Origin: Chitinophaga cymbidii
GTDB lineage: Bacteria; Bacteroidota; Bacteroidia; Chitinophagales; Chitinophagaceae
NCBI RefSeq assembly: GCF_007992715.1
Contig: NZ_BKAU01000004.1
Coordinates: forward strand, 496,001 to 560,000
Direction of reading: 5' to 3'
Length of the DNA stretch: 64,000 bases
Each line of letters starts with the position of its first letter. The first letter of the stretch is position 1. Below, one piece after another: positions 1 to 64,000 of this stretch. Under the pieces are notes generated by a model. It did not search any database and was not told the origin of the DNA. It worked only from the letters and a program-made list of their open reading frames with translations. The position numbers were made by a program, and so were the translations under genes.

Positions 1-2726
1 AAGAGGCCAACGCCTGGATCGTGTATGAAGATCAGCAAAAGAACGTATGGGCCAGCGCAACGAACGATGGCAGCCTGTACCGGTTCAACCGGGAATTCAA
101 CCGCTTCGAGCTTTTCGATCCCGAGATCGTCAACCTTCAGAGCATGGCGGAAGACCGGCGGGGCGAGCTGTGGGCCGGCAGTTACTCATCACTGATCCGG
201 ATAGACAGAAAAGATAAACGGCACCGTATTTTTCCCATCGGCCATCCCGTCCGCTGCATCCATGAAACAAAAAAAGGCGGGTTCTGGCTCGGGACACAGG
301 GCGCCGGTTTGCTGCTGTTCGACCGGAACACCGGCAAATACAGGCAGTTCACCACGGCGGACGGATTGCCCGGCAACACCATCCTCCGCATGCTGGAAGA
401 CCCGCAGGGCAACCTGTGGTTAAGCACTTACAGCGGCATCGCCCGGTTCAACCCCGCTACCGGTTCCATCGACACCTACTCGCAGCCGGACGGCCTGCAA
501 AGCAGCCAGTTCAGCTTCAATGCCGCGCTGGCGCTGACATCCGGGGAATTCGTTTTCGGCGGGATCAACGGGTTTAACATATTTCATCCCGATAGCATTG
601 TCACCGAAAAACGCAGCGCGGCGGTCTTCCTCAACGGGCTGCGGGTCAATAACAGGCCGGTAGCGGAAACGCCGGCTTATATTACGGAAAGGGAGGTGGA
701 AATGATACGCGAAATAACCATCCCTTTCAGCCAGGCCGTACTGTCACTGGATTTTCTGGCGCTCGATTACTCGCGGGCGGACAAAATAAAGTATGCCTAT
801 TTCCTCGAAGGATGGGACAAGGACTGGAATTACCCGAACGGCAGCCGCACCGCGAATTACTCCCGCCTGCAGGAAGGCGATTATGTTTTTAAAGTAAAGG
901 CTTCGCAGCCGGGGCACATCTGGAGTGAGGGAACAACGCTGCTGAAAATCACCGTGCTGCCGCCGTGGCACCGCACCTGGTGGGCCTATGCGGGATACGC
1001 CGCGCTGATCTTCGGCAGCATCTACGGTTATATCAGGTATACCCGCAAGCAGGAACGGCTGAAATACGAGATCAAGCTCGCGCATCTTGAAAATGTAAAG
1101 GATAAAGAGCTGACTGAAAAGAAACTCACCTTTTTTACCAATGTGTCGCATGAATTCAGAACGCCGCTTTCCCTGATCATCAATCCGCTCAAACACCGCC
1201 TTCATCAGTCTCCGGACCTGGAGCTGACGGTCGCTTACCGCAATGCCCGCCGCCTGCTGAGCCTGGTAGACCAGCTGTTGCTTTTCCGGCAGGCCGGCTC
1301 GGGAGCGGATGAGCTGAAAGTCTCGGCGTTTAACATCATTCACCTTTGCAATGAGGTCTACCAGTGTTTTACGCAGCAGGCCGCCGCGCGGAGCATAGAT
1401 TACAGGTTTGTTTTTCCTTCGGATGAAATAGCGGTGCAGGCGGATTATGGAAAGATCGAGATCGCGCTGTTCAACCTGCTGTCCAATGCGTTCAAATTTA
1501 CGCCGGACGGCGGAGCTATCAGCCTGGAACTGGAAGAAGGAGGGGAAGACATCACCATCATCGTCCGCGACAGCGGTTGCGGCATTGATGAGGCGGACCA
1601 CGCGAATATTTTCAGCAAGTTTCAGCGCTCCACGTCAGAAAGACCGCAGAAAGCCGGCTTTGGCATCGGCCTGTACCTCGTCCGCCATTTTATTGAAAGC
1701 CACCAGGGCGCTGTAACTGTCAGCAGCAAATTGAACGAAGGAAGCGCGTTTACCATCGTGCTGCCCAAAGGCAATGCCCGCCTCATCGCAGATTACCCCA
1801 TGCAGCCCGGGAACGGCGCGAGCGAGCTGCTGGAAGAACTGGCGGAGGAAACGCCGGCCCCCGCCGCTGCCGTTCGGGAAGCGCCGGAGGACGGGAAGTC
1901 CGCCGAAGAGATCGTCACGGAAAAAAAATCCGTGCTGATCATCGACGATGATGAAGAGATCCGGGAATACCTGCAGCATCTGTTCAGGGATAAATATTAC
2001 CTCCTGACCGCCGGAGACGGCACCACCGGCTTTGAAATGGCCGGCAGCCATTTGCCCGACCTGATTGTAAGTGATATAAATATGTCCGGAATAGATGGGC
2101 TGGACCTCTGCCGCCGGATAAAGGCGTCGCCGGTGCTCGGGCACATCCCGGTGATCCTGCTAACGGCCGCCTCTTCTGCTGACAGGCAGCTGGAAGGCGT
2201 GGAAGGCGGCGCCGATGATTATATTACCAAGCCGTTCGACAGCCAGCTGTTGCTGGCCAGGGTGGAAACGATCCTGAAAAACCGCAACCTCGTGCAGCAG
2301 TTCTTCTTCGACAGCATCACCCTGCGGCAATCTTCCGTAAAAGTTCCCGCCGCCTACAAGGAGTTCCTGCAGCAATGCATCCAGGTGGTGGAAGCCAATC
2401 TCGACACCGAAAATTTCACGATTCAGAAGTTCTGTAAATCCGTGGGGCTGAGCCGGTCCACTTTATATGCAAAGATCAAACATGTGTCCGGCCAGTCGCC
2501 CAACGCCTTTATCCGTTCCATCCGGATACGGCGCGCCGCCGTGTTAATGATCCGGGAGAACATGAACGTCAACCAGGCCGCCTTCCAGGTGGGGATCGGG
2601 GATGCCCGCTACTTTCGGGAGCAGTTTGTGAAGCTGTTCGGCATGACGCCTTCCGTGTATATCAAGAAATACCGGCAGTCGTTCAACCTCGATCTGAACC
2701 TGATCCGGCAGGGAGAGGACCAGTAA
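1..2726 (+). CDS. Hybrid two-component system regulator (HTCS), 5' end outside window
   Basis: One-component fusion of sensor kinase and DNA-binding regulator, the usual PUL activator in Bacteroidota. The reading frame stays open to the left edge, so the GTG at 21 is not the true start and most of the periplasmic propeller is missing. Seen in order: two-component propeller repeats (LWLSTYSGIARF, FWLGTQGAGLLLF), a Y_Y_Y domain ending near 950, one membrane span (about 975-1040), a HisKA H-box (VSHEFRTPL, His codon at 1149), an HATPase (N-box NLLSNAFKF, then DSGCGID and GFGIGLYLV), a receiver domain (IIDDDEEI, phospho-acceptor Asp codon at 2073, Lys in ITKPFD) and a C-terminal AraC-type HTH. 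Family knowledge: a sugar bound in the periplasm switches on the adjacent susCD operon. It lies 149 bp upstream of a co-directional SusC gene, which is the inferred target. Confidence 0.95.
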   Translation, partial: EANAWIVYEDQQKNVWASATNDGSLYRFNREFNRFELFDPEIVNLQSMAEDRRGELWAGSYSSLIRIDRKDKRHRIFPIGHPVRCIHETKKGGFWLGTQGAGLLLFDRNTGKYRQFTTADGLPGNTILRMLEDPQGNLWLSTYSGIARFNPATGSIDTYSQPDGLQSSQFSFNAALALTSGEFVFGGINGFNIFHPDSIVTEKRSAAVFLNGLRVNNRPVAETPAYITEREVEMIREITIPFSQAVLSLDFLALDYSRADKIKYAYFLEGWDKDWNYPNGSRTANYSRLQEGDYVFKVKASQPGHIWSEGTTLLKITVLPPWHRTWWAYAGYAALIFGSIYGYIRYTRKQERLKYEIKLAHLENVKDKELTEKKLTFFTNVSHEFRTPLSLIINPLKHRLHQSPDLELTVAYRNARRLLSLVDQLLLFRQAGSGADELKVSAFNIIHLCNEVYQCFTQQAAARSIDYRFVFPSDEIAVQADYGKIEIALFNLLSNAFKFTPDGGAISLELEEGGEDITIIVRDSGCGIDEADHANIFSKFQRSTSERPQKAGFGIGLYLVRHFIESHQGAVTVSSKLNEGSAFTIVLPKGNARLIADYPMQPGNGASELLEELAEETPAPAAAVREAPEDGKSAEEIVTEKKSVLIIDDDEEIREYLQHLFRDKYYLLTAGDGTTGFEMAGSHLPDLIVSDINMSGIDGLDLCRRIKASPVLGHIPVILLTAASSADRQLEGVEGGADDYITKPFDSQLLLARVETILKNRNLVQQFFFDSITLRQSSVKVPAAYKEFLQQCIQVVEANLDTENFTIQKFCKSVGLSRSTLYAKIKHVSGQSPNAFIRSIRIRRAAVLMIRENMNVNQAAFQVGIGDARYFREQFVKLFGMTPSVYIKKYRQSFNLDLNLIRQGEDQ

Positions 2727-2757
2727 TTTACCCCCGGAACCATACAATTTACCCCCC
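2725..2757. promoter_or_regulatory. 11-bp direct repeat, candidate HTCS operator
   Basis: AATTTACCCCC occurs at 2725-2735 and again at 2746-2756. The 21-bp period equals two helical turns, as expected for two AraC-type HTH domains on one DNA face. The first copy overlaps the TAA stop of the regulator. The pair lies about 45-75 bp upstream of the -7-like element at 2801. Binding by the adjacent HTCS is inferred from position. Confidence 0.55.
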
Positions 2758-2800
2758 ATATTTTGACAGTTGATCCACCGTCCGCCGCCCGCACCCGCTA

Positions 2801-2808
2801 TACCTTAG
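2801..2808 (+). promoter_or_regulatory. Candidate -7 element of the susC operon
   Basis: TACCTTAG matches the Bacteroidota -7 consensus TAnnTTTG at all but one position. No TTTG is found 19-21 bp upstream, which would fit a promoter that needs an activator. Weak on its own. Confidence 0.3.
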
Positions 2809-2836
2809 CGGCAGAAAAGGTCATCTGACCGACAGT

Positions 2837-2864
2837 ATCCAAAATCCAAAATCCAAAATCCAAA
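2837..2864. repeat. Heptanucleotide tandem array, four ATCCAAA copies
   Basis: Four perfect head-to-tail copies of ATCCAAA, ending 11 nt before the first ATG of the SusC gene. It lies in the inferred 5' leader, where A-rich sequence rather than a Shine-Dalgarno helps ribosome binding in this phylum. Copy number could change by slipped-strand replication. Confidence 0.9.
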
Positions 2865-2875
2865 TTCCGCGTATC

Positions 2876-5800
2876 ATGATGAAACGATTACAGCCAGTCC
2901 GTAATCCGGCGGTTATCCATTTGCACCGTTTCCGGCTTCTTCCGTTTTTCCTTTTGTCCTTATTCCTTCTTTTCAGCCTGCCGCTCTTCGCGCAGCGGTC
3001 CGTTTCCGGCACCATCACCTCCGGCAATGCGCCGGTGCCCGGGGTAACGGTGAGCGTGAAAGGCGCCTCCACCGGCACCACCAGCGACGAGGCGGGGAAA
3101 TTTTCGCTGAATGTTCCCGCCAATGCCATACTGGTATTCACGCATATCAATTACATCCCCCGCGAAATGCCGGTGCCCGCATCCGGCACGCTGGATGTAA
3201 GCCTCGAGCCAGAAAGCAGCAACCTCGGAGAGGTGATTGTAGTGGGGTATAACGCGCAGCGGAAAGCCACGGTCACCGGCTCCATTTCACAGGTAAAAGG
3301 GGCGGACATCGTAAAAAGCCCCCAGCCCAACATCTCCAATTCCCTCGCCGGCCGCTTCTCCGGCATCATGATCAACAACCGGGGCGGGGAACCGGGATAT
3401 GACGGTTCGTCTTTCACCATCCGCGGCCTCGCCACCACCGGCAATAATGACGTGCTGATCGTGGTAGACGGCGTGCCCGGCCAGGTCGGCGGACTGGAAA
3501 GGCTGAATCCCAATGATATTGAAAGCATCTCCATATTGAAAGACGCCTCCGCCGCCATCTACGGTAGCCGCGCCGCCAACGGCGTTATCCTGGTCACCAC
3601 CAAACGCGGCAAAAGCGGCAAGCCCGTTATCAACGCCAGCTTCAACCAGGGCTTTTCTTCCCCCACACGCCTGCCCAAAATGGCCGATGCCGCCACCTAC
3701 GCCACCATCGCCAATGAAATTGCCTATTATAACAACAAGGCCGGCGGCATGAACCAGCAATATACCGCCGAAGAAATAGAGAAGTTCGGCAATGGCACAG
3801 ACCCGCTGAATTATCCCAATACGGACTGGACGAAGGAAAGCCTGAAGAAAACGGCTTTGCAGAACCAGGCCAATGTGTCCGTTGCCGGCGGCACCGAGAA
3901 CGTACGCTATTACCTCTCCGCCGGTATGCTTTACCAGGACGGGCTGTATAAGAACGGGGCCACGAAGTACAAGCAGTACAGCTTCCGCTCGAATATCGAT
4001 GCGGACGTTACCAAAGATTTCAGGGTCAGCCTGTATTTGTCCGGCCGTCAGGAAGACCGGCAGTTTCCCACCACCGGCGCGGGCGATATCTTCCGTTCCA
4101 TTTACCGCGCATACCCGATCATCCCCGCACGGTATCCCAACGGACTGCCCTCTTCCGGTATTGAAGGCAACAACCCGGTGATGATGGCGACAGATGCCGG
4201 CGGGCTTAACAAGAGTCCCACACAGGTTTTCAACGGCATCCTGAAAGGAAGATATAATATCGCCGCGGTGGAAGGCTTGTCAATAGACGGTTTCGCGGCG
4301 TTCGACAAATCCTGGTCCTTCTCCAAAGCGTTTGCCGTTCCGTATGTATTGTATACCTATAATAAAGGAACGGATACTTACCAGTCCCGCATCGTAGGCG
4401 GCAACAACAACGCGGCCACGCTGAATGAAAGCCAGCGGAATCTGTCACAAACCACCTATAACTTCAAGATCAACTACCAGCGCGGATTCGGCGTTCATCA
4501 TCTCAACACGTTCGTCGGCTACGAGCAAAGCAAAATAACGCAGGAAGATTTCGCGGCATCGCGCATCAACTTCCTCAGCATTCTCACGCCGGAGCTTTCG
4601 CAGGGAGGAACCGCGGCCACAGACCGGGACAACAGCGGCAGCAGCTACGTGTTCACCCGTAAAAGCTACATCGGCAAGCTGGCGTATGACTTCGATGAAA
4701 AATACCTGGCGGAAGTGCAGATGCGCATCGACGGATCATCTACTTTCCCGAAGGGCAATCAATATGGTTATTTCCCTTCTGTGTCCGCAGCCTGGAGAAT
4801 TTCAAAAGAGCCCTGGTTCAGCAGCCTGTCCTTCATCAACGACCTGAAGCTGCGCGCATCCTACGGCGCGCTGGGTAATGACAGCGTGGGCCTGTTCCAG
4901 TATTTCACGAACTATGCGCTGAAGAACCAGTTTGTGATACAAACCAGCAACGGGCCGGTGATCGTTCCGGGCCTTGACCTCACCAAGCTGCCGAACAGTA
5001 ATATCCATTGGGAAGATGCGCGTAAAACGGACATCGCCATCGAAGGCACTTTGTTCAACGACTTCTTCTTCGAGTTTATCTATTTCCGGCAGCAACGCTC
5101 CAACATTCTCGCGGAACGCAACGCTTCCATCCCGTTCGTATCGGGCATTGTGAATCCCTTCACCGGCAATCCGCTGGTGCCCTCCGAGAATATCGGGAAG
5201 GTGAGCAGCCGCGGTATTGAAGCAACGGCGGGATACGAAAAACGCAGCGGCACATTCCGCTACGGCATCTCCGGCAATATCACGTACGCGAAAAGTAATA
5301 TCGACTTTATTGATGAAGCCCCCGGAGCACTGGAATACCAGCGGCAAACCGGGCACCCTTTGGGCACGTACCTCCTTTACCGCGCCACCGGCATTTTCCG
5401 CAGCCAGGAGGAGATCGACAAAACGCCGCACCTGAGCGGCGCGCAGCCGGGAGATCTTATTTATGAAGATTATAACAAGGATGGAAGCATCACAGCGGAC
5501 GACCAGGTGAGAACCCCCTACGGCAACATCCCCCTGATCTCCTACGGCGCCTCCCTGTCACTGGGCTACGGAAATTTTGATCTCTCGGTCATATTCGCCG
5601 GCCAGGCGCAGGTAAGCCAGTATGTGCTGCCCGAATCCGGCACCATCGGCAACTTCTATAGCTCCTGGGCAGACAACCGCTGGAGCCCTTCCAACCCCAA
5701 CGGCAGCTACCCCAGGGTAGACACCCGCGCCTCTTCCTCCGTGAACGGCGGGCTTTACAACAGCACGTTCTGGCTGGATAACGCCGCCTTCCTGCGGTTG

Positions 5801-6001
5801 AAGAACATGGAACTGGGATACAATCTCCCCGTGAAAAAAATGTCCTTCCTGCGCATGCAGTCCGCCCGCATCTACGCCAATGCGTTCAATCTTTTCACCA
5901 TCACCAAAGTGAAAGACTACGATCCCGAAGGCAGCAGCAGCAGCGGGCAGTTCTATCCGCAGCAGCGGATCGTCAACGTAGGCGTTAACGTGAGTTTCTA
6001 A
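2876..6001 (+). CDS. SusC/RagA-type TonB-dependent outer-membrane transporter
   Basis: 1041 aa, normal for the family. A long N-terminal stretch leads to a signal peptide ending in LFAQ (residues 38-40), then a carboxypeptidase-regulatory-like domain (about 41-118), the TonB-box region EVIVVGY (119-125), the plug (about 131-245) and a 22-strand-type barrel ending in VGVNVSF. Family role: imports oligosaccharides across the outer membrane with its SusD lid. ATG at 2876 or 2879 are the only starts before the signal peptide. SusD follows after 16 nt. The substrate is probably the product of the GH30 encoded two genes on. Confidence 0.95.
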   Translation: MMKRLQPVRNPAVIHLHRFRLLPFFLLSLFLLFSLPLFAQRSVSGTITSGNAPVPGVTVSVKGASTGTTSDEAGKFSLNVPANAILVFTHINYIPREMPVPASGTLDVSLEPESSNLGEVIVVGYNAQRKATVTGSISQVKGADIVKSPQPNISNSLAGRFSGIMINNRGGEPGYDGSSFTIRGLATTGNNDVLIVVDGVPGQVGGLERLNPNDIESISILKDASAAIYGSRAANGVILVTTKRGKSGKPVINASFNQGFSSPTRLPKMADAATYATIANEIAYYNNKAGGMNQQYTAEEIEKFGNGTDPLNYPNTDWTKESLKKTALQNQANVSVAGGTENVRYYLSAGMLYQDGLYKNGATKYKQYSFRSNIDADVTKDFRVSLYLSGRQEDRQFPTTGAGDIFRSIYRAYPIIPARYPNGLPSSGIEGNNPVMMATDAGGLNKSPTQVFNGILKGRYNIAAVEGLSIDGFAAFDKSWSFSKAFAVPYVLYTYNKGTDTYQSRIVGGNNNAATLNESQRNLSQTTYNFKINYQRGFGVHHLNTFVGYEQSKITQEDFAASRINFLSILTPELSQGGTAATDRDNSGSSYVFTRKSYIGKLAYDFDEKYLAEVQMRIDGSSTFPKGNQYGYFPSVSAAWRISKEPWFSSLSFINDLKLRASYGALGNDSVGLFQYFTNYALKNQFVIQTSNGPVIVPGLDLTKLPNSNIHWEDARKTDIAIEGTLFNDFFFEFIYFRQQRSNILAERNASIPFVSGIVNPFTGNPLVPSENIGKVSSRGIEATAGYEKRSGTFRYGISGNITYAKSNIDFIDEAPGALEYQRQTGHPLGTYLLYRATGIFRSQEEIDKTPHLSGAQPGDLIYEDYNKDGSITADDQVRTPYGNIPLISYGASLSLGYGNFDLSVIFAGQAQVSQYVLPESGTIGNFYSSWADNRWSPSNPNGSYPRVDTRASSSVNGGLYNSTFWLDNAAFLRLKNMELGYNLPVKKMSFLRMQSARIYANAFNLFTITKVKDYDPEGSSSSGQFYPQQRIVNVGVNVSF

Positions 6002-6017
6002 TTTTAAAAGACTAACA

Positions 6018-7715
6018 ATGCAGATCAGAAATATTATACATACAGCATGCGTGGCGGCCATCCCGGTGATGATATACGCATGCAAGGGAGATTTCCTGGA
6101 CATACAGCCAACGGATAAAATTGCGCAGGAAGTAGTGCTGACCGATTCCATGGTGTTTGAAGCATATGTGGTGAACCGGTATATCGGCGCGCGCCTGCAG
6201 GACAAAGAGGGTGACGGCACAGATCCGGGCTTTGGCCGGGGCTTTGAATACAGCATGTGGAGCTCCATCACCGATGAGTCCATTTACAATAACGACGATA
6301 ACACATGGCTGATCCAGCGGGGCCTCCTCGCCCCGGAAAACCTCGGCATGGCCGGCACCATCTGGCCGCGCAGCTACCGGAGCATCCGCGAATGCAACAT
6401 TGCGCTGAACGGCCTGGCAGACATTACCATGAGCGACGAACGTAAGAAACGCCTGAAAGGCGAGCTGCAATTCATACGCGCTTTCCGGTACCATGATCTT
6501 ATCCGCAACTACGGCGGCGTAGTGCTGATGGGGGAGAAAGTAGCCCAGCTGTCGGATAACCTGCAGGATGATTCGTTCTTTCAGCGAGCCACGCTGAAAG
6601 AAAGTATCGACTATGCCGTGGCGCAGCTGGATGAAGCCGCCGCCAATCTTCCAACGGATAACGACGGCAACTGGCCGTTGGGGCGCGCTACCAAAGGCGC
6701 GGCGCTCGCGCTCAAAGCCCGCCTGTTGCTGTACGCCGCCAGCCCGCTGTATAACACCGGCAGCTGGAGCGATGCCGCCAACGCCGCGCAGGCCGTAATC
6801 GGCATGAATAAATACAGCCTTTACCAGGGCGGTTATGACCGGATGTTCCTTTCCGCCGACCACCAGGAAGTGATCTTCGCGCGGCTGTATACCCGGAACG
6901 CCAATCACGTGCACCTGGAAATCGCCAACGGTCCGAACGGTTACGGCGGATGGGGCGGCAACCTGCCGCTGCAGAACCTCGTGGATGATTATGAAATGTC
7001 GAACGGCAAACCCATCACCGATCCCACATCCGGCTACGATGCGGCGAATCCCTATGCGAACCGGGACCCGCGTTTTTATGCCACCATATTGTACAACGGC
7101 GCGTCCTACCGCGGATCTACCGTGGAAACTTTTACGCCCGGCGGGAAAGACAGCAAGGACGGTCCCGATAACTGGAACACCTCCAAAACCGGCTACTACC
7201 TGAAGAAGTTCATGAACGACGCTTATCCCTTGCAGAACCCCTGGGGCAACGCGGGCTTCCAACCGTGGATATACATCCGCTACGCCGAAGTGCTGCTGAA
7301 TTATGCCGAGGCCGCGAACGAAGCCTTTGGTCCGGAAGCAGTGCCCGCCGGCGCAACGCTTTCCGCCAGGGCAGCGCTGAACCTGGTGCGCGCAAGAAGC
7401 GGCGTGAACATGCCGGCGCTCGCCGCAGGCACATCACAGGCGCAGCTGCGCGAGGCCGTAAGGTATGAAAGAAGGGTAGAGCTGGCGTTTGAAGAACACC
7501 GGTACTATGACGTGAGAAGATGGAAGATCGCCGATGTCACCGAAAATGAACCCGCACTCGGTGTTATCATCACAAAGTCCGGCGCTAACTTTTCCTATAC
7601 TTCGAAGATCGCGCTGGAAGGCCGCCACTTTGAAAACCAGCACTACTGGCTGCCCATCCCGCGTGCGGAAATACTCGCGTCTTCCAACAAACTGCAACAG
7701 AACGATGATTATTAA
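6018..7715 (+). CDS. SusD/RagB-type glycan-binding lipoprotein
   Basis: 565 aa. The signal peptide ends in a lipobox with Cys22 (MIYAC-KGDFLDIQP), and the FLDIQPTD start of the mature protein is typical of SusD. The C-terminal region carries the usual RYAEVLLNYAEAANE and ERRVELAFEEHRYYDVRRW signatures. It forms the surface lid over the SusC barrel and binds the incoming glycan. It lies 16 nt after susC and 9 nt before the GH30 gene, so the three genes form one transcription unit. Ligand specificity cannot be read from the sequence. Confidence 0.95.
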   Translation: MQIRNIIHTACVAAIPVMIYACKGDFLDIQPTDKIAQEVVLTDSMVFEAYVVNRYIGARLQDKEGDGTDPGFGRGFEYSMWSSITDESIYNNDDNTWLIQRGLLAPENLGMAGTIWPRSYRSIRECNIALNGLADITMSDERKKRLKGELQFIRAFRYHDLIRNYGGVVLMGEKVAQLSDNLQDDSFFQRATLKESIDYAVAQLDEAAANLPTDNDGNWPLGRATKGAALALKARLLLYAASPLYNTGSWSDAANAAQAVIGMNKYSLYQGGYDRMFLSADHQEVIFARLYTRNANHVHLEIANGPNGYGGWGGNLPLQNLVDDYEMSNGKPITDPTSGYDAANPYANRDPRFYATILYNGASYRGSTVETFTPGGKDSKDGPDNWNTSKTGYYLKKFMNDAYPLQNPWGNAGFQPWIYIRYAEVLLNYAEAANEAFGPEAVPAGATLSARAALNLVRARSGVNMPALAAGTSQAQLREAVRYERRVELAFEEHRYYDVRRWKIADVTENEPALGVIITKSGANFSYTSKIALEGRHFENQHYWLPIPRAEILASSNKLQQNDDY

Positions 7716-7724
7716 AAGTGAACA

Positions 7725-9236
7725 ATGACGACAAGCATCGGTAAATATGTTTTGCTGGCTACCTCTTTTTTATGCAGCAACGCATTGCACGCGCAATCAA
7801 AGAAAAGCCTGAAGATCATTATTGATGACACCAGGACGTTCCAGACCATCCACAACTTCGGCGCATCGGATGCATGGGCCTGCCAGTTTGCAGGCAACTG
7901 GCCGGATGACAAGAAGAATAAGATGGCGGACTGGCTCTTTAGCCTGGACACCACCGCAAACGGACAGCCCAAAGGCATCGGGCTGTCCATGTGGCGGTTC
8001 AACCTCGGCGCGGGCAGCAGCCAGCAGGGCGATGCCAGCGGCATAAAAGATGAATGGCGGCGCGCGGAATCTTTCCTGGAACAAAATGGACGATATAACT
8101 GGGAAAGGCAGGCTGCCCAGCAATGGTTTTTACGCGCCGCGAAGCAGCGGGGCGTGCCGTATTTCCTGGCCTTCCTCAACAGCCCGCCCGTGCAGTTTAC
8201 GGTGAACCACAAAGCGTATGCAGATAGCGGCCGGTGTAATATCGACAGCGCGCAATATCCGGCAGTGGCGGCTTACGTGGCCGCTGCGCTGAAAGGGCTG
8301 GAACAGCAAACAGGGATCGTTTTCAATTATATCAGTCCTGTGAACGAGCCGCAGTGGGACTGGAGCGATGGCGGACAGGAGGGATGCCCTTACAGCAACC
8401 GCGAGATAGCCGGCATCGTGAGATCGTTATCAGGCGCCTTGCAGCGGGAGCGCGTTGAAGCCGGCATCCTGCTGCCGGAAGCGGCGCATCTTAAATATTT
8501 ATTGGCGGATGACGACAAACCCGGCCGTGGCAACCAAATAGATGCTTTCATGTCGCCCGGCGCTGAAGAGTATGTGGGCGATCTGCCCGCTGTTGCGCCC
8601 GTGATCGCCGGGCACAGCTATTTCAGCACTTCGCCGTACGACGCATCTGTTGCACTGCGCCGGCAGGTGGCCGGCCGTGTGGCGGGCATTGACGGGCTTT
8701 CTTTCTGGCAATCCGAATATTGCATCCTCGGTGATAACAACGGCGAGATCGACGGCAATAAAAGAGATACCGGCATACAGGCGGCGTTGTACGTAGCCCG
8801 CACCATTCACACGGACCTCGTAATCGGTAATGCCACGGCCTGGCAATGGTGGCTGGCGATCTCGCCTTATGATTATAAAGATGGATTGATCTATATCGAC
8901 AAAAACAAAACAGACGGAAATTTGCAGGACAGCAAAATCTTGTGGGCGCTCGGAAATTACAGCCGGTTCATCCGGCCCGGCATGCAGCGTATCAATGCAT
9001 CCGCGCCGGAAACAGGAGATGATCTGCTGGTGTCCGCCTGGAAAGATGCGAAGAATCAAAAGATCGTCGTCGTGATTGTCAATACCGGCGATGAAGAGAA
9101 AATAGTGGATCTGTCGCTGTCCGGAAACAAAATGATGGAAACGTATACCACCAGTGCGCATCAGGCATTGGGCAAAGCGTATGTATCCGGACCGCTGCGC
9201 ATCGGGCCGGAGCGTATTGTTACCGTGGTGATGTGA
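7725..9236 (+). CDS. Secreted glycoside hydrolase family 30 enzyme
   Basis: 503 aa with a Sec signal peptide (cleavage near ALHAQ-S, no lipobox). The barrel reads as GH30: an FGASDAW start, IGLSMWRFNLGAGS, and the acid/base motif SPVNEPQWDW with Glu208, then FWQSEYC with the probable nucleophile Glu331. A beta-sandwich follows to the C-terminus, as usual in GH30. Family activities include endo-beta-1,6-galactanase, beta-1,6-glucanase, glucosylceramidase and xylanase. The overall look suggests an endo-beta-1,6-galactanase-like enzyme, but the subfamily is not certain. It lies 9 nt after susD and is the only hydrolase of this small PUL. Confidence 0.85.
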   Translation: MTTSIGKYVLLATSFLCSNALHAQSKKSLKIIIDDTRTFQTIHNFGASDAWACQFAGNWPDDKKNKMADWLFSLDTTANGQPKGIGLSMWRFNLGAGSSQQGDASGIKDEWRRAESFLEQNGRYNWERQAAQQWFLRAAKQRGVPYFLAFLNSPPVQFTVNHKAYADSGRCNIDSAQYPAVAAYVAAALKGLEQQTGIVFNYISPVNEPQWDWSDGGQEGCPYSNREIAGIVRSLSGALQRERVEAGILLPEAAHLKYLLADDDKPGRGNQIDAFMSPGAEEYVGDLPAVAPVIAGHSYFSTSPYDASVALRRQVAGRVAGIDGLSFWQSEYCILGDNNGEIDGNKRDTGIQAALYVARTIHTDLVIGNATAWQWWLAISPYDYKDGLIYIDKNKTDGNLQDSKILWALGNYSRFIRPGMQRINASAPETGDDLLVSAWKDAKNQKIVVVIVNTGDEEKIVDLSLSGNKMMETYTTSAHQALGKAYVSGPLRIGPERIVTVVM

Positions 9237-9276
9237 ACTTCCCGTTTTTTCGTAGATTTATGAAAACGAACCATCT

Positions 9277-9750
9277 ATGAGAAGCACAATTGCCACCTTC
9301 CTGATCTTTTCCTTTGCAGCCGCAGCCTGCGGCAGTGGAGCGCAGCAAGAAGCCGCAAACGACTCCCTGCCGGCGGACAATACGGTTGTGGACGAACCGG
9401 CCGCCAACACTGCTTGCTATCTGAAAGCGGTAGGGAAAGATACGTTCCGGCTGAAGCTGGTGGTGAATGAAGAGCAGGTAGCGGGCGAGCTGCGGTACGA
9501 TCCGCATGAAAAAGACAAAAGCAGCGGCACCATCACCGGCGTGCTGAAAGATAATATCCTCCGCGCCAGCTACAGCTACCAGAGCGAAGGCATGAACAGC
9601 ACCCGGCCCGTGGTGTTCAAGGTGATGGGGGAGCAGGTGTATGAAGCGCTCGCGGATAATTTCGACAAGAACGGCATCCCCGTATTCAGCGAAGTGAACG
9701 ATCAGCTGAAATTCGATCCTACGCCATACAACAAAAAAGAATGTGAATAA
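9277..9750 (+). CDS. Putative lipoprotein of unknown function
   Basis: 157 aa. The signal peptide has a lipobox at Cys18 (FAAAAC-GSG). The mature part contains a low-complexity acidic linker (about 20-45), then a compact region with CYLKAVGKDTFRLKLVV and a run of short strands (GELRYD, GTITGVLKDNILRASYSYQSEG). I do not recognise a named family. It begins 40 nt after the GH30 stop. Its stop falls immediately before the next regulator, whose ATG is at 9752. It could be a late member of the PUL transcript or a separate unit. Confidence 0.8.
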   Translation: MRSTIATFLIFSFAAAACGSGAQQEAANDSLPADNTVVDEPAANTACYLKAVGKDTFRLKLVVNEEQVAGELRYDPHEKDKSSGTITGVLKDNILRASYSYQSEGMNSTRPVVFKVMGEQVYEALADNFDKNGIPVFSEVNDQLKFDPTPYNKKECE

Positions 9751-9751
9751 T

Positions 9752-10603
9752 ATGGATGCGGACATCCATACGTTATATACCTCCGATCTCTACCGCATTC
9801 TCGATTTCAAATGCCGGTGTACAGATTGCCGTACCTCCAAACCCGAGTACAACGAAACCTTTTGCATCAGCTTCGTACGGAAAGGCAATTTCGTGTTCAA
9901 CGTTTTCCGGCATGCGCTTGATTCCTACACCGGCTGTGTGCTCATCACCAAACCGGAATACGAACGTACGGTCACGCATACACACGAAGTGCCGGATGAG
10001 TGCACCATCTTTGAATTTTCTAACGAGATGCTGCAACAAATAAAGGAGCAGTACGGCAAAACCGTCTTCTTTACCAATAAGGACCTGCATTCCACGCTCA
10101 TCCGCGCGGACGCGGAAACCGAGTTCCTTCATTTCTATATTACAGAGCTGGTAACATCCCGCGCCGGCAGCCGTTTGCAGATCGATCAGCTGGTGCTGGA
10201 CATGATCGCGAAGGTGATGCTGCACATCACGGATTATCAACCGGATGAAAAGATCCACGCGCGGTTGAAAAGGAATCATCTTATCACGATAGAAAGGGCG
10301 AAGGAATATATGATGCAGCATTTCGCCGGCGACATTTCCCTGAAAGAGATCGCCACGTACAGCCTTGTCAGCCCCTTTCATTTCAGCCGTATCTTCAAGA
10401 CCTTCACAGGCAGCAGCCCACATCAGTTCCTGCTCTCCCTGCGCCTCCGCCATGCCGCGATGCTGCTGCAGAACACCGCATTGCCCTTGTCGGACATCGC
10501 CTATACCTCCGGCTTTAACAGCATGGAATATTTTCATGCCGCCTTCCGCCGCCGTTACCAGGTGCCGCCTTCACAGTACATGAAAATGAGCAAGATTTCT
10601 TAA
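9752..10603 (+). CDS. AraC-family transcriptional regulator with N-terminal cysteine cluster
   Basis: 283 aa from the ATG at 9752. A GTG at 9743 would overlap the previous gene by 8 nt and is less likely. The N-terminal half is a cupin-like sensor domain; the C-terminal part (about 190-283) has two HTH motifs (ISLKEIATYSLVSPFHFSRIFK and LSDIAYTSGFNSMEYFHAAFRRRY). Cys residues at 21, 23, 26 and 38 form C-x-C-x2-C-x11-C, a pattern that could bind a metal or respond to thiol stress; this is inference. A DinB-family gene follows in the same direction, and these two families are often neighbours in Bacteroidota. Confidence 0.9.
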   Translation: MDADIHTLYTSDLYRILDFKCRCTDCRTSKPEYNETFCISFVRKGNFVFNVFRHALDSYTGCVLITKPEYERTVTHTHEVPDECTIFEFSNEMLQQIKEQYGKTVFFTNKDLHSTLIRADAETEFLHFYITELVTSRAGSRLQIDQLVLDMIAKVMLHITDYQPDEKIHARLKRNHLITIERAKEYMMQHFAGDISLKEIATYSLVSPFHFSRIFKTFTGSSPHQFLLSLRLRHAAMLLQNTALPLSDIAYTSGFNSMEYFHAAFRRRYQVPPSQYMKMSKIS

Positions 10604-10624
10604 TTCCTTCTCTGGCCCGCAGCC

Positions 10625-10632
10625 TAGCTTTG
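10625..10632 (+). promoter_or_regulatory. -7 promoter element of the DinB gene
   Basis: TAGCTTTG is an exact TAnnTTTG match, 21 nt before the ATG at 10654. The TTG codons at 10630 and 10633 overlap or directly follow the box, which argues against using them as starts. Confidence 0.55.
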
Positions 10633-10653
10633 TTGCATAAAACTTTCAAATCT

Positions 10654-11049
10654 ATGGAACAACAAATCATGCAACGGCTGGATCAGTCGGAACAGTACAC
10701 GCTTGCCGTGGCGGACGCAATGCCTGAAAAGGAATACGGGTTCAGGCCAACAGGAGAGGTCTGGAGCTTCGGGGAGCTGATGCACCACATCGCCTACGGC
10801 ATCCGCTGGTGGGAAGCCAATTATATCCGCAAAACGGAAACACCCTGGGACCCGCCGCCGGCCAAAAAAGGGAAAAAAGCATTGATGGAGGAATTGCGGA
10901 AAGCGTATGCTGATCTGCGGCAAACGGCCGGCAGCGCCAAAGCGGAAGCGGGCTTCCATTCCACGCTGGACCATGTCACCCATCACCGCGGGCAGGCTAC
11001 GGTGCAGCTGCGCCTCAAGGGCATTGTACCACCGGAGTACATGTACTGA
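10654..11049 (+). CDS. DinB/YfiT-family protein, putative metal-dependent thiol transferase
   Basis: 131 aa from the ATG at 10654; upstream in-frame TTG codons fall in the promoter. It is a four-helix-bundle protein with the three-His metal site of the family: His in GELMHHIAYG and the closely spaced pair in DHVTHHRGQATV. Some DinB proteins are bacillithiol or glutathione S-transferases; others have no known activity. The stop codon abuts the stop of the convergent dusB gene (TGATCA at 11047-11052). Location next to the cysteine-rich AraC regulator suggests joint function in thiol or electrophile stress, as inference only. Confidence 0.85.
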   Translation: MEQQIMQRLDQSEQYTLAVADAMPEKEYGFRPTGEVWSFGELMHHIAYGIRWWEANYIRKTETPWDPPPAKKGKKALMEELRKAYADLRQTAGSAKAEAGFHSTLDHVTHHRGQATVQLRLKGIVPPEYMY

Positions 11050-12087
11050 TCAGAGCGGGCATTTCTCATGGTAATTCACCAGCTGGATAGGCGTATGCGC
11101 CATCTCGAAGCCGTCATAGGCGCGTAATACCTCATCCAGCACAGCTTCTATTTCTTCGGGCACGTTCAGGGTCACGAGGCGGTTGCGGAATTCCTTGATG
11201 CCGGGCAGTCCTTTCAGGTAAGTAAGATAGTGACGGCGCATGGCGTAGATCCCGGCCACAGGGCCTTTCCATTGCAGTGATTGCTGGAGGTGCCTTTTGC
11301 AGACCTGCACTCTTTCCGCCACTGTGGGCGCGGCCAGCTGTTCACCGGTATCCAGGTAATGCCGTATCTCGCGGAAGATCCAGGGATAGCCGATAGCGGC
11401 CCGCCCGATCATGATACCGTCCACACCATAACGGTTTTTGTATTCCAGCGCTTTCTGCGGGCTGTCGATATCCCCGTTCCCGAATATGGGGATGTGGATG
11501 CGGGGATTGTTCTTCACTTTGGCGATGAGCGTCCAGTCCGCTTCGCCTTTGTACATCTGGCAGCGGGTGCGGCCGTGAATGGTGAGGGCTTTCACGCCCA
11601 CGTCCTGCAGCCTCTCCGCCACTTCTTCGATGTTCTTCGTATCATCGTCCCAACCCAGGCGCGTTTTCACGGTCACGGGCAGGGAAGTGGATTTTACGCA
11701 TGCCTCGGTAAGACGCACCATCAGCGGGATATCTTTCAGCACGCCGGAGCCTGCGCCTTTGGCAACAATGCCTTTAACGGGACAGCCGAAATTGATGTCC
11801 AGCAGCTCGGGGTTGGTCACGTCCACGATCTTTGCGGCCATGCCGAGGCGTTCTTCGTCACCGCCGAAGATCTGTATGCCTACCGGCCGTTCCTCGTCGA
11901 AGATGTCCAGCTTCCTGCGGCATTTGATCGCGTCGCGGATGAGCCCTTCGCTGGAAATGAACTCCGTATACATAAGGTCCGCGCCGTTCTCCTTGCATAC
12001 CACACGGAAGGGTGGATCGCTGACATCCTCCATGGGAGCCAGCAACAGCGGGAAATCCGGTAGTGTTATGTTATCGATCTTTACCAT
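11050..12087 (-). CDS. dusB: tRNA-dihydrouridine synthase
   Basis: 345 aa from the ATG at 12087; an upstream TTG at 12099 lies in the promoter box. The enzyme reduces specific uridines of tRNA to dihydrouridine with FMN and NADPH in the cytoplasm. Seen: the FMN-binding start LLAPMEDVSDPPFR, the catalytic cysteine in INFGCPVKG (Cys102), the phosphate-binding GNGDI and GVDGIMIGRAAIG motifs, and a C-terminal helical domain. The DusB assignment rests on overall resemblance to the NifR3-type family. It is transcribed alone, converging on the DinB gene with no spacer. Confidence 0.95.
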   Translation of the reverse strand: MVKIDNITLPDFPLLLAPMEDVSDPPFRVVCKENGADLMYTEFISSEGLIRDAIKCRRKLDIFDEERPVGIQIFGGDEERLGMAAKIVDVTNPELLDINFGCPVKGIVAKGAGSGVLKDIPLMVRLTEACVKSTSLPVTVKTRLGWDDDTKNIEEVAERLQDVGVKALTIHGRTRCQMYKGEADWTLIAKVKNNPRIHIPIFGNGDIDSPQKALEYKNRYGVDGIMIGRAAIGYPWIFREIRHYLDTGEQLAAPTVAERVQVCKRHLQQSLQWKGPVAGIYAMRRHYLTYLKGLPGIKEFRNRLVTLNVPEEIEAVLDEVLRAYDGFEMAHTPIQLVNYHEKCPL

Positions 12088-12096
12088 GAGCGGATG

Positions 12097-12104
12097 CAAA
12101 AATA
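12097..12104 (-). promoter_or_regulatory. -7 element of dusB, nine nt from the start codon
   Basis: On the minus strand TATTTTTG exactly matches TAnnTTTG and is followed by 9 nt and the dusB ATG. Transcription would begin within a few bases of the start codon, giving an extremely short leader. Confidence 0.55.
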
Positions 12105-12118
12105 CGGTAAAATAGACA

Positions 12119-12150
12119 AAGGCTGACCATCGTCGTTGATGGCCAGCCTT
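12119..12150 (-). terminator. Intrinsic terminator after the M23 peptidase gene
   Basis: Inverted repeat with 13-bp arms (12119-12131 and 12138-12150) and a 6-nt loop. On the minus strand the single mismatch becomes a G-U pair and the stem is followed by a T-rich TTGTCTATTTTA, so it works best for the peptidase gene ending at 12231. The dusB promoter follows immediately. Confidence 0.75.
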
Positions 12151-12212
12151 GTTGTTGTGTAGGAGTAATCGGGCAACCTCCCGGCCGGGAAGCCGGGCCC
12201 GAAGCTGTTTGG

Positions 12213-12240
12213 AAAGTTATTTTCCCAAAGTTATTTCCCC
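12213..12240. repeat. 14-bp tandem duplication across a stop codon
   Basis: AAAGTTATTTTCCC (12213-12226) is followed directly by AAAGTTATTTCCCC (12227-12240). The duplication covers the TAA stop of the peptidase gene. It looks like a slippage-born microduplication without obvious function. Confidence 0.7.
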
Positions 12241-14006
12241 CAGACGGCGCTGAAGCGCCCGTTGTTGTCATAGTTCTGCACTTTGATCAGGCGCAGCCCT
12301 TCCGCCGCGAACTGGTTGAACTTCACCTGGTAGCCGGTGGAAGTCATGCCATAATAAGCCGCGTAGTTGTTCTTTTTCGGGCGCCATACGCCGCCCACTT
12401 TATTGCCGTTTACGTTGATGCTTTTTAATTCCCATTTGTTGTAAAGCTCCTTGAACTTCTTGTCGAAGTCCGTGCTGCTCAGGCCGTAAAAAAGATAAAA
12501 GCCGTTGTCGTTCGGTTTGTTGACAAAAACGGCGGCATGGTAGCGTTTGCCGTTCACGATGTAGTCCACATGCTCCTGCACATGCCATTTTTTGTTGACC
12601 ACATACGTTTTCCAGACGTTGTTGAAAGCAGCATCGTCACGGTTATGCACGGAATAGGCGCTCTGGCCCGCGGGTTTCTTTTCCCAGATAGCGGTGAAGC
12701 GCGGATTGCCGCTGCCGTCGCGGGTAACGGAAAGCTGCCGTGGCCGGAAGCCCTGTTTATCGTACGAAGTGAAATAGCTCTGGTAAGTAGCCCCCGTCAT
12801 GTAAAAGCGGGTATACCACGCGCCCGGCAATCCCCACTGGAAGGACCCCGCGGCATAAAGATTACTGCCGTTCCTGTCCACGCTCACCGTCTGCAGCGCC
12901 ATGCCCATGCCGGTGTAATATCCCCAGAACTTGTTCACCAGGTCCAGCGGTACATTGTGGAAGCTCGGGTAGAAAGGAGCGAACAGCCGTGCGAAAGGCG
13001 TGCTGGCTTCAAGATCGTAGCAGTCTACCCCGCCGTGATTATACGCGCCGTAAGGATCTACCAGCACCCATTCCCCGCTGTGCCCGTCACGGGTATCCTG
13101 CACACGTATTTCAAAATGAAGGTGCACGTTGAAGGAGCGGGTGTTCGGATTTTCGAGGGTGCCGTCGTCGTTCAGGATGACGCCGATGCCGCCGGAGCCG
13201 GTGTTGCCTGCATAGGCGATGAACTGCCCGTCCCGTACGATGTCATTGACCTTTACGGCGATCTTCTGGCTGTTGGTGCCCCAGCAGAGCTTGCTGGTGG
13301 TGCCGTCGTCCGCAAAAGCCTTGTATTTGCCCGAAGTGCCCTGCGCCTTTGCGCGGTCGTTATCGTATCCGTTGCGGAGGTGCAGGTATTTGCTGCGGTA
13401 TTTGTAGCCGTTGGGCGCGGTGTGCTCTATCTCCACGATGTTCCCGCCGCCGTTGGACCATTTTACGTCGATCACCTTGCCCGGCGCAATGGCGTACACG
13501 CCAAAGGTGGGATCTTCATTGGCGGCAACGGATGTTTTGCCGTAGTCGATAGCGCGGTGCGCGTCGTTGGCGCCGTCGTCATTGTTGTCCCAGCTGTAAT
13601 AAAATCCCTGCCAGATGCCGGTAGTGCTGTTCTTGTAGGGGAGGTACAGCGGCATGTGCGCTTTCACCGAGCTGTACACGGGTTCCAGTTCTTCCTCGAT
13701 CACCGGCGCTGCGCATACGGCGCCGCGCATGAGCTTCGAAATGCCCGGCGCATCGTTTTCCGTGATGATCAGCTGTTGGGAAGGTTGCAGCACGGCGCTG
13801 CGGGTGGCCGTTACTTTTTTCATTCTGCCCCGTACGGGAATGTCGGAATCTTCATCGCCGTCTTTGCCTTTAGGGATCTCGATCGTAGGCTTTTTTACTT
13901 TCTGATAAAGGATTTCCTGTGCATTCTCTTCTTCCCGCGGGATGTCTTGCGCGCCGGCCCGGCAAACAATGAACAGGGCCGCCGCTGCGGTGCATAAAAG
14001 TTTCAT
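12231..14006 (-). CDS. Secreted M23-family metallopeptidase with C-terminal tandem repeats
   Basis: 591 aa with a signal peptide (cleavage after about residue 19, RAGAQ). A charged linker leads to an M23 domain: HRAIDYG supplies the first zinc ligands (His near 150, Asp four residues on) and HLHFE (near 295) the second set, so the catalytic site looks complete. The second half contains at least four imperfect repeats of the type GFRPRQLSVTRDGSGNPRFTAIWEKK, spread over about 370-591, resembling the bacterial tandem repeat domain BTRD1. M23 enzymes cut peptidoglycan or peptide cross-links; the repeats probably bind substrate or surface. An insertion with a KLCWGTNSQKIAVKV stretch separates the metal motifs. 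Transcribed alone from a good -7 box. Confidence 0.9.
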   Translation of the reverse strand: MKLLCTAAAALFIVCRAGAQDIPREEENAQEILYQKVKKPTIEIPKGKDGDEDSDIPVRGRMKKVTATRSAVLQPSQQLIITENDAPGISKLMRGAVCAAPVIEEELEPVYSSVKAHMPLYLPYKNSTTGIWQGFYYSWDNNDDGANDAHRAIDYGKTSVAANEDPTFGVYAIAPGKVIDVKWSNGGGNIVEIEHTAPNGYKYRSKYLHLRNGYDNDRAKAQGTSGKYKAFADDGTTSKLCWGTNSQKIAVKVNDIVRDGQFIAYAGNTGSGGIGVILNDDGTLENPNTRSFNVHLHFEIRVQDTRDGHSGEWVLVDPYGAYNHGGVDCYDLEASTPFARLFAPFYPSFHNVPLDLVNKFWGYYTGMGMALQTVSVDRNGSNLYAAGSFQWGLPGAWYTRFYMTGATYQSYFTSYDKQGFRPRQLSVTRDGSGNPRFTAIWEKKPAGQSAYSVHNRDDAAFNNVWKTYVVNKKWHVQEHVDYIVNGKRYHAAVFVNKPNDNGFYLFYGLSSTDFDKKFKELYNKWELKSINVNGNKVGGVWRPKKNNYAAYYGMTSTGYQVKFNQFAAEGLRLIKVQNYDNNGRFSAVWGK

Positions 14007-14043
14007 AATTTTTCAATTTGGGTGTTAACAATTTTCAGTGCCG

Positions 14044-14051
14044 CAAACCTA
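14044..14051 (-). promoter_or_regulatory. -7 element of the M23 peptidase gene
   Basis: TAGGTTTG on the minus strand is an exact TAnnTTTG match, 37 nt from the ATG at 14006. A TTTC lies at roughly the -33 distance. Confidence 0.5.
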
Positions 14052-14154
14052 GCAACATTCGCATCGCGGGAGAAATACCAATAGATATCTGGTATGTCCG
14101 CGGCGATAGCTGGCCGGTTTCATCGGGTGAAAGGGGTAGGTGTTATCACGCGCA

Positions 14155-14889
14155 TCAGCGGTTCCTCCCGCGTTCGCCGGGGTATAGTTTCATCACTACA
14201 TCGCTTTGCAGGAATGCCTTCGTTTCCACATCGAGGGCGGAGATCCTGCCTCTGAAAGCCGCGCCGGTATCCACATTCCAAACGTTGCATGCCTGCATGG
14301 GAACCGTTACGTCATAATTGGTAGTAGGGGTATGGCCGATATAGATCTCGTTAAACAGCAATAACCGCTTTGGATAGAGCAGTGAATTTTTGGGAATGCG
14401 TTGGTCCATGACCAGCGCCATTTCCCACAAAGTACGGTCCCAGGAGAAATTCGTCATGTAAGGCTCGCGGTGCGGGCCGTGCATGGAAGAGAATCCCGCG
14501 TGAATAAAAAGACGGTGGTGTTCATCCACATAATAATTCACCAGCGCATCAAAGAAAGCAAGATGTTCCTTCCTGGCAGCGGTAACGAGCCTTTCGTAGC
14601 TTTCTATCGTTGCTTCCCCGCCGTGAAACAGCCATACATCATCCCGCAGCCCGCCGCGCAGCCAGGCTTCGCACCAGGCATCGTGGTTGCCCCTGATGAA
14701 AATGCAGTTATGCTGTTTGTCCAGCTCCATGAGGTAAGTGATAACTTCCGCGGATTGTGACCATCCGTCCACATAATCCCCGAGAAAGATCAGGCGGTCG
14801 CCGCCGCGTGGCTGTATGAGGCCGATAAGCTGTTCCAGGGCCCTGAGTGCGCCGTGAATATCTCCTATTACGAAAGTCCTTGCTGTCAT
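14155..14889 (-). CDS. Calcineurin-like / PPP-family metallophosphoesterase
   Basis: 244 aa from the ATG at 14889; the longer frame upstream is only read-through of the neighbouring gene region. Metal-site motifs of the PPP-type family occur in order: GDIHG (residues 9-13), GDYVDGW, RGNHDAW, a His in LFIHAGF and GHTP. Relatives act as serine/threonine protein phosphatases or diadenosine tetraphosphatases; the substrate here cannot be stated. It starts 19 nt after the stop of the co-directional phosphotransferase gene, so the two are likely one operon combining a kinase-fold enzyme with a phosphatase. Confidence 0.9.
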   Translation of the reverse strand: MTARTFVIGDIHGALRALEQLIGLIQPRGGDRLIFLGDYVDGWSQSAEVITYLMELDKQHNCIFIRGNHDAWCEAWLRGGLRDDVWLFHGGEATIESYERLVTAARKEHLAFFDALVNYYVDEHHRLFIHAGFSSMHGPHREPYMTNFSWDRTLWEMALVMDQRIPKNSLLYPKRLLLFNEIYIGHTPTTNYDVTVPMQACNVWNVDTGAAFRGRISALDVETKAFLQSDVVMKLYPGERGRNR

Positions 14890-14908
14890 GTTCAATCGTG
14901 AAAATACG

Positions 14909-15895
14909 TCAAAACCGGCAATACATGGCTGTGTACTGACGAATAAGCTCCACCCTGTCTTTCCGGAAACGCGGGCCCCAGAAGAAATTGGACCAGTCCT
15001 CGAAATTGTCGTGCTGAAAGCCCAGGTAATAGACCCAGAAAGCATAACCGAAGAAAGGGATGGCCGCGATCTCGTTGTCCGTCAGCGGGCGGACGGAGCG
15101 GTAGGCGTCCAGGAAAATGCCGAACGCGCGTTCCGTTTCTTCCACCGGCGTCTTATGCAGGTAAAAATGCGCCAGGAAATTGCCCATGTCCGCCGCCAGC
15201 CAGCCTTTGCCGGCGAAGTCGAAATCGAAGATCGTGATGCCGCCCTGCTCATCGAAATGGAAGTTCTTGGGCAGGTAATCGAAATGGATATATCCCGTGC
15301 TGAAATCCCCGATGTTCAGTGCATGGAGCTTGCCGATCACCTTTTCGGTCGTTTCCAGCAGGTACGTGTAACCGTCCGGGTTATCCGCGTAGGAATCCGC
15401 TACTTTTTGCAGCGGCACACGCAGCATACTGTCGATATCGAACGTTTCACGGGGCCAGGGCAGGGAGAGGTTGGCGGTGATGTTGTGGATGGCAGCCATT
15501 TCCCGGCCAAGTGTGGTTAACGCCGCGTCCGTCAGGTCAAAGGAACATTTTCCTTTGGCGTAACGGAACAATACGCCGTGACGGGGGCCTTCGGCGGCAT
15601 CGAAATGCTGCACAGCCCGCCCCTCCGCATCGCGGACCACGCCGGCCACCTTCGCGCCGTTTTCTTCGAGGGCGTCCAGCAGCGCTACTTCGCCTTCTAC
15701 CGCGTTCCGCGAGCGGTGGCAGTTGCGGTACACCTTGAAGACGTATTTATCAGCCGCATCCTCCACAATATAAGTATCGCTTACGCCGTGGAGCAGCAGC
15801 CGGCATTGCACACCGGGAAGACCGTAGCAGCGGGCGATATGCTCACCCAGCGCGGGAGCGGAAAGGAGGGAATAACGGGTCGGGAATATTGTCAT
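14909..15895 (-). CDS. Aminoglycoside phosphotransferase/choline kinase-fold protein
   Basis: 328 aa from the ATG at 15895; a longer frame reaches 15928 but crosses the short divergent promoter region. It has a kinase-like fold: a lysine in KYVFKVYRN for ATP binding, the catalytic loop GYIHFDYLPKNFHF (H-x-D-x4-N pattern) and the metal-binding IFDFDFAG. Family members phosphorylate small molecules such as homoserine, choline or aminoglycosides. Nothing in the neighbourhood identifies the substrate. It is followed within 19 nt by a phosphoesterase and diverges from a sulfatase gene. Confidence 0.85.
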   Translation of the reverse strand: MTIFPTRYSLLSAPALGEHIARCYGLPGVQCRLLLHGVSDTYIVEDAADKYVFKVYRNCHRSRNAVEGEVALLDALEENGAKVAGVVRDAEGRAVQHFDAAEGPRHGVLFRYAKGKCSFDLTDAALTTLGREMAAIHNITANLSLPWPRETFDIDSMLRVPLQKVADSYADNPDGYTYLLETTEKVIGKLHALNIGDFSTGYIHFDYLPKNFHFDEQGGITIFDFDFAGKGWLAADMGNFLAHFYLHKTPVEETERAFGIFLDAYRSVRPLTDNEIAAIPFFGYAFWVYYLGFQHDNFEDWSNFFWGPRFRKDRVELIRQYTAMYCRF

Positions 15896-15962
15896 GGGAT
15901 GGAAAATTGGGGATGCAATATACTTCAAATTATCTATCTTGGATACACAAGCTACTCATTGT

Positions 15963-17444
15963 ATGACAAGATACTTTATGGCGGCGTTCCTGTTGTTGTC
16001 CGCCTTTGCCGTGTCCGCGCAAAGAAAACCTAATATCATATTCATTTATGCAGATGATCTCGGTGTGGGAGAGCTGGGCGTATATGGACAAAAGAAGATC
16101 AAAACCCCGCACCTCGACCGCCTGGCGCGGGAAGGCGTGCAATTCAATAACTTTTATACCAGCACCCCCGTGTGCGCCCCGGCCCGGTGCATGCTGATGA
16201 CCGGCCGTCACGGCGGGCATTCGTATATCCGTGGCAATTATGAGCTGGGAGGATTTGCGGATTCGCTGGAAGGCGGGCAAATGCCGCTGCCGGAGGGCGC
16301 CATGACCATCGGAAAGATGCTGCAGCAGGCCGGTTATAAAACCGCGGCTATCGGTAAATGGGGACTGGGTATGCATTACAGCACCGGTAACCCGAACGCG
16401 CAGGGCTTCGATTATTTCTATGGTTACCTCGATCAGAAACAGGCGCATAATCTGTATCCCTCGCATCTATGGGAGAACGGCCGTTGGGATACTTTGCAGA
16501 ACCCGCCCATCAATGTGCATAAACGTCTTGAGCCCGCTACGGCAACGGCGGCGGACTTTTCCTACTATAAAGGAAAAGAATATGCGATCGACAGGATGAC
16601 GGACAAGGCTGTTCGTTTCATAAAAGACCACCGGCAAACCCCGTTCTTCCTGTACCTGCCTTACACGCTCCCGCATGTGTCCCTGCAGGCGCCGGATGCG
16701 GCTGTAAAGCAGTACATCGGCCAGTTCAGCGAACAACCCTACTACGGCGCCCAATCCTACGCATCCACTCAATATCCATTATCTACCTACGCCGCCATGA
16801 TCACTTATCTGGATGCGCAGGTAGGCATGATCATGGAGCAGGTGAAGCAACTGGGGCTGGATGAAAATACGGTTATCATGTTTTCCAGCGATAACGGCGC
16901 CACGTTCAACGGTGGGGTAGATGCGGCATTTTTCAATAGCGCGGCGGGTTTGAGAGGATTGAAGATGGACCTTTATGAAGGCGGCATCCGCGAGCCGTTC
17001 ATCGCAAGATGGCCGGGCAGAATACCCGCGGGCAGGAGGTCTGCGCTGCTTTCCGTGCAATACGACCTCATGTCCACCTTCGCCGCCATTGCGGGCATCG
17101 AAGCGCCGCCGAACGACGGTATCTCCCTGCTGCCGGAAATGACGGGCAACAAAACCGCACAACAGCAGCGTAAATACATCTATTTTGAATATCCTGAAAA
17201 AGGGGGACAGGTAGCCATTCGCATGGGGCATTGGAAGGCCGTTAAAACCGGATTGAAAAAGAATCCGCATCAGCCCTGGGAACTGTACGATCTGTCCGCA
17301 GATCCCGCTGAAAAAAATAATGTAGCAGCTGAAAATGCTGCGCTGATACCGGAGCTGGACGCCATTGTAAAAAAAGAGCACCGCCCCGCGCATATCCGCG
17401 AATGGGAGTTCCTCGATTCAAAAGTGGCAACGAATTTGCGGTAG
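15963..17444 (+). CDS. Secreted sulfatase (arylsulfatase family, S1)
   Basis: 493 aa from the ATG at 15963, which directly precedes a signal peptide ending AVSAQ (residue 20); an in-frame ATG at 15894 would add an implausible leader. Calcium ligands Asp31-Asp32 lie in FIYADDLG. Cys71 in VCAPARC fits the C-x-P-x-R signature converted to formylglycine by a sulfatase-maturing enzyme. IGKWGLG, a His in LPHVS and FSSDNGA are also typical. It hydrolyses sulfate esters in the periplasm or outside. The subfamily and substrate are unknown, and no glycosidase or SusCD gene adjoins it. Confidence 0.93.
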   Translation: MTRYFMAAFLLLSAFAVSAQRKPNIIFIYADDLGVGELGVYGQKKIKTPHLDRLAREGVQFNNFYTSTPVCAPARCMLMTGRHGGHSYIRGNYELGGFADSLEGGQMPLPEGAMTIGKMLQQAGYKTAAIGKWGLGMHYSTGNPNAQGFDYFYGYLDQKQAHNLYPSHLWENGRWDTLQNPPINVHKRLEPATATAADFSYYKGKEYAIDRMTDKAVRFIKDHRQTPFFLYLPYTLPHVSLQAPDAAVKQYIGQFSEQPYYGAQSYASTQYPLSTYAAMITYLDAQVGMIMEQVKQLGLDENTVIMFSSDNGATFNGGVDAAFFNSAAGLRGLKMDLYEGGIREPFIARWPGRIPAGRRSALLSVQYDLMSTFAAIAGIEAPPNDGISLLPEMTGNKTAQQQRKYIYFEYPEKGGQVAIRMGHWKAVKTGLKKNPHQPWELYDLSADPAEKNNVAAENAALIPELDAIVKKEHRPAHIREWEFLDSKVATNLR

Positions 17445-17463
17445 ATCAGCAAAACGTTCAATT

Positions 17464-17895
17464 ATGTCCAGGAAACTCACTGCCAAGACCTCCATCCCCG
17501 TGAAAGCCTCTATTGATAACGTGTGGAAAGCGTTAACCGACCCTGCTATCATCAAACAATACCTGTTCGGCACCGATACCAAAGCGGAATGGAAAAAAGG
17601 CGGTTCCATCACCTATACCGGCGAATGGGAGGGAAAATCGTATGAAGATAAGGGAACAGTGGTGGAGATCATCCCCGGAAAACTGCTGCACACCACTTTC
17701 TACAGCCCTATGTCCGGCCTGCCGGACCTGCCGGAGAATTACGCCAATGTCATTTACGAGATCACGCCTGAAAAAGAGGTAACGCTGCTGACCATCAGCC
17801 AGGATAACCTGAGCGACGAGGAAAGCCGTCAGAGGGCGGTCAGCAATTGGGACCGTGTATTGCAGAGTTTCCGGGAAACGGTGGAGAAGCTATAG
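17464..17895 (+). CDS. SRPBCC/AHSA1-family protein
   Basis: 143 aa, full length for the family. It shows the START-like fold signatures of Aha1-type proteins: an N-terminal strand ending in a V-x-x-V-W-KALTDPAIIKQYLFG helix, WKKGGSITYTGEW, and a C-terminal amphipathic helix. Bacterial members have diverse or unknown roles, some in stress response or ligand binding. It begins 19 nt after the sulfatase and may be on the same transcript. Its stop overlaps the stop region of the convergent response regulator (CTATAG at 17890-17895). Confidence 0.85.
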   Translation: MSRKLTAKTSIPVKASIDNVWKALTDPAIIKQYLFGTDTKAEWKKGGSITYTGEWEGKSYEDKGTVVEIIPGKLLHTTFYSPMSGLPDLPENYANVIYEITPEKEVTLLTISQDNLSDEESRQRAVSNWDRVLQSFRETVEKL

Positions 17896-18534
17896 CAAAC
17901 GCTGTTCCACGGCCATCTTGATCAGCGCGGCGGTATTGCTGGCGTCGAATTTCTGCATCAGGTTCCTGCGGTGCGTTTCCACGGTGAACTGGCTCACGCA
18001 AAGCTCATCGGCAATGCTGGCGGAAGTTCTGCCCGCCGCGATCATGCCCAGCACCTGCTTTTCCCTTTTGGTCAGATGCGGGATCTGCTTCAGCTCGTTT
18101 TGTACCGGGCGCGTCATGATGGCCGTTATTTCCGCACTCAGCGCGATACGTCCGTTCAGCACCTCATGTATGCAATGCACCAGCTCGTCGCCGGAAGCGT
18201 TTTTGAGCAGGTAGCCGCTTGCGCCCTGCTGTAACATTTGCATGATAATGCTTCGCTCGTTATGATTGCTGATGATCAGTATTTTGGTATCGGGCGCATG
18301 TATTTTTATTTCGCGGCATACTTCCACGCCGTTCAGGTCCGGCAGCGTAATGTCCAGCAAAACGATGTCGATGTGCGGCTGCTCTTTTAAAAAGGAAAGA
18401 AATGCGCCGCCGGTGGTGAATGACTGCACGATATGCAGCCCCTCTTCTCCCTGCAGCAGGGATTGCAGCCCTTCTATCACGATAGGGTGATCATCAACGA
18501 TCACCAGTGTTGCGTCCGTTTTATTCGCTGACAT
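17890..18534 (-). CDS. NarL/LuxR-type response regulator
   Basis: 214 aa. The receiver domain (about 8-125) has the acidic pair Asp14-Asp15, the phospho-acceptor Asp61 in VLLDITLPD and the Lys in GYLLKNAS. The LuxR-type HTH is at about 148-205 (LTKREKQVLGMIAAGRTSASIADEL, FTVETHRRNL). It overlaps the 3' end of the sensor kinase gene by 14 nt, so the pair is co-translated and is the cognate partner. Targets are not visible in the window. Confidence 0.95.
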   Translation of the reverse strand: MSANKTDATLVIVDDHPIVIEGLQSLLQGEEGLHIVQSFTTGGAFLSFLKEQPHIDIVLLDITLPDLNGVEVCREIKIHAPDTKILIISNHNERSIIMQMLQQGASGYLLKNASGDELVHCIHEVLNGRIALSAEITAIMTRPVQNELKQIPHLTKREKQVLGMIAAGRTSASIADELCVSQFTVETHRRNLMQKFDASNTAALIKMAVEQRLL

Positions 18535-20494
18535 TCAGTTCAATATTAATCGTAGTACCTTCACCGGGCACGGAATCCACTTCCATTTTTCCTTTCAGGA
18601 AGTCCACGCGGTTGCGGATATTATTCCAGCCCAGTCCGGCTTTTTTATTCATTTGCGGGTCGAAGCCCTTGCCGTTGTCTTCAATGGCGAGGTAGAACAT
18701 ATGCTGGTTCTGGCTGCATTGCAGGATGATCTTGCTGGCGCCGGAATGCTTGATGGCGTTGGCGAGCAGCTCCTGCGCGATGCGGTAGATCACGATCTGC
18801 GTTTTCTCCGGCAGGTCAGGCTGCACGCCCAGCGCTTCGAAGTGGATGTCCAGTCCGGGTACGGTGTTCAGCTCGCACATGTCTTTCAGTGCTGTTTCCA
18901 GCCCGAAGTTCAGCAGGGATTCCGGCATCATGTTGCGGGCAATGCCCCGCAGTTCGTTCACGGAGTTGTCCAGCTGCTGAATGATCTGTATCAGCCTGGC
19001 TTTTCCGGGCACTGTGCCCGGCAGCCCTTCCACGGTGCCGGAGAGGTTCATCTTTACACCGGCCAGCATGCCACCAAGGCCGTCATGCAGATCGCGGGCC
19101 AGCCGCTGGCGTTCCCGTTCTTCGCCTTCCAGGATCGCTTTGGTCAGTTCCAGCTGCTTCTGCTGCTCCGCTTCCGCTATTTTCCGGGCGGAAAGTTTTT
19201 TGTGGCTCCTGTAATACAGCAGCGCGAATACCGTAACGATCAGCAGGAAGATGCAGGCGGAGGCCAGCAGCCACGTCATCAGCCAGGCGTTCCGCGAAGA
19301 AAGGTCCGCCTGTTCGTTAGCCGCTTTCAGCGCAATGATCTCTTTCTGGTTTTCCGCGTTCCGGAACTTTACTTCCAGCGCGTTGATGTCATGCAGCAGC
19401 CGGCTTTCATACATGCTGTCACTCAGCTGGCTGTAACGTTTCAGCCAGGTGTAGGCAAGCGGCATGTTTCCCAGCCCGGCGTAGGCTTCAGACAGGCGGG
19501 AATAGGTTTCGATCTGGTTATCCACCAGTGACATGGCATCCTCATCCTTCAGCAATCCGGTTAATACCTGCCGTGCCTTTTCATAGCTTTTTTGCGCCAG
19601 CAATGCCCGTACTTTCGCGTATTGCAGCTCCTGTATCCGGTATATTTTGTTGGCGCCGCCGGCCGTAGCGATCCCTTTATCAAAACTGTTTAACGCTTTA
19701 TCATACTCCTTCCGTTCATGATGGTACATGCCTTCCACCAGGTAATAGCCGGAATTCATATCGGATTCCGGATGCGGTGCGAGGATGATCCGCATGCTGT
19801 CCAGCATTACCTTTACACGTTGCAGGTTTTTCAGGTAGATGTAGTTCTCGCCCGCGCGGTAGTAGGCGGATACCAGCATGGCCGTGCGGTCGCTGCCCCC
19901 CTGAAGATAGCTGATGGCATTGTTCAGGTACGGTTCCGCTTTGCCGTATTGCTCCGTATTCATAAAGGCCAGGCCGATGCTCGTGTATTGCGAACCGATC
20001 AGCACGCTGTCCCCCGACTGCTCGGCGAGCGGCAGGGCCTTGCTCAGCAGGATGTCCAGGTAACCTTCATCATCATCCTGGCGTTGCCGGATGACCGCCA
20101 TGTTGCGCCAGGCGTTGGCCCGTACCCGGTAGGCATCTTTGGTAGCAAATCTGCTCATCAATGAATCCGTTTTCCGGTAAGCCGCTTCGCTTTTTTCCAT
20201 GTCAGTGCCATAGTAAAAATAACCCTCCTGTGAAGCGGCGTAGCCCTGCATGAAAGGAGAGTGCCGGCTGAAGCGCTTTCCTTCTGCAAGATGATGCGCT
20301 GCTTTCGCGGAATCCCTGGCCAGCCAGTAGATGGTGAGGGTGAAGTGAAGTTTGGCCTTCACGCTGTCGTTGGTTTCCTGCTGCAAAACCTTGCCCAGGC
20401 TGTCAGCATACCCCGGCCCGAACAAGGGCAATTGGGCTGAGCAGAGGGAGGGAAGGCTGATAAGAAAATAAAGGACGTAGATGTAACGGGTCAT
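18521..20494 (-). CDS. TPR-containing sensor histidine kinase (HisKA_3 type)
   Basis: 657 aa. A signal peptide (ending CSAQ, residue 21) leads to a large periplasmic region of TPR-like repeats (about 30-390, for example YTSIGLAFMNTEQYGKAEPYLNNA and YDKALNSFDKGI), a membrane span (about 401-425), a coiled stretch, the HisKA_3 box RQRLARDLHDGLGG with His470, and an HATPase (QELLANAIKHSG, IEDNGKGF, GLGWNNI). This NarX-like kinase signals to the LuxR-type regulator encoded next, with which it overlaps. The signal is unknown; the TPR part suggests sensing through protein contacts. Confidence 0.93.
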   Translation of the reverse strand: MTRYIYVLYFLISLPSLCSAQLPLFGPGYADSLGKVLQQETNDSVKAKLHFTLTIYWLARDSAKAAHHLAEGKRFSRHSPFMQGYAASQEGYFYYGTDMEKSEAAYRKTDSLMSRFATKDAYRVRANAWRNMAVIRQRQDDDEGYLDILLSKALPLAEQSGDSVLIGSQYTSIGLAFMNTEQYGKAEPYLNNAISYLQGGSDRTAMLVSAYYRAGENYIYLKNLQRVKVMLDSMRIILAPHPESDMNSGYYLVEGMYHHERKEYDKALNSFDKGIATAGGANKIYRIQELQYAKVRALLAQKSYEKARQVLTGLLKDEDAMSLVDNQIETYSRLSEAYAGLGNMPLAYTWLKRYSQLSDSMYESRLLHDINALEVKFRNAENQKEIIALKAANEQADLSSRNAWLMTWLLASACIFLLIVTVFALLYYRSHKKLSARKIAEAEQQKQLELTKAILEGEERERQRLARDLHDGLGGMLAGVKMNLSGTVEGLPGTVPGKARLIQIIQQLDNSVNELRGIARNMMPESLLNFGLETALKDMCELNTVPGLDIHFEALGVQPDLPEKTQIVIYRIAQELLANAIKHSGASKIILQCSQNQHMFYLAIEDNGKGFDPQMNKKAGLGWNNIRNRVDFLKGKMEVDSVPGEGTTINIELNVSE

Positions 20495-20582
20495 AAAACA
20501 AGGTAAATAAACAATCGATACGAAGGCGAATTAAAGTAAAATATACCGGAAAACCAGTAGAAAAAAATACAGGTTATCAGTA

Positions 20583-20614
20583 TTGTCCGGCACTGGTAAG
20601 TGAAAGTAACTTTG
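20583..20614 (+). promoter_or_regulatory. Bacteroidota-type promoter of the 20678 lipoprotein gene
   Basis: TTG at 20583-20585, a 21-nt spacer, then TAACTTTG at 20607-20614: both boxes match the consensus. The leader to the ATG at 20678 is then about 55-60 nt and A-rich. Confidence 0.65.
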
Positions 20615-20677
20615 CAAAGCAGAGAAAGCGGAAACTAAAAAAGCGATCGAAGCGCACCTAACTTAAATCTTCTCACT

Positions 20678-21064
20678 ATGAAAATGTTCATGAAATTGTT
20701 TTTGCCCGTCATGTTATTCACGATGATTTTTTCGGCATGTTCAAAGGATAAGGACAAACCTTCCGGCGGCAACCACAAAGTGGTGTTCAAAGCGGTAGGA
20801 TCGGCCGGCACCAGCATCAGTACGGTTGTCTATGTTGACGGCGGTGGCGAGAATGTCACCAAAACAGACCTGAGCGGCAGCACCTGGGAAAGCGGCGAGC
20901 TGACCTTTTCTTCCTCCGTGCAGGCCATTAGCTTCGGTGTACAGGCAACAGGCCCCAATGCCAGCGCCACGATGAAAGTGCAGATCTTTGTAGACGGTGT
21001 TATGAAGAAGGAAAGCTCCGGCACCGGTACTATACTTGTTCCTTCCGCTACTTATTATTTCTAA
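20678..21064 (+). CDS. Small putative lipoprotein, beta-rich
   Basis: 128 aa. The lipobox Cys21 lies in MIFSAC-SKDKDKP. The mature domain has alternating strands (HKVVFKAVGS, ISTVVYVDGGG, TKTDLSGSTWESGELTF, SATMKVQIFVDG), resembling a small immunoglobulin-like or SusE-like fold, but no family is recognised with confidence. Transcribed alone, with a good promoter and a terminator-like hairpin. An outer-membrane or surface location is expected. Confidence 0.85.
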   Translation: MKMFMKLFLPVMLFTMIFSACSKDKDKPSGGNHKVVFKAVGSAGTSISTVVYVDGGGENVTKTDLSGSTWESGELTFSSSVQAISFGVQATGPNASATMKVQIFVDGVMKKESSGTGTILVPSATYYF

Positions 21065-21091
21065 ACTGTCACACTGCCCCAATAAAGTTTC

Positions 21092-21114
21092 AAAGCCGCT
21101 CGCTGAGTGGCTTT
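21092..21114 (+). terminator. Intrinsic terminator-like hairpin after the small lipoprotein gene
   Basis: Arms AAAGCCGCTC (21092-21101) and GAGTGGCTTT (21105-21114) pair with one G-U and a 3-nt loop, 27 nt after the stop. The T-tract is short, so efficiency is uncertain. Confidence 0.55.
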
Positions 21115-21232
21115 GATATTTCGGGGACAGCCATTGTTTGTTACCCTTTCTTAGTTATTGTTTTCGGTGAGCTTTGCTGCTGACCGCGCTGAAGCGCTGT
21201 GCGGCCCGATATGATCATCCAGTGCGTAGCAG

Positions 21233-21892
21233 TTACCGGGCGGCCTTATATTTCTCAACGGCTTCGAGCATATTATATTTTACCAGCTCCCATATCTTTC
21301 CTCGTTTACAATCGGGGTCAAAGTCGCCATCCGCCTGCTTAAAGTTGACCAGTTGCAAAAGAAGCTCCTCTTCGTTATGTGTGTAGGGATGGCGTTGCTC
21401 ATGGAGCTTAATCAGATCTTCTAAAGCGTAAGTGTCCATCATCTCATCGATATCCCAAAAATCTTTCTTACGGCCAGTGCGGCGTATGACATCCATTTTC
21501 ATAGCCGCGATCTCGTTCACCGTAGCCATACGAACACCATCCTCCTCGTGCGCCGGCTGAATAAATGGCTCCATCGAGTAGTACAGATCAACCTTCAAAT
21601 TTTCATCCTCACTGTCCCCAACGTAATAAGAACCACCCATGGCATTTATCAGGCCGTCCCCGGTTTTATAGAAGTAGGCATACTTATTTTTCAGGTAATT
21701 CTCCTGCTCAATAAAATCGATCGACTCATACGGTGCATCAGTAAATAGGTCAATATCTATAGACATCCGGTGTCCCAGGTGCAAGCTGAGGGCTGTTCCA
21801 CCCACCAAACGGAAGGAAGCAAACGCAGGCGCAGCCATCAAATCTAAAAGTACCGTTTTTAATAAATCGGAGATCGTATCCCAATAAAGCAT
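21233..21892 (-). CDS. AbiEii/AbiGii-type nucleotidyltransferase toxin
   Basis: 219 aa. The nucleotidyltransferase core reads LVGGTALSLHLGHRMSIDIDLF (residues 29-50), with Gly31-Gly32 and the S-x-D-x-D metal motif (Ser44, Asp46, Asp48). A later KMDVIRRTGRKKDFWDID segment is typical of AbiEii proteins. Family knowledge: AbiEii-type toxins are NTP transferases, some modifying tRNA, used in abortive phage infection or plasmid stability. Its ATG overlaps the stop of the upstream HTH gene (TAATG), so translation is coupled. The DNA is AT-richer than the surroundings, consistent with horizontal transfer. Confidence 0.88.
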   Translation of the reverse strand: MLYWDTISDLLKTVLLDLMAAPAFASFRLVGGTALSLHLGHRMSIDIDLFTDAPYESIDFIEQENYLKNKYAYFYKTGDGLINAMGGSYYVGDSEDENLKVDLYYSMEPFIQPAHEEDGVRMATVNEIAAMKMDVIRRTGRKKDFWDIDEMMDTYALEDLIKLHEQRHPYTHNEEELLLQLVNFKQADGDFDPDCKRGKIWELVKYNMLEAVEKYKAAR

Positions 21893-22377
21893 TACGAACG
21901 GGTTAAGGCGTGCGGGAGAATGCGCTCAATGGTGCTTTTGCCATAAAAGCGGGTGATTTCCTGTTTTTCCTGTTCATTACCCCGCTCAAAGATACGCTTG
22001 ATGATGGCAGGTTTTTGCTCGTCCCATCGGATATTCTCTATCCGCGTATCCCAAAACAGCGCCCTACGGAACTTTTTGACATCAGGCCTGGCGATTGGGT
22101 CGCGGTGTCCGTTGATATCCCTGCTTTTTTTGAGGTTATAATGATATTGCAGGGCGGAAAGGAGTCCATCATTGAGTTGAAGCTCATGCTCAATCTTTGT
22201 AGCAAGTAACTTGCTCAAAGAACATTTGCCGGAAATAAAATCATTGATAATTTGCGGATCGGAACCAATGGTTAGAGCAATATCGTTCCCCGAAAGCTGT
22301 CTTTTCTTCAGCTCCCTTGCCAGGAATATGCCAGGATGAATTCCTTTTAAAGCATTTATTTGCTCTTCGATCTTCAT
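21892..22377 (-). CDS. HTH (XRE/HigA-like) protein with C-terminal DUF6922-like domain, candidate antitoxin
   Basis: 161 aa from the ATG at 22377; the longer frame to 22416 crosses the promoter box. The N-terminal part (about 13-65) looks like an XRE/HigA HTH: GIFLARELKKRQLSGNDIALTIGSDPQIINDFISG. The C-terminal part (about 105-155) carries ALFWDTRIENIRWDEQKPAIIKRIFERGN, which I recognise as DUF6922-like. Position and coupled translation with an AbiEii nucleotidyltransferase argue for an antitoxin that also represses the operon. Classical AbiEi antitoxins look different, so this is a variant partner. Confidence 0.82.
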   Translation of the reverse strand: MKIEEQINALKGIHPGIFLARELKKRQLSGNDIALTIGSDPQIINDFISGKCSLSKLLATKIEHELQLNDGLLSALQYHYNLKKSRDINGHRDPIARPDVKKFRRALFWDTRIENIRWDEQKPAIIKRIFERGNEQEKQEITRFYGKSTIERILPHALTRS

Positions 22378-22382
22378 TACAA

Positions 22383-22390
22383 CAAATTTA
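22383..22390 (-). promoter_or_regulatory. -7 element of the toxin-antitoxin-like operon
   Basis: TAAATTTG on the minus strand matches TAnnTTTG exactly and ends 5 nt before the HTH-gene ATG, again implying a nearly leaderless mRNA. Confidence 0.5.
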
Positions 22391-22532
22391 ATCAAAAATC
22401 GGGCAAAATTCGTCATTCGCTTCTTGTGCCCGCCTCAATGATATGAATATCAAATGTTTATACAAAGGTCATTCTCCTATAAAGAGCGGTTCAACTAGTA
22501 ATAAACTCGTAGCCGTTTTCTGTTTTGTGAGA

Positions 22533-22688
22533 TTATACGGGGTGAACAAATTTTATGTCTTTGAGTGACGATAACGGAATACCTTTGGCAATAGCCTCTT
22601 TGATCCTTCTTTTATCATCCATCATTTTGATGAAAGGATTTTCCCGTTGAGGGCGAGGTTTGTTATTTACCTTTTTGTTTTTCACCAC
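22533..22688 (-). CDS. Candidate small gene, 51 aa, unknown function
   Basis: A GTG-initiated frame of 51 codons (GTG at 22688 or 22685) running in the same direction as the downstream HTH/toxin pair. The product is basic: a KNKKVNNKPRPQREN start, FIKMMDDKRRIKEAIAKG in the middle and a PLSSLKDIKFVHPV end. The amphipathic middle and compact hydrophobic C-terminus look like a real small protein rather than noise, and similar short basic proteins occur in Bacteroidota accessory regions. TATTTTTA, one mismatch from the -7 consensus, lies 3 nt upstream. No ATG start is available, which lowers confidence. The rest of 22378-22795 holds only promoter-like AT-rich sequence. Confidence 0.45.
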   Translation of the reverse strand: MVKNKKVNNKPRPQRENPFIKMMDDKRRIKEAIAKGIPLSSLKDIKFVHPV

Positions 22689-22795
22689 GTGTAAAAATAG
22701 TTCCCCGGAAATTATAAATAAAACTTTTACTTGTTAAAATACTAACTGCTTAACTTTTTATATATTTATCCCTTTTGGATCAACTATTCCACGTT

Positions 22796-24436
22796 ATGAA
22801 GAAATTACTTTTCCCTTTATGCCTTCTGATCTCTACGCAAATCCTGGCGCAGCAAAAACTGGATGCGGACGTGGTGATCTACGGCGGTACTTCGGCGGCG
22901 GTGACGGCCGCTGTGCAAGCGAAACAGATGGGTAAATCTGTTGTGATCGTTTCTCCTGACACACATCTGGGAGGTCTGTCCTCCGGGGGCCTCGGTTTTA
23001 CCGATACCGGCGATAAGTCGGTGATCGGCGGCCTGGCGCGCGAGTTCTACCACCGCGTATACCTCCATTACCAGGAGTCCGGCGCCTGGCAATGGCAGAA
23101 AAAGGAAGAATATGGCAACAAGGGGCAGGGAACACCCGCCATGGACGGCGCCGAGCGCACCATGTGGATCTTTGAGCCGCATGTGGCCGAGCAGATCTTC
23201 GAAGACTTTATTAAAGAACATAATATCCAGGTATACCGTGACGAGTGGCTGGACCGCGAGAAAGGCGTGAAGAAAAAGAAAGGCCGCATCGTTTCTATCA
23301 GAACGCTCAGCAACAAGACCTTCACCGGTAAAATGTTCATCGACGCCACTTATGAAGGCGACCTGATGGCCGCCGCCGGCGTAAAGTACCATGTGGGCCG
23401 CGAGGCGAACAGCGTGTACGGCGAGGAGTGGAACGGCATACAGGTAGGTGTGCTGCATCACGGGCACCATTTCGGCAAAATGAATATCAGCCCCTACAAA
23501 GTGCCCGGCGATCCCAACAGCGGCCTGCTGCCCAAGGTGTCTGGCAAAGATCCCGGTAAACGCGGGGATGGTGACGACAGGATACAGGCTTACTGCTTCC
23601 GCATGTGCCTCACCAACCTGCCCGAGAACCGCATTCCTTTCCCCAAACCGGAAGGATATGATCCCGGCCAGTATGAGCTGCTGCTGCGCGTGTTCAATGC
23701 CGGCTGGCGCGAAACTTTCAATAAGTTCGACCCGATCCCGAATAAAAAGACAGACACCAATAACCACGGGCCTTTCAGCACCGATAACATCGGCATGAAC
23801 TACGATTATCCGGACGCTACTTACGTTAGAAGAAAAGAGATCATCCAGGAGCATGAGCAATACCAGAAAGGGCTAATGTACTTCATCGCCAACGATCCCC
23901 GCGTACCGGCAGACGTGCAGAACAAAATGAAAGAGTGGGGCCTCGCCAAAGACGAGTTCAGGGATAACGGCGGCTGGCCGCACCAGCTCTACATCCGCGA
24001 AGCACGCCGCATGATCGGCCAGCATGTGATGACCGAGCATGAAACCCTCAGCAAACGCGACGTGCCGCACTCTGTGGGCATGGGCTCTTACACGCTGGAC
24101 TCCCACAACGCACAGCGCTATGTAATGCCCAACGGTTTCGTGCAGAATGAAGGCGACATCGGCGTGTCCGCCAAGAAACCTTACCGCATTTCCTACGGCT
24201 CCATCATCCCTAAAAAAGAGGAATGTAAGAACCTGCTGGTGCCGGTATGCGTATCCAGCTCGCACATCGCCTTCGGCTCCATCCGCATGGAGCCCGTGTT
24301 CATGATCCTCGGTCAGAGCGCCGCCACCGCCGCCGCGCTGGCGATCGATGGCAAGGACGCCGTGCAGGACGTGGATTACGAAAAGCTGAAAACACAGCTG
24401 CTGAAAGACAAGCAACGCCTGGAATCAGCCAGATAA
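22796..24436 (+). CDS. Secreted FAD-dependent oxidoreductase
   Basis: 546 aa from the ATG at 22796, just before a signal peptide (LLISTQILAQ, cleavage near residue 19); a TTG at 22775 would hide it. The FAD-binding Rossmann motif reads DADVVIYGGTSAAVTAAVQAKQMG, followed by HLGGLSSGGLGFTD, typical of the FAD_oxidored family seen in Bacteroidota and Planctomycetes. Members are often linked to polysaccharide loci, but the reaction is not established. It probably acts in the periplasm and is transcribed alone, with a strong terminator 28 nt after the stop. Confidence 0.88.
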   Translation: MKKLLFPLCLLISTQILAQQKLDADVVIYGGTSAAVTAAVQAKQMGKSVVIVSPDTHLGGLSSGGLGFTDTGDKSVIGGLAREFYHRVYLHYQESGAWQWQKKEEYGNKGQGTPAMDGAERTMWIFEPHVAEQIFEDFIKEHNIQVYRDEWLDREKGVKKKKGRIVSIRTLSNKTFTGKMFIDATYEGDLMAAAGVKYHVGREANSVYGEEWNGIQVGVLHHGHHFGKMNISPYKVPGDPNSGLLPKVSGKDPGKRGDGDDRIQAYCFRMCLTNLPENRIPFPKPEGYDPGQYELLLRVFNAGWRETFNKFDPIPNKKTDTNNHGPFSTDNIGMNYDYPDATYVRRKEIIQEHEQYQKGLMYFIANDPRVPADVQNKMKEWGLAKDEFRDNGGWPHQLYIREARRMIGQHVMTEHETLSKRDVPHSVGMGSYTLDSHNAQRYVMPNGFVQNEGDIGVSAKKPYRISYGSIIPKKEECKNLLVPVCVSSSHIAFGSIRMEPVFMILGQSAATAAALAIDGKDAVQDVDYEKLKTQLLKDKQRLESAR

Positions 24437-24464
24437 ATTCATATCTTAAACGCATAAACGACAG

Positions 24465-24488
24465 AAGCCCTGATCATTCAGGGCTTTT
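24465..24488 (+). terminator. Intrinsic terminator of the FAD oxidoreductase gene
   Basis: AAGCCCTG (24465-24472), a 6-nt loop, and CAGGGCTT (24479-24486) followed by TT: a perfect 8-bp stem with a short T-tract. Confidence 0.85.
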
Positions 24489-24674
24489 GCCGTTTATATA
24501 ATAAATACCCGCCCCGGAAATTTTAACATTTTAATGGCTGTTCACATTTGCACCCGCCGCATTACCGCTGCTTTCCTGCGTTTCAGGGCATCCTTCCGCT
24601 TCATAATTTGTTAAAAACGAACTAAATAACACAGCTGTTGGTATAACACCAATGTACCATTCTGACGCAAATCA

Positions 24675-24706
24675 TTTTGACTTCTTCGGGTGAAATTTTA
24701 ATTTTG
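24675..24706 (+). promoter_or_regulatory. Perfect-consensus promoter, six nt before a start codon
   Basis: TTTTG at 24675-24679, a 19-nt spacer and TAATTTTG at 24699-24706: an exact Bacteroidota promoter. The ATG at 24713 follows after 6 nt, so the mRNA is leaderless or the true start is the ATG at 24746. Confidence 0.75.
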
Positions 24707-24712
24707 CGTTTC

Positions 24713-25114
24713 ATGTATCCGGACTGGCACATATTAAAAAGATGGATGATCTGCGCCGTCCTGCTGACCATTCAGCTGGCCAGCTTTGCCATGCCCGTAG
24801 CGGCCGCCCATCGCCAGCTGGCGGATGGCGCATGGCGTTTTTACGACGAAGGGCACCGCGCGCCGGAGCATGTGGAAGCGGATGAACAGCCCGCTCACGA
24901 AGTCGGTAAAACGCAAAAGCACCGCCGCAAGCACCGCCTCTATATTCCCGCGCCCTCACGGCAATATACCTACGAAAATTACGCGATTTTCCAGCTTTCG
25001 CAAGACTACTCCCTCAGCATCTTCATCCCGGAGAATAAAACCGGCGAATACCGTTTCCAGCACGCATTTCTGCCTGCCTATTATCACTTCCTCTTCCGGC
25101 TGACCCCGTTCTGA
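24713..25114 (+). CDS. Small secreted protein of unknown function
   Basis: 133 aa from the ATG at 24713; the ATG at 24746 would give a shorter product starting directly at the signal peptide (MICAVLLTIQLASFAMPVAAA). The mature part begins with a His/Glu-rich stretch (HRAPEHVEADEQPAHEV), then a basic KTQKHRRKHRLY run, and ends in an aromatic-rich C-terminus (YTYENYAIFQLSQDYSL, FLPAYYHFLFRLTPF). I know no family. It precedes the RND efflux operon in the same direction but is separated from it by a hairpin, so it is probably its own unit. The charged His-rich segment could bind metal. Confidence 0.7.
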   Translation: MYPDWHILKRWMICAVLLTIQLASFAMPVAAAHRQLADGAWRFYDEGHRAPEHVEADEQPAHEVGKTQKHRRKHRLYIPAPSRQYTYENYAIFQLSQDYSLSIFIPENKTGEYRFQHAFLPAYYHFLFRLTPF

Positions 25115-25151
25115 ACAAGACACTATTTCGGGTTTTTATTTGATTGTAACC

Positions 25152-25179
25152 GGCCGCCAGCGCGGCCAGGAGTTGTTTT
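25152..25179 (+). terminator. Hairpin with T-tract between the 24713 gene and the efflux operon
   Basis: GGCCGC (25152-25157), a 4-nt loop and GCGGCC (25162-25167), then a T-rich run to 25179. It probably ends transcription from the upstream promoter. Confidence 0.6.
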
Positions 25180-25211
25180 TTGTTGATTTTAAAGACCAAT
25201 AATATTTTGTT

Positions 25212-26330
25212 ATGCGCCTGATCAAGTGGATTTATATGTCGCTGCCCGCCTTTGCTATGGCCGGATGCGCCGCGAAAGGAGAGAAAACGAATGAAAATGA
25301 AATCAAGGTATTGCCTGTTACGCAGCTGATCGCAAAAGATACCATGCTGTACCGGTCTTATGTGACCAATATACAGGCCGTGCAGAATGTGGAGATACGC
25401 GCACGGGTAAGCGGTTTCCTTGAAAAGATCTATGTGGATGAGGGACAGGAAGTGAAAAAAGGACAGCTGCTCTTCAGCATCAGCGATGCGGAATACCGCG
25501 CGGAGCTGGCGAAAGCCAAAGCCGTGCTGAGCAATGTGATCGCGGAAACAAAGGCCGCCGAGCTGGAAACCGAGCGCGTAAAGCTGCTGGTGGAAAAGAA
25601 AGTGGTCGCCGAATCCGAGCTGGATGTGGCAAAGGCAAGACTGCTGGCCGCCGAAGCGAAGATCGACGAAGCCCGCTCCGCGGAAGCTAACGCAGAAAGA
25701 CGCCTTTCCTACACCGAAGTCCGAGCGCCGTTCAACGGTATTATTGACCGCATCCCGCTGAAGACAGGAAGCCTCATCAACGAAGGCTCCCTCTTCACTA
25801 CGGTATCGGACACACGTGAAGTATACACCTACTTCTCCGTTTCGGAGACAGAATATCTTCGCTATACAAAATCCCTGGCCAAAGGAGCCGATCATTACAA
25901 AAAGGTGCAGCTGGAACTGGCGGATGGTACCAGGTATCATCATACCGGCACCATCGAAACCATCGAAGGAGAGTTTGAAGAAAACACCGGCTCCATCGCC
26001 TTCCGCGCCCGTTTTCCCAACCCGGACAAGCTGCTCAAGCACGGGGCCAGCGGTAAAATAAAGTTGTCCAGCGAGCTGGACAGCGCCGTGATCATTCCGC
26101 AAAAAGCGGTCTTTGAGATGCAGGACAAAAACTATGTTTTCGTGGTAGATGCGGACAACAGGGTAAAGATGAGAAGCTTTACGCCACAAACCCGCTTCGC
26201 ACATTTCTACATTGTGGAAGCCGGCCTGAAGCCCGGTGACCGCGTGGTTTGCGAAGGCGTCCGCAGCATCCGCGACGGCGTGCAGATAAAGCCACGCCCG
26301 GTTGCGATGGACAGTTTGCTGCGTATTTGA
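25212..26330 (+). CDS. RND efflux periplasmic adaptor lipoprotein (AcrA/MexA type)
   Basis: 372 aa. The signal peptide ends in a lipobox with Cys19 (AMAGC-AAKG). It has the membrane-fusion-protein layout: barrel-sandwich halves (VEIRARVSGFLEKIYVDEGQEVKKGQLLFSI and YTEVRAPFNGIIDRIPLKTGSLINEGSLL-like), a helical hairpin (about 95-165) between them, then beta-barrel and membrane-proximal domains. It links the inner-membrane pump to the outer-membrane channel. The next gene starts 31 nt after its stop; the channel gene then follows, a complete tripartite set. Substrates cannot be predicted. Confidence 0.95.
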   Translation: MRLIKWIYMSLPAFAMAGCAAKGEKTNENEIKVLPVTQLIAKDTMLYRSYVTNIQAVQNVEIRARVSGFLEKIYVDEGQEVKKGQLLFSISDAEYRAELAKAKAVLSNVIAETKAAELETERVKLLVEKKVVAESELDVAKARLLAAEAKIDEARSAEANAERRLSYTEVRAPFNGIIDRIPLKTGSLINEGSLFTTVSDTREVYTYFSVSETEYLRYTKSLAKGADHYKKVQLELADGTRYHHTGTIETIEGEFEENTGSIAFRARFPNPDKLLKHGASGKIKLSSELDSAVIIPQKAVFEMQDKNYVFVVDADNRVKMRSFTPQTRFAHFYIVEAGLKPGDRVVCEGVRSIRDGVQIKPRPVAMDSLLRI

Positions 26331-26361
26331 TCAAAGACCTTTATCGGAAAATCACGAGAAC

Positions 26362-29300
26362 ATGTTTGACACTTTTATAAAAAGACCGGTGTTATCACTG
26401 GTCATATCTCTTATTATCGTATTGATAGGCTTGCTGGCATTGTTCACATTGCCGGTAACCCAGTTCCCAGACATTGTGCCGCCCTCTGTAACGGTGACTG
26501 CCCGTTACACCGGCGCCAATGCGGAAGTTTGCGCCAAGGCCGTGGCCACGCCGCTGGAACGCGCCATCAACGGCGTGCCGGGCATGACCTACATGTCATC
26601 CGTATCCAGTAACGACGGCATCACGGTGATCACCGTCAATTTCAACGTGGAAACAGACCCGGACCAGGCCGCGGTGAACGTGCAGAACCGCGTTGCCACC
26701 ATTATCGACGAATTGCCCGAAGAGGTGATCAAAAGCGGCGTCACCACCGAAAAGGAAGTGAACAGCATGCTGCTCTACCTCAACATCATGAGCGAAGACA
26801 CTACGCTCGACGAGCAGTTCATCTACAACTTCGCGGACATCACGGTGCTGCAGGAGCTGAAACGTATAGACGGCGTGGGCCGCGCCGAGATCATGGGCGC
26901 CAAGGAATACGCCATGCGTATCTGGCTGAAACCCGACCGCATGCTGGCCTACAACATATCGGCCGATGAGGTGATCGCGGCCATCCGCCGCCAGAACATT
27001 GAAGCGGCGCCGGGCAAGACCGGCGAAGGCTCCGGCAAGCATCCCCATATGCTGCAATACGTGCTGCGCTACACCGGCAAGTTCTTTGAGCCGGAGCAAT
27101 ACCGGCAGATCGTGCTGCGCGCGGGCAGTGATGGCGCCGTGCTGCACCTGAAGGATGTAGCCGATGTGGAATTCGGTTCGCTCACTTACAGCATGGTTTC
27201 CAAAACAGACGGAAAGCCATCCGCCTCCATCATGCTGAAACAGCGGCCCGGCTCCAACGCGCGGGATGTGATCAACAACGTGAAGGCGAAAATGGAAGAG
27301 ATGAAGACCACGTCCTTCCCGCCGGGCATGACCTATAATTTCAACTACGACGTTTCCCGCTTCCTGGACGCATCCATCTCCGAGGTGATGCATACGCTCA
27401 TCGAAGCGTTCCTGCTGGTGTTCATCGTGGTGTTCATCTTCCTGCAGGATTTCCGTTCTACATTGATTCCCGCGCTGGCCGTACCGGTAGCCCTTATCGG
27501 TACGCTGGCCTTCATGCAGATGATGGGCTTCTCCATCAACCTGCTCACCCTGTTCGCGTTGGTGCTGGCCATCGGTATTGTGGTGGACAATGCGATCGTG
27601 GTGGTGGAGGCCGTGCATGTGAAGATGACGGAGGAGCATATGCCGCCGATGCAGGCCACGCTGGCGGCCATGAAGGAGATCAGCGGCGCATTGGTGGCCA
27701 TTACGCTGGTAATGTCCGCCGTATTCATACCGGTGGCTTTCCTGTCCGGCCCCGTGGGCGTGTTCTACCGGCAGTTCTCGCTGACGCTCGCCATCGCCAT
27801 CGTGATCTCCGGCATCAACGCAGTAACGTTAACGCCTGCACTCTGCGCCATTATGCTCCGGCATGATCCGGGCAAAAAACGCGGCCTGCTGCAACGGTTC
27901 TTTAACGGCTTCAACCGCGGCTACAACGCCACGGAGCGCGGCTATTCCAAATTCATTAGCCTGATCGCCGGCAGAAGGCTGATCACCATGTTATGCCTTG
28001 TGTTCTTCTTCATCGCCACCTGGGGGATCAGCGCGATCCTGCCGTCAGGCTTCATTCCCACGGAGGACCAGGGAATGATCTACGTGAACGTGACCACGCC
28101 GCCCGGCGCTACGCTGGAACGTACGGAACAGGTGCTGGACCAGGTGCAGGAGATCGCGGAGCAGTTCGGAGAGGTGGAATCTATCTCCACACTGGCCGGC
28201 TACAGCCTCGTGAACGAAGTGGCCGGCGCATCTTACGGTATGGCGATGGTGAACCTCAAACCCTGGGACGAGCGCGAAGCGAACGTGAGCGCCATGATCG
28301 CGAAGCTGCAAAAAGAAACCCGCAGCATCACCGACGCTTCCATAGAATTTTTCCCGCCGCCCACCGTTCCGGGATTCGGTAACTCCAGCGGCTTTGAGCT
28401 GCGCCTGCTGGACCGCAGCGGCAGCGGTGATCTCATACAGACCGCCCGCATCACCAACCAGTTCATCGAATCGCTGAACAACCGCCCGGAGATCAGCGGC
28501 GCTTTCACCAGCTTCGACGCGGAATTCCCGCAATACATGATACATGTGGACCAGGCCATGGCCGCCAAGAAAGGCGTGAGCATCGACAACGCCATGAGCA
28601 ACCTGCAAACCCTGCTGGGCAGCTATTATGCTTCCAACTTCATCCGCTTCGGACAGATGTACAAGGTGATGGTACAGGCCCTGCCGCAGTACCGCACCAA
28701 GCCGGAAGACCTGCTGCTGCTGCACGTGAAGAACGACAAAGGAGAGATGGTGCCTTATGCCGACTTCATCCAGCTGGAACGTGTATACGGTCCCGAGCAG
28801 CTGACGCGCTATAACATGTACACCGCCGCCATGATCAACGGGGACGCGGCTTCCGGCTTCAGCAGCGGCGACGCCATCCGCGCCGTGGAAGAAGTAGCGT
28901 CCAAAGAGCTGCCGCGTGGCTTCACCTACGAATGGAGCGGCATGACGCGCGAACAGATCGCTTCCGGCAACCAGGCCATCTTTATCTTCCTGATCTGCCT
29001 GGTATTCGTATACCTGCTGCTGGCCGCACAGTATGAAAGCCTGCTGCTGCCGCTGCCCGTGATCCTTTCATTGCCCGCCGGCATATTCGGCGCCTTCCTG
29101 TCCCTGCAATTACTCGGACTGGAAAATAACATTTACGCGCAGGTGGCGCTGGTGATGCTGATCGGCTTGCTGGGCAAGAACGCCATCCTGATCGTGGAGT
29201 TTGCGATCCTGAAGAATACGCAGGGCGCGTCTGTGCTGGAAGCGGCCAAACAGGGCGCTGTATCCAGGCTGCGGCCCATCCTCATGACCTCCTTTGCGTT

Positions 29301-29496
29301 CATCGCGGGGCTGATACCGCTGTGTATCGCTTCAGGGGCGGGCGCTTTGGGGAACCGTTCCATTGGTACCGCCGCCGCGGGCGGGATGTTGATAGGCACG
29401 CTGTTCGGTGTGCTCGTCATCCCCGGATTGTATGTGCTGTTTGCCTCCATGACCAGGAAAAAGAATGTTGAACTTAAAGCCTACACGAATGAATAA
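26362..29496 (+). CDS. RND multidrug efflux permease (AcrB/HAE1 family)
   Basis: 1044 aa from the ATG at 26362 (FDTFIKRPVLSLVISLIIV); a longer frame from 26302 overlaps the adaptor gene and lacks support. It has twelve expected membrane spans and two large periplasmic loops. Motifs: GIVVDNAIVVVEAV in TM4, where residue Asp409 is kept but the second acidic residue is Asn410; GLLGKNAILIVEFA with the relay lysine in TM10; and SRLRPILMT. It exports hydrophobic compounds using the proton gradient. The Asn in place of the second aspartate is unusual compared with AcrB. Overlaps the channel gene by 8 nt. Confidence 0.95.
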   Translation: MFDTFIKRPVLSLVISLIIVLIGLLALFTLPVTQFPDIVPPSVTVTARYTGANAEVCAKAVATPLERAINGVPGMTYMSSVSSNDGITVITVNFNVETDPDQAAVNVQNRVATIIDELPEEVIKSGVTTEKEVNSMLLYLNIMSEDTTLDEQFIYNFADITVLQELKRIDGVGRAEIMGAKEYAMRIWLKPDRMLAYNISADEVIAAIRRQNIEAAPGKTGEGSGKHPHMLQYVLRYTGKFFEPEQYRQIVLRAGSDGAVLHLKDVADVEFGSLTYSMVSKTDGKPSASIMLKQRPGSNARDVINNVKAKMEEMKTTSFPPGMTYNFNYDVSRFLDASISEVMHTLIEAFLLVFIVVFIFLQDFRSTLIPALAVPVALIGTLAFMQMMGFSINLLTLFALVLAIGIVVDNAIVVVEAVHVKMTEEHMPPMQATLAAMKEISGALVAITLVMSAVFIPVAFLSGPVGVFYRQFSLTLAIAIVISGINAVTLTPALCAIMLRHDPGKKRGLLQRFFNGFNRGYNATERGYSKFISLIAGRRLITMLCLVFFFIATWGISAILPSGFIPTEDQGMIYVNVTTPPGATLERTEQVLDQVQEIAEQFGEVESISTLAGYSLVNEVAGASYGMAMVNLKPWDEREANVSAMIAKLQKETRSITDASIEFFPPPTVPGFGNSSGFELRLLDRSGSGDLIQTARITNQFIESLNNRPEISGAFTSFDAEFPQYMIHVDQAMAAKKGVSIDNAMSNLQTLLGSYYASNFIRFGQMYKVMVQALPQYRTKPEDLLLLHVKNDKGEMVPYADFIQLERVYGPEQLTRYNMYTAAMINGDAASGFSSGDAIRAVEEVASKELPRGFTYEWSGMTREQIASGNQAIFIFLICLVFVYLLLAAQYESLLLPLPVILSLPAGIFGAFLSLQLLGLENNIYAQVALVMLIGLLGKNAILIVEFAILKNTQGASVLEAAKQGAVSRLRPILMTSFAFIAGLIPLCIASGAGALGNRSIGTAAAGGMLIGTLFGVLVIPGLYVLFASMTRKKNVELKAYTNE

Positions 29497-30895
29497 GATA
29501 AGCAGGGGATTATTTGTACTGACGATCGCGGGGATAAGTGCCTGCAGCCTGCCGAAGCCGCTAACGTTGCCGGAAACGGTGGCGTTGCCCGTAACGCAGA
29601 AGGATACGTTATCGCTTTCCGGCTTTTCACAGATATTCCGCGACCCGCATCTGCGGTCGTTGATAGATACCGCGCTGGTGCGCAACAACGATCTGCTGGC
29701 CGCCGCGCAGCGCATACAGGCCGCGCAGGCCAACCTGCTCATGGCCCGGAGCGCCTGGCAGCCTTCGGTGGACCTCGCTGTTTCCGCGGGCGTGGAGAAA
29801 TATGGCGATTACACGATGAACGGCGTAGGTAATTTCGATACGAACCTTTCGCCGAATATCAACAAGGACCAGCGCATCCCGGACAAGGTGCCGGATTATT
29901 TCGTAGGGCTCAGAAGCTCCTGGGAGATCGATCTGTGGGGCAAGCTGAAAAGCAGGAAGAAAGCCGCGTACGCCCGGTTCCTGGCTTCCCGCGAAGGGCA
30001 GCGCCTGCTGAAAACGCAGGTGGTGGCGGGTATTTCGTCCATGTACTACGAGCTGGTGGCGCTGGACCAGGAGCTGGCCATCATCCGGCGCAATATCACT
30101 TTACAGGAAAGCGCGGTTGCTACCGTGAACATCCAGAAAGCCGGTGGACGCGCTACAGAGCTGGCAGTGCAGCAATTCACCGCGCAGCTGCTGAGCACGC
30201 AGGCGCTTGCTTTCCAGGTGAAGCAGGAGATCACCATGCTGGAAAACCAGCTCAATGCCAGCCTGGGCCGCCTCCCAACGCCCATCACCCGCAGCGTTAC
30301 CACCGTACTGCTCGACGCCGTGAACGGCGGCATCCCGGCCAGCCTGCTGTTGCAGCGGCCCGATGTGCGGCAGGCGGAACTGGAGCTGCTGGCGGGGAAA
30401 GCGGACATTGAAGCGGCGAGAGCCTCTTTCCTGCCTTCATTGACGCTGACGCCATATGCGGGGTTCAACGCATTCAAGGCAGGCTTGCTGTTCCAGACGC
30501 CCGCCTCGCTGGCCTGGGGCCTTGCGGGCGGCCTCACGGCGCCGGTCTTCAATAAAAGACAACTGAAAGCGCAGTTCAATATCTCCACCGCCGGTACCAT
30601 GACCGCGTTCTACAACTGGCAGCAGTCCATCATCAACGGTTACCAGGAGATCGCCACGGCATTGAGCAAAGTGGAGAACCAGCAACAGGCGTATCAGCTG
30701 AAAAATAAGGAAGTAACGGTATTGCAGGGAGCAGTGGCTACGGCCAATACCCTGTTCTCCACCGGTTATGCCTCGTACCTGGAGGTGATCACGGCGCAGA
30801 AAAGCGTGCTGGAAGCGGAATTGGCGCTGATCACATCGAGAAGGGAAGTCTATCGCGGCCTGGTATCGCTGTACCGCGCGCTGGGTGGCGGCTGA
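29489..30895 (+). CDS. Outer-membrane efflux lipoprotein (TolC/NodT/OprM type)
   Basis: 468 aa from the ATG at 29489, overlapping the permease stop by 8 nt. The lipobox Cys19 lies in AGISAC-SLPKP. Two structurally repeated halves each carry the long helical hairpins of the family (ALVRNNDLLAAAQRIQAAQANLLMA; RPDVRQAELELLAGKADIEAARASFLPSLTLTP). It forms the trimeric outer-membrane tunnel for the pump encoded upstream. Its stop abuts the stop of the convergent regulator (TGATCA at 30893-30898) with no hairpin between. Confidence 0.95.
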   Translation: MNKISRGLFVLTIAGISACSLPKPLTLPETVALPVTQKDTLSLSGFSQIFRDPHLRSLIDTALVRNNDLLAAAQRIQAAQANLLMARSAWQPSVDLAVSAGVEKYGDYTMNGVGNFDTNLSPNINKDQRIPDKVPDYFVGLRSSWEIDLWGKLKSRKKAAYARFLASREGQRLLKTQVVAGISSMYYELVALDQELAIIRRNITLQESAVATVNIQKAGGRATELAVQQFTAQLLSTQALAFQVKQEITMLENQLNASLGRLPTPITRSVTTVLLDAVNGGIPASLLLQRPDVRQAELELLAGKADIEAARASFLPSLTLTPYAGFNAFKAGLLFQTPASLAWGLAGGLTAPVFNKRQLKAQFNISTAGTMTAFYNWQQSIINGYQEIATALSKVENQQQAYQLKNKEVTVLQGAVATANTLFSTGYASYLEVITAQKSVLEAELALITSRREVYRGLVSLYRALGGG

Positions 30896-31609
30896 TCAGC
30901 GGATGCCGTAGCTGGATATCTCGATCAGCTGTTTGATATCCTGGATGAAGATCCGCCTGCCCGTAGTATAAAGAATGCCGGCGAGCTTGAATTCCTTGAG
31001 GATGCGCACAACATTCTCCTTGGCGGTGCCTACGATGTTCGAAAGATCGTCCCGCGAGATGTTGATGCTGGTTTCTTCAGCAGGCACGCCGGGTTCTTTG
31101 TATTTCTCCCGCAGCACTATGAGGGCAATGGCCAGCCGTTCCTTCACCGAGCGGTGCGCAAATACGGAAATGCTGTTGGCGAGCACGGCGAACTCGTGGC
31201 TAAGGGCTTGTAACAGCCGCCGGGAGAGGAGGGGGGACTGCTGTAATGTTAAGAGGAAGTCTTCTTTCGGGATGAAAGCGATCAGGCTGTCTTCGATCGT
31301 TGCGGCCGCGTCGGGGTAACGCTCTTCGGCCAGGATGGCGTGGTAGCCCAGCATTTCACCGGCGTTGGCCACGTAGATGATCTGTTCCCGGCCTTCCCGG
31401 TCCACCTTGTATTTCTTCACCTTGCCCTCCCTGACGAAGAAGATGCCGTCAGGCGCCGCACCCTCGCGGAAGAGCACGCTGCCCTTCGCATATGGCTGTT
31501 CGGTCATATGCTTTTTCAGCTGCGAAGTCTCCGCCTCCGGCAGGTTGGTGAAGATGGATTGCGATTTAAAATTCCATTTGTCAATCGGGAATAGTCCGGT
31601 CAGGCTCAT
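30896..31609 (-). CDS. Crp/Fnr-family transcriptional regulator
   Basis: 237 aa. The N-terminal cyclic-nucleotide-binding-like barrel (about 20-135; KGSVLFREGAAPDGIFFVREGKVKKYKV) leads to a long dimer helix and a winged HTH (INISRDDLSNIVGTAKENVVRILKEFK, about 180-205). It lacks the N-terminal cysteines of Fnr, so it is not an Fe-S oxygen sensor. The effector is unknown. It is convergent with the efflux operon and divergent from the H-protein-like gene 63 bp away, so it may regulate that pair. Confidence 0.92.
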   Translation of the reverse strand: MSLTGLFPIDKWNFKSQSIFTNLPEAETSQLKKHMTEQPYAKGSVLFREGAAPDGIFFVREGKVKKYKVDREGREQIIYVANAGEMLGYHAILAEERYPDAAATIEDSLIAFIPKEDFLLTLQQSPLLSRRLLQALSHEFAVLANSISVFAHRSVKERLAIALIVLREKYKEPGVPAEETSINISRDDLSNIVGTAKENVVRILKEFKLAGILYTTGRRIFIQDIKQLIEISSYGIR

Positions 31610-31660
31610 GGCGGTGTATGAAAATTGATAATTTGCAATTCGCGGTAAGCGGTATAAAGT

Positions 31661-31668
31661 TACCTTTG
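31661..31668 (+). promoter_or_regulatory. -7 element of the H-protein-like gene, four nt from the ATG
   Basis: TACCTTTG exactly matches TAnnTTTG. The ATG at 31673 comes 4 nt later and no alternative in-frame Met fits the family, so the transcript should be essentially leaderless. No good -33 box at 19-21 nt. Confidence 0.5.
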
Positions 31669-31672
31669 TAAG

Positions 31673-32080
31673 ATGAATATATCAACTAATGTAAGGCCGC
31701 GCATACATTTTACGAAAGAGCATGAGTGGGTGGATTTCAATGGCACCGTAGGTTTTGTGGGTGTTTCGGCATTTAAATTATCTGGTATCTCGAAGATCGA
31801 CCGCATCCAGTGGTCCAGGCACAAGGGGACTTATGAACGGGGCGCCCTGGTAGCCAGCATCATAACGGGGGAAGACGAAATACACGTACACGCGCCGGTC
31901 ACCTGCAAGGTACTCGGCCCGAACGCCAAGCTGCAGGGCAACCTTGAGCTGGTGCTGCGCAGCCCGGAAGACCAGGGCTGGCTGTTTTTCATCACGCCGA
32001 TGAAGTTCCAGGATAAAAGCATGGATGAGCTGTTGCCGCCGGATGACTATAAAAAGATAATCAGGAAAAAAAATGTATAA
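31673..32080 (+). CDS. Glycine cleavage H-protein-like protein lacking the lipoyl lysine
   Basis: 135 aa. The start RIHFTKEHEWVDFNGTVGFVGVSAF matches GcvH, including the KEHEWV signature, and EIHVHAPVTCKV aligns with the APVSGEV turn after the lipoyl site. In GcvH the loop reads E-S-V-K; here it is A-S-I-I (about residues 61-64), with no lysine near the turn, so lipoylation looks impossible. It is therefore not a working carrier of the glycine cleavage complex, and no gcvT or gcvP lies nearby. It overlaps the next methyltransferase gene by 8 nt, implying a joint role. Confidence 0.85.
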   Translation: MNISTNVRPRIHFTKEHEWVDFNGTVGFVGVSAFKLSGISKIDRIQWSRHKGTYERGALVASIITGEDEIHVHAPVTCKVLGPNAKLQGNLELVLRSPEDQGWLFFITPMKFQDKSMDELLPPDDYKKIIRKKNV

Positions 32081-32660
32081 CCCGCGTATCAAGAGCCTGA
32101 CAGATACACTATTCGACCTTTATTATCCCGAGCATATCCAGCGTCTTTCAAGACGCCACTGGTCTCCCGTGGTGATCGCGGAAAAAGCGGCTGCTTTCCT
32201 CGCCGAAGGGCAGGGTAACAGGATACTGGACATTGGCAGCGGGGTAGGGAAGTTCTGCATCGCCGGCGCACAGCTGTTCCCGGACGTTCAGTTCTATGGC
32301 GTGGAGCAGCGAGAAACGCTGTACAACTTCGCTGTAGCCGCCAGGGACAGCATCGGCCTGAAAAATGTCCATTTCATACATGACAATTTCACGCACATCG
32401 ACCTGGATGCGTACGACAACTTTTACTTCTATAATTCCTTCTTTGAAAATATCGATGAGCAGGACCGGATAGATCACGAGATCGCTTACTCCGCTTCGCT
32501 TTATACGTATTATACAAGATATCTTTATTCGGCGCTGGATAAAAGGCCGCGCGGCACAAGGCTGGTGACCTTTCACAGCCTGGAAGACGAAGTGCCGCCT
32601 TCTTACCGGATGGTGCACCGGTCTGACGACCTGGTGCTGAAGATGTGGATCAGGCAATAG
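32073..32660 (+). CDS. SAM-dependent methyltransferase-like protein
   Basis: 195 aa. The Rossmann-type SAM motif RILDIGSGVGKFCIAGA (about 50-65) and the acidic end of the second strand (FYGVEQRE) are clear, followed by a FIHDNFTHID motif and an aromatic-rich stretch. This resembles small class I methyltransferases of unknown substrate. It is translationally coupled (8-nt overlap) to the H-protein-like gene, and its 3' end overlaps the convergent kinase gene by 11 nt. The H-like partner could be substrate or scaffold; that is inference. Confidence 0.85.
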   Translation: MYNPRIKSLTDTLFDLYYPEHIQRLSRRHWSPVVIAEKAAAFLAEGQGNRILDIGSGVGKFCIAGAQLFPDVQFYGVEQRETLYNFAVAARDSIGLKNVHFIHDNFTHIDLDAYDNFYFYNSFFENIDEQDRIDHEIAYSASLYTYYTRYLYSALDKRPRGTRLVTFHSLEDEVPPSYRMVHRSDDLVLKMWIRQ

Positions 32661-33984
32661 GGGGCTGCGCCGCCGGTAAAGCCACATAAAAAGTGGTGCC
32701 TGCATCTACCTCGCTTTCAAACCAGATACGGCCATGTTGCAGCTCAATGCACTGCTTGCAAAGGAACAGCCCGACGCCTGTTCCTTTTTCATTGGCGGTG
32801 CCGTACCGCACGTTCTGCTTCAGCGCCTGGAACTGCCCGTCCCGCAGATGTTCCGCGATCCCTACGCCGTTATCCTTCACCAGGATATATCCTTCACCGT
32901 TATCCAGGTATGCAGTTATTTCCACCAGTCCACCAGGGCGGGTGAACTTGATGGCGTTGCCCACGAGGTTGCGCATCACGAGTTGCAGCAGGTCAGTGTC
33001 CGCCATCACATACAGCTCCGGGGGCACGTGCTGCTCCAGCCGGATGGATTTTATGCCGGCGGTGATCCTTTGCTGCTCAATTTCTTTTTCCGCTACCTCC
33101 CGCACGCATACCGGCGCAAGCCGTGTATGGCCGCCCTCCATGCGCGCCCGCGACCAGGAGAGGAGATTCGCCAGCAGCTCGCTCGTATGCTGTGAAAGCG
33201 TAAGCAGCCGCTCTTCCAGCGCCCGCCTTTCCTGTTCCCCAAAGCTGTATTGCTCCATCATCTGCATATAGCTGATGATCGAATCCAGCGGCTTTTTCAG
33301 GTCATGCGAAATAATGGAGAACATACGGTCCTTTTCCCGGTGCATCTCTTCCAGCTCCCGGTTCTTCGCCATCAGCGCATCGGTAATGCGGTCCGCTTTC
33401 TCTTTTTCCCGCTGGTAGATGTTTTGCAGGTATTTTGTGAGCAGCAGCGTCAGCAACAGGCAGATGATGTAGGTGGATACGATGTCCATGAAACGGTGCT
33501 GGGGCGATGTGTACGGATCATAAATGAACCCCTTGTGAAAATACTCCACGTACAACATGGCGGACCCCACAAGGGCATGCAATCCCAGCCACACGAGATG
33601 CTGTCGTTTGGGCGTAAACGTTACCAGCAGCATCAACGTCAGAAAGAAAAGATATAAAGCCGGACCGTTGCTGCCGGAATTGAAGAAGTAGGTGAAAACA
33701 AGGGTGAGGTAGCTGATGGCCGCATAGATATTCATTCCTATCGCCATCCTGCCGCGGAAACGGGAAAGATAATACAGCACCACCTGGAAAATGATCAGCA
33801 ACGTTATCAGCAGCGCCATATGGTACAGCCGGAGGAACAGGTTGAACGGCAGCAGGGCGGTCAGCACGATCAGCGTAAACACGCTGATGGCGTTGAATGC
33901 ACGATGCCCTTCAACCGGAAAATCCTTTTCATCACCGATGAGCTTGAGCCAAATTGGATGTTGAAACAGTTTTTGAAAGATCAT
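32650..33984 (-). CDS. Membrane sensor histidine kinase
   Basis: 444 aa. The N-terminal third has about six hydrophobic spans (near 31-52, 56-76, 86-103, 108-124, 132-148, 168-186), then a coiled linker, the H-box FSIISHDLKKPLDS with His227, and an HATPase domain (NLVGNAIKFTRPGG, VKDNGVGI, GTGVGLFLC). It has no extracellular sensor domain, so the membrane segment itself probably senses. No response regulator gene adjoins it (orphan). The leader carries a -7 element inside a perfect inverted repeat. Confidence 0.92.
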   Translation of the reverse strand: MIFQKLFQHPIWLKLIGDEKDFPVEGHRAFNAISVFTLIVLTALLPFNLFLRLYHMALLITLLIIFQVVLYYLSRFRGRMAIGMNIYAAISYLTLVFTYFFNSGSNGPALYLFFLTLMLLVTFTPKRQHLVWLGLHALVGSAMLYVEYFHKGFIYDPYTSPQHRFMDIVSTYIICLLLTLLLTKYLQNIYQREKEKADRITDALMAKNRELEEMHREKDRMFSIISHDLKKPLDSIISYMQMMEQYSFGEQERRALEERLLTLSQHTSELLANLLSWSRARMEGGHTRLAPVCVREVAEKEIEQQRITAGIKSIRLEQHVPPELYVMADTDLLQLVMRNLVGNAIKFTRPGGLVEITAYLDNGEGYILVKDNGVGIAEHLRDGQFQALKQNVRYGTANEKGTGVGLFLCKQCIELQHGRIWFESEVDAGTTFYVALPAAQPPIA

Positions 33985-34024
33985 TGACAGGTTATCTCTC
34001 CTTAATTTAGGTATAACGATTTAT

Positions 34025-34046
34025 CGTAAATTGTTGCAAATTTACG
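34025..34046. promoter_or_regulatory. Perfect 8-bp inverted repeat over the kinase -7 box, candidate operator
   Basis: CGTAAATT (34025-34032), a 6-nt spacer, AATTTACG (34039-34046). On the minus strand TAAATTTG (34037-34044) inside it exactly matches TAnnTTTG and serves the kinase gene (leader about 50 nt). A dimeric regulator bound here would block that promoter. The region is AT-rich and lies between two divergent genes. Confidence 0.5.
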
Positions 34047-34122
34047 CAATACCATTTAATCTTTTTTGTAACGGGTTTTTAAACTTAATATTTTATTAAC
34101 CCGGGCGCTGACATGAACCGCC

Positions 34123-34130
34123 TATTTTTG
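34123..34130 (+). promoter_or_regulatory. -7 element of the phosphoesterase gene
   Basis: TATTTTTG matches TAnnTTTG exactly, 31 nt before the ATG at 34162. No TTTG at the -33 distance. Confidence 0.45.
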
Positions 34131-34161
34131 AACATCTAATTTTAAAATCATCCGGCAAAAA

Positions 34162-35739
34162 ATGAAAAGATCATCACTGGTGGCATGCCTGCTCATTGTT
34201 TCCACCGCCGCAATGTCGCAGGGCATTGCGAAAGGCGTTGTGTATGAGGACAGGAATGCGAATGGAAAGAAAGACAGGAAAGAAAAAGGTATCCAGGGCG
34301 TATCGGTATCCAATGGTACGGACGTGGTACAAACGGATGGCAGGGGAACGTACACCTTGCCTGTAGGGAATGACAACATTCTCTTTGTTATCAAGCCCTC
34401 CGGCTACAAAGTACCGGTTGACCGGAACAACCTGCCCGCATTTTACCGTATTCACAAACCGCAGGGCGCCCCGGCGCTGGAATTTAAAGGCGCCGGACCC
34501 ACCGGCAAGCTGCCTGCTTCTGTAGACTTCGCGCTGGAACCATACTCCGAAGCGGACAATTTCACCGCCCTGGCTTTCGGAGATCCGCAAGCCTACAATC
34601 TCGCGGAAATGGACTACTTCTACCGCGGCGTTGTGAAAGAAGTGGAAGGCCAGCAGGGCGTGAGCTTCGGCATCAGCCTTGGCGACCTCGTGGGGAATGA
34701 TCTTTCGCTGTTCAATCCCTATATCGGTGCAATAAAGAAGATCGGCATTCCCTGGTATAACCTCATGGGCAATCACGATATGAACTTCGATGCAAAAGTG
34801 GATTCCCTGTCAGACGAATCCTACGAAGCGCATTTCGGTCCGGCTAATTATGCGTTCAACTACGGCAAGGTGCATTTCATTGTGCTGGACGACATCCTCT
34901 ATCCCGATCCCCGCGACGGCAAAGGTTACTGGGGCGGCCTGCGCCCTGACCAGCTGGCGTTTGTAGCCAATGATCTGCAGTTCGTGCCGAAAGATATGCT
35001 GATCGTACTCGCATTTCACATCCCGGTTTGGGAAGAAGGCGATTCTTTCCGGGATGAGGACCGCCAGCAATTGTTCGATCTGCTGAAAGATTATCCGCAT
35101 ACGCTGAACCTCTCCGCGCATACGCATATCCAGAACCAGCGGTTCTTTGGGGAGAAGGAAGGATGGAAGGGCGCGAAGGAGCATCATGAGTACAATGCCG
35201 GCACTACTTCCGGCGACTGGTATTCCGGTGAGCTGAATGAGCAGGCCATCCCCGTTTCCACGATGCGCGACGGTACGCCGAAAGGCTACGCCTACCTGCG
35301 CTTTTCCGGCAACCAGTATGTGATCGACTACAAAGTGGCGGGCCAGCCGGCGGAATACCAGATCGGGATATTTGCGCCGAAAGTAGTGCCCGCGGGGAAA
35401 CGCACCTCCGCGTTGATCTACGCCAACTTTTTCATGGGCAGTTACCGCGACACGCTGGAATACCGCATCGACAACGGCAAGTGGAGAAAAATGGCGTTTG
35501 AAGAAACGTTTGATCCCGCTTACCTGAACCTGCTGAACAAGTGGGACCAGACGGAGGAACTGATGCCGGGCCGCCGCCCCGGTAATCCTTCGCAAAGCAC
35601 GCACCTGTGGTCAGGCGCCATCCCGGCCAATCTCCGGGAAGGAGAGCATACCATAGAAGTGCGGGTGAAGGACCGTTATGGCAGAACGTTTTCACAAAAG
35701 AAAACGATCCGCGCAGCGCAATCTCAACAAGCCAGATAA
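34162..35739 (+). CDS. Secreted calcineurin-like phosphoesterase with N- and C-terminal accessory domains
   Basis: 525 aa with a signal peptide (ending AAMSQ, about residue 20). An N-terminal SdrD/carboxypeptidase-like beta domain (AKGVVYEDRNANGKKDRKEKGIQGVSVSNG, about 22-100) matches the MetallophosN arrangement. The catalytic core carries FGDPQAYN, SLGDLVGND, LMGNHDMNF, AFHIPVWEE and SAHTHIQNQ, the five metal-site blocks. A C-terminal beta domain follows. The family hydrolyses phosphomono- or diesters outside the cytoplasm; the substrate is unknown. It is a single-gene unit with a strong terminator, 281 bp before the rhamnosidase gene. Confidence 0.92.
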   Translation: MKRSSLVACLLIVSTAAMSQGIAKGVVYEDRNANGKKDRKEKGIQGVSVSNGTDVVQTDGRGTYTLPVGNDNILFVIKPSGYKVPVDRNNLPAFYRIHKPQGAPALEFKGAGPTGKLPASVDFALEPYSEADNFTALAFGDPQAYNLAEMDYFYRGVVKEVEGQQGVSFGISLGDLVGNDLSLFNPYIGAIKKIGIPWYNLMGNHDMNFDAKVDSLSDESYEAHFGPANYAFNYGKVHFIVLDDILYPDPRDGKGYWGGLRPDQLAFVANDLQFVPKDMLIVLAFHIPVWEEGDSFRDEDRQQLFDLLKDYPHTLNLSAHTHIQNQRFFGEKEGWKGAKEHHEYNAGTTSGDWYSGELNEQAIPVSTMRDGTPKGYAYLRFSGNQYVIDYKVAGQPAEYQIGIFAPKVVPAGKRTSALIYANFFMGSYRDTLEYRIDNGKWRKMAFEETFDPAYLNLLNKWDQTEELMPGRRPGNPSQSTHLWSGAIPANLREGEHTIEVRVKDRYGRTFSQKKTIRAAQSQQAR

Positions 35740-35767
35740 AACTTCAGAGATTTCAAGACAGAAGCGT

Positions 35768-35794
35768 GGCCGGCTTTTTAGCCGGCCTATTTTT
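35768..35794 (+). terminator. Strong intrinsic terminator of the phosphoesterase gene
   Basis: GGCCGGCT (35768-35775), TTTT loop, AGCCGGCC (35780-35787), then TATTTTTG. A perfect GC-rich 8-bp stem with a T-tract, 29 nt after the stop. The remaining spacer to 36020 holds only the operator described next. Confidence 0.9.
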
Positions 35795-36004
35795 GTGCGG
35801 AAGCTGACCCGGCTCCGCCATAGCAGCTGCCATCCGGCTGACCGGTCATCTATAAAAGCCATGCCCCGCAATCGCATTCGTCAACCCCTGTGCCTTCCAT
35901 CAACTTATACCCGCTCTCATCCACATTCACTATCCTGTACCATCCTGCTTTTGCCAAGTTTTTCATTCATCGCGTTACAAGATTGCCTATTTTACAAACC
36001 AATC

Positions 36005-36020
36005 ACTCAATCGATTTAGC
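36005..36020. promoter_or_regulatory. LacI-type operator directly before the rhamnosidase ATG
   Basis: ACTCAATCGATTTAGC matches the palindrome GCTAAATCGATTTAGC at 14 of 16 positions and ends at the base before the ATG. The same motif occurs twice upstream of the SusCD operon at 40792. A central CG flanked by A/T arms is typical of LacI-family operators. A repressor here would block elongation or translation. Confidence 0.6.
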
Positions 36021-38660
36021 ATGAAATTGTTCAGCGCCTTCCTGGCAACGTACTTATGGTTTTCCACGCTTCCGGCAAATGCAGCAACACCCGGTGATCC
36101 CGCAGACCTGAAATGTGAACATCTCGTTAGTCCGATCGGTATCGACGCAAAACATCCGCGCTTCACCTGGCGGATAGCGGACGACCGCCCCGGCGCCAGG
36201 CAAACCGCTTATCAATTATATGTTGCTGAAGATTCATCCGCGCTGGACAATGGATGGACATCCTCCAAAACCAACACCGCAGACAACCTCGCCATATACC
36301 AGGGCCAGCCGCTAAAGCCCTTTACGAAATATTACTGGAAGGTAGAAGTGTGGGACAAGGATGGAAAGAAACATTCCGCCGGTTCCAGCTTTGAAACAGG
36401 CATGATGGAAATGGGCAACTGGAAAGGCACGTGGATAAGCGATGTGAATGATGTGGACGTAAAGCCCGCCGGGCTTTTCCGGAAAGTATTCCAGGCAGGA
36501 AAAAAGATCCGCTCCGCACGTGCATACATTGCCGTAGGAGGACTTTATGAACTGTATATCAATGGCGATAAAGTCGGTAACCACCGCCTGGACCCAATGT
36601 ACACCCGCTTCGACCGCCGTAATTTATACGTGACCTACGATGTGACCGCACACCTGCAGCAGGGCAACAACGCCATCGGAGTGATGCTCGGCAACGGATG
36701 GTACAACCATCAGTCCACCGCCGTATGGTATTTCCATAAAGCCCCCTGGCGCGCAAGACCCACGTTCTGCCTCGATCTCCGCGTGACATATGAGGACGGC
36801 TCCGTGGAAACCATCACCTCCGGCAGGGACTGGAAAACATCGCTCGGCCCGGTGATCTTTAACAGCATCTACACCGCGGAACATTATGACGCGCGCAAGG
36901 AACAGCCCGGATGGAACACCATTTCGTTCAATGACGGCAAATGGAAGAACGCCATACCGCGTGCCGCGCCTTCCACGAATATCGTGGCGCAGGCCATGCA
37001 CCCCGTGGAGAACGTGCAGGCCATTCCCGCAAAATCGATGCGTAAATTCAGCGATTCCGTGTACGTGTTCGACCTCGGCAGGAATATTTCCGGCGTAAGC
37101 CAGCTGACCGTAAAAGGTGATTCCGGCACCGTTATCCGCCTCGTACATGCGGAACAGTTATACAAGAACGGCCGCGCCGATCTGTCCAATATTGATGTGC
37201 ATTACCGTCCCACGGACGATAAAGATCCCTTCCAGACGGATATCTTCATCCTCAGTGGAAAAGGCGAGGAAACCTTCATGCCGAAATTCAACTACAAAGG
37301 TTTTCAATATGTGGAAGTAAACAGCAGCCAACCGGTGCAACTGAAAAAAGAAAGCCTCACCGGTTACTTCATGCACAGCAATGTGCCGCCCGTAGGGAAG
37401 ATCAGCTCTTCCAACCCGGTGATCGATAAAATATGGGCCGCCACCAATAACGCTTATCTTTCTAACCTCTTCGGCTACCCGACGGATTGCCCGCAGCGTG
37501 AAAAGAACGGATGGACGGGCGACGGACAGATAGCGGTGGAAACCGGCCTGTACAGCTTCGACGGCATCACCGTATATGAAAAATGGCTCGCCGACCACCG
37601 CGATGAGCAACAGCCGAACGGCGTACTGCCCTCCATCATCCCCACCGGCGGATGGGGCTACGAATGGGGCAACGGTCCGGACTGGACCAGCACCATCGCC
37701 ATCATACCCTGGAATATTTATCTTTTCTACGGCGATACGAGCCTGCTGGCAGCCTGTTACGATAACATCAAAAGGTATGTAAACCATATCGATGATCTTT
37801 ATCCTTCCGGCCTCACCACCTGGGGGCTTGGCGACTGGGTGCCCGTGAAATCCAAATCGCCGGTGGAGTTCACGTCTACCGCCTACTATTTTACCGATGC
37901 CACCATCCTCGCAAAAACAGCAAAGCTGCTGGGTAAATCAGACGACTATACGAAATATACTGCGCTGGCGGAAAAAATAAAGAAAGCCTTCAACGATAAA
38001 TATCTCGATGCGCAAACCGGCATGTACAGCAAAGGTTTGCAGACCGAGCTGAGCGTTGCATTGTTCTGGGGCCTTGTGCCGGAAGATATGAAAAGCAAAA
38101 CGGCCGCTCATCTCGCCAAACGTGTGGAGCAGGATAATTTTCACCTGGATGTCGGCCTCCTGGGCACGAAGGCCATCCTGAACGCACTGAGCGAGAACGG
38201 TTACCCGGATATCGCTTACAGGGTAGCCAGCCAGGAAGACTTTCCTTCATGGGGCTGGTGGATCGTGAACGGCGCTACTACGCTGTACGAGAACTGGGAT
38301 ATCAACGCTACCCGCGACATTTCCCGCAACCATATCATGTTCGGGGAGATCGGCGCATGGCTCTACAAGGGCCTCGGCGGCATTTACCCCGATGAGCGCC
38401 AGCCCGGTTTCAAAAATGTGGTCCTGCGTCCGCACTTCGTACCGGGACTGAACCATTTTGAAGCCGAGCACAACGGCCCGCAGGGAAAGATCATCACTTC
38501 CTGGAAAAGAAAAGGTAACAAGATCGCCTATACGATAACCATACCGGCCAATTCCACCGCCACGGTGCATTTCGACAAACCGAACGCTTATCTCAAAGGG
38601 AAGCAGGCAGGGCAGGAGGTACAGGTGGCCGCGGGCACGCATGTGTTCGAGGTCAGGTAA
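36021..38660 (+). CDS. Secreted alpha-L-rhamnosidase, glycoside hydrolase family 78
   Basis: 879 aa, usual for GH78. A signal peptide (ending PANA, about residue 21) leads to N-terminal beta domains including the Bac_rhamnosid_N part (SARAYIAVGGLYELYINGDKVG, about 160-190). The (alpha/alpha)6 catalytic domain follows with GYPTDCPQREKNGWTGDGQ (about 485-503), carrying the conserved acidic residues (Asp, Glu, Asp), and a C-terminal beta domain. It releases terminal rhamnose from glycans or glycosides in the periplasm. The upstream palindrome ties it to the operon at 40.8 kb. The stop is 2 nt from that of the convergent gene. Confidence 0.95.
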   Translation: MKLFSAFLATYLWFSTLPANAATPGDPADLKCEHLVSPIGIDAKHPRFTWRIADDRPGARQTAYQLYVAEDSSALDNGWTSSKTNTADNLAIYQGQPLKPFTKYYWKVEVWDKDGKKHSAGSSFETGMMEMGNWKGTWISDVNDVDVKPAGLFRKVFQAGKKIRSARAYIAVGGLYELYINGDKVGNHRLDPMYTRFDRRNLYVTYDVTAHLQQGNNAIGVMLGNGWYNHQSTAVWYFHKAPWRARPTFCLDLRVTYEDGSVETITSGRDWKTSLGPVIFNSIYTAEHYDARKEQPGWNTISFNDGKWKNAIPRAAPSTNIVAQAMHPVENVQAIPAKSMRKFSDSVYVFDLGRNISGVSQLTVKGDSGTVIRLVHAEQLYKNGRADLSNIDVHYRPTDDKDPFQTDIFILSGKGEETFMPKFNYKGFQYVEVNSSQPVQLKKESLTGYFMHSNVPPVGKISSSNPVIDKIWAATNNAYLSNLFGYPTDCPQREKNGWTGDGQIAVETGLYSFDGITVYEKWLADHRDEQQPNGVLPSIIPTGGWGYEWGNGPDWTSTIAIIPWNIYLFYGDTSLLAACYDNIKRYVNHIDDLYPSGLTTWGLGDWVPVKSKSPVEFTSTAYYFTDATILAKTAKLLGKSDDYTKYTALAEKIKKAFNDKYLDAQTGMYSKGLQTELSVALFWGLVPEDMKSKTAAHLAKRVEQDNFHLDVGLLGTKAILNALSENGYPDIAYRVASQEDFPSWGWWIVNGATTLYENWDINATRDISRNHIMFGEIGAWLYKGLGGIYPDERQPGFKNVVLRPHFVPGLNHFEAEHNGPQGKIITSWKRKGNKIAYTITIPANSTATVHFDKPNAYLKGKQAGQEVQVAAGTHVFEVR

Positions 38661-38662
38661 TG

Positions 38663-40201
38663 TTACCCGTTATGCGCATGCTGGTATTTCTCCTGCAGGA
38701 TTTCCCGCAGCGGCTGCTTCTTCAGCTTCGCTTCTATCCACGCGGAGAAATCGAACAGCTTCATCAGCTGCATTTCATACCGCGATTCCCGGATCTTGTC
38801 GAATTGCTGGCTGATCTTTTTCCACATCGCCATGCGGTTCGCCATCACCGGTGAAAGCTCGCCCAGCCGCAGGAAACGGATCACCGTTCGTTCCAGCAGG
38901 TGCGAACGCTTCGTATCCGCCTGCAGATGCCTGCGGAAAGCGCGCGTTTCATAATGGATGTATTCATAGTTCCCCATTTCATAATGCAGCAGCAGGTGAA
39001 TGAGCTTGAAAGTGCGGAAGATCGGCAGATGGCTGTACGTGCCCCCATGCTGCAATACCTGTTCCAGGCTGGCGTATGCGCTGTTGGAATCCTCGTTCCC
39101 CAGGTGCACCAGCGCCTGGTAGAGATATATTTCCGCCTGCTTGCCCGTATCCAGCAGGTGCATGTTCCGGAATAAGGACTGTTTATATTCCTTTTGCAGG
39201 CTGAGCGCATGTTCAAAGTCGCCGCAGTCGATATAGCTCGCCGTATCATAAATGAACAGCAGGCGCTGCACCATCACCTCTATATACGGCGCCTCGCTTT
39301 TGAAGCGGCGAATCTTCCAGAGGAAAAGGTGCAGTTCCTTGTAATGCCCGGTGGAACGAAGGCTGTCCAGTATCCCTTCGATCACGTACAAGTGCTCCGC
39401 CGGCGTATCCGCCCACACGTTCTCATGGCTTTCCAGCAGCTTGTCCAGCTCGTAAAAGGTCTTCAGCGCTTCGTTGTAGTTGCCCGTGATCAGGAAATAG
39501 TTGGCCTGGAAGAGAAGGTGCGTTTTAATGCTTTCCAGTGTTTCCGGCGGCATTTTGGATACCAGGTCCAGCTCATGAAGCAGCAGCTCGTTCAGCGCTT
39601 CGCTTTGCTGGGCGGTGCGCACGGTGCCCTTATGCAGCAGGCGGTGGCGCAGCAGTTCATATAAATTGTGATGCTGATGGTTATGGCGGATGGAGCGGAT
39701 CACGCCGCTGATGACCGTTTGTTTCGCCAGCAGTTCCTTTTCGCTGATCTCCGCATAGTCCAGCATATGCATTGCCTGCATTTCCTGCTGCAGGGCCGTT
39801 AGCAGCAGCACGTGTTTTTCGCTGCTGCGGGCCGATTGCTGAATGCGCTGTAATTCATGCATCGCTTTTTCATGCAGGGAACGCTCGAACAGTATCTCAG
39901 TTTTCAGCAGCAGCCCCGTAAGGCTCGCCTGCTGGTTATGCTGCAGGCGGAGGTGGAGCAGGCAGTCCATGATCACTTTGTAAAGGTACTTGCTGCATAC
40001 CTCGTAGCTGGTGCCCGGCCAGGCATGGGAAAATGCTTCACGTGCGGCGGCGGTATTCGGATAAATGTTGCTCTCCAGCAGATCGAACAGTTTGACGTAG
40101 TCCTTGCTGCCCTGCTGTAGTGATGAATACAGCCGGAAGTAACGTTTTTCGGCTTTGGTGAGCGTATGCACAAGCCTGATAAGCGTATCTGCTCTCGACA
40201 T
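38663..40201 (-). CDS. Large helical protein of unknown function
   Basis: 512 aa, no signal peptide or membrane span, so cytoplasmic. It is almost all helix, rich in Leu, His and Gln, with repeated helix pairs similar to TPR or HEAT repeats (LYELLRHRLLHKGT, LKTFYELDKLLESHE, EIYLYQALVHLGNEDSNSAYASLEQVL). I recognise no named family; similar anonymous proteins of about 500 residues occur in Bacteroidota. It sits between the rhamnosidase and the SusCD operon, transcribed against both. Whether it serves them is unknown. Confidence 0.8.
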   Translation of the reverse strand: MSRADTLIRLVHTLTKAEKRYFRLYSSLQQGSKDYVKLFDLLESNIYPNTAAAREAFSHAWPGTSYEVCSKYLYKVIMDCLLHLRLQHNQQASLTGLLLKTEILFERSLHEKAMHELQRIQQSARSSEKHVLLLTALQQEMQAMHMLDYAEISEKELLAKQTVISGVIRSIRHNHQHHNLYELLRHRLLHKGTVRTAQQSEALNELLLHELDLVSKMPPETLESIKTHLLFQANYFLITGNYNEALKTFYELDKLLESHENVWADTPAEHLYVIEGILDSLRSTGHYKELHLFLWKIRRFKSEAPYIEVMVQRLLFIYDTASYIDCGDFEHALSLQKEYKQSLFRNMHLLDTGKQAEIYLYQALVHLGNEDSNSAYASLEQVLQHGGTYSHLPIFRTFKLIHLLLHYEMGNYEYIHYETRAFRRHLQADTKRSHLLERTVIRFLRLGELSPVMANRMAMWKKISQQFDKIRESRYEMQLMKLFDFSAWIEAKLKKQPLREILQEKYQHAHNG

Positions 40202-40621
40202 AGCGGTAAAACGAATGTATTGATCAATAATGGCGTCAAATAAACGAATTATAACCCATGGGAACGCTCCCCGGCCGGGCGGCCTGTTTTTTGGGTTTAT
40301 CCGTTTTGTTCACTTCATGTATTTGGTTGACCCCGACAATTTAGCGCTTTTTATAAATAAATACGTTTTTTGGGATTATCGCTTAACATGTAAAAATGGT
40401 AAAAATATTATCATGAACCTGTCTATATTTGGTCTTAATAAACGTACAAAATACATTCAACCAGATCAGGAACCCAGAGTAAAAGGATAGCCGCATGTTG
40501 CGACACGTTATGTTTCCTGGAATCGCTTAATAAATGATGGACTGATTAAAATTTCCCGACTAAAAAAAATTCCTAAGTATGCAAAAGCTATGAAAGAGCC
40601 TCCAAAAACTATAAGCTGAAT

Positions 40622-40637
40622 GCTAAATCGATTTAGG
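40622..40637. promoter_or_regulatory. LacI-type operator copy 1
   Basis: GCTAAATCGATTTAGG matches the 16-bp palindrome GCTAAATCGATTTAGC at 15 positions. Its start lies 43 bp, about four helical turns, upstream of copy 2, allowing a DNA loop or cooperative binding. Confidence 0.65.
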
Positions 40638-40664
40638 CTTACAGTATATTTTCGACGTTCAAAT

Positions 40665-40680
40665 GCTAAATCGATTTTCT
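40665..40680. promoter_or_regulatory. LacI-type operator copy 2
   Basis: GCTAAATCGATTTTCT matches the first 13 bases of the palindrome. It overlaps a TTTT at 40675 that is 19 nt from the -7-like TATTTTTT at 40698, so a bound protein would cover the -33 region of the operon promoter. Confidence 0.6.
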
Positions 40681-40791
40681 AGCGAAAGGTTAACAGGTAT
40701 TTTTTCAAGACTATTTATTTTTTCCACGGACTGGACAGTGTAACCACCGCTGCCGGGCAGGGCTTTTTCTGCCTATAAAAAATATATACTT

Positions 40792-43719
40792 ATGTGTTCA
40801 TTTGTACGGATCAACATCACGTGCCTGCTGATGTATTGCCTGGCCCATGCCCATGCCGCCGGGGCCACCGGCACCCGCCTCATGCAGGATTCCACGAAGC
40901 CCGTGAAGGCTCCGCCCGTTACCCGAAAGGCGGACACCTTAATAATGGAGCGCGAAAACATTTATCCTTATTCCTCGCTGCAGCAGCTCATAAAAGGCAA
41001 TGCCGCGGGCGTGTATGTACAGGAACCCAGCGGAGAGCCTGGCAGTAACATGAGCATGTTCCTCAGAGGCACCGCTATTCCCATTATCAGCAGCCGCGAC
41101 ATTTATGAAGCGCAGCCCACCGTCATCCTCGATGGCATCCCCATGATCATGGACCATCCTTTTGCCTTCGACATCCAGTTATATGATTATAACAGGATCG
41201 GGCCGGCTACCAACATCCTCTCTTCCATCGACCCGGACAATATCGCTTCCATTGAAGTGATAAAGGATTTCGGAAGGGCCGCGATGTACGGCCCCAGGGC
41301 GGCCAACGGCGGGGTGATACTCCTCACCACCAAAGCTCCGGTAACGGGTAAACGAAGGATCAGCTTCAATACATATTTCGGCATGGTACAAAGGCCGTCC
41401 ACATTCACCACGAACGCCAAATTCGAGAACGATTTCCGCCAGCCGTTCTACGATAAGTACGCGAACACAGACCAGTTGCAGAACTATCCGCTGTACCTGC
41501 GCGACTCCACGAACGACGCATATTATGGCCCCTCCAACTGGTCTGACCTTTACTTTAAGAACAGGATGGTATATGGTGTGAACGCCAGCCTTTCCAGCGG
41601 TACCGAACGCGCGAACTTCATGTTTGCCGTAGGCAACCGCAAAACGAACAACCCGGCGGATGGCGCCCGCCTGGACCGCTATAACGCCATGTTCGAGATC
41701 AACATGGTGCCCATCCGCGGCTTCACCGTGTCCGCCATGATCAACGGCACCCGCCTGGAAAGGACCCGCAATACTTTCCTCCGCGACCGCTTTGCGGAAA
41801 TGCAGTACATGCCGGACCTGAGCAACCCGCTTCCCCCGAATAAAGATTATTACGCGCGTTTCCGGAATGAATACACCAAGTCATTCGATGAAAACAAGCT
41901 CAACGAAGTGAACGGATATTTCAAAATGAACATCCGTTTCTCCGACAAGTTCCAGTTCAATTCCGCCTTCGGCTTCGATTACAACGAAGGTCTGCGGGAC
42001 CTGTTCTATCCCAGCACATTGCTGGAAACAGTGAACTATGTTTCCAATTATTTCGGCTATAACCAGCGCGTGTTCTTCGATAACACCGTAACGTTCCGGC
42101 ATCAGTGGAACAAGGTGCATGACCTCACCATTGAAGCGGGTGAAGTGTTTCAGTCGGATTACAACCGCTACAACTACGCATACGCTTACAAAGGCCCGAA
42201 CGACCTGATCCGCGTGAACCTGCTCAATACCGAGGACGGCGACAATAAATTCCGCACCAAGTCCTTCCGCCACGAGCTGACCTATATGTTCCTGGACCAG
42301 CACCGCCACCGCCTGTTATCTTTTTACGGCCGCGGCGCCTACAAGTACAAGGACCTGCTGGACTTTTCCGTGTTACTGCGGGCAGACGGTTCTTCGAGCG
42401 CGCAGCCGGACAACTGGTGGATGTTCGCGCCTACTTTTGCCGGCGGCCTGAACGCCAAACAACTCTGGCTGGCGGACCACGCAGGCATCAGCAGCCTGCG
42501 CCTGCACGCCAGCTGGGGAAGGGTAGGACGATTATTGCCGGACGACCGCTTTGGCGAAGGCCCGCAATACACGTCTGACCTTTCATTCAGCAACAACCCC
42601 GTTCGCTTTTCCTATAACGGCTTCCCCGGCATGAGCCGTGCTTATTCCTCCGGGTATATCGGCTACGGTATCAAATGGCCGTATACCGATCAGCTGGAAG
42701 TAGGTTTGGATGCAGGTTTCATACAGAACAGGCTCAACCTGTCCCTTGCCTTTTATGACAGGGTAGACAAAAATATGCTGCTCGGCATTCCTTTCTCCGC
42801 GGAGTATGGCTACAATATTCAGTACAAGAACGGCATGAAAGTGCGCAATAGGGGCGTTGACCTCTCCGCGCAAATGTCCATGCTGCCAGATGATTACAAG
42901 GTACGGTGGGTAGCAGGTGTGAACGCGAACTACAACCGCAACACCCTGCTTGCCCTGCCGGATGGATTGCAGGAACTGGTGGTGGCCAACGGCACAAAGC
43001 TCCTGAAGGTGGGCCATTCCATCGATCAGTACTGGCTGCTGCAAAACGACGGTATTTATAACCGCGATGGCGATGTGCCCGTAGAGCCGGGTTCACAGAA
43101 ACAGCTGAACTACAAAGGTATTCCTATGATCGCCGGTGATCCGAAATGGAAGGATCAGAATGGCGATTATGTGATCGATGATAATGATAAAAGACTGACG
43201 GGCCATGCATTGCCGGTTTTCTCCGGCGGCTTCAACAGTGATGTGAGCTACCGTGGCTTTACCCTTGGTTTTGCATTCTATTATACCCTCGGCCGCAAGA
43301 TCATGAACCATGAAATGGCGAACCGCATGGACTTCGTGAACAGGGAAGGAAAGATAGACATGAGCGCCGTGAAGGAGATCACCTTCTGGACGAAAGCGGG
43401 CAACTACGATCAATACCCCGTTTACAATCCCTGGAGCACCGTCATTCCTTACCGCACGGACCAGGACCTGTTCCTGGAAAATGGTTCCTTCCTCAAGCTG
43501 CGCACCCTTTCGCTGCAATATGATATGACGCAGGCAAAATGGTGGAAGAAGAACGGCGCGCTGCACAGGCTCACCATTTACGGCACCGGCAGCAACCTTT
43601 TCACCATCACGCCTTACACCGGCGGTGATCCCGAGCTGGTGGACTACAACGGCTTTGACAATGGTTATGGCCTGCCCATCCCGAAGACTTATACCATCGG
43701 TTTAAAAATGGAACTCTAA
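40792..43719 (+). CDS. SusC-like TonB-dependent transporter without the N-terminal extension
   Basis: 975 aa. A signal peptide (about 1-22) is followed almost directly by the plug (SSLQQLIKGNAAGVYVQEPSGEPGSNMSMFLRG; IEVIKDFGRAAMYGPRAANGGVILLTTK) and a barrel ending in TYTIGLKMEL. The carboxypeptidase-like domain and the usual VVVGYG TonB-box region of SusC proteins are absent. It is the first gene of an eleven-gene run and lies 1 nt before the susD-like gene. How it contacts TonB is unclear; a short segment near DTLIMEREN may serve. Role: import of an unknown glycan or glycoside. Confidence 0.93.
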   Translation: MCSFVRINITCLLMYCLAHAHAAGATGTRLMQDSTKPVKAPPVTRKADTLIMERENIYPYSSLQQLIKGNAAGVYVQEPSGEPGSNMSMFLRGTAIPIISSRDIYEAQPTVILDGIPMIMDHPFAFDIQLYDYNRIGPATNILSSIDPDNIASIEVIKDFGRAAMYGPRAANGGVILLTTKAPVTGKRRISFNTYFGMVQRPSTFTTNAKFENDFRQPFYDKYANTDQLQNYPLYLRDSTNDAYYGPSNWSDLYFKNRMVYGVNASLSSGTERANFMFAVGNRKTNNPADGARLDRYNAMFEINMVPIRGFTVSAMINGTRLERTRNTFLRDRFAEMQYMPDLSNPLPPNKDYYARFRNEYTKSFDENKLNEVNGYFKMNIRFSDKFQFNSAFGFDYNEGLRDLFYPSTLLETVNYVSNYFGYNQRVFFDNTVTFRHQWNKVHDLTIEAGEVFQSDYNRYNYAYAYKGPNDLIRVNLLNTEDGDNKFRTKSFRHELTYMFLDQHRHRLLSFYGRGAYKYKDLLDFSVLLRADGSSSAQPDNWWMFAPTFAGGLNAKQLWLADHAGISSLRLHASWGRVGRLLPDDRFGEGPQYTSDLSFSNNPVRFSYNGFPGMSRAYSSGYIGYGIKWPYTDQLEVGLDAGFIQNRLNLSLAFYDRVDKNMLLGIPFSAEYGYNIQYKNGMKVRNRGVDLSAQMSMLPDDYKVRWVAGVNANYNRNTLLALPDGLQELVVANGTKLLKVGHSIDQYWLLQNDGIYNRDGDVPVEPGSQKQLNYKGIPMIAGDPKWKDQNGDYVIDDNDKRLTGHALPVFSGGFNSDVSYRGFTLGFAFYYTLGRKIMNHEMANRMDFVNREGKIDMSAVKEITFWTKAGNYDQYPVYNPWSTVIPYRTDQDLFLENGSFLKLRTLSLQYDMTQAKWWKKNGALHRLTIYGTGSNLFTITPYTGGDPELVDYNGFDNGYGLPIPKTYTIGLKMEL

Positions 43720-43720
43720 C

Positions 43721-45232
43721 ATGAAGCAACTATTCATATCTACGATCTTACTGGGCTGCCTGCTGACGGCAGGTTGCAAGAAGCTGCTGGACATCGATTC
43801 AACCCACGCAGTGTCTGAAGAGAACTTCTGGAACTCCCATGAAGATACCCGCACGGCGCTGATCAGCGTGTACGGCCTGATGCGCGCCGCGCTGGCGGAC
43901 AACAATGCGTTCTGGATGTACGGCGAGCTGCGGAACGGCGACTTTGTGGCGCTGCAGCGGCAGGACCTGAAGGCGATCATCCGCGGCGATCTCCGGGCGC
44001 AATACCCGCTGCTGCAATCGCTCTCCAACTGGCGCCGTTTCTATGCCGTGATCAACGCCGCCAACATGTTCCTGGAACACGTCGGGGAAGTGAAGGAACG
44101 CGATCCCAAATACACGGACCAGAACATGCGGGTAGACATTGCGCAGATGCGCTTCATGCGTGCCTACACTTACTTCTGCCTGGTGACCGTATGGGGCGAC
44201 GTGCCGCTGATCACCGCTTCGCACGATGGCGTGTTCACCAGCAAACCCCGCGAAAAGCAGGAAACGGTGCTGGCCTTCATTGAAAAGGAAATGCTGCAGT
44301 CCGCCGAAGATCTGCCATACCAGTACAGTGCGAACGACCCCCAGCAGCTGGGTAACTACTATAACGAAAGCAACGCCCGCTGGATGGGTACCCTCGCCCG
44401 CAAGCTCACCGCTTACGCCATGCTCGCCCACGTGGCCGCCTGGCAGGGCAAATATGTAGACGCCTCCGTATACGGAAAGTTTGTGCTGGACAACTACGGA
44501 AAATCCGGCAGCTACTACCTCAGCACTGAAGACCTTACCCGCAGGGGCGGTTACTTCCACTGGAAGCAGCACAACCACATCCTCGGCTTCAACTTCGACT
44601 GGGGCCACGTGGACGCATCCTTCTCCGGTCACATCGAAGAGCTGACCCTCGCCCGGCCGGTGGTCAACAAAGCGCTGCCAGATATTTATGTGCCGAAAGA
44701 CACCATCCTCTCGGTGTTCAACCTGCCGCAGGACGAGCGCTTCAGCCTGGACACCCTTACCGGCGCCCCCACGTCCCAACGCTATTTCACCAGCTTCGCC
44801 AGCCAGGTGCCCATTTTCAACAAAGTAAAAGAAATACAGGACGGCGGCACCACAGACCCCTCATTCCGCATTTATTCCAGCAGCATCCTCGTTACGCGGC
44901 TGGAAAACATCGCGCTCCTGCAGGCGGAAGCGCTGGCCGTCATCGGTCAGCAAACGAGCGCCATCGAACTGCTGAACACGATCCGCGATCTGCGCAAGAT
45001 CAAAAAATATGACGCCAGCGAAGGCGACCTCATCGACGCCATCTTCCTCGAGCGCCGCAAGGAGCTGATGGGAGAGGGCTGGCGCTGGTTCGACCTGATC
45101 CGCTACCAGAAGATCAAACAGAATAATCCCGCTTTCCTCGAGCTGATCCGCAACGGCGGCATCTACTGGCCCGTGGCGAACGACGTACTGACACAGAACC
45201 CATTGATCAAACAGAATCCTTATTGGCAATGA
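43721..45232 (+). CDS. SusD/RagB-like lipoprotein
   Basis: 503 aa. Lipobox Cys19 (LLTAGC-KKLLDIDS), the LLDID start of the mature protein, TPR-like helices and the C-terminal FLERRKELMGEGWRWFDLIRYQ signature identify SusD. It partners the SusC-like protein encoded 1 nt upstream. Its stop overlaps the start of the fasciclin gene (ATGA at 45229-45232), so these genes are translated in sequence. Ligand unknown. Confidence 0.94.
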   Translation: MKQLFISTILLGCLLTAGCKKLLDIDSTHAVSEENFWNSHEDTRTALISVYGLMRAALADNNAFWMYGELRNGDFVALQRQDLKAIIRGDLRAQYPLLQSLSNWRRFYAVINAANMFLEHVGEVKERDPKYTDQNMRVDIAQMRFMRAYTYFCLVTVWGDVPLITASHDGVFTSKPREKQETVLAFIEKEMLQSAEDLPYQYSANDPQQLGNYYNESNARWMGTLARKLTAYAMLAHVAAWQGKYVDASVYGKFVLDNYGKSGSYYLSTEDLTRRGGYFHWKQHNHILGFNFDWGHVDASFSGHIEELTLARPVVNKALPDIYVPKDTILSVFNLPQDERFSLDTLTGAPTSQRYFTSFASQVPIFNKVKEIQDGGTTDPSFRIYSSSILVTRLENIALLQAEALAVIGQQTSAIELLNTIRDLRKIKKYDASEGDLIDAIFLERRKELMGEGWRWFDLIRYQKIKQNNPAFLELIRNGGIYWPVANDVLTQNPLIKQNPYWQ

Positions 45233-46821
45233 TAAAAACTAGTAAAGCAATGCGCAACATAACAATGCTCGCTGGTCTGCTCGTTCTCCTGACCTACCTG
45301 GGCTGTAAAAAAGATAAGGGTTTTTATGCGTATGAAAACCAGTTGAAAAGCTATGACGGGAACATCTACGATTTCCTGAAAGAGCAGCATCAATATGATT
45401 CTTTCCTGCTGGCAGTGGACCGCGTGAACCTGGGCGACAGCCTCCGGGATGGCGCCTATACCGTGTTTGCGCCCGCCGATGCCAGCTTTAAACAGGCGGT
45501 TGATAATATGAACACGCTCCGCGACCTCCAGGAACGCCCGCTGATGCACATCGGTACCGTTCCGGTGGAACAGCTGGATTCACTCGTCAGCCGCTACATT
45601 GTGCGCGGCGTGATCCGGGCGGACAGCATGCTGTTCCAGGACGGTCTAACGATGCCGGCTATACGGTACGGCTACCTGATGCACGGCAAGCTGAACTACG
45701 CCGATGCCGAAGGGCACGTGAAAGGCGGTCCCGGTGTGATCCGCTACAGCGATACCAAAGGCGTGATCTACACCAACCGCTGGAGCTCCGCCAACACCAT
45801 GGCCATCGATATCCGCACCACCAACGGCTTTGTGAACATCCTCGAAAAGGACCACATGTTCGGTTTCGACGAGTTCATCCGCAGAATGAACCCCACCAAC
45901 TCAACGCCCTATAACGAATATCCCTTCTACGTGCCCGGCGTCATCGGCCTGGAACAGTACGACCGTGGCGGCCCCCGGGTGGCATACCAGGATCATTCCC
46001 GGGATAACTACGGCGGCAAGCGCCCCACCGAATGGGTAGACGTGACCAACGCGGAAGAGAACGGTATGAAAGTAGGATGGACGGAAGCGGACGAATGGCT
46101 GAAATATACGGTAGACATTACAGAAACCGGCGAATATTACTTTACGCTGCGGTACGGCAGCCCCAACGACAACGGCCGCATTCACCTGGAACTGGACGAC
46201 CAGCCCATTGTCGGCAGTTTCCTCCTCATGCCTAGCTCCGGCGGCTTCAACCGGTTCCAGGATATCACCACCACCATTCACCTGACCGCGGGAAAGCACG
46301 TGCTGAAGCTGTACGAAGACTTCGCCAACTACGATCTCCGCTTTATCAAATTCCTGCCGAAAGACCGGCCCCTGCCGATCCCTGGCACCATCACCCTCGA
46401 GGATTTCATTCCCGGCGGCGAAGGTATTGGATACCATGATAACAACACCGGCAACAACGGCGGCAAATACCGTCCCAATGAAGGCGTGGACATAGATCTG
46501 ACAAGGAATGAAGGCGGCGGATATCATATCGGCTGGATGGATACGGGTGAGTGGATGAAATACAGTGTGGACGTGAAGAACACCGGCTTCTACAATATTT
46601 ATGTGAGAACAGGCACGCCCAACAACAACCGCAAATTCAGGATAGAGTTCAACGGTGAGAACAAGACGGGCACAGTGGTCATTCCCAATACGGGGGATTA
46701 CAGCAACTGGGGCACCACCGTTACCACCGTGCACCTGGAAAAAGGGCCGCAGGAAATGGTCTTTTTTGTGGAAGACGGCGGGTATGATACAAAGGATATC
46801 ACCATCCGTCCATTGAACTAA
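45229..46821 (+). CDS. Surface lipoprotein with fasciclin domain and two CBM6-like modules
   Basis: 530 aa from the ATG at 45229, which overlaps the SusD stop; a TTG at 45223 is unlikely. Lipobox Cys26 (LTYLGC-KKD). An N-terminal fasciclin domain (about 45-215; YTVFAPADASFKQAV, SRYIVRGVI) is followed by two carbohydrate-binding-module-6-like repeats (YDRGGPRVAYQD, VGWTEADEWLKYTVD; and GYHDNNTGNNGGKYRPNEGVD, IGWMDTGEWMKYSVDV). It probably acts as the SusE/SusF-like glycan-capture lipoprotein. No catalytic signature was seen. A fasciclin lipoprotein recurs at the same place after the second SusCD pair. Confidence 0.85.
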   Translation: MIKTSKAMRNITMLAGLLVLLTYLGCKKDKGFYAYENQLKSYDGNIYDFLKEQHQYDSFLLAVDRVNLGDSLRDGAYTVFAPADASFKQAVDNMNTLRDLQERPLMHIGTVPVEQLDSLVSRYIVRGVIRADSMLFQDGLTMPAIRYGYLMHGKLNYADAEGHVKGGPGVIRYSDTKGVIYTNRWSSANTMAIDIRTTNGFVNILEKDHMFGFDEFIRRMNPTNSTPYNEYPFYVPGVIGLEQYDRGGPRVAYQDHSRDNYGGKRPTEWVDVTNAEENGMKVGWTEADEWLKYTVDITETGEYYFTLRYGSPNDNGRIHLELDDQPIVGSFLLMPSSGGFNRFQDITTTIHLTAGKHVLKLYEDFANYDLRFIKFLPKDRPLPIPGTITLEDFIPGGEGIGYHDNNTGNNGGKYRPNEGVDIDLTRNEGGGYHIGWMDTGEWMKYSVDVKNTGFYNIYVRTGTPNNNRKFRIEFNGENKTGTVVIPNTGDYSNWGTTVTTVHLEKGPQEMVFFVEDGGYDTKDITIRPLN

Positions 46822-46844
46822 CAGCCAAACTTTAAAATAAGATC

Positions 46845-47888
46845 ATGCAAAGGAAAATACTAACGGTCATCATATTTGTGCTGGCAGCGGCCGCCTGCCG
46901 GAAGTGGGCGCCGGACGACCTGGACTACCTGAGCCCCCGCGCAGTGTACAACCAGAAAGTGTTCAGTCCCGTTATGGGCAGGACCACGCTGTATTCCCAG
47001 ATATTCAATACAGACAATTCCAGCACGCCCATTCAGTTCAAGATCACCAACGTACGTTACAAAACAACCGGCGAGCCGGCAACGGACCTCGGAAAGCCGG
47101 TGCAGACGCTCGTATGGAAGCAGGCCTACACCGGCGAGGAAAAATCGCTCGCGGAGATAGATGCGAAGCGGGTGGTGGAAACGCACCCGGCCTGGGAGAT
47201 CCGCCCCAACTCCGGCGAGTTCATTCTCTGGGCGGCAGCGGACAACTCCATCCTGCGTGAGCAACCGGATTCCGGTTATCTCTTCGATGTGGAAGCCTCC
47301 AACTCCGGCGGCAAGAACGTGTATACGGACCTGGCGCTGATGCCCTACCGCGAACAGCCCTACGCGCCCTATGAATATGACGCCGTAACCGGTCTTCAGC
47401 GCGCGAACTATCCCAATCCTTCCGATTCCTCCGTGTTCAAGCTGATCTACAACAATCCCGGCGTGCAGAACGTGACAGATGATGAAACGAACCTGGGATT
47501 GCGCAGCGACAGCGTGCGTGTGCTGTTCAACAGAAAGGGCGACGGCAACTCGCTCACCTTCAAGTTCATGGACAAGGACTCACTGCCCATAGACCCCGCG
47601 CGGTTCAACCGCACGGCCTGGGATACCTTAGTGCACGGCTTCAACCGCGTTACCACCAAAACGGAAGTGCGTTATGATGTGGCTTATCCCATCCCGCTCA
47701 TTCGCTACCGGACGAAATACACGAATGGAGACGGCTCGCAGGCATATGTGAAATTCATCTGGGACCGCGTTGGTTTCGGCAATATCCGCGAAACCTGCTC
47801 CATCGACTTTTCCTTTTCCATATACCGGAAAGGCGACTGGGAGATCATATTCTTCTTCCAGCATAATCCAAGGTTCCGCGACGAATAA
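46845..47888 (+). CDS. DUF5007-like lipoprotein
   Basis: 347 aa. Lipobox Cys18 (LAAAAC-RKW). The opening DDLDYLSPRAVYNQKVFSPVMGRTTLY and the AYTGEEKSLAEIDAKR and FILWAAADNS segments look like the DUF5007 family of PUL-associated lipoproteins; the name is from memory. The fold seems beta-rich. Function unknown; presumably a surface accessory to the SusCD complex. It lies 23 nt after the fasciclin gene and 15 nt before the next susC, inside the operon. Confidence 0.8.
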   Translation: MQRKILTVIIFVLAAAACRKWAPDDLDYLSPRAVYNQKVFSPVMGRTTLYSQIFNTDNSSTPIQFKITNVRYKTTGEPATDLGKPVQTLVWKQAYTGEEKSLAEIDAKRVVETHPAWEIRPNSGEFILWAAADNSILREQPDSGYLFDVEASNSGGKNVYTDLALMPYREQPYAPYEYDAVTGLQRANYPNPSDSSVFKLIYNNPGVQNVTDDETNLGLRSDSVRVLFNRKGDGNSLTFKFMDKDSLPIDPARFNRTAWDTLVHGFNRVTTKTEVRYDVAYPIPLIRYRTKYTNGDGSQAYVKFIWDRVGFGNIRETCSIDFSFSIYRKGDWEIIFFFQHNPRFRDE

Positions 47889-47903
47889 ATACAATCACAG
47901 TTA

Positions 47904-50900
47904 ATGATAAACTCTACACTCATGAAATTTCCAGGTATTGCAGGCTTATTGCTGTGTATATTGTCCTGCGCCGTTGCACAGGCACAGACACCGGCAAAGA
48001 TCCAGGTAAGGGGCGTGATCAGGGATGCCGAAACCAATGAGCCGTTGGTGGGCGTGAGCATCCAGGAAGGTACGCCGCCCAAACCGGTGGGCGTGACCAA
48101 TGAGAATGGCGCATTCTCTGTGATGGTACCCGCGAACGGCACGCTGCTGTTCCGTTACATCGGTTTTTCCGACTACAAGGTCAAGATTAACAGCAAAAGA
48201 GAGATCAACGTGCGGCTGTCCGTGAACGAGAACAAGCTGAATGAAACAGTGATCATCGGCTACCAGCGTAAAACCCGCGAAACCTCCACCGGTTCCACGG
48301 TGAAGATCAGCGGCAAGGACCTGCAGGACATTCCCGTGTCTAACGTAGAACAATTATTGCAGGGCCGCGTGCCGGGCCTCAACATCCAGAACAACACCGG
48401 CACCCCCGGCGGCCGCGGTATGATACAGATCCGCGGTTTGTCCAACATCGACGTGAAAGGCAATGGTAACGACGCTTTCCTGTCGCCGACCTCTCCGCTG
48501 TACGTGATCGACGGGGTGCCCATTGAGGCGGATGCCAACTTTGAATACGGTTACCAGTCCGTCGGACCCGGTGTAAGCCCTCTCTCGCTCATCCCGCAGG
48601 AAGACATCGAGAGCATGGAGATATTGAAAGATGCGCAGGCAACGGCCCTATACGGTTCAAGAGCGGCCTACGGGGTGATCCTCATCACCACCCGCCGCGG
48701 CAGCTCCGCCGTGCCGCGTGTGCGCTACACCGGCAACTTCTTCGTGAATACGCCACCGAAGCTGCGGGAGACCATCGGCGGGGTGGAAGAGAGACGGCTG
48801 CGCATCAACCAGATCTACAACAGCAAGAACCTGGACGATATCTACCGCATTTCCGCCACGCCTTTCCTGGCGGACAGCCTGAACCCTTACTACAACAACT
48901 CCACCAACTGGCAGGACATCTTCTACCGCACCACCTATAACCAGTCGCACAACGCCAACATCAGCGGCGGCGATCCCAAGTTCAACTACAAAGTAGACCT
49001 CGGTTATTACCACGAGAATGGCGTGATCCGCAATACCGGCTTCGACCGTTATTCCATCAACACCAATATGCTGTATCAGCCTACGCCCAAGCTCCGCGTG
49101 CTGACCACGCTTTCCACGCAGGTTGGCAAAAGGAACAAGGGGGACGGTAACGGCCTTATCCAGAACGGGGTTTCCAGCAATGCCAACGCATCGTCGCTGC
49201 TGCCCGGCCCTTCGTTCTACCAGAGCACTTCATCCGTATTGTCCGCGCTGGGCACAGAAAACGATAACAAAACAGCGAACGTGCGCACCAGCGTAGACAT
49301 CAACTACCAGTTTGTGCCCGGTCTTAACGCGGCCACTTTCGTCAGCTACGACTATTCGTCCAACACCGAAGACCGCTTCACGCCCGCGGCGGCGCGTAAC
49401 GACTTTTCACAGGTGTATGCGTACAACGACCGCAAGTTCACGTTGAGCAACCGTAACATGTTGTCCTATTTCCTCTCGCTGAAGGAGAAGCATAATTTTT
49501 ACATCGCCTTATTCAACGAAATTCAGAACCGTGGCTTCCAGGGCCAGCTGATCCAGCAGGAGAAAACGCCGAACGACCAGTACCGCGGCCCGCTGGGTTT
49601 TGATGGATGGGCCTCCCGCGGCGGCGGCCTCCTGGACAACTACAGCAAGGGGCACATCGCCTCCTTTGCCGGAACGTTCAGCTACAACTACAAACAAAAG
49701 TATGTGCTGGACGCGAGCTACCGGCTGGACGGCTCCTCCGGCAGCGGCTTTGAAGATCCCTATTCAAAAAACCCCTCCGTGGGCGTCCGCTGGAACTTCA
49801 ACAAGGAAAACATTTTTACGGAAAGCTCCTGGCTCACCTACGGCTCCATCCGCGGAAGCTGGGGGCAGAACATCGTGCCGCAGGGCGATATCTTCGCGAT
49901 CTACGGAACCTATGACCCGCGCGGGACCTACAACGCGAATCCCCGCCTGGGCATCAACTTCGGCCAGCTGCCCAACACCTACCTGAAACCCACCACCACC
50001 ACGCAATACAACTTCGGTATGGAGCTGGGGCTGTTCAACAGCCGCGTGGAAGTGCTCTTTGACGCATACTACAAAACGGTGCTGAACCTGCTGCGCAATA
50101 AATCCGTGTCGAACATGACGGGCTTTGATTTCATCACCACGAACGAAACATCGCTCATCAACTACGGCTACGAGCTGATGCTCACGTTCCGCCCGCTTCC
50201 GCGCACCGCCGCCGTGAACTGGACCATCTCCGTGAACGGCGCTATCAACAAAGACATCCTCACCAGCCTGCCTGACGGCGCGCGGCAGCTCGTGCAGTTC
50301 GACGGTAACACCTCGCAGCACATTCTTTACCGCGTAGGCCGCAACTCGCTCACCAACTACCTCTTCAATACGATCGGCGTGTATTCGTCCGACAAGGACG
50401 TACCTGTAGATCCCGCTACCGGCCTGCCTTACCGCAACGGCGGCGGCACCAGTTACTTCCGCGCCGGCGACCCGATCTGGCAGGATGTGGACGGCGATTA
50501 CATTCTCACCAATAACGATTACATCGCGGCCGGCAACTCGCAACCCCTTGTTACAGGCGGTTTGCAGTCCAGCCTGAACTGGAAGAGCTTTTCCTTTAAC
50601 ATGAGCGCTTCCTACACCGCCATCCGCGATGTGCTCAACAATGCGCTGGCGCAAAGGATGCAATACCTCGGCAATCCGTACGACCCGAAGGCGATCGTGG
50701 ATTTCAATACCGTGAATTACTGGAAAGGGCAGGGCAGCAGCGCTGCATACCCGAATCCGTTCGATTACGTGCGTTACTCGCAGATCAGGCCCTACCGCTA
50801 CGATCAGACGCTGATACAGGAAGACGGGTCTTATTTCAAGATCAACACCATCTCGCTGGCTTACCTGCTGGACAGAACGTTCACGCAGCGCTACGGCCTG

Positions 50901-51056
50901 AATTCGGTACGTGTTTACCTTTCCAGCAACAACGTAGCCACGTTTTCCAGCTACAGCGGCCCGAACCCCGAGAACGTGTCCGCGCTCGGCCGCGACCAGT
51001 CCGGCGGTTACCCGATACCGCGTTCTTATAATGTTGGTTTGAACGTAGAATTTTAA
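47904..51056 (+). CDS. SusC/RagA-type TonB-dependent transporter, second of the operon
   Basis: 1050 aa with full SusC architecture: signal peptide (AVAQAQ, about residue 28), carboxypeptidase-regulatory-like domain (VRGVIRDAETNEPLVGVSIQEG, about 33-110), a TonB-box-like NETVIIGYQRK, plug (IEDIESMEILKDAQATALYGSRAAYGVILITTRRG-type region near 245) and barrel to NVGLNVEF. The start at 47904 lies 15 nt after the previous gene; Met7 is an alternative. It differs from the first SusC by having the N-terminal extension. SusD follows in 17 nt. Confidence 0.95.
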   Translation: MINSTLMKFPGIAGLLLCILSCAVAQAQTPAKIQVRGVIRDAETNEPLVGVSIQEGTPPKPVGVTNENGAFSVMVPANGTLLFRYIGFSDYKVKINSKREINVRLSVNENKLNETVIIGYQRKTRETSTGSTVKISGKDLQDIPVSNVEQLLQGRVPGLNIQNNTGTPGGRGMIQIRGLSNIDVKGNGNDAFLSPTSPLYVIDGVPIEADANFEYGYQSVGPGVSPLSLIPQEDIESMEILKDAQATALYGSRAAYGVILITTRRGSSAVPRVRYTGNFFVNTPPKLRETIGGVEERRLRINQIYNSKNLDDIYRISATPFLADSLNPYYNNSTNWQDIFYRTTYNQSHNANISGGDPKFNYKVDLGYYHENGVIRNTGFDRYSINTNMLYQPTPKLRVLTTLSTQVGKRNKGDGNGLIQNGVSSNANASSLLPGPSFYQSTSSVLSALGTENDNKTANVRTSVDINYQFVPGLNAATFVSYDYSSNTEDRFTPAAARNDFSQVYAYNDRKFTLSNRNMLSYFLSLKEKHNFYIALFNEIQNRGFQGQLIQQEKTPNDQYRGPLGFDGWASRGGGLLDNYSKGHIASFAGTFSYNYKQKYVLDASYRLDGSSGSGFEDPYSKNPSVGVRWNFNKENIFTESSWLTYGSIRGSWGQNIVPQGDIFAIYGTYDPRGTYNANPRLGINFGQLPNTYLKPTTTTQYNFGMELGLFNSRVEVLFDAYYKTVLNLLRNKSVSNMTGFDFITTNETSLINYGYELMLTFRPLPRTAAVNWTISVNGAINKDILTSLPDGARQLVQFDGNTSQHILYRVGRNSLTNYLFNTIGVYSSDKDVPVDPATGLPYRNGGGTSYFRAGDPIWQDVDGDYILTNNDYIAAGNSQPLVTGGLQSSLNWKSFSFNMSASYTAIRDVLNNALAQRMQYLGNPYDPKAIVDFNTVNYWKGQGSSAAYPNPFDYVRYSQIRPYRYDQTLIQEDGSYFKINTISLAYLLDRTFTQRYGLNSVRVYLSSNNVATFSSYSGPNPENVSALGRDQSGGYPIPRSYNVGLNVEF

Positions 51057-51073
51057 TCATAAAAGCATTGAAT

Positions 51074-52606
51074 ATGTTTCGCAGGATAATATATATCACG
51101 GCACTGCTCACGCTGACCACGCATTACGGGTGCAAGAAGTTCCTGGACGTGAAGCCGCTGGACCGCTTGTCCGGCAACGCATTCTTCCAGACGCCGGAAG
51201 ATGTGGAGCAGAATGCCTGGGACATTTACGGCCTGTTCCGGGATGCTACCGGCGCATTTCCGTTGTTCTCCGCCGCCGGCGAGTTACGCGCGGGCATGAT
51301 GGGCGAATCTCCCCAGAAGAACGACGGGAACGATCGTTCATTCGTTGGCGTTATTGCGCAGAACGACCTGATGAATGTGGTGAACACCCCCTCCGGCAAG
51401 GATTTCTGGAATATCTTCAACTTACGCCGCTTCACGGAATGGAAACCTTTTTACCGCATCATCCAGGCCAGCAACATCCTTCATTATGAGCTGACGCGCA
51501 GGCAGATCGCCGGCCTGTCCGCCGACGATGTGCGCAAATACCAGGCGGAAGCGGTGTTCATGCGTTGCCTTACGTACTTCATCATGGTCAGGCTCTGGGG
51601 CGATGTGCCTTATTTCACGGACGCCTATCATGAAACGCCGCTGCCCCGCGAAAAGATGACGGTAGTGGTGAATAATTGCATCGAAGAGCTGAACAACACC
51701 AAGAACGACCTGCCCTGGACCTTCACCGACCCCGCCTACCGCGGCGCGCGCGCCAGCAGGGGAGCGGCGCTGGCCCTGATCATGGAGCTGGCCATGTGGA
51801 ACGCCGGTTTCGATAAGGCCAATGCAAGGAAATATTACGAGCAAACGGCCGCCGCCGGAAAGGAGCTGGAAGAAAGCGAATCATACCGGCTGCTGCCCAT
51901 CGAGGAATCTTTCACCATCTTCAAAGGCCGTTCGGAAGAAAGCCTTTTTGACATCGTGATCAATTCCAACTACGGCGAAACGCTGGGCGATAAATGGAAC
52001 GACCTCTCCGAGTTCGTAACACACTGGCCATACAAGCGCCCGGCGCACAACCACCAGTACAGCTTTACGTTCATCCGCTCCGAGCACCTGCGCCGCCTGT
52101 ATCCCTCCGGCGTACCGGACGCCCGTACCGAAATGTGGTTCGATGCGCAGATGTACGCGAACGACGGCACTTTCCTCTTCCTGAAATATAACAGTCTGCA
52201 CGAACAGGGCAACGCGGACGTGAACGTGGACAACGACCTGATCGTGCTGCGATACGCCGGTTCCCTGCTGATATATGCCGAAGCGCTGGCGGAACTGGGT
52301 ACCCAGGACGGGGAAGCCACCCGTTTGCTGAACCTGGTGCGCGGCCGCGCAAGAACGACGCTGTACCAGGGCGGCGGCGGGCCGGCCCTGAAAGAAGCCA
52401 TCTTTACCGAAAGGGTGAAGGAGCTGATGATGGAAGGACATTATTATTTCGATTTGGTGCGCACCGGCAGGGTGATGAACGCGCAATGGTGTTATTACCC
52501 GCTTACCCAGGCGCAATTCGAGAACGGCGGATGGACCTGGCCGCTCAGCCCTTCCGTGCTGGATAACAACCCGTACATGCAACTGAATAATTATTGGTTA
52601 CGATAA
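51074..52606 (+). CDS. SusD/RagB-like lipoprotein, second of the operon
   Basis: 510 aa from the ATG at 51074; a TTG two codons earlier is less likely. Lipobox Cys20 (THYGC-KKFLDVKP) and the FLDVKPLDRLSGNAFF mature start are classical SusD. C-terminal LIYAEALAELG and FTERVKELMMEGHYYFDLVR complete the family signature. Partner of the SusC encoded 17 nt upstream. Confidence 0.95.
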   Translation: MFRRIIYITALLTLTTHYGCKKFLDVKPLDRLSGNAFFQTPEDVEQNAWDIYGLFRDATGAFPLFSAAGELRAGMMGESPQKNDGNDRSFVGVIAQNDLMNVVNTPSGKDFWNIFNLRRFTEWKPFYRIIQASNILHYELTRRQIAGLSADDVRKYQAEAVFMRCLTYFIMVRLWGDVPYFTDAYHETPLPREKMTVVVNNCIEELNNTKNDLPWTFTDPAYRGARASRGAALALIMELAMWNAGFDKANARKYYEQTAAAGKELEESESYRLLPIEESFTIFKGRSEESLFDIVINSNYGETLGDKWNDLSEFVTHWPYKRPAHNHQYSFTFIRSEHLRRLYPSGVPDARTEMWFDAQMYANDGTFLFLKYNSLHEQGNADVNVDNDLIVLRYAGSLLIYAEALAELGTQDGEATRLLNLVRGRARTTLYQGGGGPALKEAIFTERVKELMMEGHYYFDLVRTGRVMNAQWCYYPLTQAQFENGGWTWPLSPSVLDNNPYMQLNNYWLR

Positions 52607-52616
52607 AACATATTTT

Positions 52617-53333
52617 ATGCAGCAGATCAACAGGCTACCTGTTTTAACTGTTTTACTCGGCATCCTGGTGTGGATGAGCGCCTGTAAGAAAGATGAGTAT
52701 TACAGGGACTCCGGCGTGCACGACCCCAATTTTAAAGGCAGCACCATGGATTACCTGGATGCGGTGCCTTTCCACTTTGACAGTGTGGCGGCCGTGGTGC
52801 GGCTGGCCGGCATGGAAGAAGTGTTCCGCGAAGATACGCTCACCTTCTTTTCACCAACGGACCGCAGCATCGGCCGGCTGGTAAAACGGCTGAACCAGAA
52901 CCTCTATACGCTCGGCTATGATACCATCGTGAACCTCGAAGACGTGCCCGCGGTCATCTGGAGCCAGTACCTGCAGACCTACATGTTCCGCGGCGCCAAC
53001 CAGCTCAAGGATTATCCGCAGATCGATTACAACCTCCGCTCCATCTATCCCGGGCAAGGTTATCTTTCCTGGAACGGCACGGCCATGAACATCGGCGTGA
53101 TCTATAACGATGATAACGGCGTAAAATATGTAGGCTACCGCCAGCTGTCCATCGCCTACATCCCGAACCCCGCCAGGCCGCTCGATAACTGGTTCCGCAC
53201 AGATGTGGCATCCAGCAACATCCTCACCTACAACGGCGCGGTGCATGTATTGCGGGACGATCATAACTATTTCGGATGGGACTACAGCAAATTCCTCGCA
53301 GACATGCAGGTGATAATGGATTCCGATGATTGA
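52617..53333 (+). CDS. Fasciclin-like lipoprotein
   Basis: 238 aa. Lipobox Cys23 (VWMSAC-KKDEYYRDSG). A single fasciclin-like domain (about 40-225) is recognisable from LTFFSPTDRSIGRLVKRL, SQYLQTYMFRGANQLKDYP and ILTYNGAVHVL. It resembles the N-terminal part of the fasciclin-CBM6 protein of the first half and occupies the same position after SusD. Likely a surface accessory for ligand capture or complex assembly. It starts 10 nt after the SusD stop. Confidence 0.85.
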   Translation: MQQINRLPVLTVLLGILVWMSACKKDEYYRDSGVHDPNFKGSTMDYLDAVPFHFDSVAAVVRLAGMEEVFREDTLTFFSPTDRSIGRLVKRLNQNLYTLGYDTIVNLEDVPAVIWSQYLQTYMFRGANQLKDYPQIDYNLRSIYPGQGYLSWNGTAMNIGVIYNDDNGVKYVGYRQLSIAYIPNPARPLDNWFRTDVASSNILTYNGAVHVLRDDHNYFGWDYSKFLADMQVIMDSDD

Positions 53334-53352
53334 TAAAAACAGAACCACGAAC

Positions 53353-54939
53353 ATGAAACTAACGAAATATACCGGCCTGGCCTTGCTCGCCTTTGGCGTG
53401 TTCATGGCCTGCAAGAAGGACAATAAAACATTCCCGGACCCCTATGCAGGCGGACGCAAGCCGCTGGGCGTGCAGCTCAGCACCGATCCGCCCACGCCCG
53501 GAGATGGAGCGCCCGGCACGGTGATCCGCTTCAAAGCTACCGGCCTCGTGCCGCACAAGGATTCGATCAGCTTCAACTTCAACAGCGAAGCCGGTGAGAT
53601 CGTATCTGTAGACTCCGCCGGCATCCAGGTGAAAGTTCCGGCAACGGCCAGCACCGGCGTTTCCTCCATCACCATCGGCGATCAGATCTTCTTCGGCCCC
53701 GTTTTCTCCGTGAAAGGCAAGCTCGAAGTAGACCCCAACTTTAAAGTGGTCACCGGCTCCAACAACCGGATCTCCGATGTGTACCAGTACCCGGACGGGC
53801 GTCTTTTATTCACAGGCTATTTCTCGGACTTCGACCGCAAAGGCGTGGTGAAGCCGCTGAACCGCATCGTGCTTACTTCCCGTGACGGTGAAGTAGACCG
53901 TACGCTGCTGTCCGGCAAAGGCGCGGACGGCGGGCTTTCCTCCATCGCCGTGCTGCCTAATGGCAAGCTGGTGATCGCCGGCGGATTTTCATCATACGAT
54001 ATTCACCAGGCGGAAATGCGCAACATCACCGTGCTGAACAACAACGGCTCGCTGGATACCGCTACGGTGAACACTTTCACCAAGCAGGACACGCTGCCTG
54101 CTTTCAACGGCGGTACGGACGGCGGCATAGACAAGGTATTCGTGCATAACAACATGATCACCGCGGTAGGAGGGTTCAACTACTACCTGCAATATGTTTA
54201 CGACAAATCAGATTACCTGATGGAGCGTGACTCGCTGATCACGGACAGTACGATGGTACGCCAGCTGATCCGCTTTTACCCGGACGGATCGCTGGACTCT
54301 TCCTTCAACTACGACCTGGCCCGCCACCGCAGCTTCGACGGCGCCAACGGCCCTATCTTCGACGCATTCATGCAGGACGACGGCAAGCTGATCATCGTAG
54401 GCCGCTTTACAAGATACAACGGGCAGGATGCGCCTTTCATCGCGCGGCTCAATACAGATGGTAGTCTGGATGCGGGCTTCGGTGGACTGGGCGCGGACAA
54501 TGGCATCGGCAGCATCCGCTACAACGCGGTTACGCAGAAATACATCCTGGCCGGCAACTTCCGCAAATTCAACGGACAGGACTACAACGGCCTGGTGCTG
54601 CTGAACAAGGACGGTACGGTAGATCCAACCTTCCAGCCGCTGCCGATGGGCAACAACGACAGCTATTTTCATGCGCAGCAGCTGAACAACGGCCTCATTG
54701 TAGTGAACGGTTACTTCCGCAATTATGGTCCCGTTCACCGCACAGGGCTGATGATCCTGAATCCCGACGGTACGCTGGCTACCGGCTACAACAACGTCGG
54801 TGATTTCGAGGGATCGCTGTCGAAAGTATTTGAAACGAAGAACTCTTCCGGTCAAACGCAGGCATTGCTGCTCGGCAGCTTTTACAGGTTCAATGAAAAA
54901 GATGCCGGCAACATCATCCGGTTGTTATTAAAAGAATAA
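53353..54939 (+). CDS. DUF5008-like lipoprotein with TIG and delta-60 repeat regions
   Basis: 528 aa from the ATG at 53353, which directly precedes the lipoprotein signal (Cys20 in FMAC-KKD); the ATG at 53326 overlaps the previous stop. An IPT/TIG-like beta domain (about 35-115) is followed by repeated blades resembling delta-60 repeats (LPNGKLVIAGGFSSYD, QDDGKLIIVGRFTRYNG, ILAGNFRKFNGQDYNG), suggesting a beta-propeller. I recall this layout as DUF5008 in PULs. Role unknown; probably surface binding. Confidence 0.8.
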   Translation: MKLTKYTGLALLAFGVFMACKKDNKTFPDPYAGGRKPLGVQLSTDPPTPGDGAPGTVIRFKATGLVPHKDSISFNFNSEAGEIVSVDSAGIQVKVPATASTGVSSITIGDQIFFGPVFSVKGKLEVDPNFKVVTGSNNRISDVYQYPDGRLLFTGYFSDFDRKGVVKPLNRIVLTSRDGEVDRTLLSGKGADGGLSSIAVLPNGKLVIAGGFSSYDIHQAEMRNITVLNNNGSLDTATVNTFTKQDTLPAFNGGTDGGIDKVFVHNNMITAVGGFNYYLQYVYDKSDYLMERDSLITDSTMVRQLIRFYPDGSLDSSFNYDLARHRSFDGANGPIFDAFMQDDGKLIIVGRFTRYNGQDAPFIARLNTDGSLDAGFGGLGADNGIGSIRYNAVTQKYILAGNFRKFNGQDYNGLVLLNKDGTVDPTFQPLPMGNNDSYFHAQQLNNGLIVVNGYFRNYGPVHRTGLMILNPDGTLATGYNNVGDFEGSLSKVFETKNSSGQTQALLLGSFYRFNEKDAGNIIRLLLKE

Positions 54940-54951
54940 AAATCACAGCTC

Positions 54952-56679
54952 ATGAACAGCAAGTTATGGATAGCGCTGATACTGGCAGGTCTTGCAGTGA
55001 TCGCCTGCAACAAAGGATTTGACCGGCTGATAGAACCAAGGGAATATGAAGATACGACCGGCGTCACCAGCAGAACGCCCAAGGTGCTGATGCTGGTGGT
55101 GGACGGTGCGCGCGGGGAATCCGTCCGCGACGCGAAAGCGCCGACCCTGCAGTCGATGCAGGACCACGCGATCTATTCCTGGCACAGCATCAGCGATACG
55201 CTCAGTATAAACGCAACCGCCTGGGCAGACCTGCTGACGGGCGTGCGCAAGGAAAAACACCGCGTTACGAACAAGGATTTTTCCGGTAACCGCCTGCAGG
55301 AATATCCCGTATTCTTTTCCCATATCAAGGAACGGGACCCCTCATTCCGCATCGGGGCGTACAGCTCCGCGGATTCCCTCGGCACCATGCTCATCACCGG
55401 CGCGGACGTGAACGAGACATTCGGGAACAACGACGAAGCGATGGTGAGCAGCCTGCTGGACGAACTGAAGATCGATACGGCCGGGCTTGTGTTCGGCCAG
55501 TTCAGCGGCGTGGCGATTGCCGGCAACACGTACGGCTACGACATCAGCCACCCGGAATACAAAGCGGCCATCCTGAAAGCAGACCAGCAGATCGGCAGCA
55601 TTATGACCGCATTGAAGGCCCGCGCCACCTATGAGCAGGAAGACTGGCTGGTAGTGGTGACCTCCGGCAAAGGCGGGCCCTTCCAGATAGACCCGGGCGA
55701 GGATGATGGCACCATTCTCAGCAATACCAAAGTGAACACCTTCACTTTCTTTTATTCCCCGCGGTATACGCCTAATTTCATCGACCGGCCGTATACGGGT
55801 AACCGTTATTCCGGCAAGGCCGTGCGCCTTTATGGCGATAATGCTTCCAATGCTGTATTCGCTACCATCGAAGAAGGCCGTGAAGACTACAACCTGGCGG
55901 ATACCAATGAGGTGACCATCTCGCTGAAACTCAAGAAAAACCGCACGCCCTACGGCGATTTCTCCTATACCTATCCTTCCGTGATGGGCAACAACATGTC
56001 CCTCGACTGGTGGAACAACACCGGCTGGAACATTTCACTGGAAGGGAACGGATGGGGCGTACACTTCGGACAGAACGGAAAAGGCTTCAACATGGCTACC
56101 GCCGCCAATATCGCGGATGGCCGCTGGCACGACCTCACCACCGTTTTCCTGAACCGCGATAACAAACGTTTTATCCGCCTGTATACGGACGGTGCTTTCA
56201 ACCGTGAAATGGATATCACCCAATACGGCAGCTTTGATACGGACGCGCCGCTGACGCTTGGCTTTATGCCGGGGAACGTAACGGACAACCAGCGGTGGCT
56301 GAACGCCTATATCACGGAAGTGAAGTTCTGGCGCGCCGCGTTGCCGGACAGTGTGGTGGCTAACTACGTATGCAGTCCCGAGTTGCCGTCTTCCCACCCG
56401 TACCGGGATTACCTGATCGGTTACTGGACCTGTAAAGACGGTTTCGGTGGCGTATTCAAAGACCAGAGCGACTCGCGGCACGATTTCCAGATCAAGGGAG
56501 GTTATGTGTGGGAAGACTTCAGCGATCTGATGTGCCCCACGTCCGCCACCAACCTTTCACAACTGGTGCCCCAGCCGATAGATGTTGTGCGGCAGGTGAT
56601 GAACTGGTTGCAGATACCGGCGGACACGCGGTGGAAGCTGGACGGACGTGTATGGGTGACCTCCTATACCGGCATTTGA
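54952..56679 (+). CDS. Alkaline-phosphatase-like lipoprotein with LamG and DUF4983-like C-terminus
   Basis: 575 aa. Lipobox Cys19 (AVIAC-NKG). The N-terminal half (about 42-290) has the phosphodiesterase/alkaline phosphatase superfamily pattern: LMLVVDGARGESVR with a metal-binding Asp, then ATAWADLLTGVRKEKHRV with a plausible Thr nucleophile. A laminin-G/concanavalin domain follows (about 310-470; GRWHDLTTVFLNRDNKRFIRLYTDG) and a C-terminal segment ending LDGRVWVTSYTGI, as in DUF4983 proteins. Several metal ligands of active enzymes are not obvious, so it may be catalytic or a binding relic. It is the only enzyme-like surface protein of the operon. Confidence 0.8.
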   Translation: MNSKLWIALILAGLAVIACNKGFDRLIEPREYEDTTGVTSRTPKVLMLVVDGARGESVRDAKAPTLQSMQDHAIYSWHSISDTLSINATAWADLLTGVRKEKHRVTNKDFSGNRLQEYPVFFSHIKERDPSFRIGAYSSADSLGTMLITGADVNETFGNNDEAMVSSLLDELKIDTAGLVFGQFSGVAIAGNTYGYDISHPEYKAAILKADQQIGSIMTALKARATYEQEDWLVVVTSGKGGPFQIDPGEDDGTILSNTKVNTFTFFYSPRYTPNFIDRPYTGNRYSGKAVRLYGDNASNAVFATIEEGREDYNLADTNEVTISLKLKKNRTPYGDFSYTYPSVMGNNMSLDWWNNTGWNISLEGNGWGVHFGQNGKGFNMATAANIADGRWHDLTTVFLNRDNKRFIRLYTDGAFNREMDITQYGSFDTDAPLTLGFMPGNVTDNQRWLNAYITEVKFWRAALPDSVVANYVCSPELPSSHPYRDYLIGYWTCKDGFGGVFKDQSDSRHDFQIKGGYVWEDFSDLMCPTSATNLSQLVPQPIDVVRQVMNWLQIPADTRWKLDGRVWVTSYTGI

Positions 56680-56713
56680 AAAAATGAATTTTCTGACTTA
56701 CAAACCGTTCCAT

Positions 56714-58081
56714 ATGAACATCAGGCTGATCCTACTTTTTGCGGCCATATTCGTTGCCTGTGAAAAAGATAAAAAATTCCAGGATGAGGCAATGGGCCCC
56801 GTGAACGTGTCTTTCGCCAGCACGGCGGGCAAGATCAACGTTCCGGATGAGAACAACTACATCCTGACGACGGACAAGCTCAGCATTCCGCTGAATATCG
56901 TGATGTCGGCTTCCGCACCGAAATATTTCTCGCTGAACATCAGTGTGGACAATGATACCATCCAGCAGCTGATAGATGAGCAGGCATTGCCAAATACGGT
57001 GTTGCTGGATGAATCCTATTACGAGCTGCCCAAGGGCGCGGATATCCGCTTTGGCCTGGATTCGCTGCCGGTAATGCTGGAAGTGAACATGCAGGCGGTA
57101 GAAAAGCATTTCGGCAAGGACCTCGCACTGGCGGTGCGGCTGGATAATGTTACCAAGCAGAATATATTATCGCCCACGGGGAAGATGGCTATTGTGGTGA
57201 TCAAAACTTCCGAGCTGATCAGTGAAGACGACCTTCATTATCTTTCCTTTACGGAAGCCGGTAACATACTGACGTTGCCGTCTTCCGACGATCATACGCT
57301 CGGTGAGGTGGAAGTAGTGCTCCCCATCAGCCTCTCGCTCGGTGGTGTAGCCGGTGGGGCTTTTACCCTGAGTGTCAGTGAAGCGGCGGACACCGCGCAG
57401 CAGCTGATCGACGACGGCACCATTACAGATGGGGTGCTGTTGAGAAAGGACGATGACTTTACCTTGCCGGAAAATGCTTCATTCGACGCATTTACGAATA
57501 CCGCGAAGTTCAACCTGCGGGTAAAAACGGCCTCGCTGAAAAATAACGTCACCCGTAAACCGGTGGTGGCGCTGACGATCAGCGATCCTACAAAGCACCT
57601 TATAGACGAGGCAAAGAAAACGCTGGTGATGGTGCTTGATCCGAACAAGCTGATAGAAGTGGATATAACGAATACGAATATACGCTATACCACACAGCAT
57701 GAGAATGGCAACACCAACGAGAATTCACCCAAGCTGATCGACAACAATTCAAATACCAAATTCCTGCTGGGCAGCTTCTCATCCTCCTGGATGAAGCTGG
57801 AGTTCGCCGAGCCCACAAGCTCCGGCGCTTACACCATGACTTCCGCCAATGACGCGATAGACAGAGATCCCAAAGCATGGAGAATAGAAGGTTCGAATAA
57901 TGATGTGGACTGGGTGATACTGGATCAGCAAACGGAACAGTTTTTCGGATCGCGTTTCCAGACCATGAAATATTATTTCCCTGATAAAACGCCGTATAAA
58001 TATTACCGTTTGTACATTACTGCCCTCAGGAAGGGCACCACGTTCCAGATGGCGGAATGGCGCCTGTTGAAAACACCCTAA
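56714..58081 (+). CDS. DUF1735-repeat lipoprotein with F5/8-type C-terminal domain
   Basis: 455 aa from the ATG at 56714 that precedes the lipoprotein signal (Cys16 in FVAC-EKD); the ATG at 56684 gives an odd leader. Two DUF1735/BT_3987-like beta domains (about 25-165 and 175-305; compare LLDESYYELPKGADIRFG with LLRKDDDFTLPENASFD) are followed by a galactose-binding-like discoidin domain (about 315-455; NSNTKFLLGSFSSSWMKLEF, WRIEGSNNDVDW). Typical glycan-binding surface lipoprotein of PULs. The ribokinase gene starts at the base after its stop. Confidence 0.88.
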   Translation: MNIRLILLFAAIFVACEKDKKFQDEAMGPVNVSFASTAGKINVPDENNYILTTDKLSIPLNIVMSASAPKYFSLNISVDNDTIQQLIDEQALPNTVLLDESYYELPKGADIRFGLDSLPVMLEVNMQAVEKHFGKDLALAVRLDNVTKQNILSPTGKMAIVVIKTSELISEDDLHYLSFTEAGNILTLPSSDDHTLGEVEVVLPISLSLGGVAGGAFTLSVSEAADTAQQLIDDGTITDGVLLRKDDDFTLPENASFDAFTNTAKFNLRVKTASLKNNVTRKPVVALTISDPTKHLIDEAKKTLVMVLDPNKLIEVDITNTNIRYTTQHENGNTNENSPKLIDNNSNTKFLLGSFSSSWMKLEFAEPTSSGAYTMTSANDAIDRDPKAWRIEGSNNDVDWVILDQQTEQFFGSRFQTMKYYFPDKTPYKYYRLYITALRKGTTFQMAEWRLLKTP

Positions 58082-59059
58082 ATGCTGTTTATGAAGAGCA
58101 CATTCATCCAAACTAAACAAACCCTCAGGCCCCGGATCACTGTTGCAGGCAGCTCGGCTACCAACATGGTGATCCGGGCCCACCACCATCCCGTTCCCGG
58201 CGGAATGGTCATGGGCGATCAGTTTTTCACGACGCCGGGCGGCAAGGGCGCCAACCAGGCGGTGACCGCCGCGCGTCTCGGCGCCGCGGTGACTTTCCTG
58301 TCCAGGATCGGCAACGATCTCTTTGGCCGGCAGGCCATCCAGCAATTGATGGAAGAAGGCATCAACACCGATTTTATCCTCTCTGACCAGCGCCTGGCTT
58401 CAGGTGTGGCTTTTGTTACGGTGGATGCGGATGCCCGCAGCAGCATGACCATCGCGCCGGGCGCCAACAGCGCCTTTTCGCCCGAAGAGCTGCTGCCCGC
58501 CGCCGCGCAGATCGGTCAGTCAGATTACCTGTTACTGCAAATGGATATTCCTGAAGAAACCGTGCTGCAGGCCGCGAAGATAGCGGCCGGCCGGCACGTT
58601 CCCGTGATGCTGGACCCCGCGCCGGCATATGCCTGCAGCGAGGAGCTGCTGCAATACGTAACCGTATTCACGCCCAACAGGGCGGCGGCCTCACAGCTTT
58701 CCGGCATCGCCGTTACCAGTATGGAAAGCGCTGTGGAAGCGGCGGAGATCATCTGCCGCAAAGGCGTGAAAGCGGTGGTGATGACGTTAGGGGAGCAGGG
58801 TGCATTGGCGCTGCACGGCGATCAACTGCATGTTATTCCGCCCGTTCCCGTGGAAGCGGTGGATACCACCGCGGCAGGAGATGTATTCAATGCCGCGCTG
58901 GCAGTAGCGCTGGCCGAACAGAAAAACCTGCGTGAAGCAGCCGTTTTTGCAGCGAAAGCCGCCGCGATCGCCGTCACCAGGTGGGGAGCGCAGGCAGCCG
59001 CACCATACAGAAGAGAGATGGAGAAGAAAATTTTCCATACATCAAACACATCCGTTTAA
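58082..59059 (+). CDS. Ribokinase-family sugar kinase (PfkB), last gene of the operon
   Basis: 325 aa. PfkB signatures: NMVIRAHHHPVPGG and TTPGGKGANQAVTAARLGA near the N-terminus, and the ATP/catalytic motif VDTTAAGDVFNAALA (about 259-273) with the catalytic Asp. It phosphorylates ribose or a related pentose or deoxy-sugar in the cytoplasm; the substrate is not fixed by sequence. The ATG directly follows the stop of the preceding gene, and no other catabolic gene accompanies it. It is the only clearly cytoplasmic enzyme of the operon. Confidence 0.9.
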   Translation: MLFMKSTFIQTKQTLRPRITVAGSSATNMVIRAHHHPVPGGMVMGDQFFTTPGGKGANQAVTAARLGAAVTFLSRIGNDLFGRQAIQQLMEEGINTDFILSDQRLASGVAFVTVDADARSSMTIAPGANSAFSPEELLPAAAQIGQSDYLLLQMDIPEETVLQAAKIAAGRHVPVMLDPAPAYACSEELLQYVTVFTPNRAAASQLSGIAVTSMESAVEAAEIICRKGVKAVVMTLGEQGALALHGDQLHVIPPVPVEAVDTTAAGDVFNAALAVALAEQKNLREAAVFAAKAAAIAVTRWGAQAAAPYRREMEKKIFHTSNTSV

Positions 59060-59124
59060 ACTGGCGCGGATGTGGTCTACAGTATAGCAAAGTCCAGTTG
59101 TCTAGTCTATCATCATATAATGTG

Positions 59125-59147
59125 GCCGGATGTTTCTTACATCCGGC
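59125..59147. terminator. Hairpin between convergent genes, likely bidirectional terminator
   Basis: GCCGGATG (59125-59132), 7-nt loop, CATCCGGC (59140-59147). A perfect 8-bp stem 65 nt after the ribokinase stop and 5 nt from the stop of the convergent oxidoreductase gene. No strong T-tract on either strand. Confidence 0.55.
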
Positions 59148-59152
59148 GCTTC

Positions 59153-60229
59153 TCATAGCTTCACTTTTTTCCCTGTACGGGCGGACTCTTTCGCGGCTTC
59201 CAGTATCCGCACCACCAGCAGGTTGTTCTGCAGGGCGTACAGTCCCGTTTCCGGGTTCTGCTTCCCGTTCACTACGTCCGCGAGATAAAGAAAAGGATCT
59301 TCATATACCGGTATATCCGTTGCCGTTACTTTCTCCGCTACTGTGCCGGAGGGATCGCGGCGCAGTATGTTGTTCTTGTCCGGCGCCATCACATAGCCTT
59401 TGTCGCCATAGATCTCCATGTCTTTGCGGTTAAACGGCCAGTTCCACGAAGCCTGGATGATGCACTGGGCTTCGGGGTAATCCACGATGATGGTCGCGTC
59501 GTCTTCTACTTTCGGATAAACGGAAGGCTTGTAGTGCCTTGTTACCGCGGTAACGGCGATGGGCTTTTCGCCTTTCATCAGGTGCGTCATCAGGTTGGCG
59601 CCGTAACATCCGAAATCGACGAGCGCGCCGCCGCCGTTCAGCACCGGATCTGTAAGCCAGGCCAGGAACTCCGGGCTGCAGCCGATCTCTTTGGGGCCCT
59701 GGTGGCCGTCGTGGATCACCACTTTGCGTACCTGCCCCACGTAATTGCTGTCCTGCACCAGCTGGAAGGATCTGGCCACGGAGGGGTACCAGCTGGTTTC
59801 ATAGTTGGTAAGCAAATGGATGTTGTGCTGCTTCGCCAGCGCCTCCATTTTCCGCGCATGCGCAACACTCACGGCCAGCGGCTTTTCCACCATCACATGA
59901 ATGCCGCGCGGAGCGCAGGCTTCCACCACCGCAAGGTGGCTGTGTATAGAGCCGAAAGCCAGTACGGCCTGCGGTTTCACTGCATCCAGCATTTTGCCGA
60001 GGTTGGAATAAATGATGTCTTCTGAAAAACCGTAACGTTTGGCATAACGTTTAGCCAGTGCCGTGTCGGCGCTGTACACGCCGGCCAGCTGAATATCGGT
60101 TTTGTCTTTCCGGCCAAGTATCCAGCCCACATGTCCGTGGTCTATACCGGCAACGGCCACACGAAGTTGTTGTGCGGCGAGGTCTGTGTGTACCTGCAAT
60201 ACCAGCAGGAGAATGAGTAATGAGCGCAT
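59153..60229 (-). CDS. Exported Gfo/Idh/MocA-family oxidoreductase
   Basis: 358 aa. A clear signal peptide (LLILLLVLQVHTDLAAQQ) precedes the Rossmann domain (LRVAVAGIDHGHVGW), where the usual G-x-G-x-x-G is altered to GIDHGH. The hallmark EKPLAVSV (EKP) is present near residue 115, and WYPSVARSF and DFGCYGANL follow. Family enzymes oxidise or reduce sugars or inositols with tightly bound NAD(P). Export by Sec is unusual for a nicotinamide enzyme, though glucose-fructose oxidoreductase is an exported (Tat) relative. No partner gene is adjacent. TATATTTA, one mismatch from the -7 consensus, is 3 nt before the ATG. Confidence 0.88.
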   Translation of the reverse strand: MRSLLILLLVLQVHTDLAAQQLRVAVAGIDHGHVGWILGRKDKTDIQLAGVYSADTALAKRYAKRYGFSEDIIYSNLGKMLDAVKPQAVLAFGSIHSHLAVVEACAPRGIHVMVEKPLAVSVAHARKMEALAKQHNIHLLTNYETSWYPSVARSFQLVQDSNYVGQVRKVVIHDGHQGPKEIGCSPEFLAWLTDPVLNGGGALVDFGCYGANLMTHLMKGEKPIAVTAVTRHYKPSVYPKVEDDATIIVDYPEAQCIIQASWNWPFNRKDMEIYGDKGYVMAPDKNNILRRDPSGTVAEKVTATDIPVYEDPFLYLADVVNGKQNPETGLYALQNNLLVVRILEAAKESARTGKKVKL

Positions 60230-60286
60230 GCATAAATATACTCGTTTTGTGTACCTTTAGCATACTAAGGAAAATATTAGCAGACC

Positions 60287-60940
60287 ATGGAAAATAAAGA
60301 CCAGCAATATATCGCGGGACAACTGAAATGCCCCGCGGGAGAAGACGGCATCAAAGCGGCGGAGCGGATGAACGACAACAATGCGGGCGTGATCGGCAAA
60401 ACGTTGGAGCTGACCGCTCCGGCGGACGGAGATGCGATCCTCGAACTGGGACCGGGTAACGGTTATCATGTAAAAGAACTGCTGTCCGCCGCGAACAACC
60501 TCCGCTATACCGGCATCGATATTTCCAAAACAATGGTGGCGGAAGCGGGATTGATGAACCGTGAGCTGGTATCCGCCGGTGTGGCGTCTTTCCTGACCGG
60601 CGATGGCCGCAGCCTGCCTTTCCCCGATCATTCTTTCGATAAGTTCCTCACGGTGAACACGCTGTATTTCTGGGAAAATGCGCAGGAGATGCTGCGGGAA
60701 ATATGGCGGGTGCTGAAGCCCGGCGGCAGCATGGTGCTTTCCTTTGGCAGCCAGCGGTTCATGCAGCATTTGCCTTTTGTGCAATACGGTTTTCAGCTTT
60801 ACAATGAGCCCGAAGTGCTGGCCATGCTGGAAGCGCAGGGGCTGCAAGTGCAAAGCACCGGTCTCTATTTTGAAGATGCGAAAGGCATGAACGGCGAAGT
60901 GATAAAGAAAGAGTTCATCCTCATAAAAGCAGTAAAATAA
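60287..60940 (+). CDS. Class I SAM-dependent methyltransferase
   Basis: 217 aa. Motif I AILELGPGNGYHVKELL (about 51-67), the motif II acidic residue in YTGIDISKTM, and LPFPDHSFDKFLTVNTLYFW with LREIWRVLKPGGSMVLSFG (methyltransf_11 type) are all present. The substrate is unknown. It is divergent from the oxidoreductase 57 bp away and convergent with the VOC gene (2-nt gap). Confidence 0.9.
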   Translation: MENKDQQYIAGQLKCPAGEDGIKAAERMNDNNAGVIGKTLELTAPADGDAILELGPGNGYHVKELLSAANNLRYTGIDISKTMVAEAGLMNRELVSAGVASFLTGDGRSLPFPDHSFDKFLTVNTLYFWENAQEMLREIWRVLKPGGSMVLSFGSQRFMQHLPFVQYGFQLYNEPEVLAMLEAQGLQVQSTGLYFEDAKGMNGEVIKKEFILIKAVK

Positions 60941-60942
60941 TT

Positions 60943-61332
60943 TTATCGCGCGGGCTCGATCAGGTCCCACAGATTCCCGTACAGATCAGCAAATACCAGC
61001 ACCTTGCCCCAGGTTTCCTGCACAGGCTCCCGCACAATGCGAACGCCCTGTTCCAGCAGGTTCCGGTGATCCCGTTCAAGATCATCCGTATGCAGGAAGA
61101 GAAAAACCCGTCCGCCCGTCTGATTGCCGATCCTGCTTTCCTGTTCCTCATTGGCGGCCCTGGCCAGCAACAGTCCGCATGCGGACCCCGGCGGCGCTAC
61201 GCGCACCCATCTTTTCGTATCGCTCAATACGGTGTCTTCCAGTAATGAAAAGTGCAGCTTTTGTGTGTAAAAAGCAATGGCCTCGTCGTAATCCCTTACT
61301 ACAATAGCGATGTGCGCCAGGTTTTGTTGCAT
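60943..61332 (-). CDS. VOC-family (glyoxalase/bleomycin resistance-like) protein
   Basis: 129 aa. The start LAHIAIVVRDYDEAIAFYTQKLHFSLLED and the VFLFLHTDDLERDHRNLLEQGVRIV half give the two beta-alpha-beta-beta-beta modules. Metal-ligand-like residues are His near the start and Glu in NLWDLIE at the end. The family includes glyoxalases, dioxygenases and resistance proteins. It starts 6 nt after the AraC gene stop on the same strand, so it is in that operon and may be its target or effector enzyme. Confidence 0.9.
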   Translation of the reverse strand: MQQNLAHIAIVVRDYDEAIAFYTQKLHFSLLEDTVLSDTKRWVRVAPPGSACGLLLARAANEEQESRIGNQTGGRVFLFLHTDDLERDHRNLLEQGVRIVREPVQETWGKVLVFADLYGNLWDLIEPAR

Positions 61333-61338
61333 AAGCGG

Positions 61339-62187
61339 TTATTGATGGATGTATCTTTTTTTGAAGTCCCGCGGATTTTCCCCGTTGATCTTCCGGAAAA
61401 CCTTGTTGAAATAGGAAAGCTGCTCAAACCCGGTGGCAAAGCAGGCGTCGCTGACGGATTTATCCTGTAGCAGCAGGTTTTTCGCCTGGTTGATGCGGCA
61501 ATGGTTCACAAAATCGGTGAAGGTCATGCCCGTTTGCTTCTTGAAATACCGGCAGAAAGCGGCGGTGGTCATATGCACCTGCCGGGCCACATGGTTCACG
61601 TCCGGCCGGAGGTGGTAATTGGCGTCCACATACCCGTAGATGGCGGACATGCGCTCTTTGTCTTTCTGCAACTGGTGATGACTGCCGGCGTGGTCGTTCA
61701 GCTGCAACACTTCCTTGCTGGTGGCCATGATCTGGAAGATTTCCAGCAGGCTGATCAGCTGGTGAAAATGATCGGCCGCCGGCATTTGCTTCAGCTTTTC
61801 GGCGATCTTTTGCTTGGTTTCGCCGGTGAAGGAGAGGCCGAATTTGGCGTTTTCAAATAGTGTTTTGATGGCGGATAATTCCGGCGCAAGGAGGAAACGC
61901 TCGCCCAGGAAATCTTCTTTCAGCTGTACAACGATCTGGTTGATCTCCGTTTTCAGGCCGTAGTCAAAATTGAGATGCGGCACATCGGGACCGATAAAGA
62001 TCAGGTCGCTGTCCACGTAGCTGGACAAATGCTGGCCCACATGGCGGGTACCGGAGCCGCCTTCCACGTACACGATCTCGTATTCCGGGTGAAAATGCCA
62101 GTAGAAGCATTCTTTGAAGCAATCTGTCTTCAACCGGAACGATTTTCCGGCGTCCGGCTGTATCTCCTCCAGCTCGATATTCTTCAT
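61339..62187 (-). CDS. AraC-family transcriptional regulator
   Basis: 282 aa from the ATG at 62187; the open frame continues to 62292 but across the promoter. An N-terminal cupin (YWHFHPEYEIVYVEGGSGTRHVG, about 28-50; IFIGPDVPHL) leads to a C-terminal two-HTH domain (about 190-282; DVNHVARQVHMTTAAFCRYFKKQTG, VSDACFATGFEQLSYFNKVFRK). Its effector is likely a small molecule such as a sugar. It diverges from an MFS transporter 99 bp away, a probable target, and precedes a VOC gene in the same operon. Confidence 0.92.
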   Translation of the reverse strand: MKNIELEEIQPDAGKSFRLKTDCFKECFYWHFHPEYEIVYVEGGSGTRHVGQHLSSYVDSDLIFIGPDVPHLNFDYGLKTEINQIVVQLKEDFLGERFLLAPELSAIKTLFENAKFGLSFTGETKQKIAEKLKQMPAADHFHQLISLLEIFQIMATSKEVLQLNDHAGSHHQLQKDKERMSAIYGYVDANYHLRPDVNHVARQVHMTTAAFCRYFKKQTGMTFTDFVNHCRINQAKNLLLQDKSVSDACFATGFEQLSYFNKVFRKINGENPRDFKKRYIHQ

Positions 62188-62192
62188 AATGG

Positions 62193-62200
62193 CAAAATTA
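62193..62200 (-). promoter_or_regulatory. -7 element of the AraC-VOC operon, five nt before the ATG
   Basis: TAATTTTG on the minus strand, an exact TAnnTTTG match, then 5 nt and the ATG at 62187. Confidence 0.5.
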
Positions 62201-62271
62201 GGATATAAATCGATATCAATACAGTGCAAATAATAGTCATTATAAGAGAAATTCAGTACAGCAGGTTGCAA

Positions 62272-62279
62272 TAATTTTG
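62272..62279 (+). promoter_or_regulatory. -7 element of the MFS transporter gene, seven nt before the ATG
   Basis: TAATTTTG matches the consensus exactly and is followed by 7 nt and the ATG at 62287. Together with the AraC box it makes a compact divergent promoter of about 80 bp. Confidence 0.5.
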
Positions 62280-62286
62280 CATCATC

Positions 62287-63450
62287 ATGCAATTGGCTTA
62301 TTCCATATCATTACGTGCGCCGCGGGCTTACCGGCTGGCGCTTTCGGTATTTTTCTTCATCCAGGGCCTGGTTTTCGCCAGTTGGGCGAGCCGCATTCCG
62401 GATATCAAGGAGCAAATGCGTCTGAGCGACGGCGCGCTGGGCGGGCTTTTGCTGGCTTTGCCGGCGGGTCAGATGGCGGGGATGGCGCTTTCCGGTTACC
62501 TGGTATCCCGCTTCGGGAGCCGGCTGATCATGCTGATCGCGGCATTTTTGTACCCGGGCGGCCTGATCCTGCTGGGCGCGGCTAACAGCGTAACCTTGCT
62601 GGCCGGGGCTTTGGTGTTGTTCGGACTCTGCGGCAACCTGATGAACATTGCGGCCAATACGCAGGCCGTAGGAGTGGAGGCGCTTTACCGCCGCAGCATC
62701 CTGGCGAGCTTTCACGGGCTGTGGAGCCTCGCCGGTTTCACGGGAGGTTTGCTCGGCGCCCTGATGGTGGCCCGGCATCAAACACCGCTGGTACATTACG
62801 CCATCGTTTTTGCGCTGACCATGCTGCTGGTGGCTACTTCCGCGGCGTACCTGCTGCCGCGCGACGCACCGAAGAAAAGCGGCGGGCACTCCATTTTTGT
62901 AAAGCCGGACCGGAACATCATCGTGCTCGGCCTCATCACCTTCGCCTGCATGATCTGCGAAGGCACGATGTTCGACTGGAGCGGCGTGTACTTTGACCAG
63001 GTGGTGCATGCGCCGGTAGAATGGAGCCGCCTTGGCTTTATCGCTTTCATGAGCGCGATGGCGGGCGGCCGTTTTGCGGCGGATTATTTTATCACCCGCT
63101 TCGGCGCCAAACCCATGCTCAAATCCAGCGGTATCATCATATTGACGGGTCTTTTATTGTCCGTTTTACTGCCTTCCATTGTAACGGCTACCATCGGTTT
63201 CCTGCTGGTAGGGCTGGGCGTGGCCTCCGTGGTGCCGCTGTCCTACAGCATTGCCGGAAGATCGAAAACGATTCCTCCCGGCGTGGCGCTGGCGATGGTT
63301 TCCTCGATCGGGTTCCTGGGCTTCCTGCTGGGGCCGCCGCTGATCGGGTTTGTAGCGGAGGGGTATGGACTGCGCTGGTCTTTCACACTGATCGCCGTAC
63401 TGGGATTGGGAACAACGCTGCTGGCAGGCAGCATTAAAAAATACGAATAG
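62287..63450 (+). CDS. MFS transporter, YbjJ-like
   Basis: 387 aa with about 12 membrane spans. It has the N-terminal FFFIQGLVFASWASRIPDIKEQM motif and a VSRFGSR loop between TM2 and TM3, then NLMNIAANTQAVGVEALY and FHGLWSLAGFTGGLLGALMV, which I associate with E. coli YbjJ-type MFS proteins. The substrate is unknown. It is divergent from an AraC regulator and 5 nt before a paralogous transporter gene, so both are probably induced together. Confidence 0.9.
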   Translation: MQLAYSISLRAPRAYRLALSVFFFIQGLVFASWASRIPDIKEQMRLSDGALGGLLLALPAGQMAGMALSGYLVSRFGSRLIMLIAAFLYPGGLILLGAANSVTLLAGALVLFGLCGNLMNIAANTQAVGVEALYRRSILASFHGLWSLAGFTGGLLGALMVARHQTPLVHYAIVFALTMLLVATSAAYLLPRDAPKKSGGHSIFVKPDRNIIVLGLITFACMICEGTMFDWSGVYFDQVVHAPVEWSRLGFIAFMSAMAGGRFAADYFITRFGAKPMLKSSGIIILTGLLLSVLLPSIVTATIGFLLVGLGVASVVPLSYSIAGRSKTIPPGVALAMVSSIGFLGFLLGPPLIGFVAEGYGLRWSFTLIAVLGLGTTLLAGSIKKYE

Positions 63451-63455
63451 GGCTT

Positions 63456-64000
63456 ATGGAAGCAAGACGGCGGGCAAGGATAGCGATCGCTTTATTCTTT
63501 TTCATTTCGGGTTTGGGGTTTTCAACGTGGGCTTCGCGGATACCCGATCTGCAACAGAAGCTTCATCTGAATGAAGCGGAGCTGGGCAGCGTATTATTTG
63601 CGCTGCCTTTCGGCCTTATGTTCACCATGCCGCTCACAGGCATGCTGTTGCAGCGTTTCAGCAGCAATTCGATCATGTTCACGGGGGCGCTGGCTTTTAA
63701 CGGGATGCTGAGCGTGCTGGGGTTTGTAACGGAGATCTGGCAGCTGGTGATCGCGCTGTTCTGTTTCGGCGCTTCGCGCAACCTGCTCAACATTTCCATG
63801 AATGCGCAGTCCGTCGGCGTACAATCGCTGTACGACCGGTCCATCATCACCACGTTCCACGGCATCTGGAGCGTGGCGGGTTTCAGCGGCGCGGCATTGG
63901 GAGGTTTGATGGTGTTCTGGCGCGTTTCGCCGGGCATTCACTTCCTGGCGGTGGGTGTGCTGATGGTGATCATGGGATTCTTTGCTTACCCCGGCAGTTT
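63456..64000 (+). CDS. Second YbjJ-like MFS transporter, 3' end outside window
   Basis: The frame opens at the ATG at 63456 and stays open to the window end (181 codons seen). It repeats the signatures of its upstream neighbour: FFFISGLGFSTWASRIPDLQQK, NLLNISMNAQSVGVQSLYDRS and TFHGIWSVAGFSGAALGGLMV. The likeness over the shared part indicates an old tandem duplication, with diverged loops. The two could form a heteromeric or redundant transporter pair. Only the first six or so spans are visible here. Confidence 0.9.
   Translation, partial: MEARRRARIAIALFFFISGLGFSTWASRIPDLQQKLHLNEAELGSVLFALPFGLMFTMPLTGMLLQRFSSNSIMFTGALAFNGMLSVLGFVTEIWQLVIALFCFGASRNLLNISMNAQSVGVQSLYDRSIITTFHGIWSVAGFSGAALGGLMVFWRVSPGIHFLAVGVLMVIMGFFAYPGS

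Follow-up and report, generated by a model that had tools for sequence, protein, structure and literature searches.

A PUL is usually read as a SusCD pair together with the enzymes for one glycan, and the prediction of its substrate leans on these enzymes. How should an operon be read that contains two adjacent susC-susD pairs and no CAZyme in any of its 11 genes? Such an operon is found in the window, the whole stretch of 64,000 nucleotides analysed here, from a soil bacterium of the genus Chitinophaga. All eleven open reading frames listed in an earlier note made from the letters alone are present on the plus strand with the ends it gave (Table 1); the closest neighbours overlap by 10 nt and the most distant are 23 nt apart. 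Pfam/NCBIfam searches assigned two TIGR04056 (SusC/RagA) and two SusD proteins and, as that note had claimed, no glycoside hydrolase (0/11 genes). Its eight lipoboxes were also recognized by eye in the translations (SusD1, Fas1, DUF5007, SusD2, Fas2, DUF5008, the phosphodiesterase-like and the DUF1735-F5/8 proteins). The picture of a single co-directional unit with a large binding and import capacity and without glycosidase is supported.

Table 1. Features of the operon and its upstream region (positions in the window)
Feature	Position	Strand	Remark
GH78 alpha-L-rhamnosidase	36021..38660	+	outside operon; candidate regulon member
LacI-type operator-like site 1	40621..40638		core CTAAATCGATTTAG, perfect 14-bp palindrome
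LacI-type operator-like site 2	40664..40681		second copy of GCTAAATCGATTT
SusC1	40792..43719	+	TonB-dependent SusC-like barrel without N-terminal CarboxypepD_reg domain
SusD1 lipoprotein	43721..45232	+	Pfam/NCBIfam
Fas1, fasciclin domain and two CBM6/35 stretches, lipoprotein	45223..46821	+	
DUF5007 lipoprotein	46845..47888	+	predicted beta-sandwich domains
SusC2	47904..51056	+	CarboxypepD_reg domain; LNETVIIGY stretch ahead of plug
SusD2 lipoprotein	51068..52606	+	Pfam/NCBIfam
Fas2, fasciclin-type lipoprotein	52617..53333	+	assigned via homologues
DUF5008 and DUF5122 beta-propeller lipoprotein	53326..54939	+	Pfam/NCBIfam
Putative pseudo-phosphodiesterase lipoprotein, PF01663, LamG_3 and DUF4983	54952..56679	+	active site lost
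BT_3987-like_N (DUF1735) and F5/8-like lipoprotein	56684..58081	+	candidate surface glycan binder
Ribokinase	58082..59059	+	TIGR02152, 317.9 bits (cut-off 299.65)

Several of these assignments call for a comment. Fas2 has no Pfam match of its own at E<=0.001 and was assigned through its homologues in L080 and L173, which carry PF02469, while the F5/8 match of the DUF1735 protein lies below the cut-off. The DUF5007 protein has no match by sequence among solved structures and by fold only common beta-sandwich matches; its N-terminal domain weakly resembles the SusE-like BT4661, the best Z of 9.2 over 95 residues being near background. The Fas1 ORF as listed begins with TTG, and further start codons are found a few codons downstream. 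SusCD/SusCDEF-type glycan import complexes are made of a SusC barrel, a SusD lid and several accessory lipoproteins. The operon has these components in common with them but differs by its two non-equivalent SusCD pairs, its fasciclin partners, the lack of a glycanase and a SusC1 devoid of the CarboxypepD_reg domain. A GH78 gene ends 2.1 kb upstream, with an opposite-strand gene in between. It was discarded as a conserved neighbour, since the gene beyond the relative of 38663-40201 is not labelled GH78 in the named Chitinophaga loci where it is partly visible, the other stretches being too short.

Of 110 distinct homologous operons, chiefly from Chitinophagaceae and Sphingobacteriaceae, 108 have the order SusC1-SusD1-fasciclin-DUF5007-SusC2-SusD2-fasciclin-DUF5008. 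It was also found in all four loci taken for Bacteroidaceae (two genera), whose proteins share 30-50% identity with the best-matching query from the window, Chitinophaga or Sphingobacterium. The conservation check proposed in the earlier note thus holds for genes 1-8, for which a chance arrangement is ruled out, and fails for the ribokinase. The possibility that a glycosidase usually stands between these genes and was lost here can be rejected, as the homologues measured leave no room for one: the largest of 812 gaps, measured between ORFs from the first start codon and thus possibly somewhat shorter than the true ones, is 191 bp. For most sister cassettes, the neighbouring genes were identified by eye alone.

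The one enzyme candidate among the surface proteins looks, from its alignment, like a pseudoenzyme. Its predicted fold matches 7n1s (Foldseek E 2.6e-11) and it matches PF01663, so that it has in common with the NPP phosphodiesterases (XaNPP, ENPP) a predicted alkaline-phosphatase-superfamily fold. The NPP/alkaline phosphatase site of XaNPP, which we take to consist of a Thr/Ser nucleophile and the metal ligands D, D, H, D, H, was mapped by alignment, the last histidine being left unmapped. Unlike these enzymes, the window protein, fused to LamG and DUF4983, keeps one of six residues (D51); the other five sites are N87, A188, N192, G239 and K240. Of the residues tested, it has lost the nucleophile and all but one of the five metal ligands. 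Similarly, 101 of 107 distinct homologues keep at most two of the six. L053 and L060 keep all six in the same alignment, and the test is therefore able to detect an intact site. The suggestion that the phosphatase-like protein opens a polymer was abandoned because of this loss.

Where, then, might the enzymes be? The two operator-like sites upstream of SusC1 offer a clue. The palindrome of site 1 is also found upstream of the operon of the closest relative (L029), and the GH78 gene is preceded by a site with one mismatch at 36008-36020. Searching the window genome for the 13-mer with at most one mismatch gave 26 strand matches where the reversed control gave 4, for an operator that was noticed post hoc. 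The matches correspond to 23 places. ORFs cover about 90% of the 268 kb sampled, yet 21 of these places lie outside called ORFs. Behind such sites lie three GH92 genes, GH125, GH127 and GH78 genes, SusC genes, a LacI gene and a single-module fasciclin operon. Some sites speak against a regulon, preceding genes without evident link such as an AcrB-type pump. Across homologues, 27 upstream regions out of 108 distinct ones, including that of the window, contain a CG-centred perfect palindrome of at least 12 bp, against a mean of 2.8 and a maximum of 8 in 200 resampling runs, with the proviso that relatives are not independent. Common descent accounts in part for the palindromes that relatives have ahead of SusC1. 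The operon's palindrome GTAATCGATTAC was also sought in four other Chitinophaga genomes. Each of them has it at one place besides the operon, in front of GH2 or of a SusC gene next to GH95; this is not above control (0 to 3 per strand) and the regulon is therefore not confirmed there. No HTCS, sigma/anti-sigma or LacI gene was found in the operon or directly adjoining it, and an AraC gene lies 2.3 kb downstream. The operator-like sites point to a LacI protein acting in trans, for which two candidate genes exist (G000:C2:622662-623693 and C1:452042-453079). LacI-type operators of paralogous regulators resemble one another, and a single regulator may read all these sites.

On balance, we favour the view that the operon belongs to a distributed glycan-utilisation regulon, of which it encodes the half that captures and imports at the outer membrane. 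Each of the two non-equivalent transporters would be partnered by a fasciclin lipoprotein and one further surface lipoprotein, DUF5007 in the case of SusC1D1 and DUF5008 in that of SusC2D2. The ligands that they would bind and import are oligosaccharides or glycopeptides set free from complex glycoproteins or from proteoglycans resembling arabinogalactan proteins. Two more lipoproteins, phosphatase-like/LamG and DUF1735-F5/8, would act as additional binders at the surface and not as enzymes. The hydrolases, with GH92, GH125, GH127 and GH78 as candidates, would be encoded elsewhere in the genome and co-induced with the operon by a LacI-family regulator reading GCTAAATCGATTTAGC-like operators. 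The ready-made ligand proposed in the earlier note is not required, given that glycosidase genes elsewhere carry operator-like sites of the same kind.

The arabinogalactan part of this reading comes from the presumed Bacteroidaceae, in which the cassette seems to sit in a locus matching the Bacteroides thetaiotaomicron arabinogalactan PUL5 (BT0262-BT0290). In the four loci the eight core genes are followed by phosphatase-like, M60-like and phosphatase-like genes; B. thetaiotaomicron was compared by product names alone, and those given for BT0269-75 and BT0277-79 in an excerpt of PMC10434189 match the cassette. In the one locus that was Pfam-scanned (G892), genes for an HTCS and for GH43 proteins lie immediately upstream, and those for GH28 and GH35 at 17-21 kb on the downstream side. 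One GH43 scores 920 bits with PDB 6euf and 119-159 bits with named 1,3-beta-galactanases. According to excerpts of earlier work, BT0262-90 is given as an arabinogalactan PUL, and a mutant in its HTCS reaches 78.9% of wild-type growth on arabinogalactan (PMC3243724), and the BT0268 promoter responds to arabinogalactan (PMC6874557); a passage of one 2026 paper gives the PUL5 substrate as 'unknown' (PMC13088901). The window has the same cassette order. However, an HTCS regulator and GH43/GH35 surround the core in PUL5-type loci, whereas the Chitinophaga operon has LacI-type operator-like sites, a ribokinase, no M60-like gene after the core (PF13402 matches nothing in the entire window genome) and no enzyme neighbour but GH78 across the intervening gene. 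Against arabinogalactan itself, the enzymes of the putative regulon (alpha-mannosidases, GH127, GH78) are not arabinogalactan-backbone enzymes. The window genome has one good relative of the GH43 arabinogalactan enzyme (45% over 306 residues), and this is part of another PUL. A literature search on the cassette's domains and fasciclin/SusD combinations found no description of the cassette; Cartmell 2018, reportedly cited by other papers for the biochemistry of arabinogalactan PULs, may contain one.

The M60-like gene raises the possibility, which we regard as unlikely, that the operon imports peptides or glycopeptides for nitrogen and carbon in a RagAB-like manner, glycans being incidental and the M60-type peptidase of sister operons the principal enzyme. 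Of 109 distinct operons, 68 have a gene for an M60-like peptidase no more than 6 kb downstream, and HExxH is kept in 52, lost in 11 and uncalled in 9 of the 72 M60-like proteins counted. The pairing recalls the M60-like glycopeptidase PULs (BT4240-50; BT3013-15), and the PUL of BT3015 likewise encodes no CAZymes according to a passage of PMC11992087. As a universal enzyme M60 was rejected, none being found within 6 kb in 41 of 109 distinct operons, many of whose stretches end 3-5 kb downstream. The window genome differs from these PULs in lacking M60 and in its doubled SusCD pair, and in the four presumed Bacteroidaceae loci the M60-like protein is without HExxH. Glycosidases flank the one such locus scanned, a GH29 fucosidase gene lies on the other strand beside a Sphingobacterium cassette (L076), and operator-like sites are common to the operon and glycosidase genes, all of which argues against this reading.

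Why two transporters? SusC1 lacks the CarboxypepD_reg domain in 37/37 proteins scanned and SusC2 has it in 34/37; SusC1 is also without the canonical TonB-box region present in SusC2. A tentative idea is that SusC1D1 and SusC2D2 are obligate, non-interchangeable halves of one mixed outer-membrane machine, held together by the fasciclin, DUF5007 and DUF5008 lipoproteins and by former enzymes that now act as lectins, with one glycoconjugate bound across both transporters. The distances of SusC1 and SusC2 correlate (mirror-tree, r=0.88), which was set aside because co-inheritance alone explains it. Single four-gene modules (SusC2-like, SusD, fasciclin, DUF5007-like) exist in L066, from the same genome, and in L067, L082 and L083, as expected if two independent PUL transporters with different substrates came to lie side by side through tandem duplication. 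This seems rather improbable, as the halves occur jointly and in the same order in 108 of 110 distinct operons from several families and the two SusC retain unlike N-terminal architectures.

The ribokinase is a late, lineage-specific addition outside the conserved unit. It is labelled in 1 of 37 same-genus loci, several of whose stretches end soon past the operon, and was rejected as a unit member and as the key to the substrate. A phosphorylated, ribose- or ADP-ribose-related ligand whose sugar the ribokinase handles, along the lines first proposed, is very improbable: the gene adjoins the operon in the window and its closest relative, a macrodomain-like ORF recognised by eye lies slightly downstream in 6 of 9 window-type loci (L029-L037) and phosphoesterases adjoin some paralogous cassettes (L054, L057, L060), but that rarity in the genus, the degenerate phosphatase-like protein and the arabinogalactan-type enzymes around the scanned presumed Bacteroidaceae locus all stand against it. 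Of the earlier interpretation the layout stands; the phosphatase-opened polymer is not supported and the ribokinase clue is weak.

This large import cassette retains its gene order across several Bacteroidota families while its enzymes change or leave. With the phosphatase-like protein apparently dead as well, the cassette's substrate is invisible to enzyme-based prediction, and the operator-like sites offer an alternative route to it. If true, a mixed SusCD complex would be a new architecture of TonB-dependent glycan import and would bear on the arabinogalactan locus of a human gut commensal, the surface proteins of which are little described in the literature searched.

The earlier note described a co-directional layout of eleven ORFs, which was borne out in the 6.63-Mb genome of Chitinophaga cymbidii (window G000:C4:496001-560000): all eleven are present, with spacing from a 10-nt overlap to a 23-nt gap. 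Its domain labels also agree with domain searches of the eleven proteins, which gave two SusC/RagA and two SusD proteins, a fasciclin protein with two CBM6/35 stretches, a DUF5007 protein, a DUF5008 and DUF5122 protein, a PF01663 protein with LamG and DUF4983 (PDE-like), a DUF1735 (BT_3987-like N) protein whose F5/8 match lay below the cut-off, and a ribokinase. The second fasciclin-type protein was placed via its homologues. As noted earlier, these searches found no glycoside hydrolase among the eleven proteins, and the eight lipoboxes were recognized by eye. The coordinates of the operon and of other features are collected in the table. The best solved relative of the GH30 protein encoded in the same window is 3clw, and an endo-beta-1,6-galactanase was also matched (E 1.5e-12).

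Positions of features in the window and in other fetched stretches
Feature	Position	Remark
Eleven-ORF operon	window 40792-59059
HTCS, SusC, SusD and GH30 protein (PF14587)	window 21-9236	separate small PUL, 31 kb upstream of the operon
Sulfatase (PF00884) with SGSH_C domain	window 15894-17444
Calcineurin-like phosphoesterase (MetallophosN/C)	window 34162-35739	just upstream of GH78 gene
Single module, window genome	L066, from 5337 (own genome C4:264337)	exact GCTAAATCGATTT 175 bp upstream of SusC ORF
PARG-like ORFs	L211:7596-8465, L212:9035-9889	by eye
M60-like proteins without HExxH	L173:13518-15635, L175:11423-13618, L177:10125-12245, L180:6104-8221
M60-like proteins without HExxH	L125, L136, L143, L151, L159, L110, L139	locus only

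The small fasciclin protein was matched in 34 of 59 genomes searched, own genome counted, all in one of the 23 genera sampled. Forty stretches were fetched, most of them around these matches, and there the relatives of the first eight genes follow one order. When named genomes were scanned with a DUF5007 alignment, 173 relatives came up, and the best 80 of them come from Sphingobacterium, Pedobacter, Mucilaginibacter, Niabella, Chitinophaga, Flavisolibacter, Lacibacter and others. By tblastn, the full eight-gene order was found in 118 of 120 loci (L029-L065, L086-L165 and three joined Sphingobacteriaceae stretches), 80 of which were found via DUF5007, so that loci lacking it are invisible; L066-L068, L082 and L083 were excluded ahead of the count as single modules or, for L068, as truncated at the end of a contig. 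Of the two misses, L088 keeps the order as far as its 10-kb contig reaches, and L053, from a 530-contig assembly, has the second half only, beside other genes. The gene order proposed for a conservation search thus holds for the first eight genes, in 108 of 110 distinct operons once ten duplicates are removed, and not for the ribokinase, labelled in one of 37 same-genus loci (the closest relative, G033); the other stretches of the window's type stop roughly 1.5 kb beyond the DUF1735 gene.

In the 116 loci with all eight ORFs called in order, the largest of 812 intergenic gaps is 191 bp, a set that takes in duplicates and four presumed-Bacteroidaceae loci, with ORFs read from the first start codon. 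No measured homologue therefore carries a glycosidase between core genes, the arrangement that the earlier note had named as evidence against its reading. The cassette is patchy, since DUF5007 occurs in 5 of 395 genomes of a phylum-wide sample, own genome counted. In one genome (G416:C30; L080/L081) it directly adjoins genes resembling rpoB-rpoC and ribosomal proteins, as judged by eye.

The two SusC proteins are unlike. In the window and 36 further loci, SusC1 matched the Plug family in 37/37 and CarboxypepD_reg families in 0/37, and SusC2 matched CarboxypepD_reg_2 in 34/37 (E<=0.01 throughout). By eye, an ExVVxGY-type stretch precedes the plug in SusC2 and is missing from SusC1, many copies of which have at its place a D[ST]-hydrophobic motif that might be an alternative TonB box. 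Moreover, a single module of SusC2-like, SusD, fasciclin and DUF5007-like genes occurs at L066 in the window genome and at L067, L082 and L083 elsewhere, so the double cassette may have arisen by doubling of such a module.

Directly 3' of the core, a PDE-like gene is found in 92 of 110 distinct operons. An M60-like peptidase gene follows within 6 kb on the same strand in 68/109 (PF13402 in the first three scanned), and a second PDE-like gene often comes next where the stretch is long enough. In loci of the window's type the DUF1735-F5/8 protein stands in the peptidase's place, and no M60 protein was found in the whole window genome.

The PDE-like protein gave a profile match to a bacterial nucleotide pyrophosphatase/phosphodiesterase (NPP), and its AlphaFold2 model (mean pLDDT 87.2, pTM 0.58) matched 7n1s (Foldseek E 2.6e-11). 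The phosphatase-like protein proposed earlier for structure prediction is thus modelled with an alkaline-phosphatase-superfamily fold, and its active site did not stand: of six residues that we take to be catalytic in NPPs, mapped here by alignment, one is left. D51 is kept, the nucleophile is replaced by N87 and the four ligands by A188, N192, G239 and K240, which predicts a dead enzyme. Among 119 PDE-like sequences all six are kept in 2 and two or fewer in 113 (2/107 and 101/107 after deduplication). Phosphoesterase genes also adjoin some paralogous cassettes (L054, L057, L060), namely a calcineurin-type, an endonuclease/exonuclease/phosphatase with LamG and a type I PDE with all six residues. 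HExxH is kept in 52, lost in 11 and uncalled in 9 of 72 M60-like proteins, a count that leaves out duplicates and the fusion in L140; the losses, in four presumed-Bacteroidaceae loci, five Niabella and two Sphingobacterium proteins, are apparent pseudopeptidases judging by this zinc motif.

Two GCTAAATCGATTT copies lie upstream of SusC1, one inside the perfect palindrome CTAAATCGATTTAG. CG-centred perfect palindromes of at least 12 bp, noticed first and tested afterwards, were present upstream of SusC1 at 27 of 108 distinct loci, whereas 200 resampled sets averaged 2.8 and never exceeded 8. This excess is overstated, some palindromes being common to close relatives by descent; GTAATCGATTAC, TAAAACGTTTTA and GCAAACGTTTGC occur most often. 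At up to one mismatch, the 13-mer gave 26 strand matches in its own genome versus 4 for the reversed control. Since three were counted on both strands, these matches amount to 23 places; two of the 23 are inside called ORFs, compared with an ORF cover of about 90% of 268 kb sampled. Behind the sites are three GH92 genes, GH125 (two sites), GH127, the window GH78, a LacI gene, SusC genes, a FecR gene followed by SusC, and the single-module fasciclin operon. Six matches are exact (operon twice, single module, one GH92, GH127, FecR gene) and the rest carry one mismatch; at about ten further places the genes behind the sites have no evident link, an AcrB-type pump being one example. We infer that LacI proteins read these operator-like sites. 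Four other Chitinophaga genomes each have, apart from that of the operon, a single further place with GTAATCGATTAC. In two of them a GH2 gene follows and in the other two a SusC gene with GH95 as neighbour, assigned by Pfam in one genome of each pair; as the control gave 0 to 3 per strand, this does not confirm the regulon. Near this second site, two genomes have an ORF resembling the microbial PARG-like family, and in six of nine loci of the window's type (L032-L037) a short ORF not far downstream of the operon looks macrodomain-like by eye; with the ribokinase, these hint at ADP-ribose chemistry.

DUF5007 was also found in 5 of 399 genomes of one family, taken for Bacteroidaceae because it was reached via the RNA family Bacteroidales-1 and because of a GH43 match to 6euf, presumably a B. 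thetaiotaomicron enzyme. In all four of these loci that were read, PDE, M60 and PDE come after the eight genes. A Pfam scan of one of them (G892) placed an HTCS and GH43 proteins immediately upstream of the cassette, and GH28 and GH35 at 17-21 kb on its downstream side; one GH43 scored 920 bits against PDB 6euf and 119-159 bits against entries named galactan 1,3-beta-galactosidase or exo-beta-1,3-galactanase. The window genome has one good relative of this GH43 arabinogalactan enzyme, in another PUL.

In the literature, product names of BT0269-75 and BT0277-79 fit the cassette (PMC10434189), and a table lists BT0262-90 (PUL5) as an arabinogalactan PUL, with an HTCS mutant that reaches 78.9% of wild-type growth (PMC3243724). 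One paper assigns BT0268 to an arabinogalactan PUL (PMC5061871), and another describes a response of its promoter to arabinogalactan (PMC6874557). On the contrary, a 2026 paper gives the PUL5 substrate as 'unknown', which counts against arabinogalactan (PMC13088901). The M60-like BT4244 is described as an O-glycopeptidase (PMC3267712, PMC11992087). Taken together with the presumed-Bacteroidaceae loci, these papers point by analogy to glycoproteins or proteoglycans as substrate class. For this strain, arabinogalactan protein is a candidate by homology, and mannose- and beta-arabinofuranose-bearing glycans are candidates by the enzymes of the candidate regulon.

No account of the cassette was found in the literature searched, which covered arabinogalactan PULs in part. 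Most likely, hydrolases acting in trans under shared LacI-type control would cut the glycan of a complex glycoprotein or proteoglycan, the lipoproteins and two SusD proteins would bind the released pieces, and the two SusC barrels would import them. The components come from families already known, and the version in B. thetaiotaomicron is recognised as a PUL; the new aspect is an enzyme-free and strictly ordered double-SusCD cassette.
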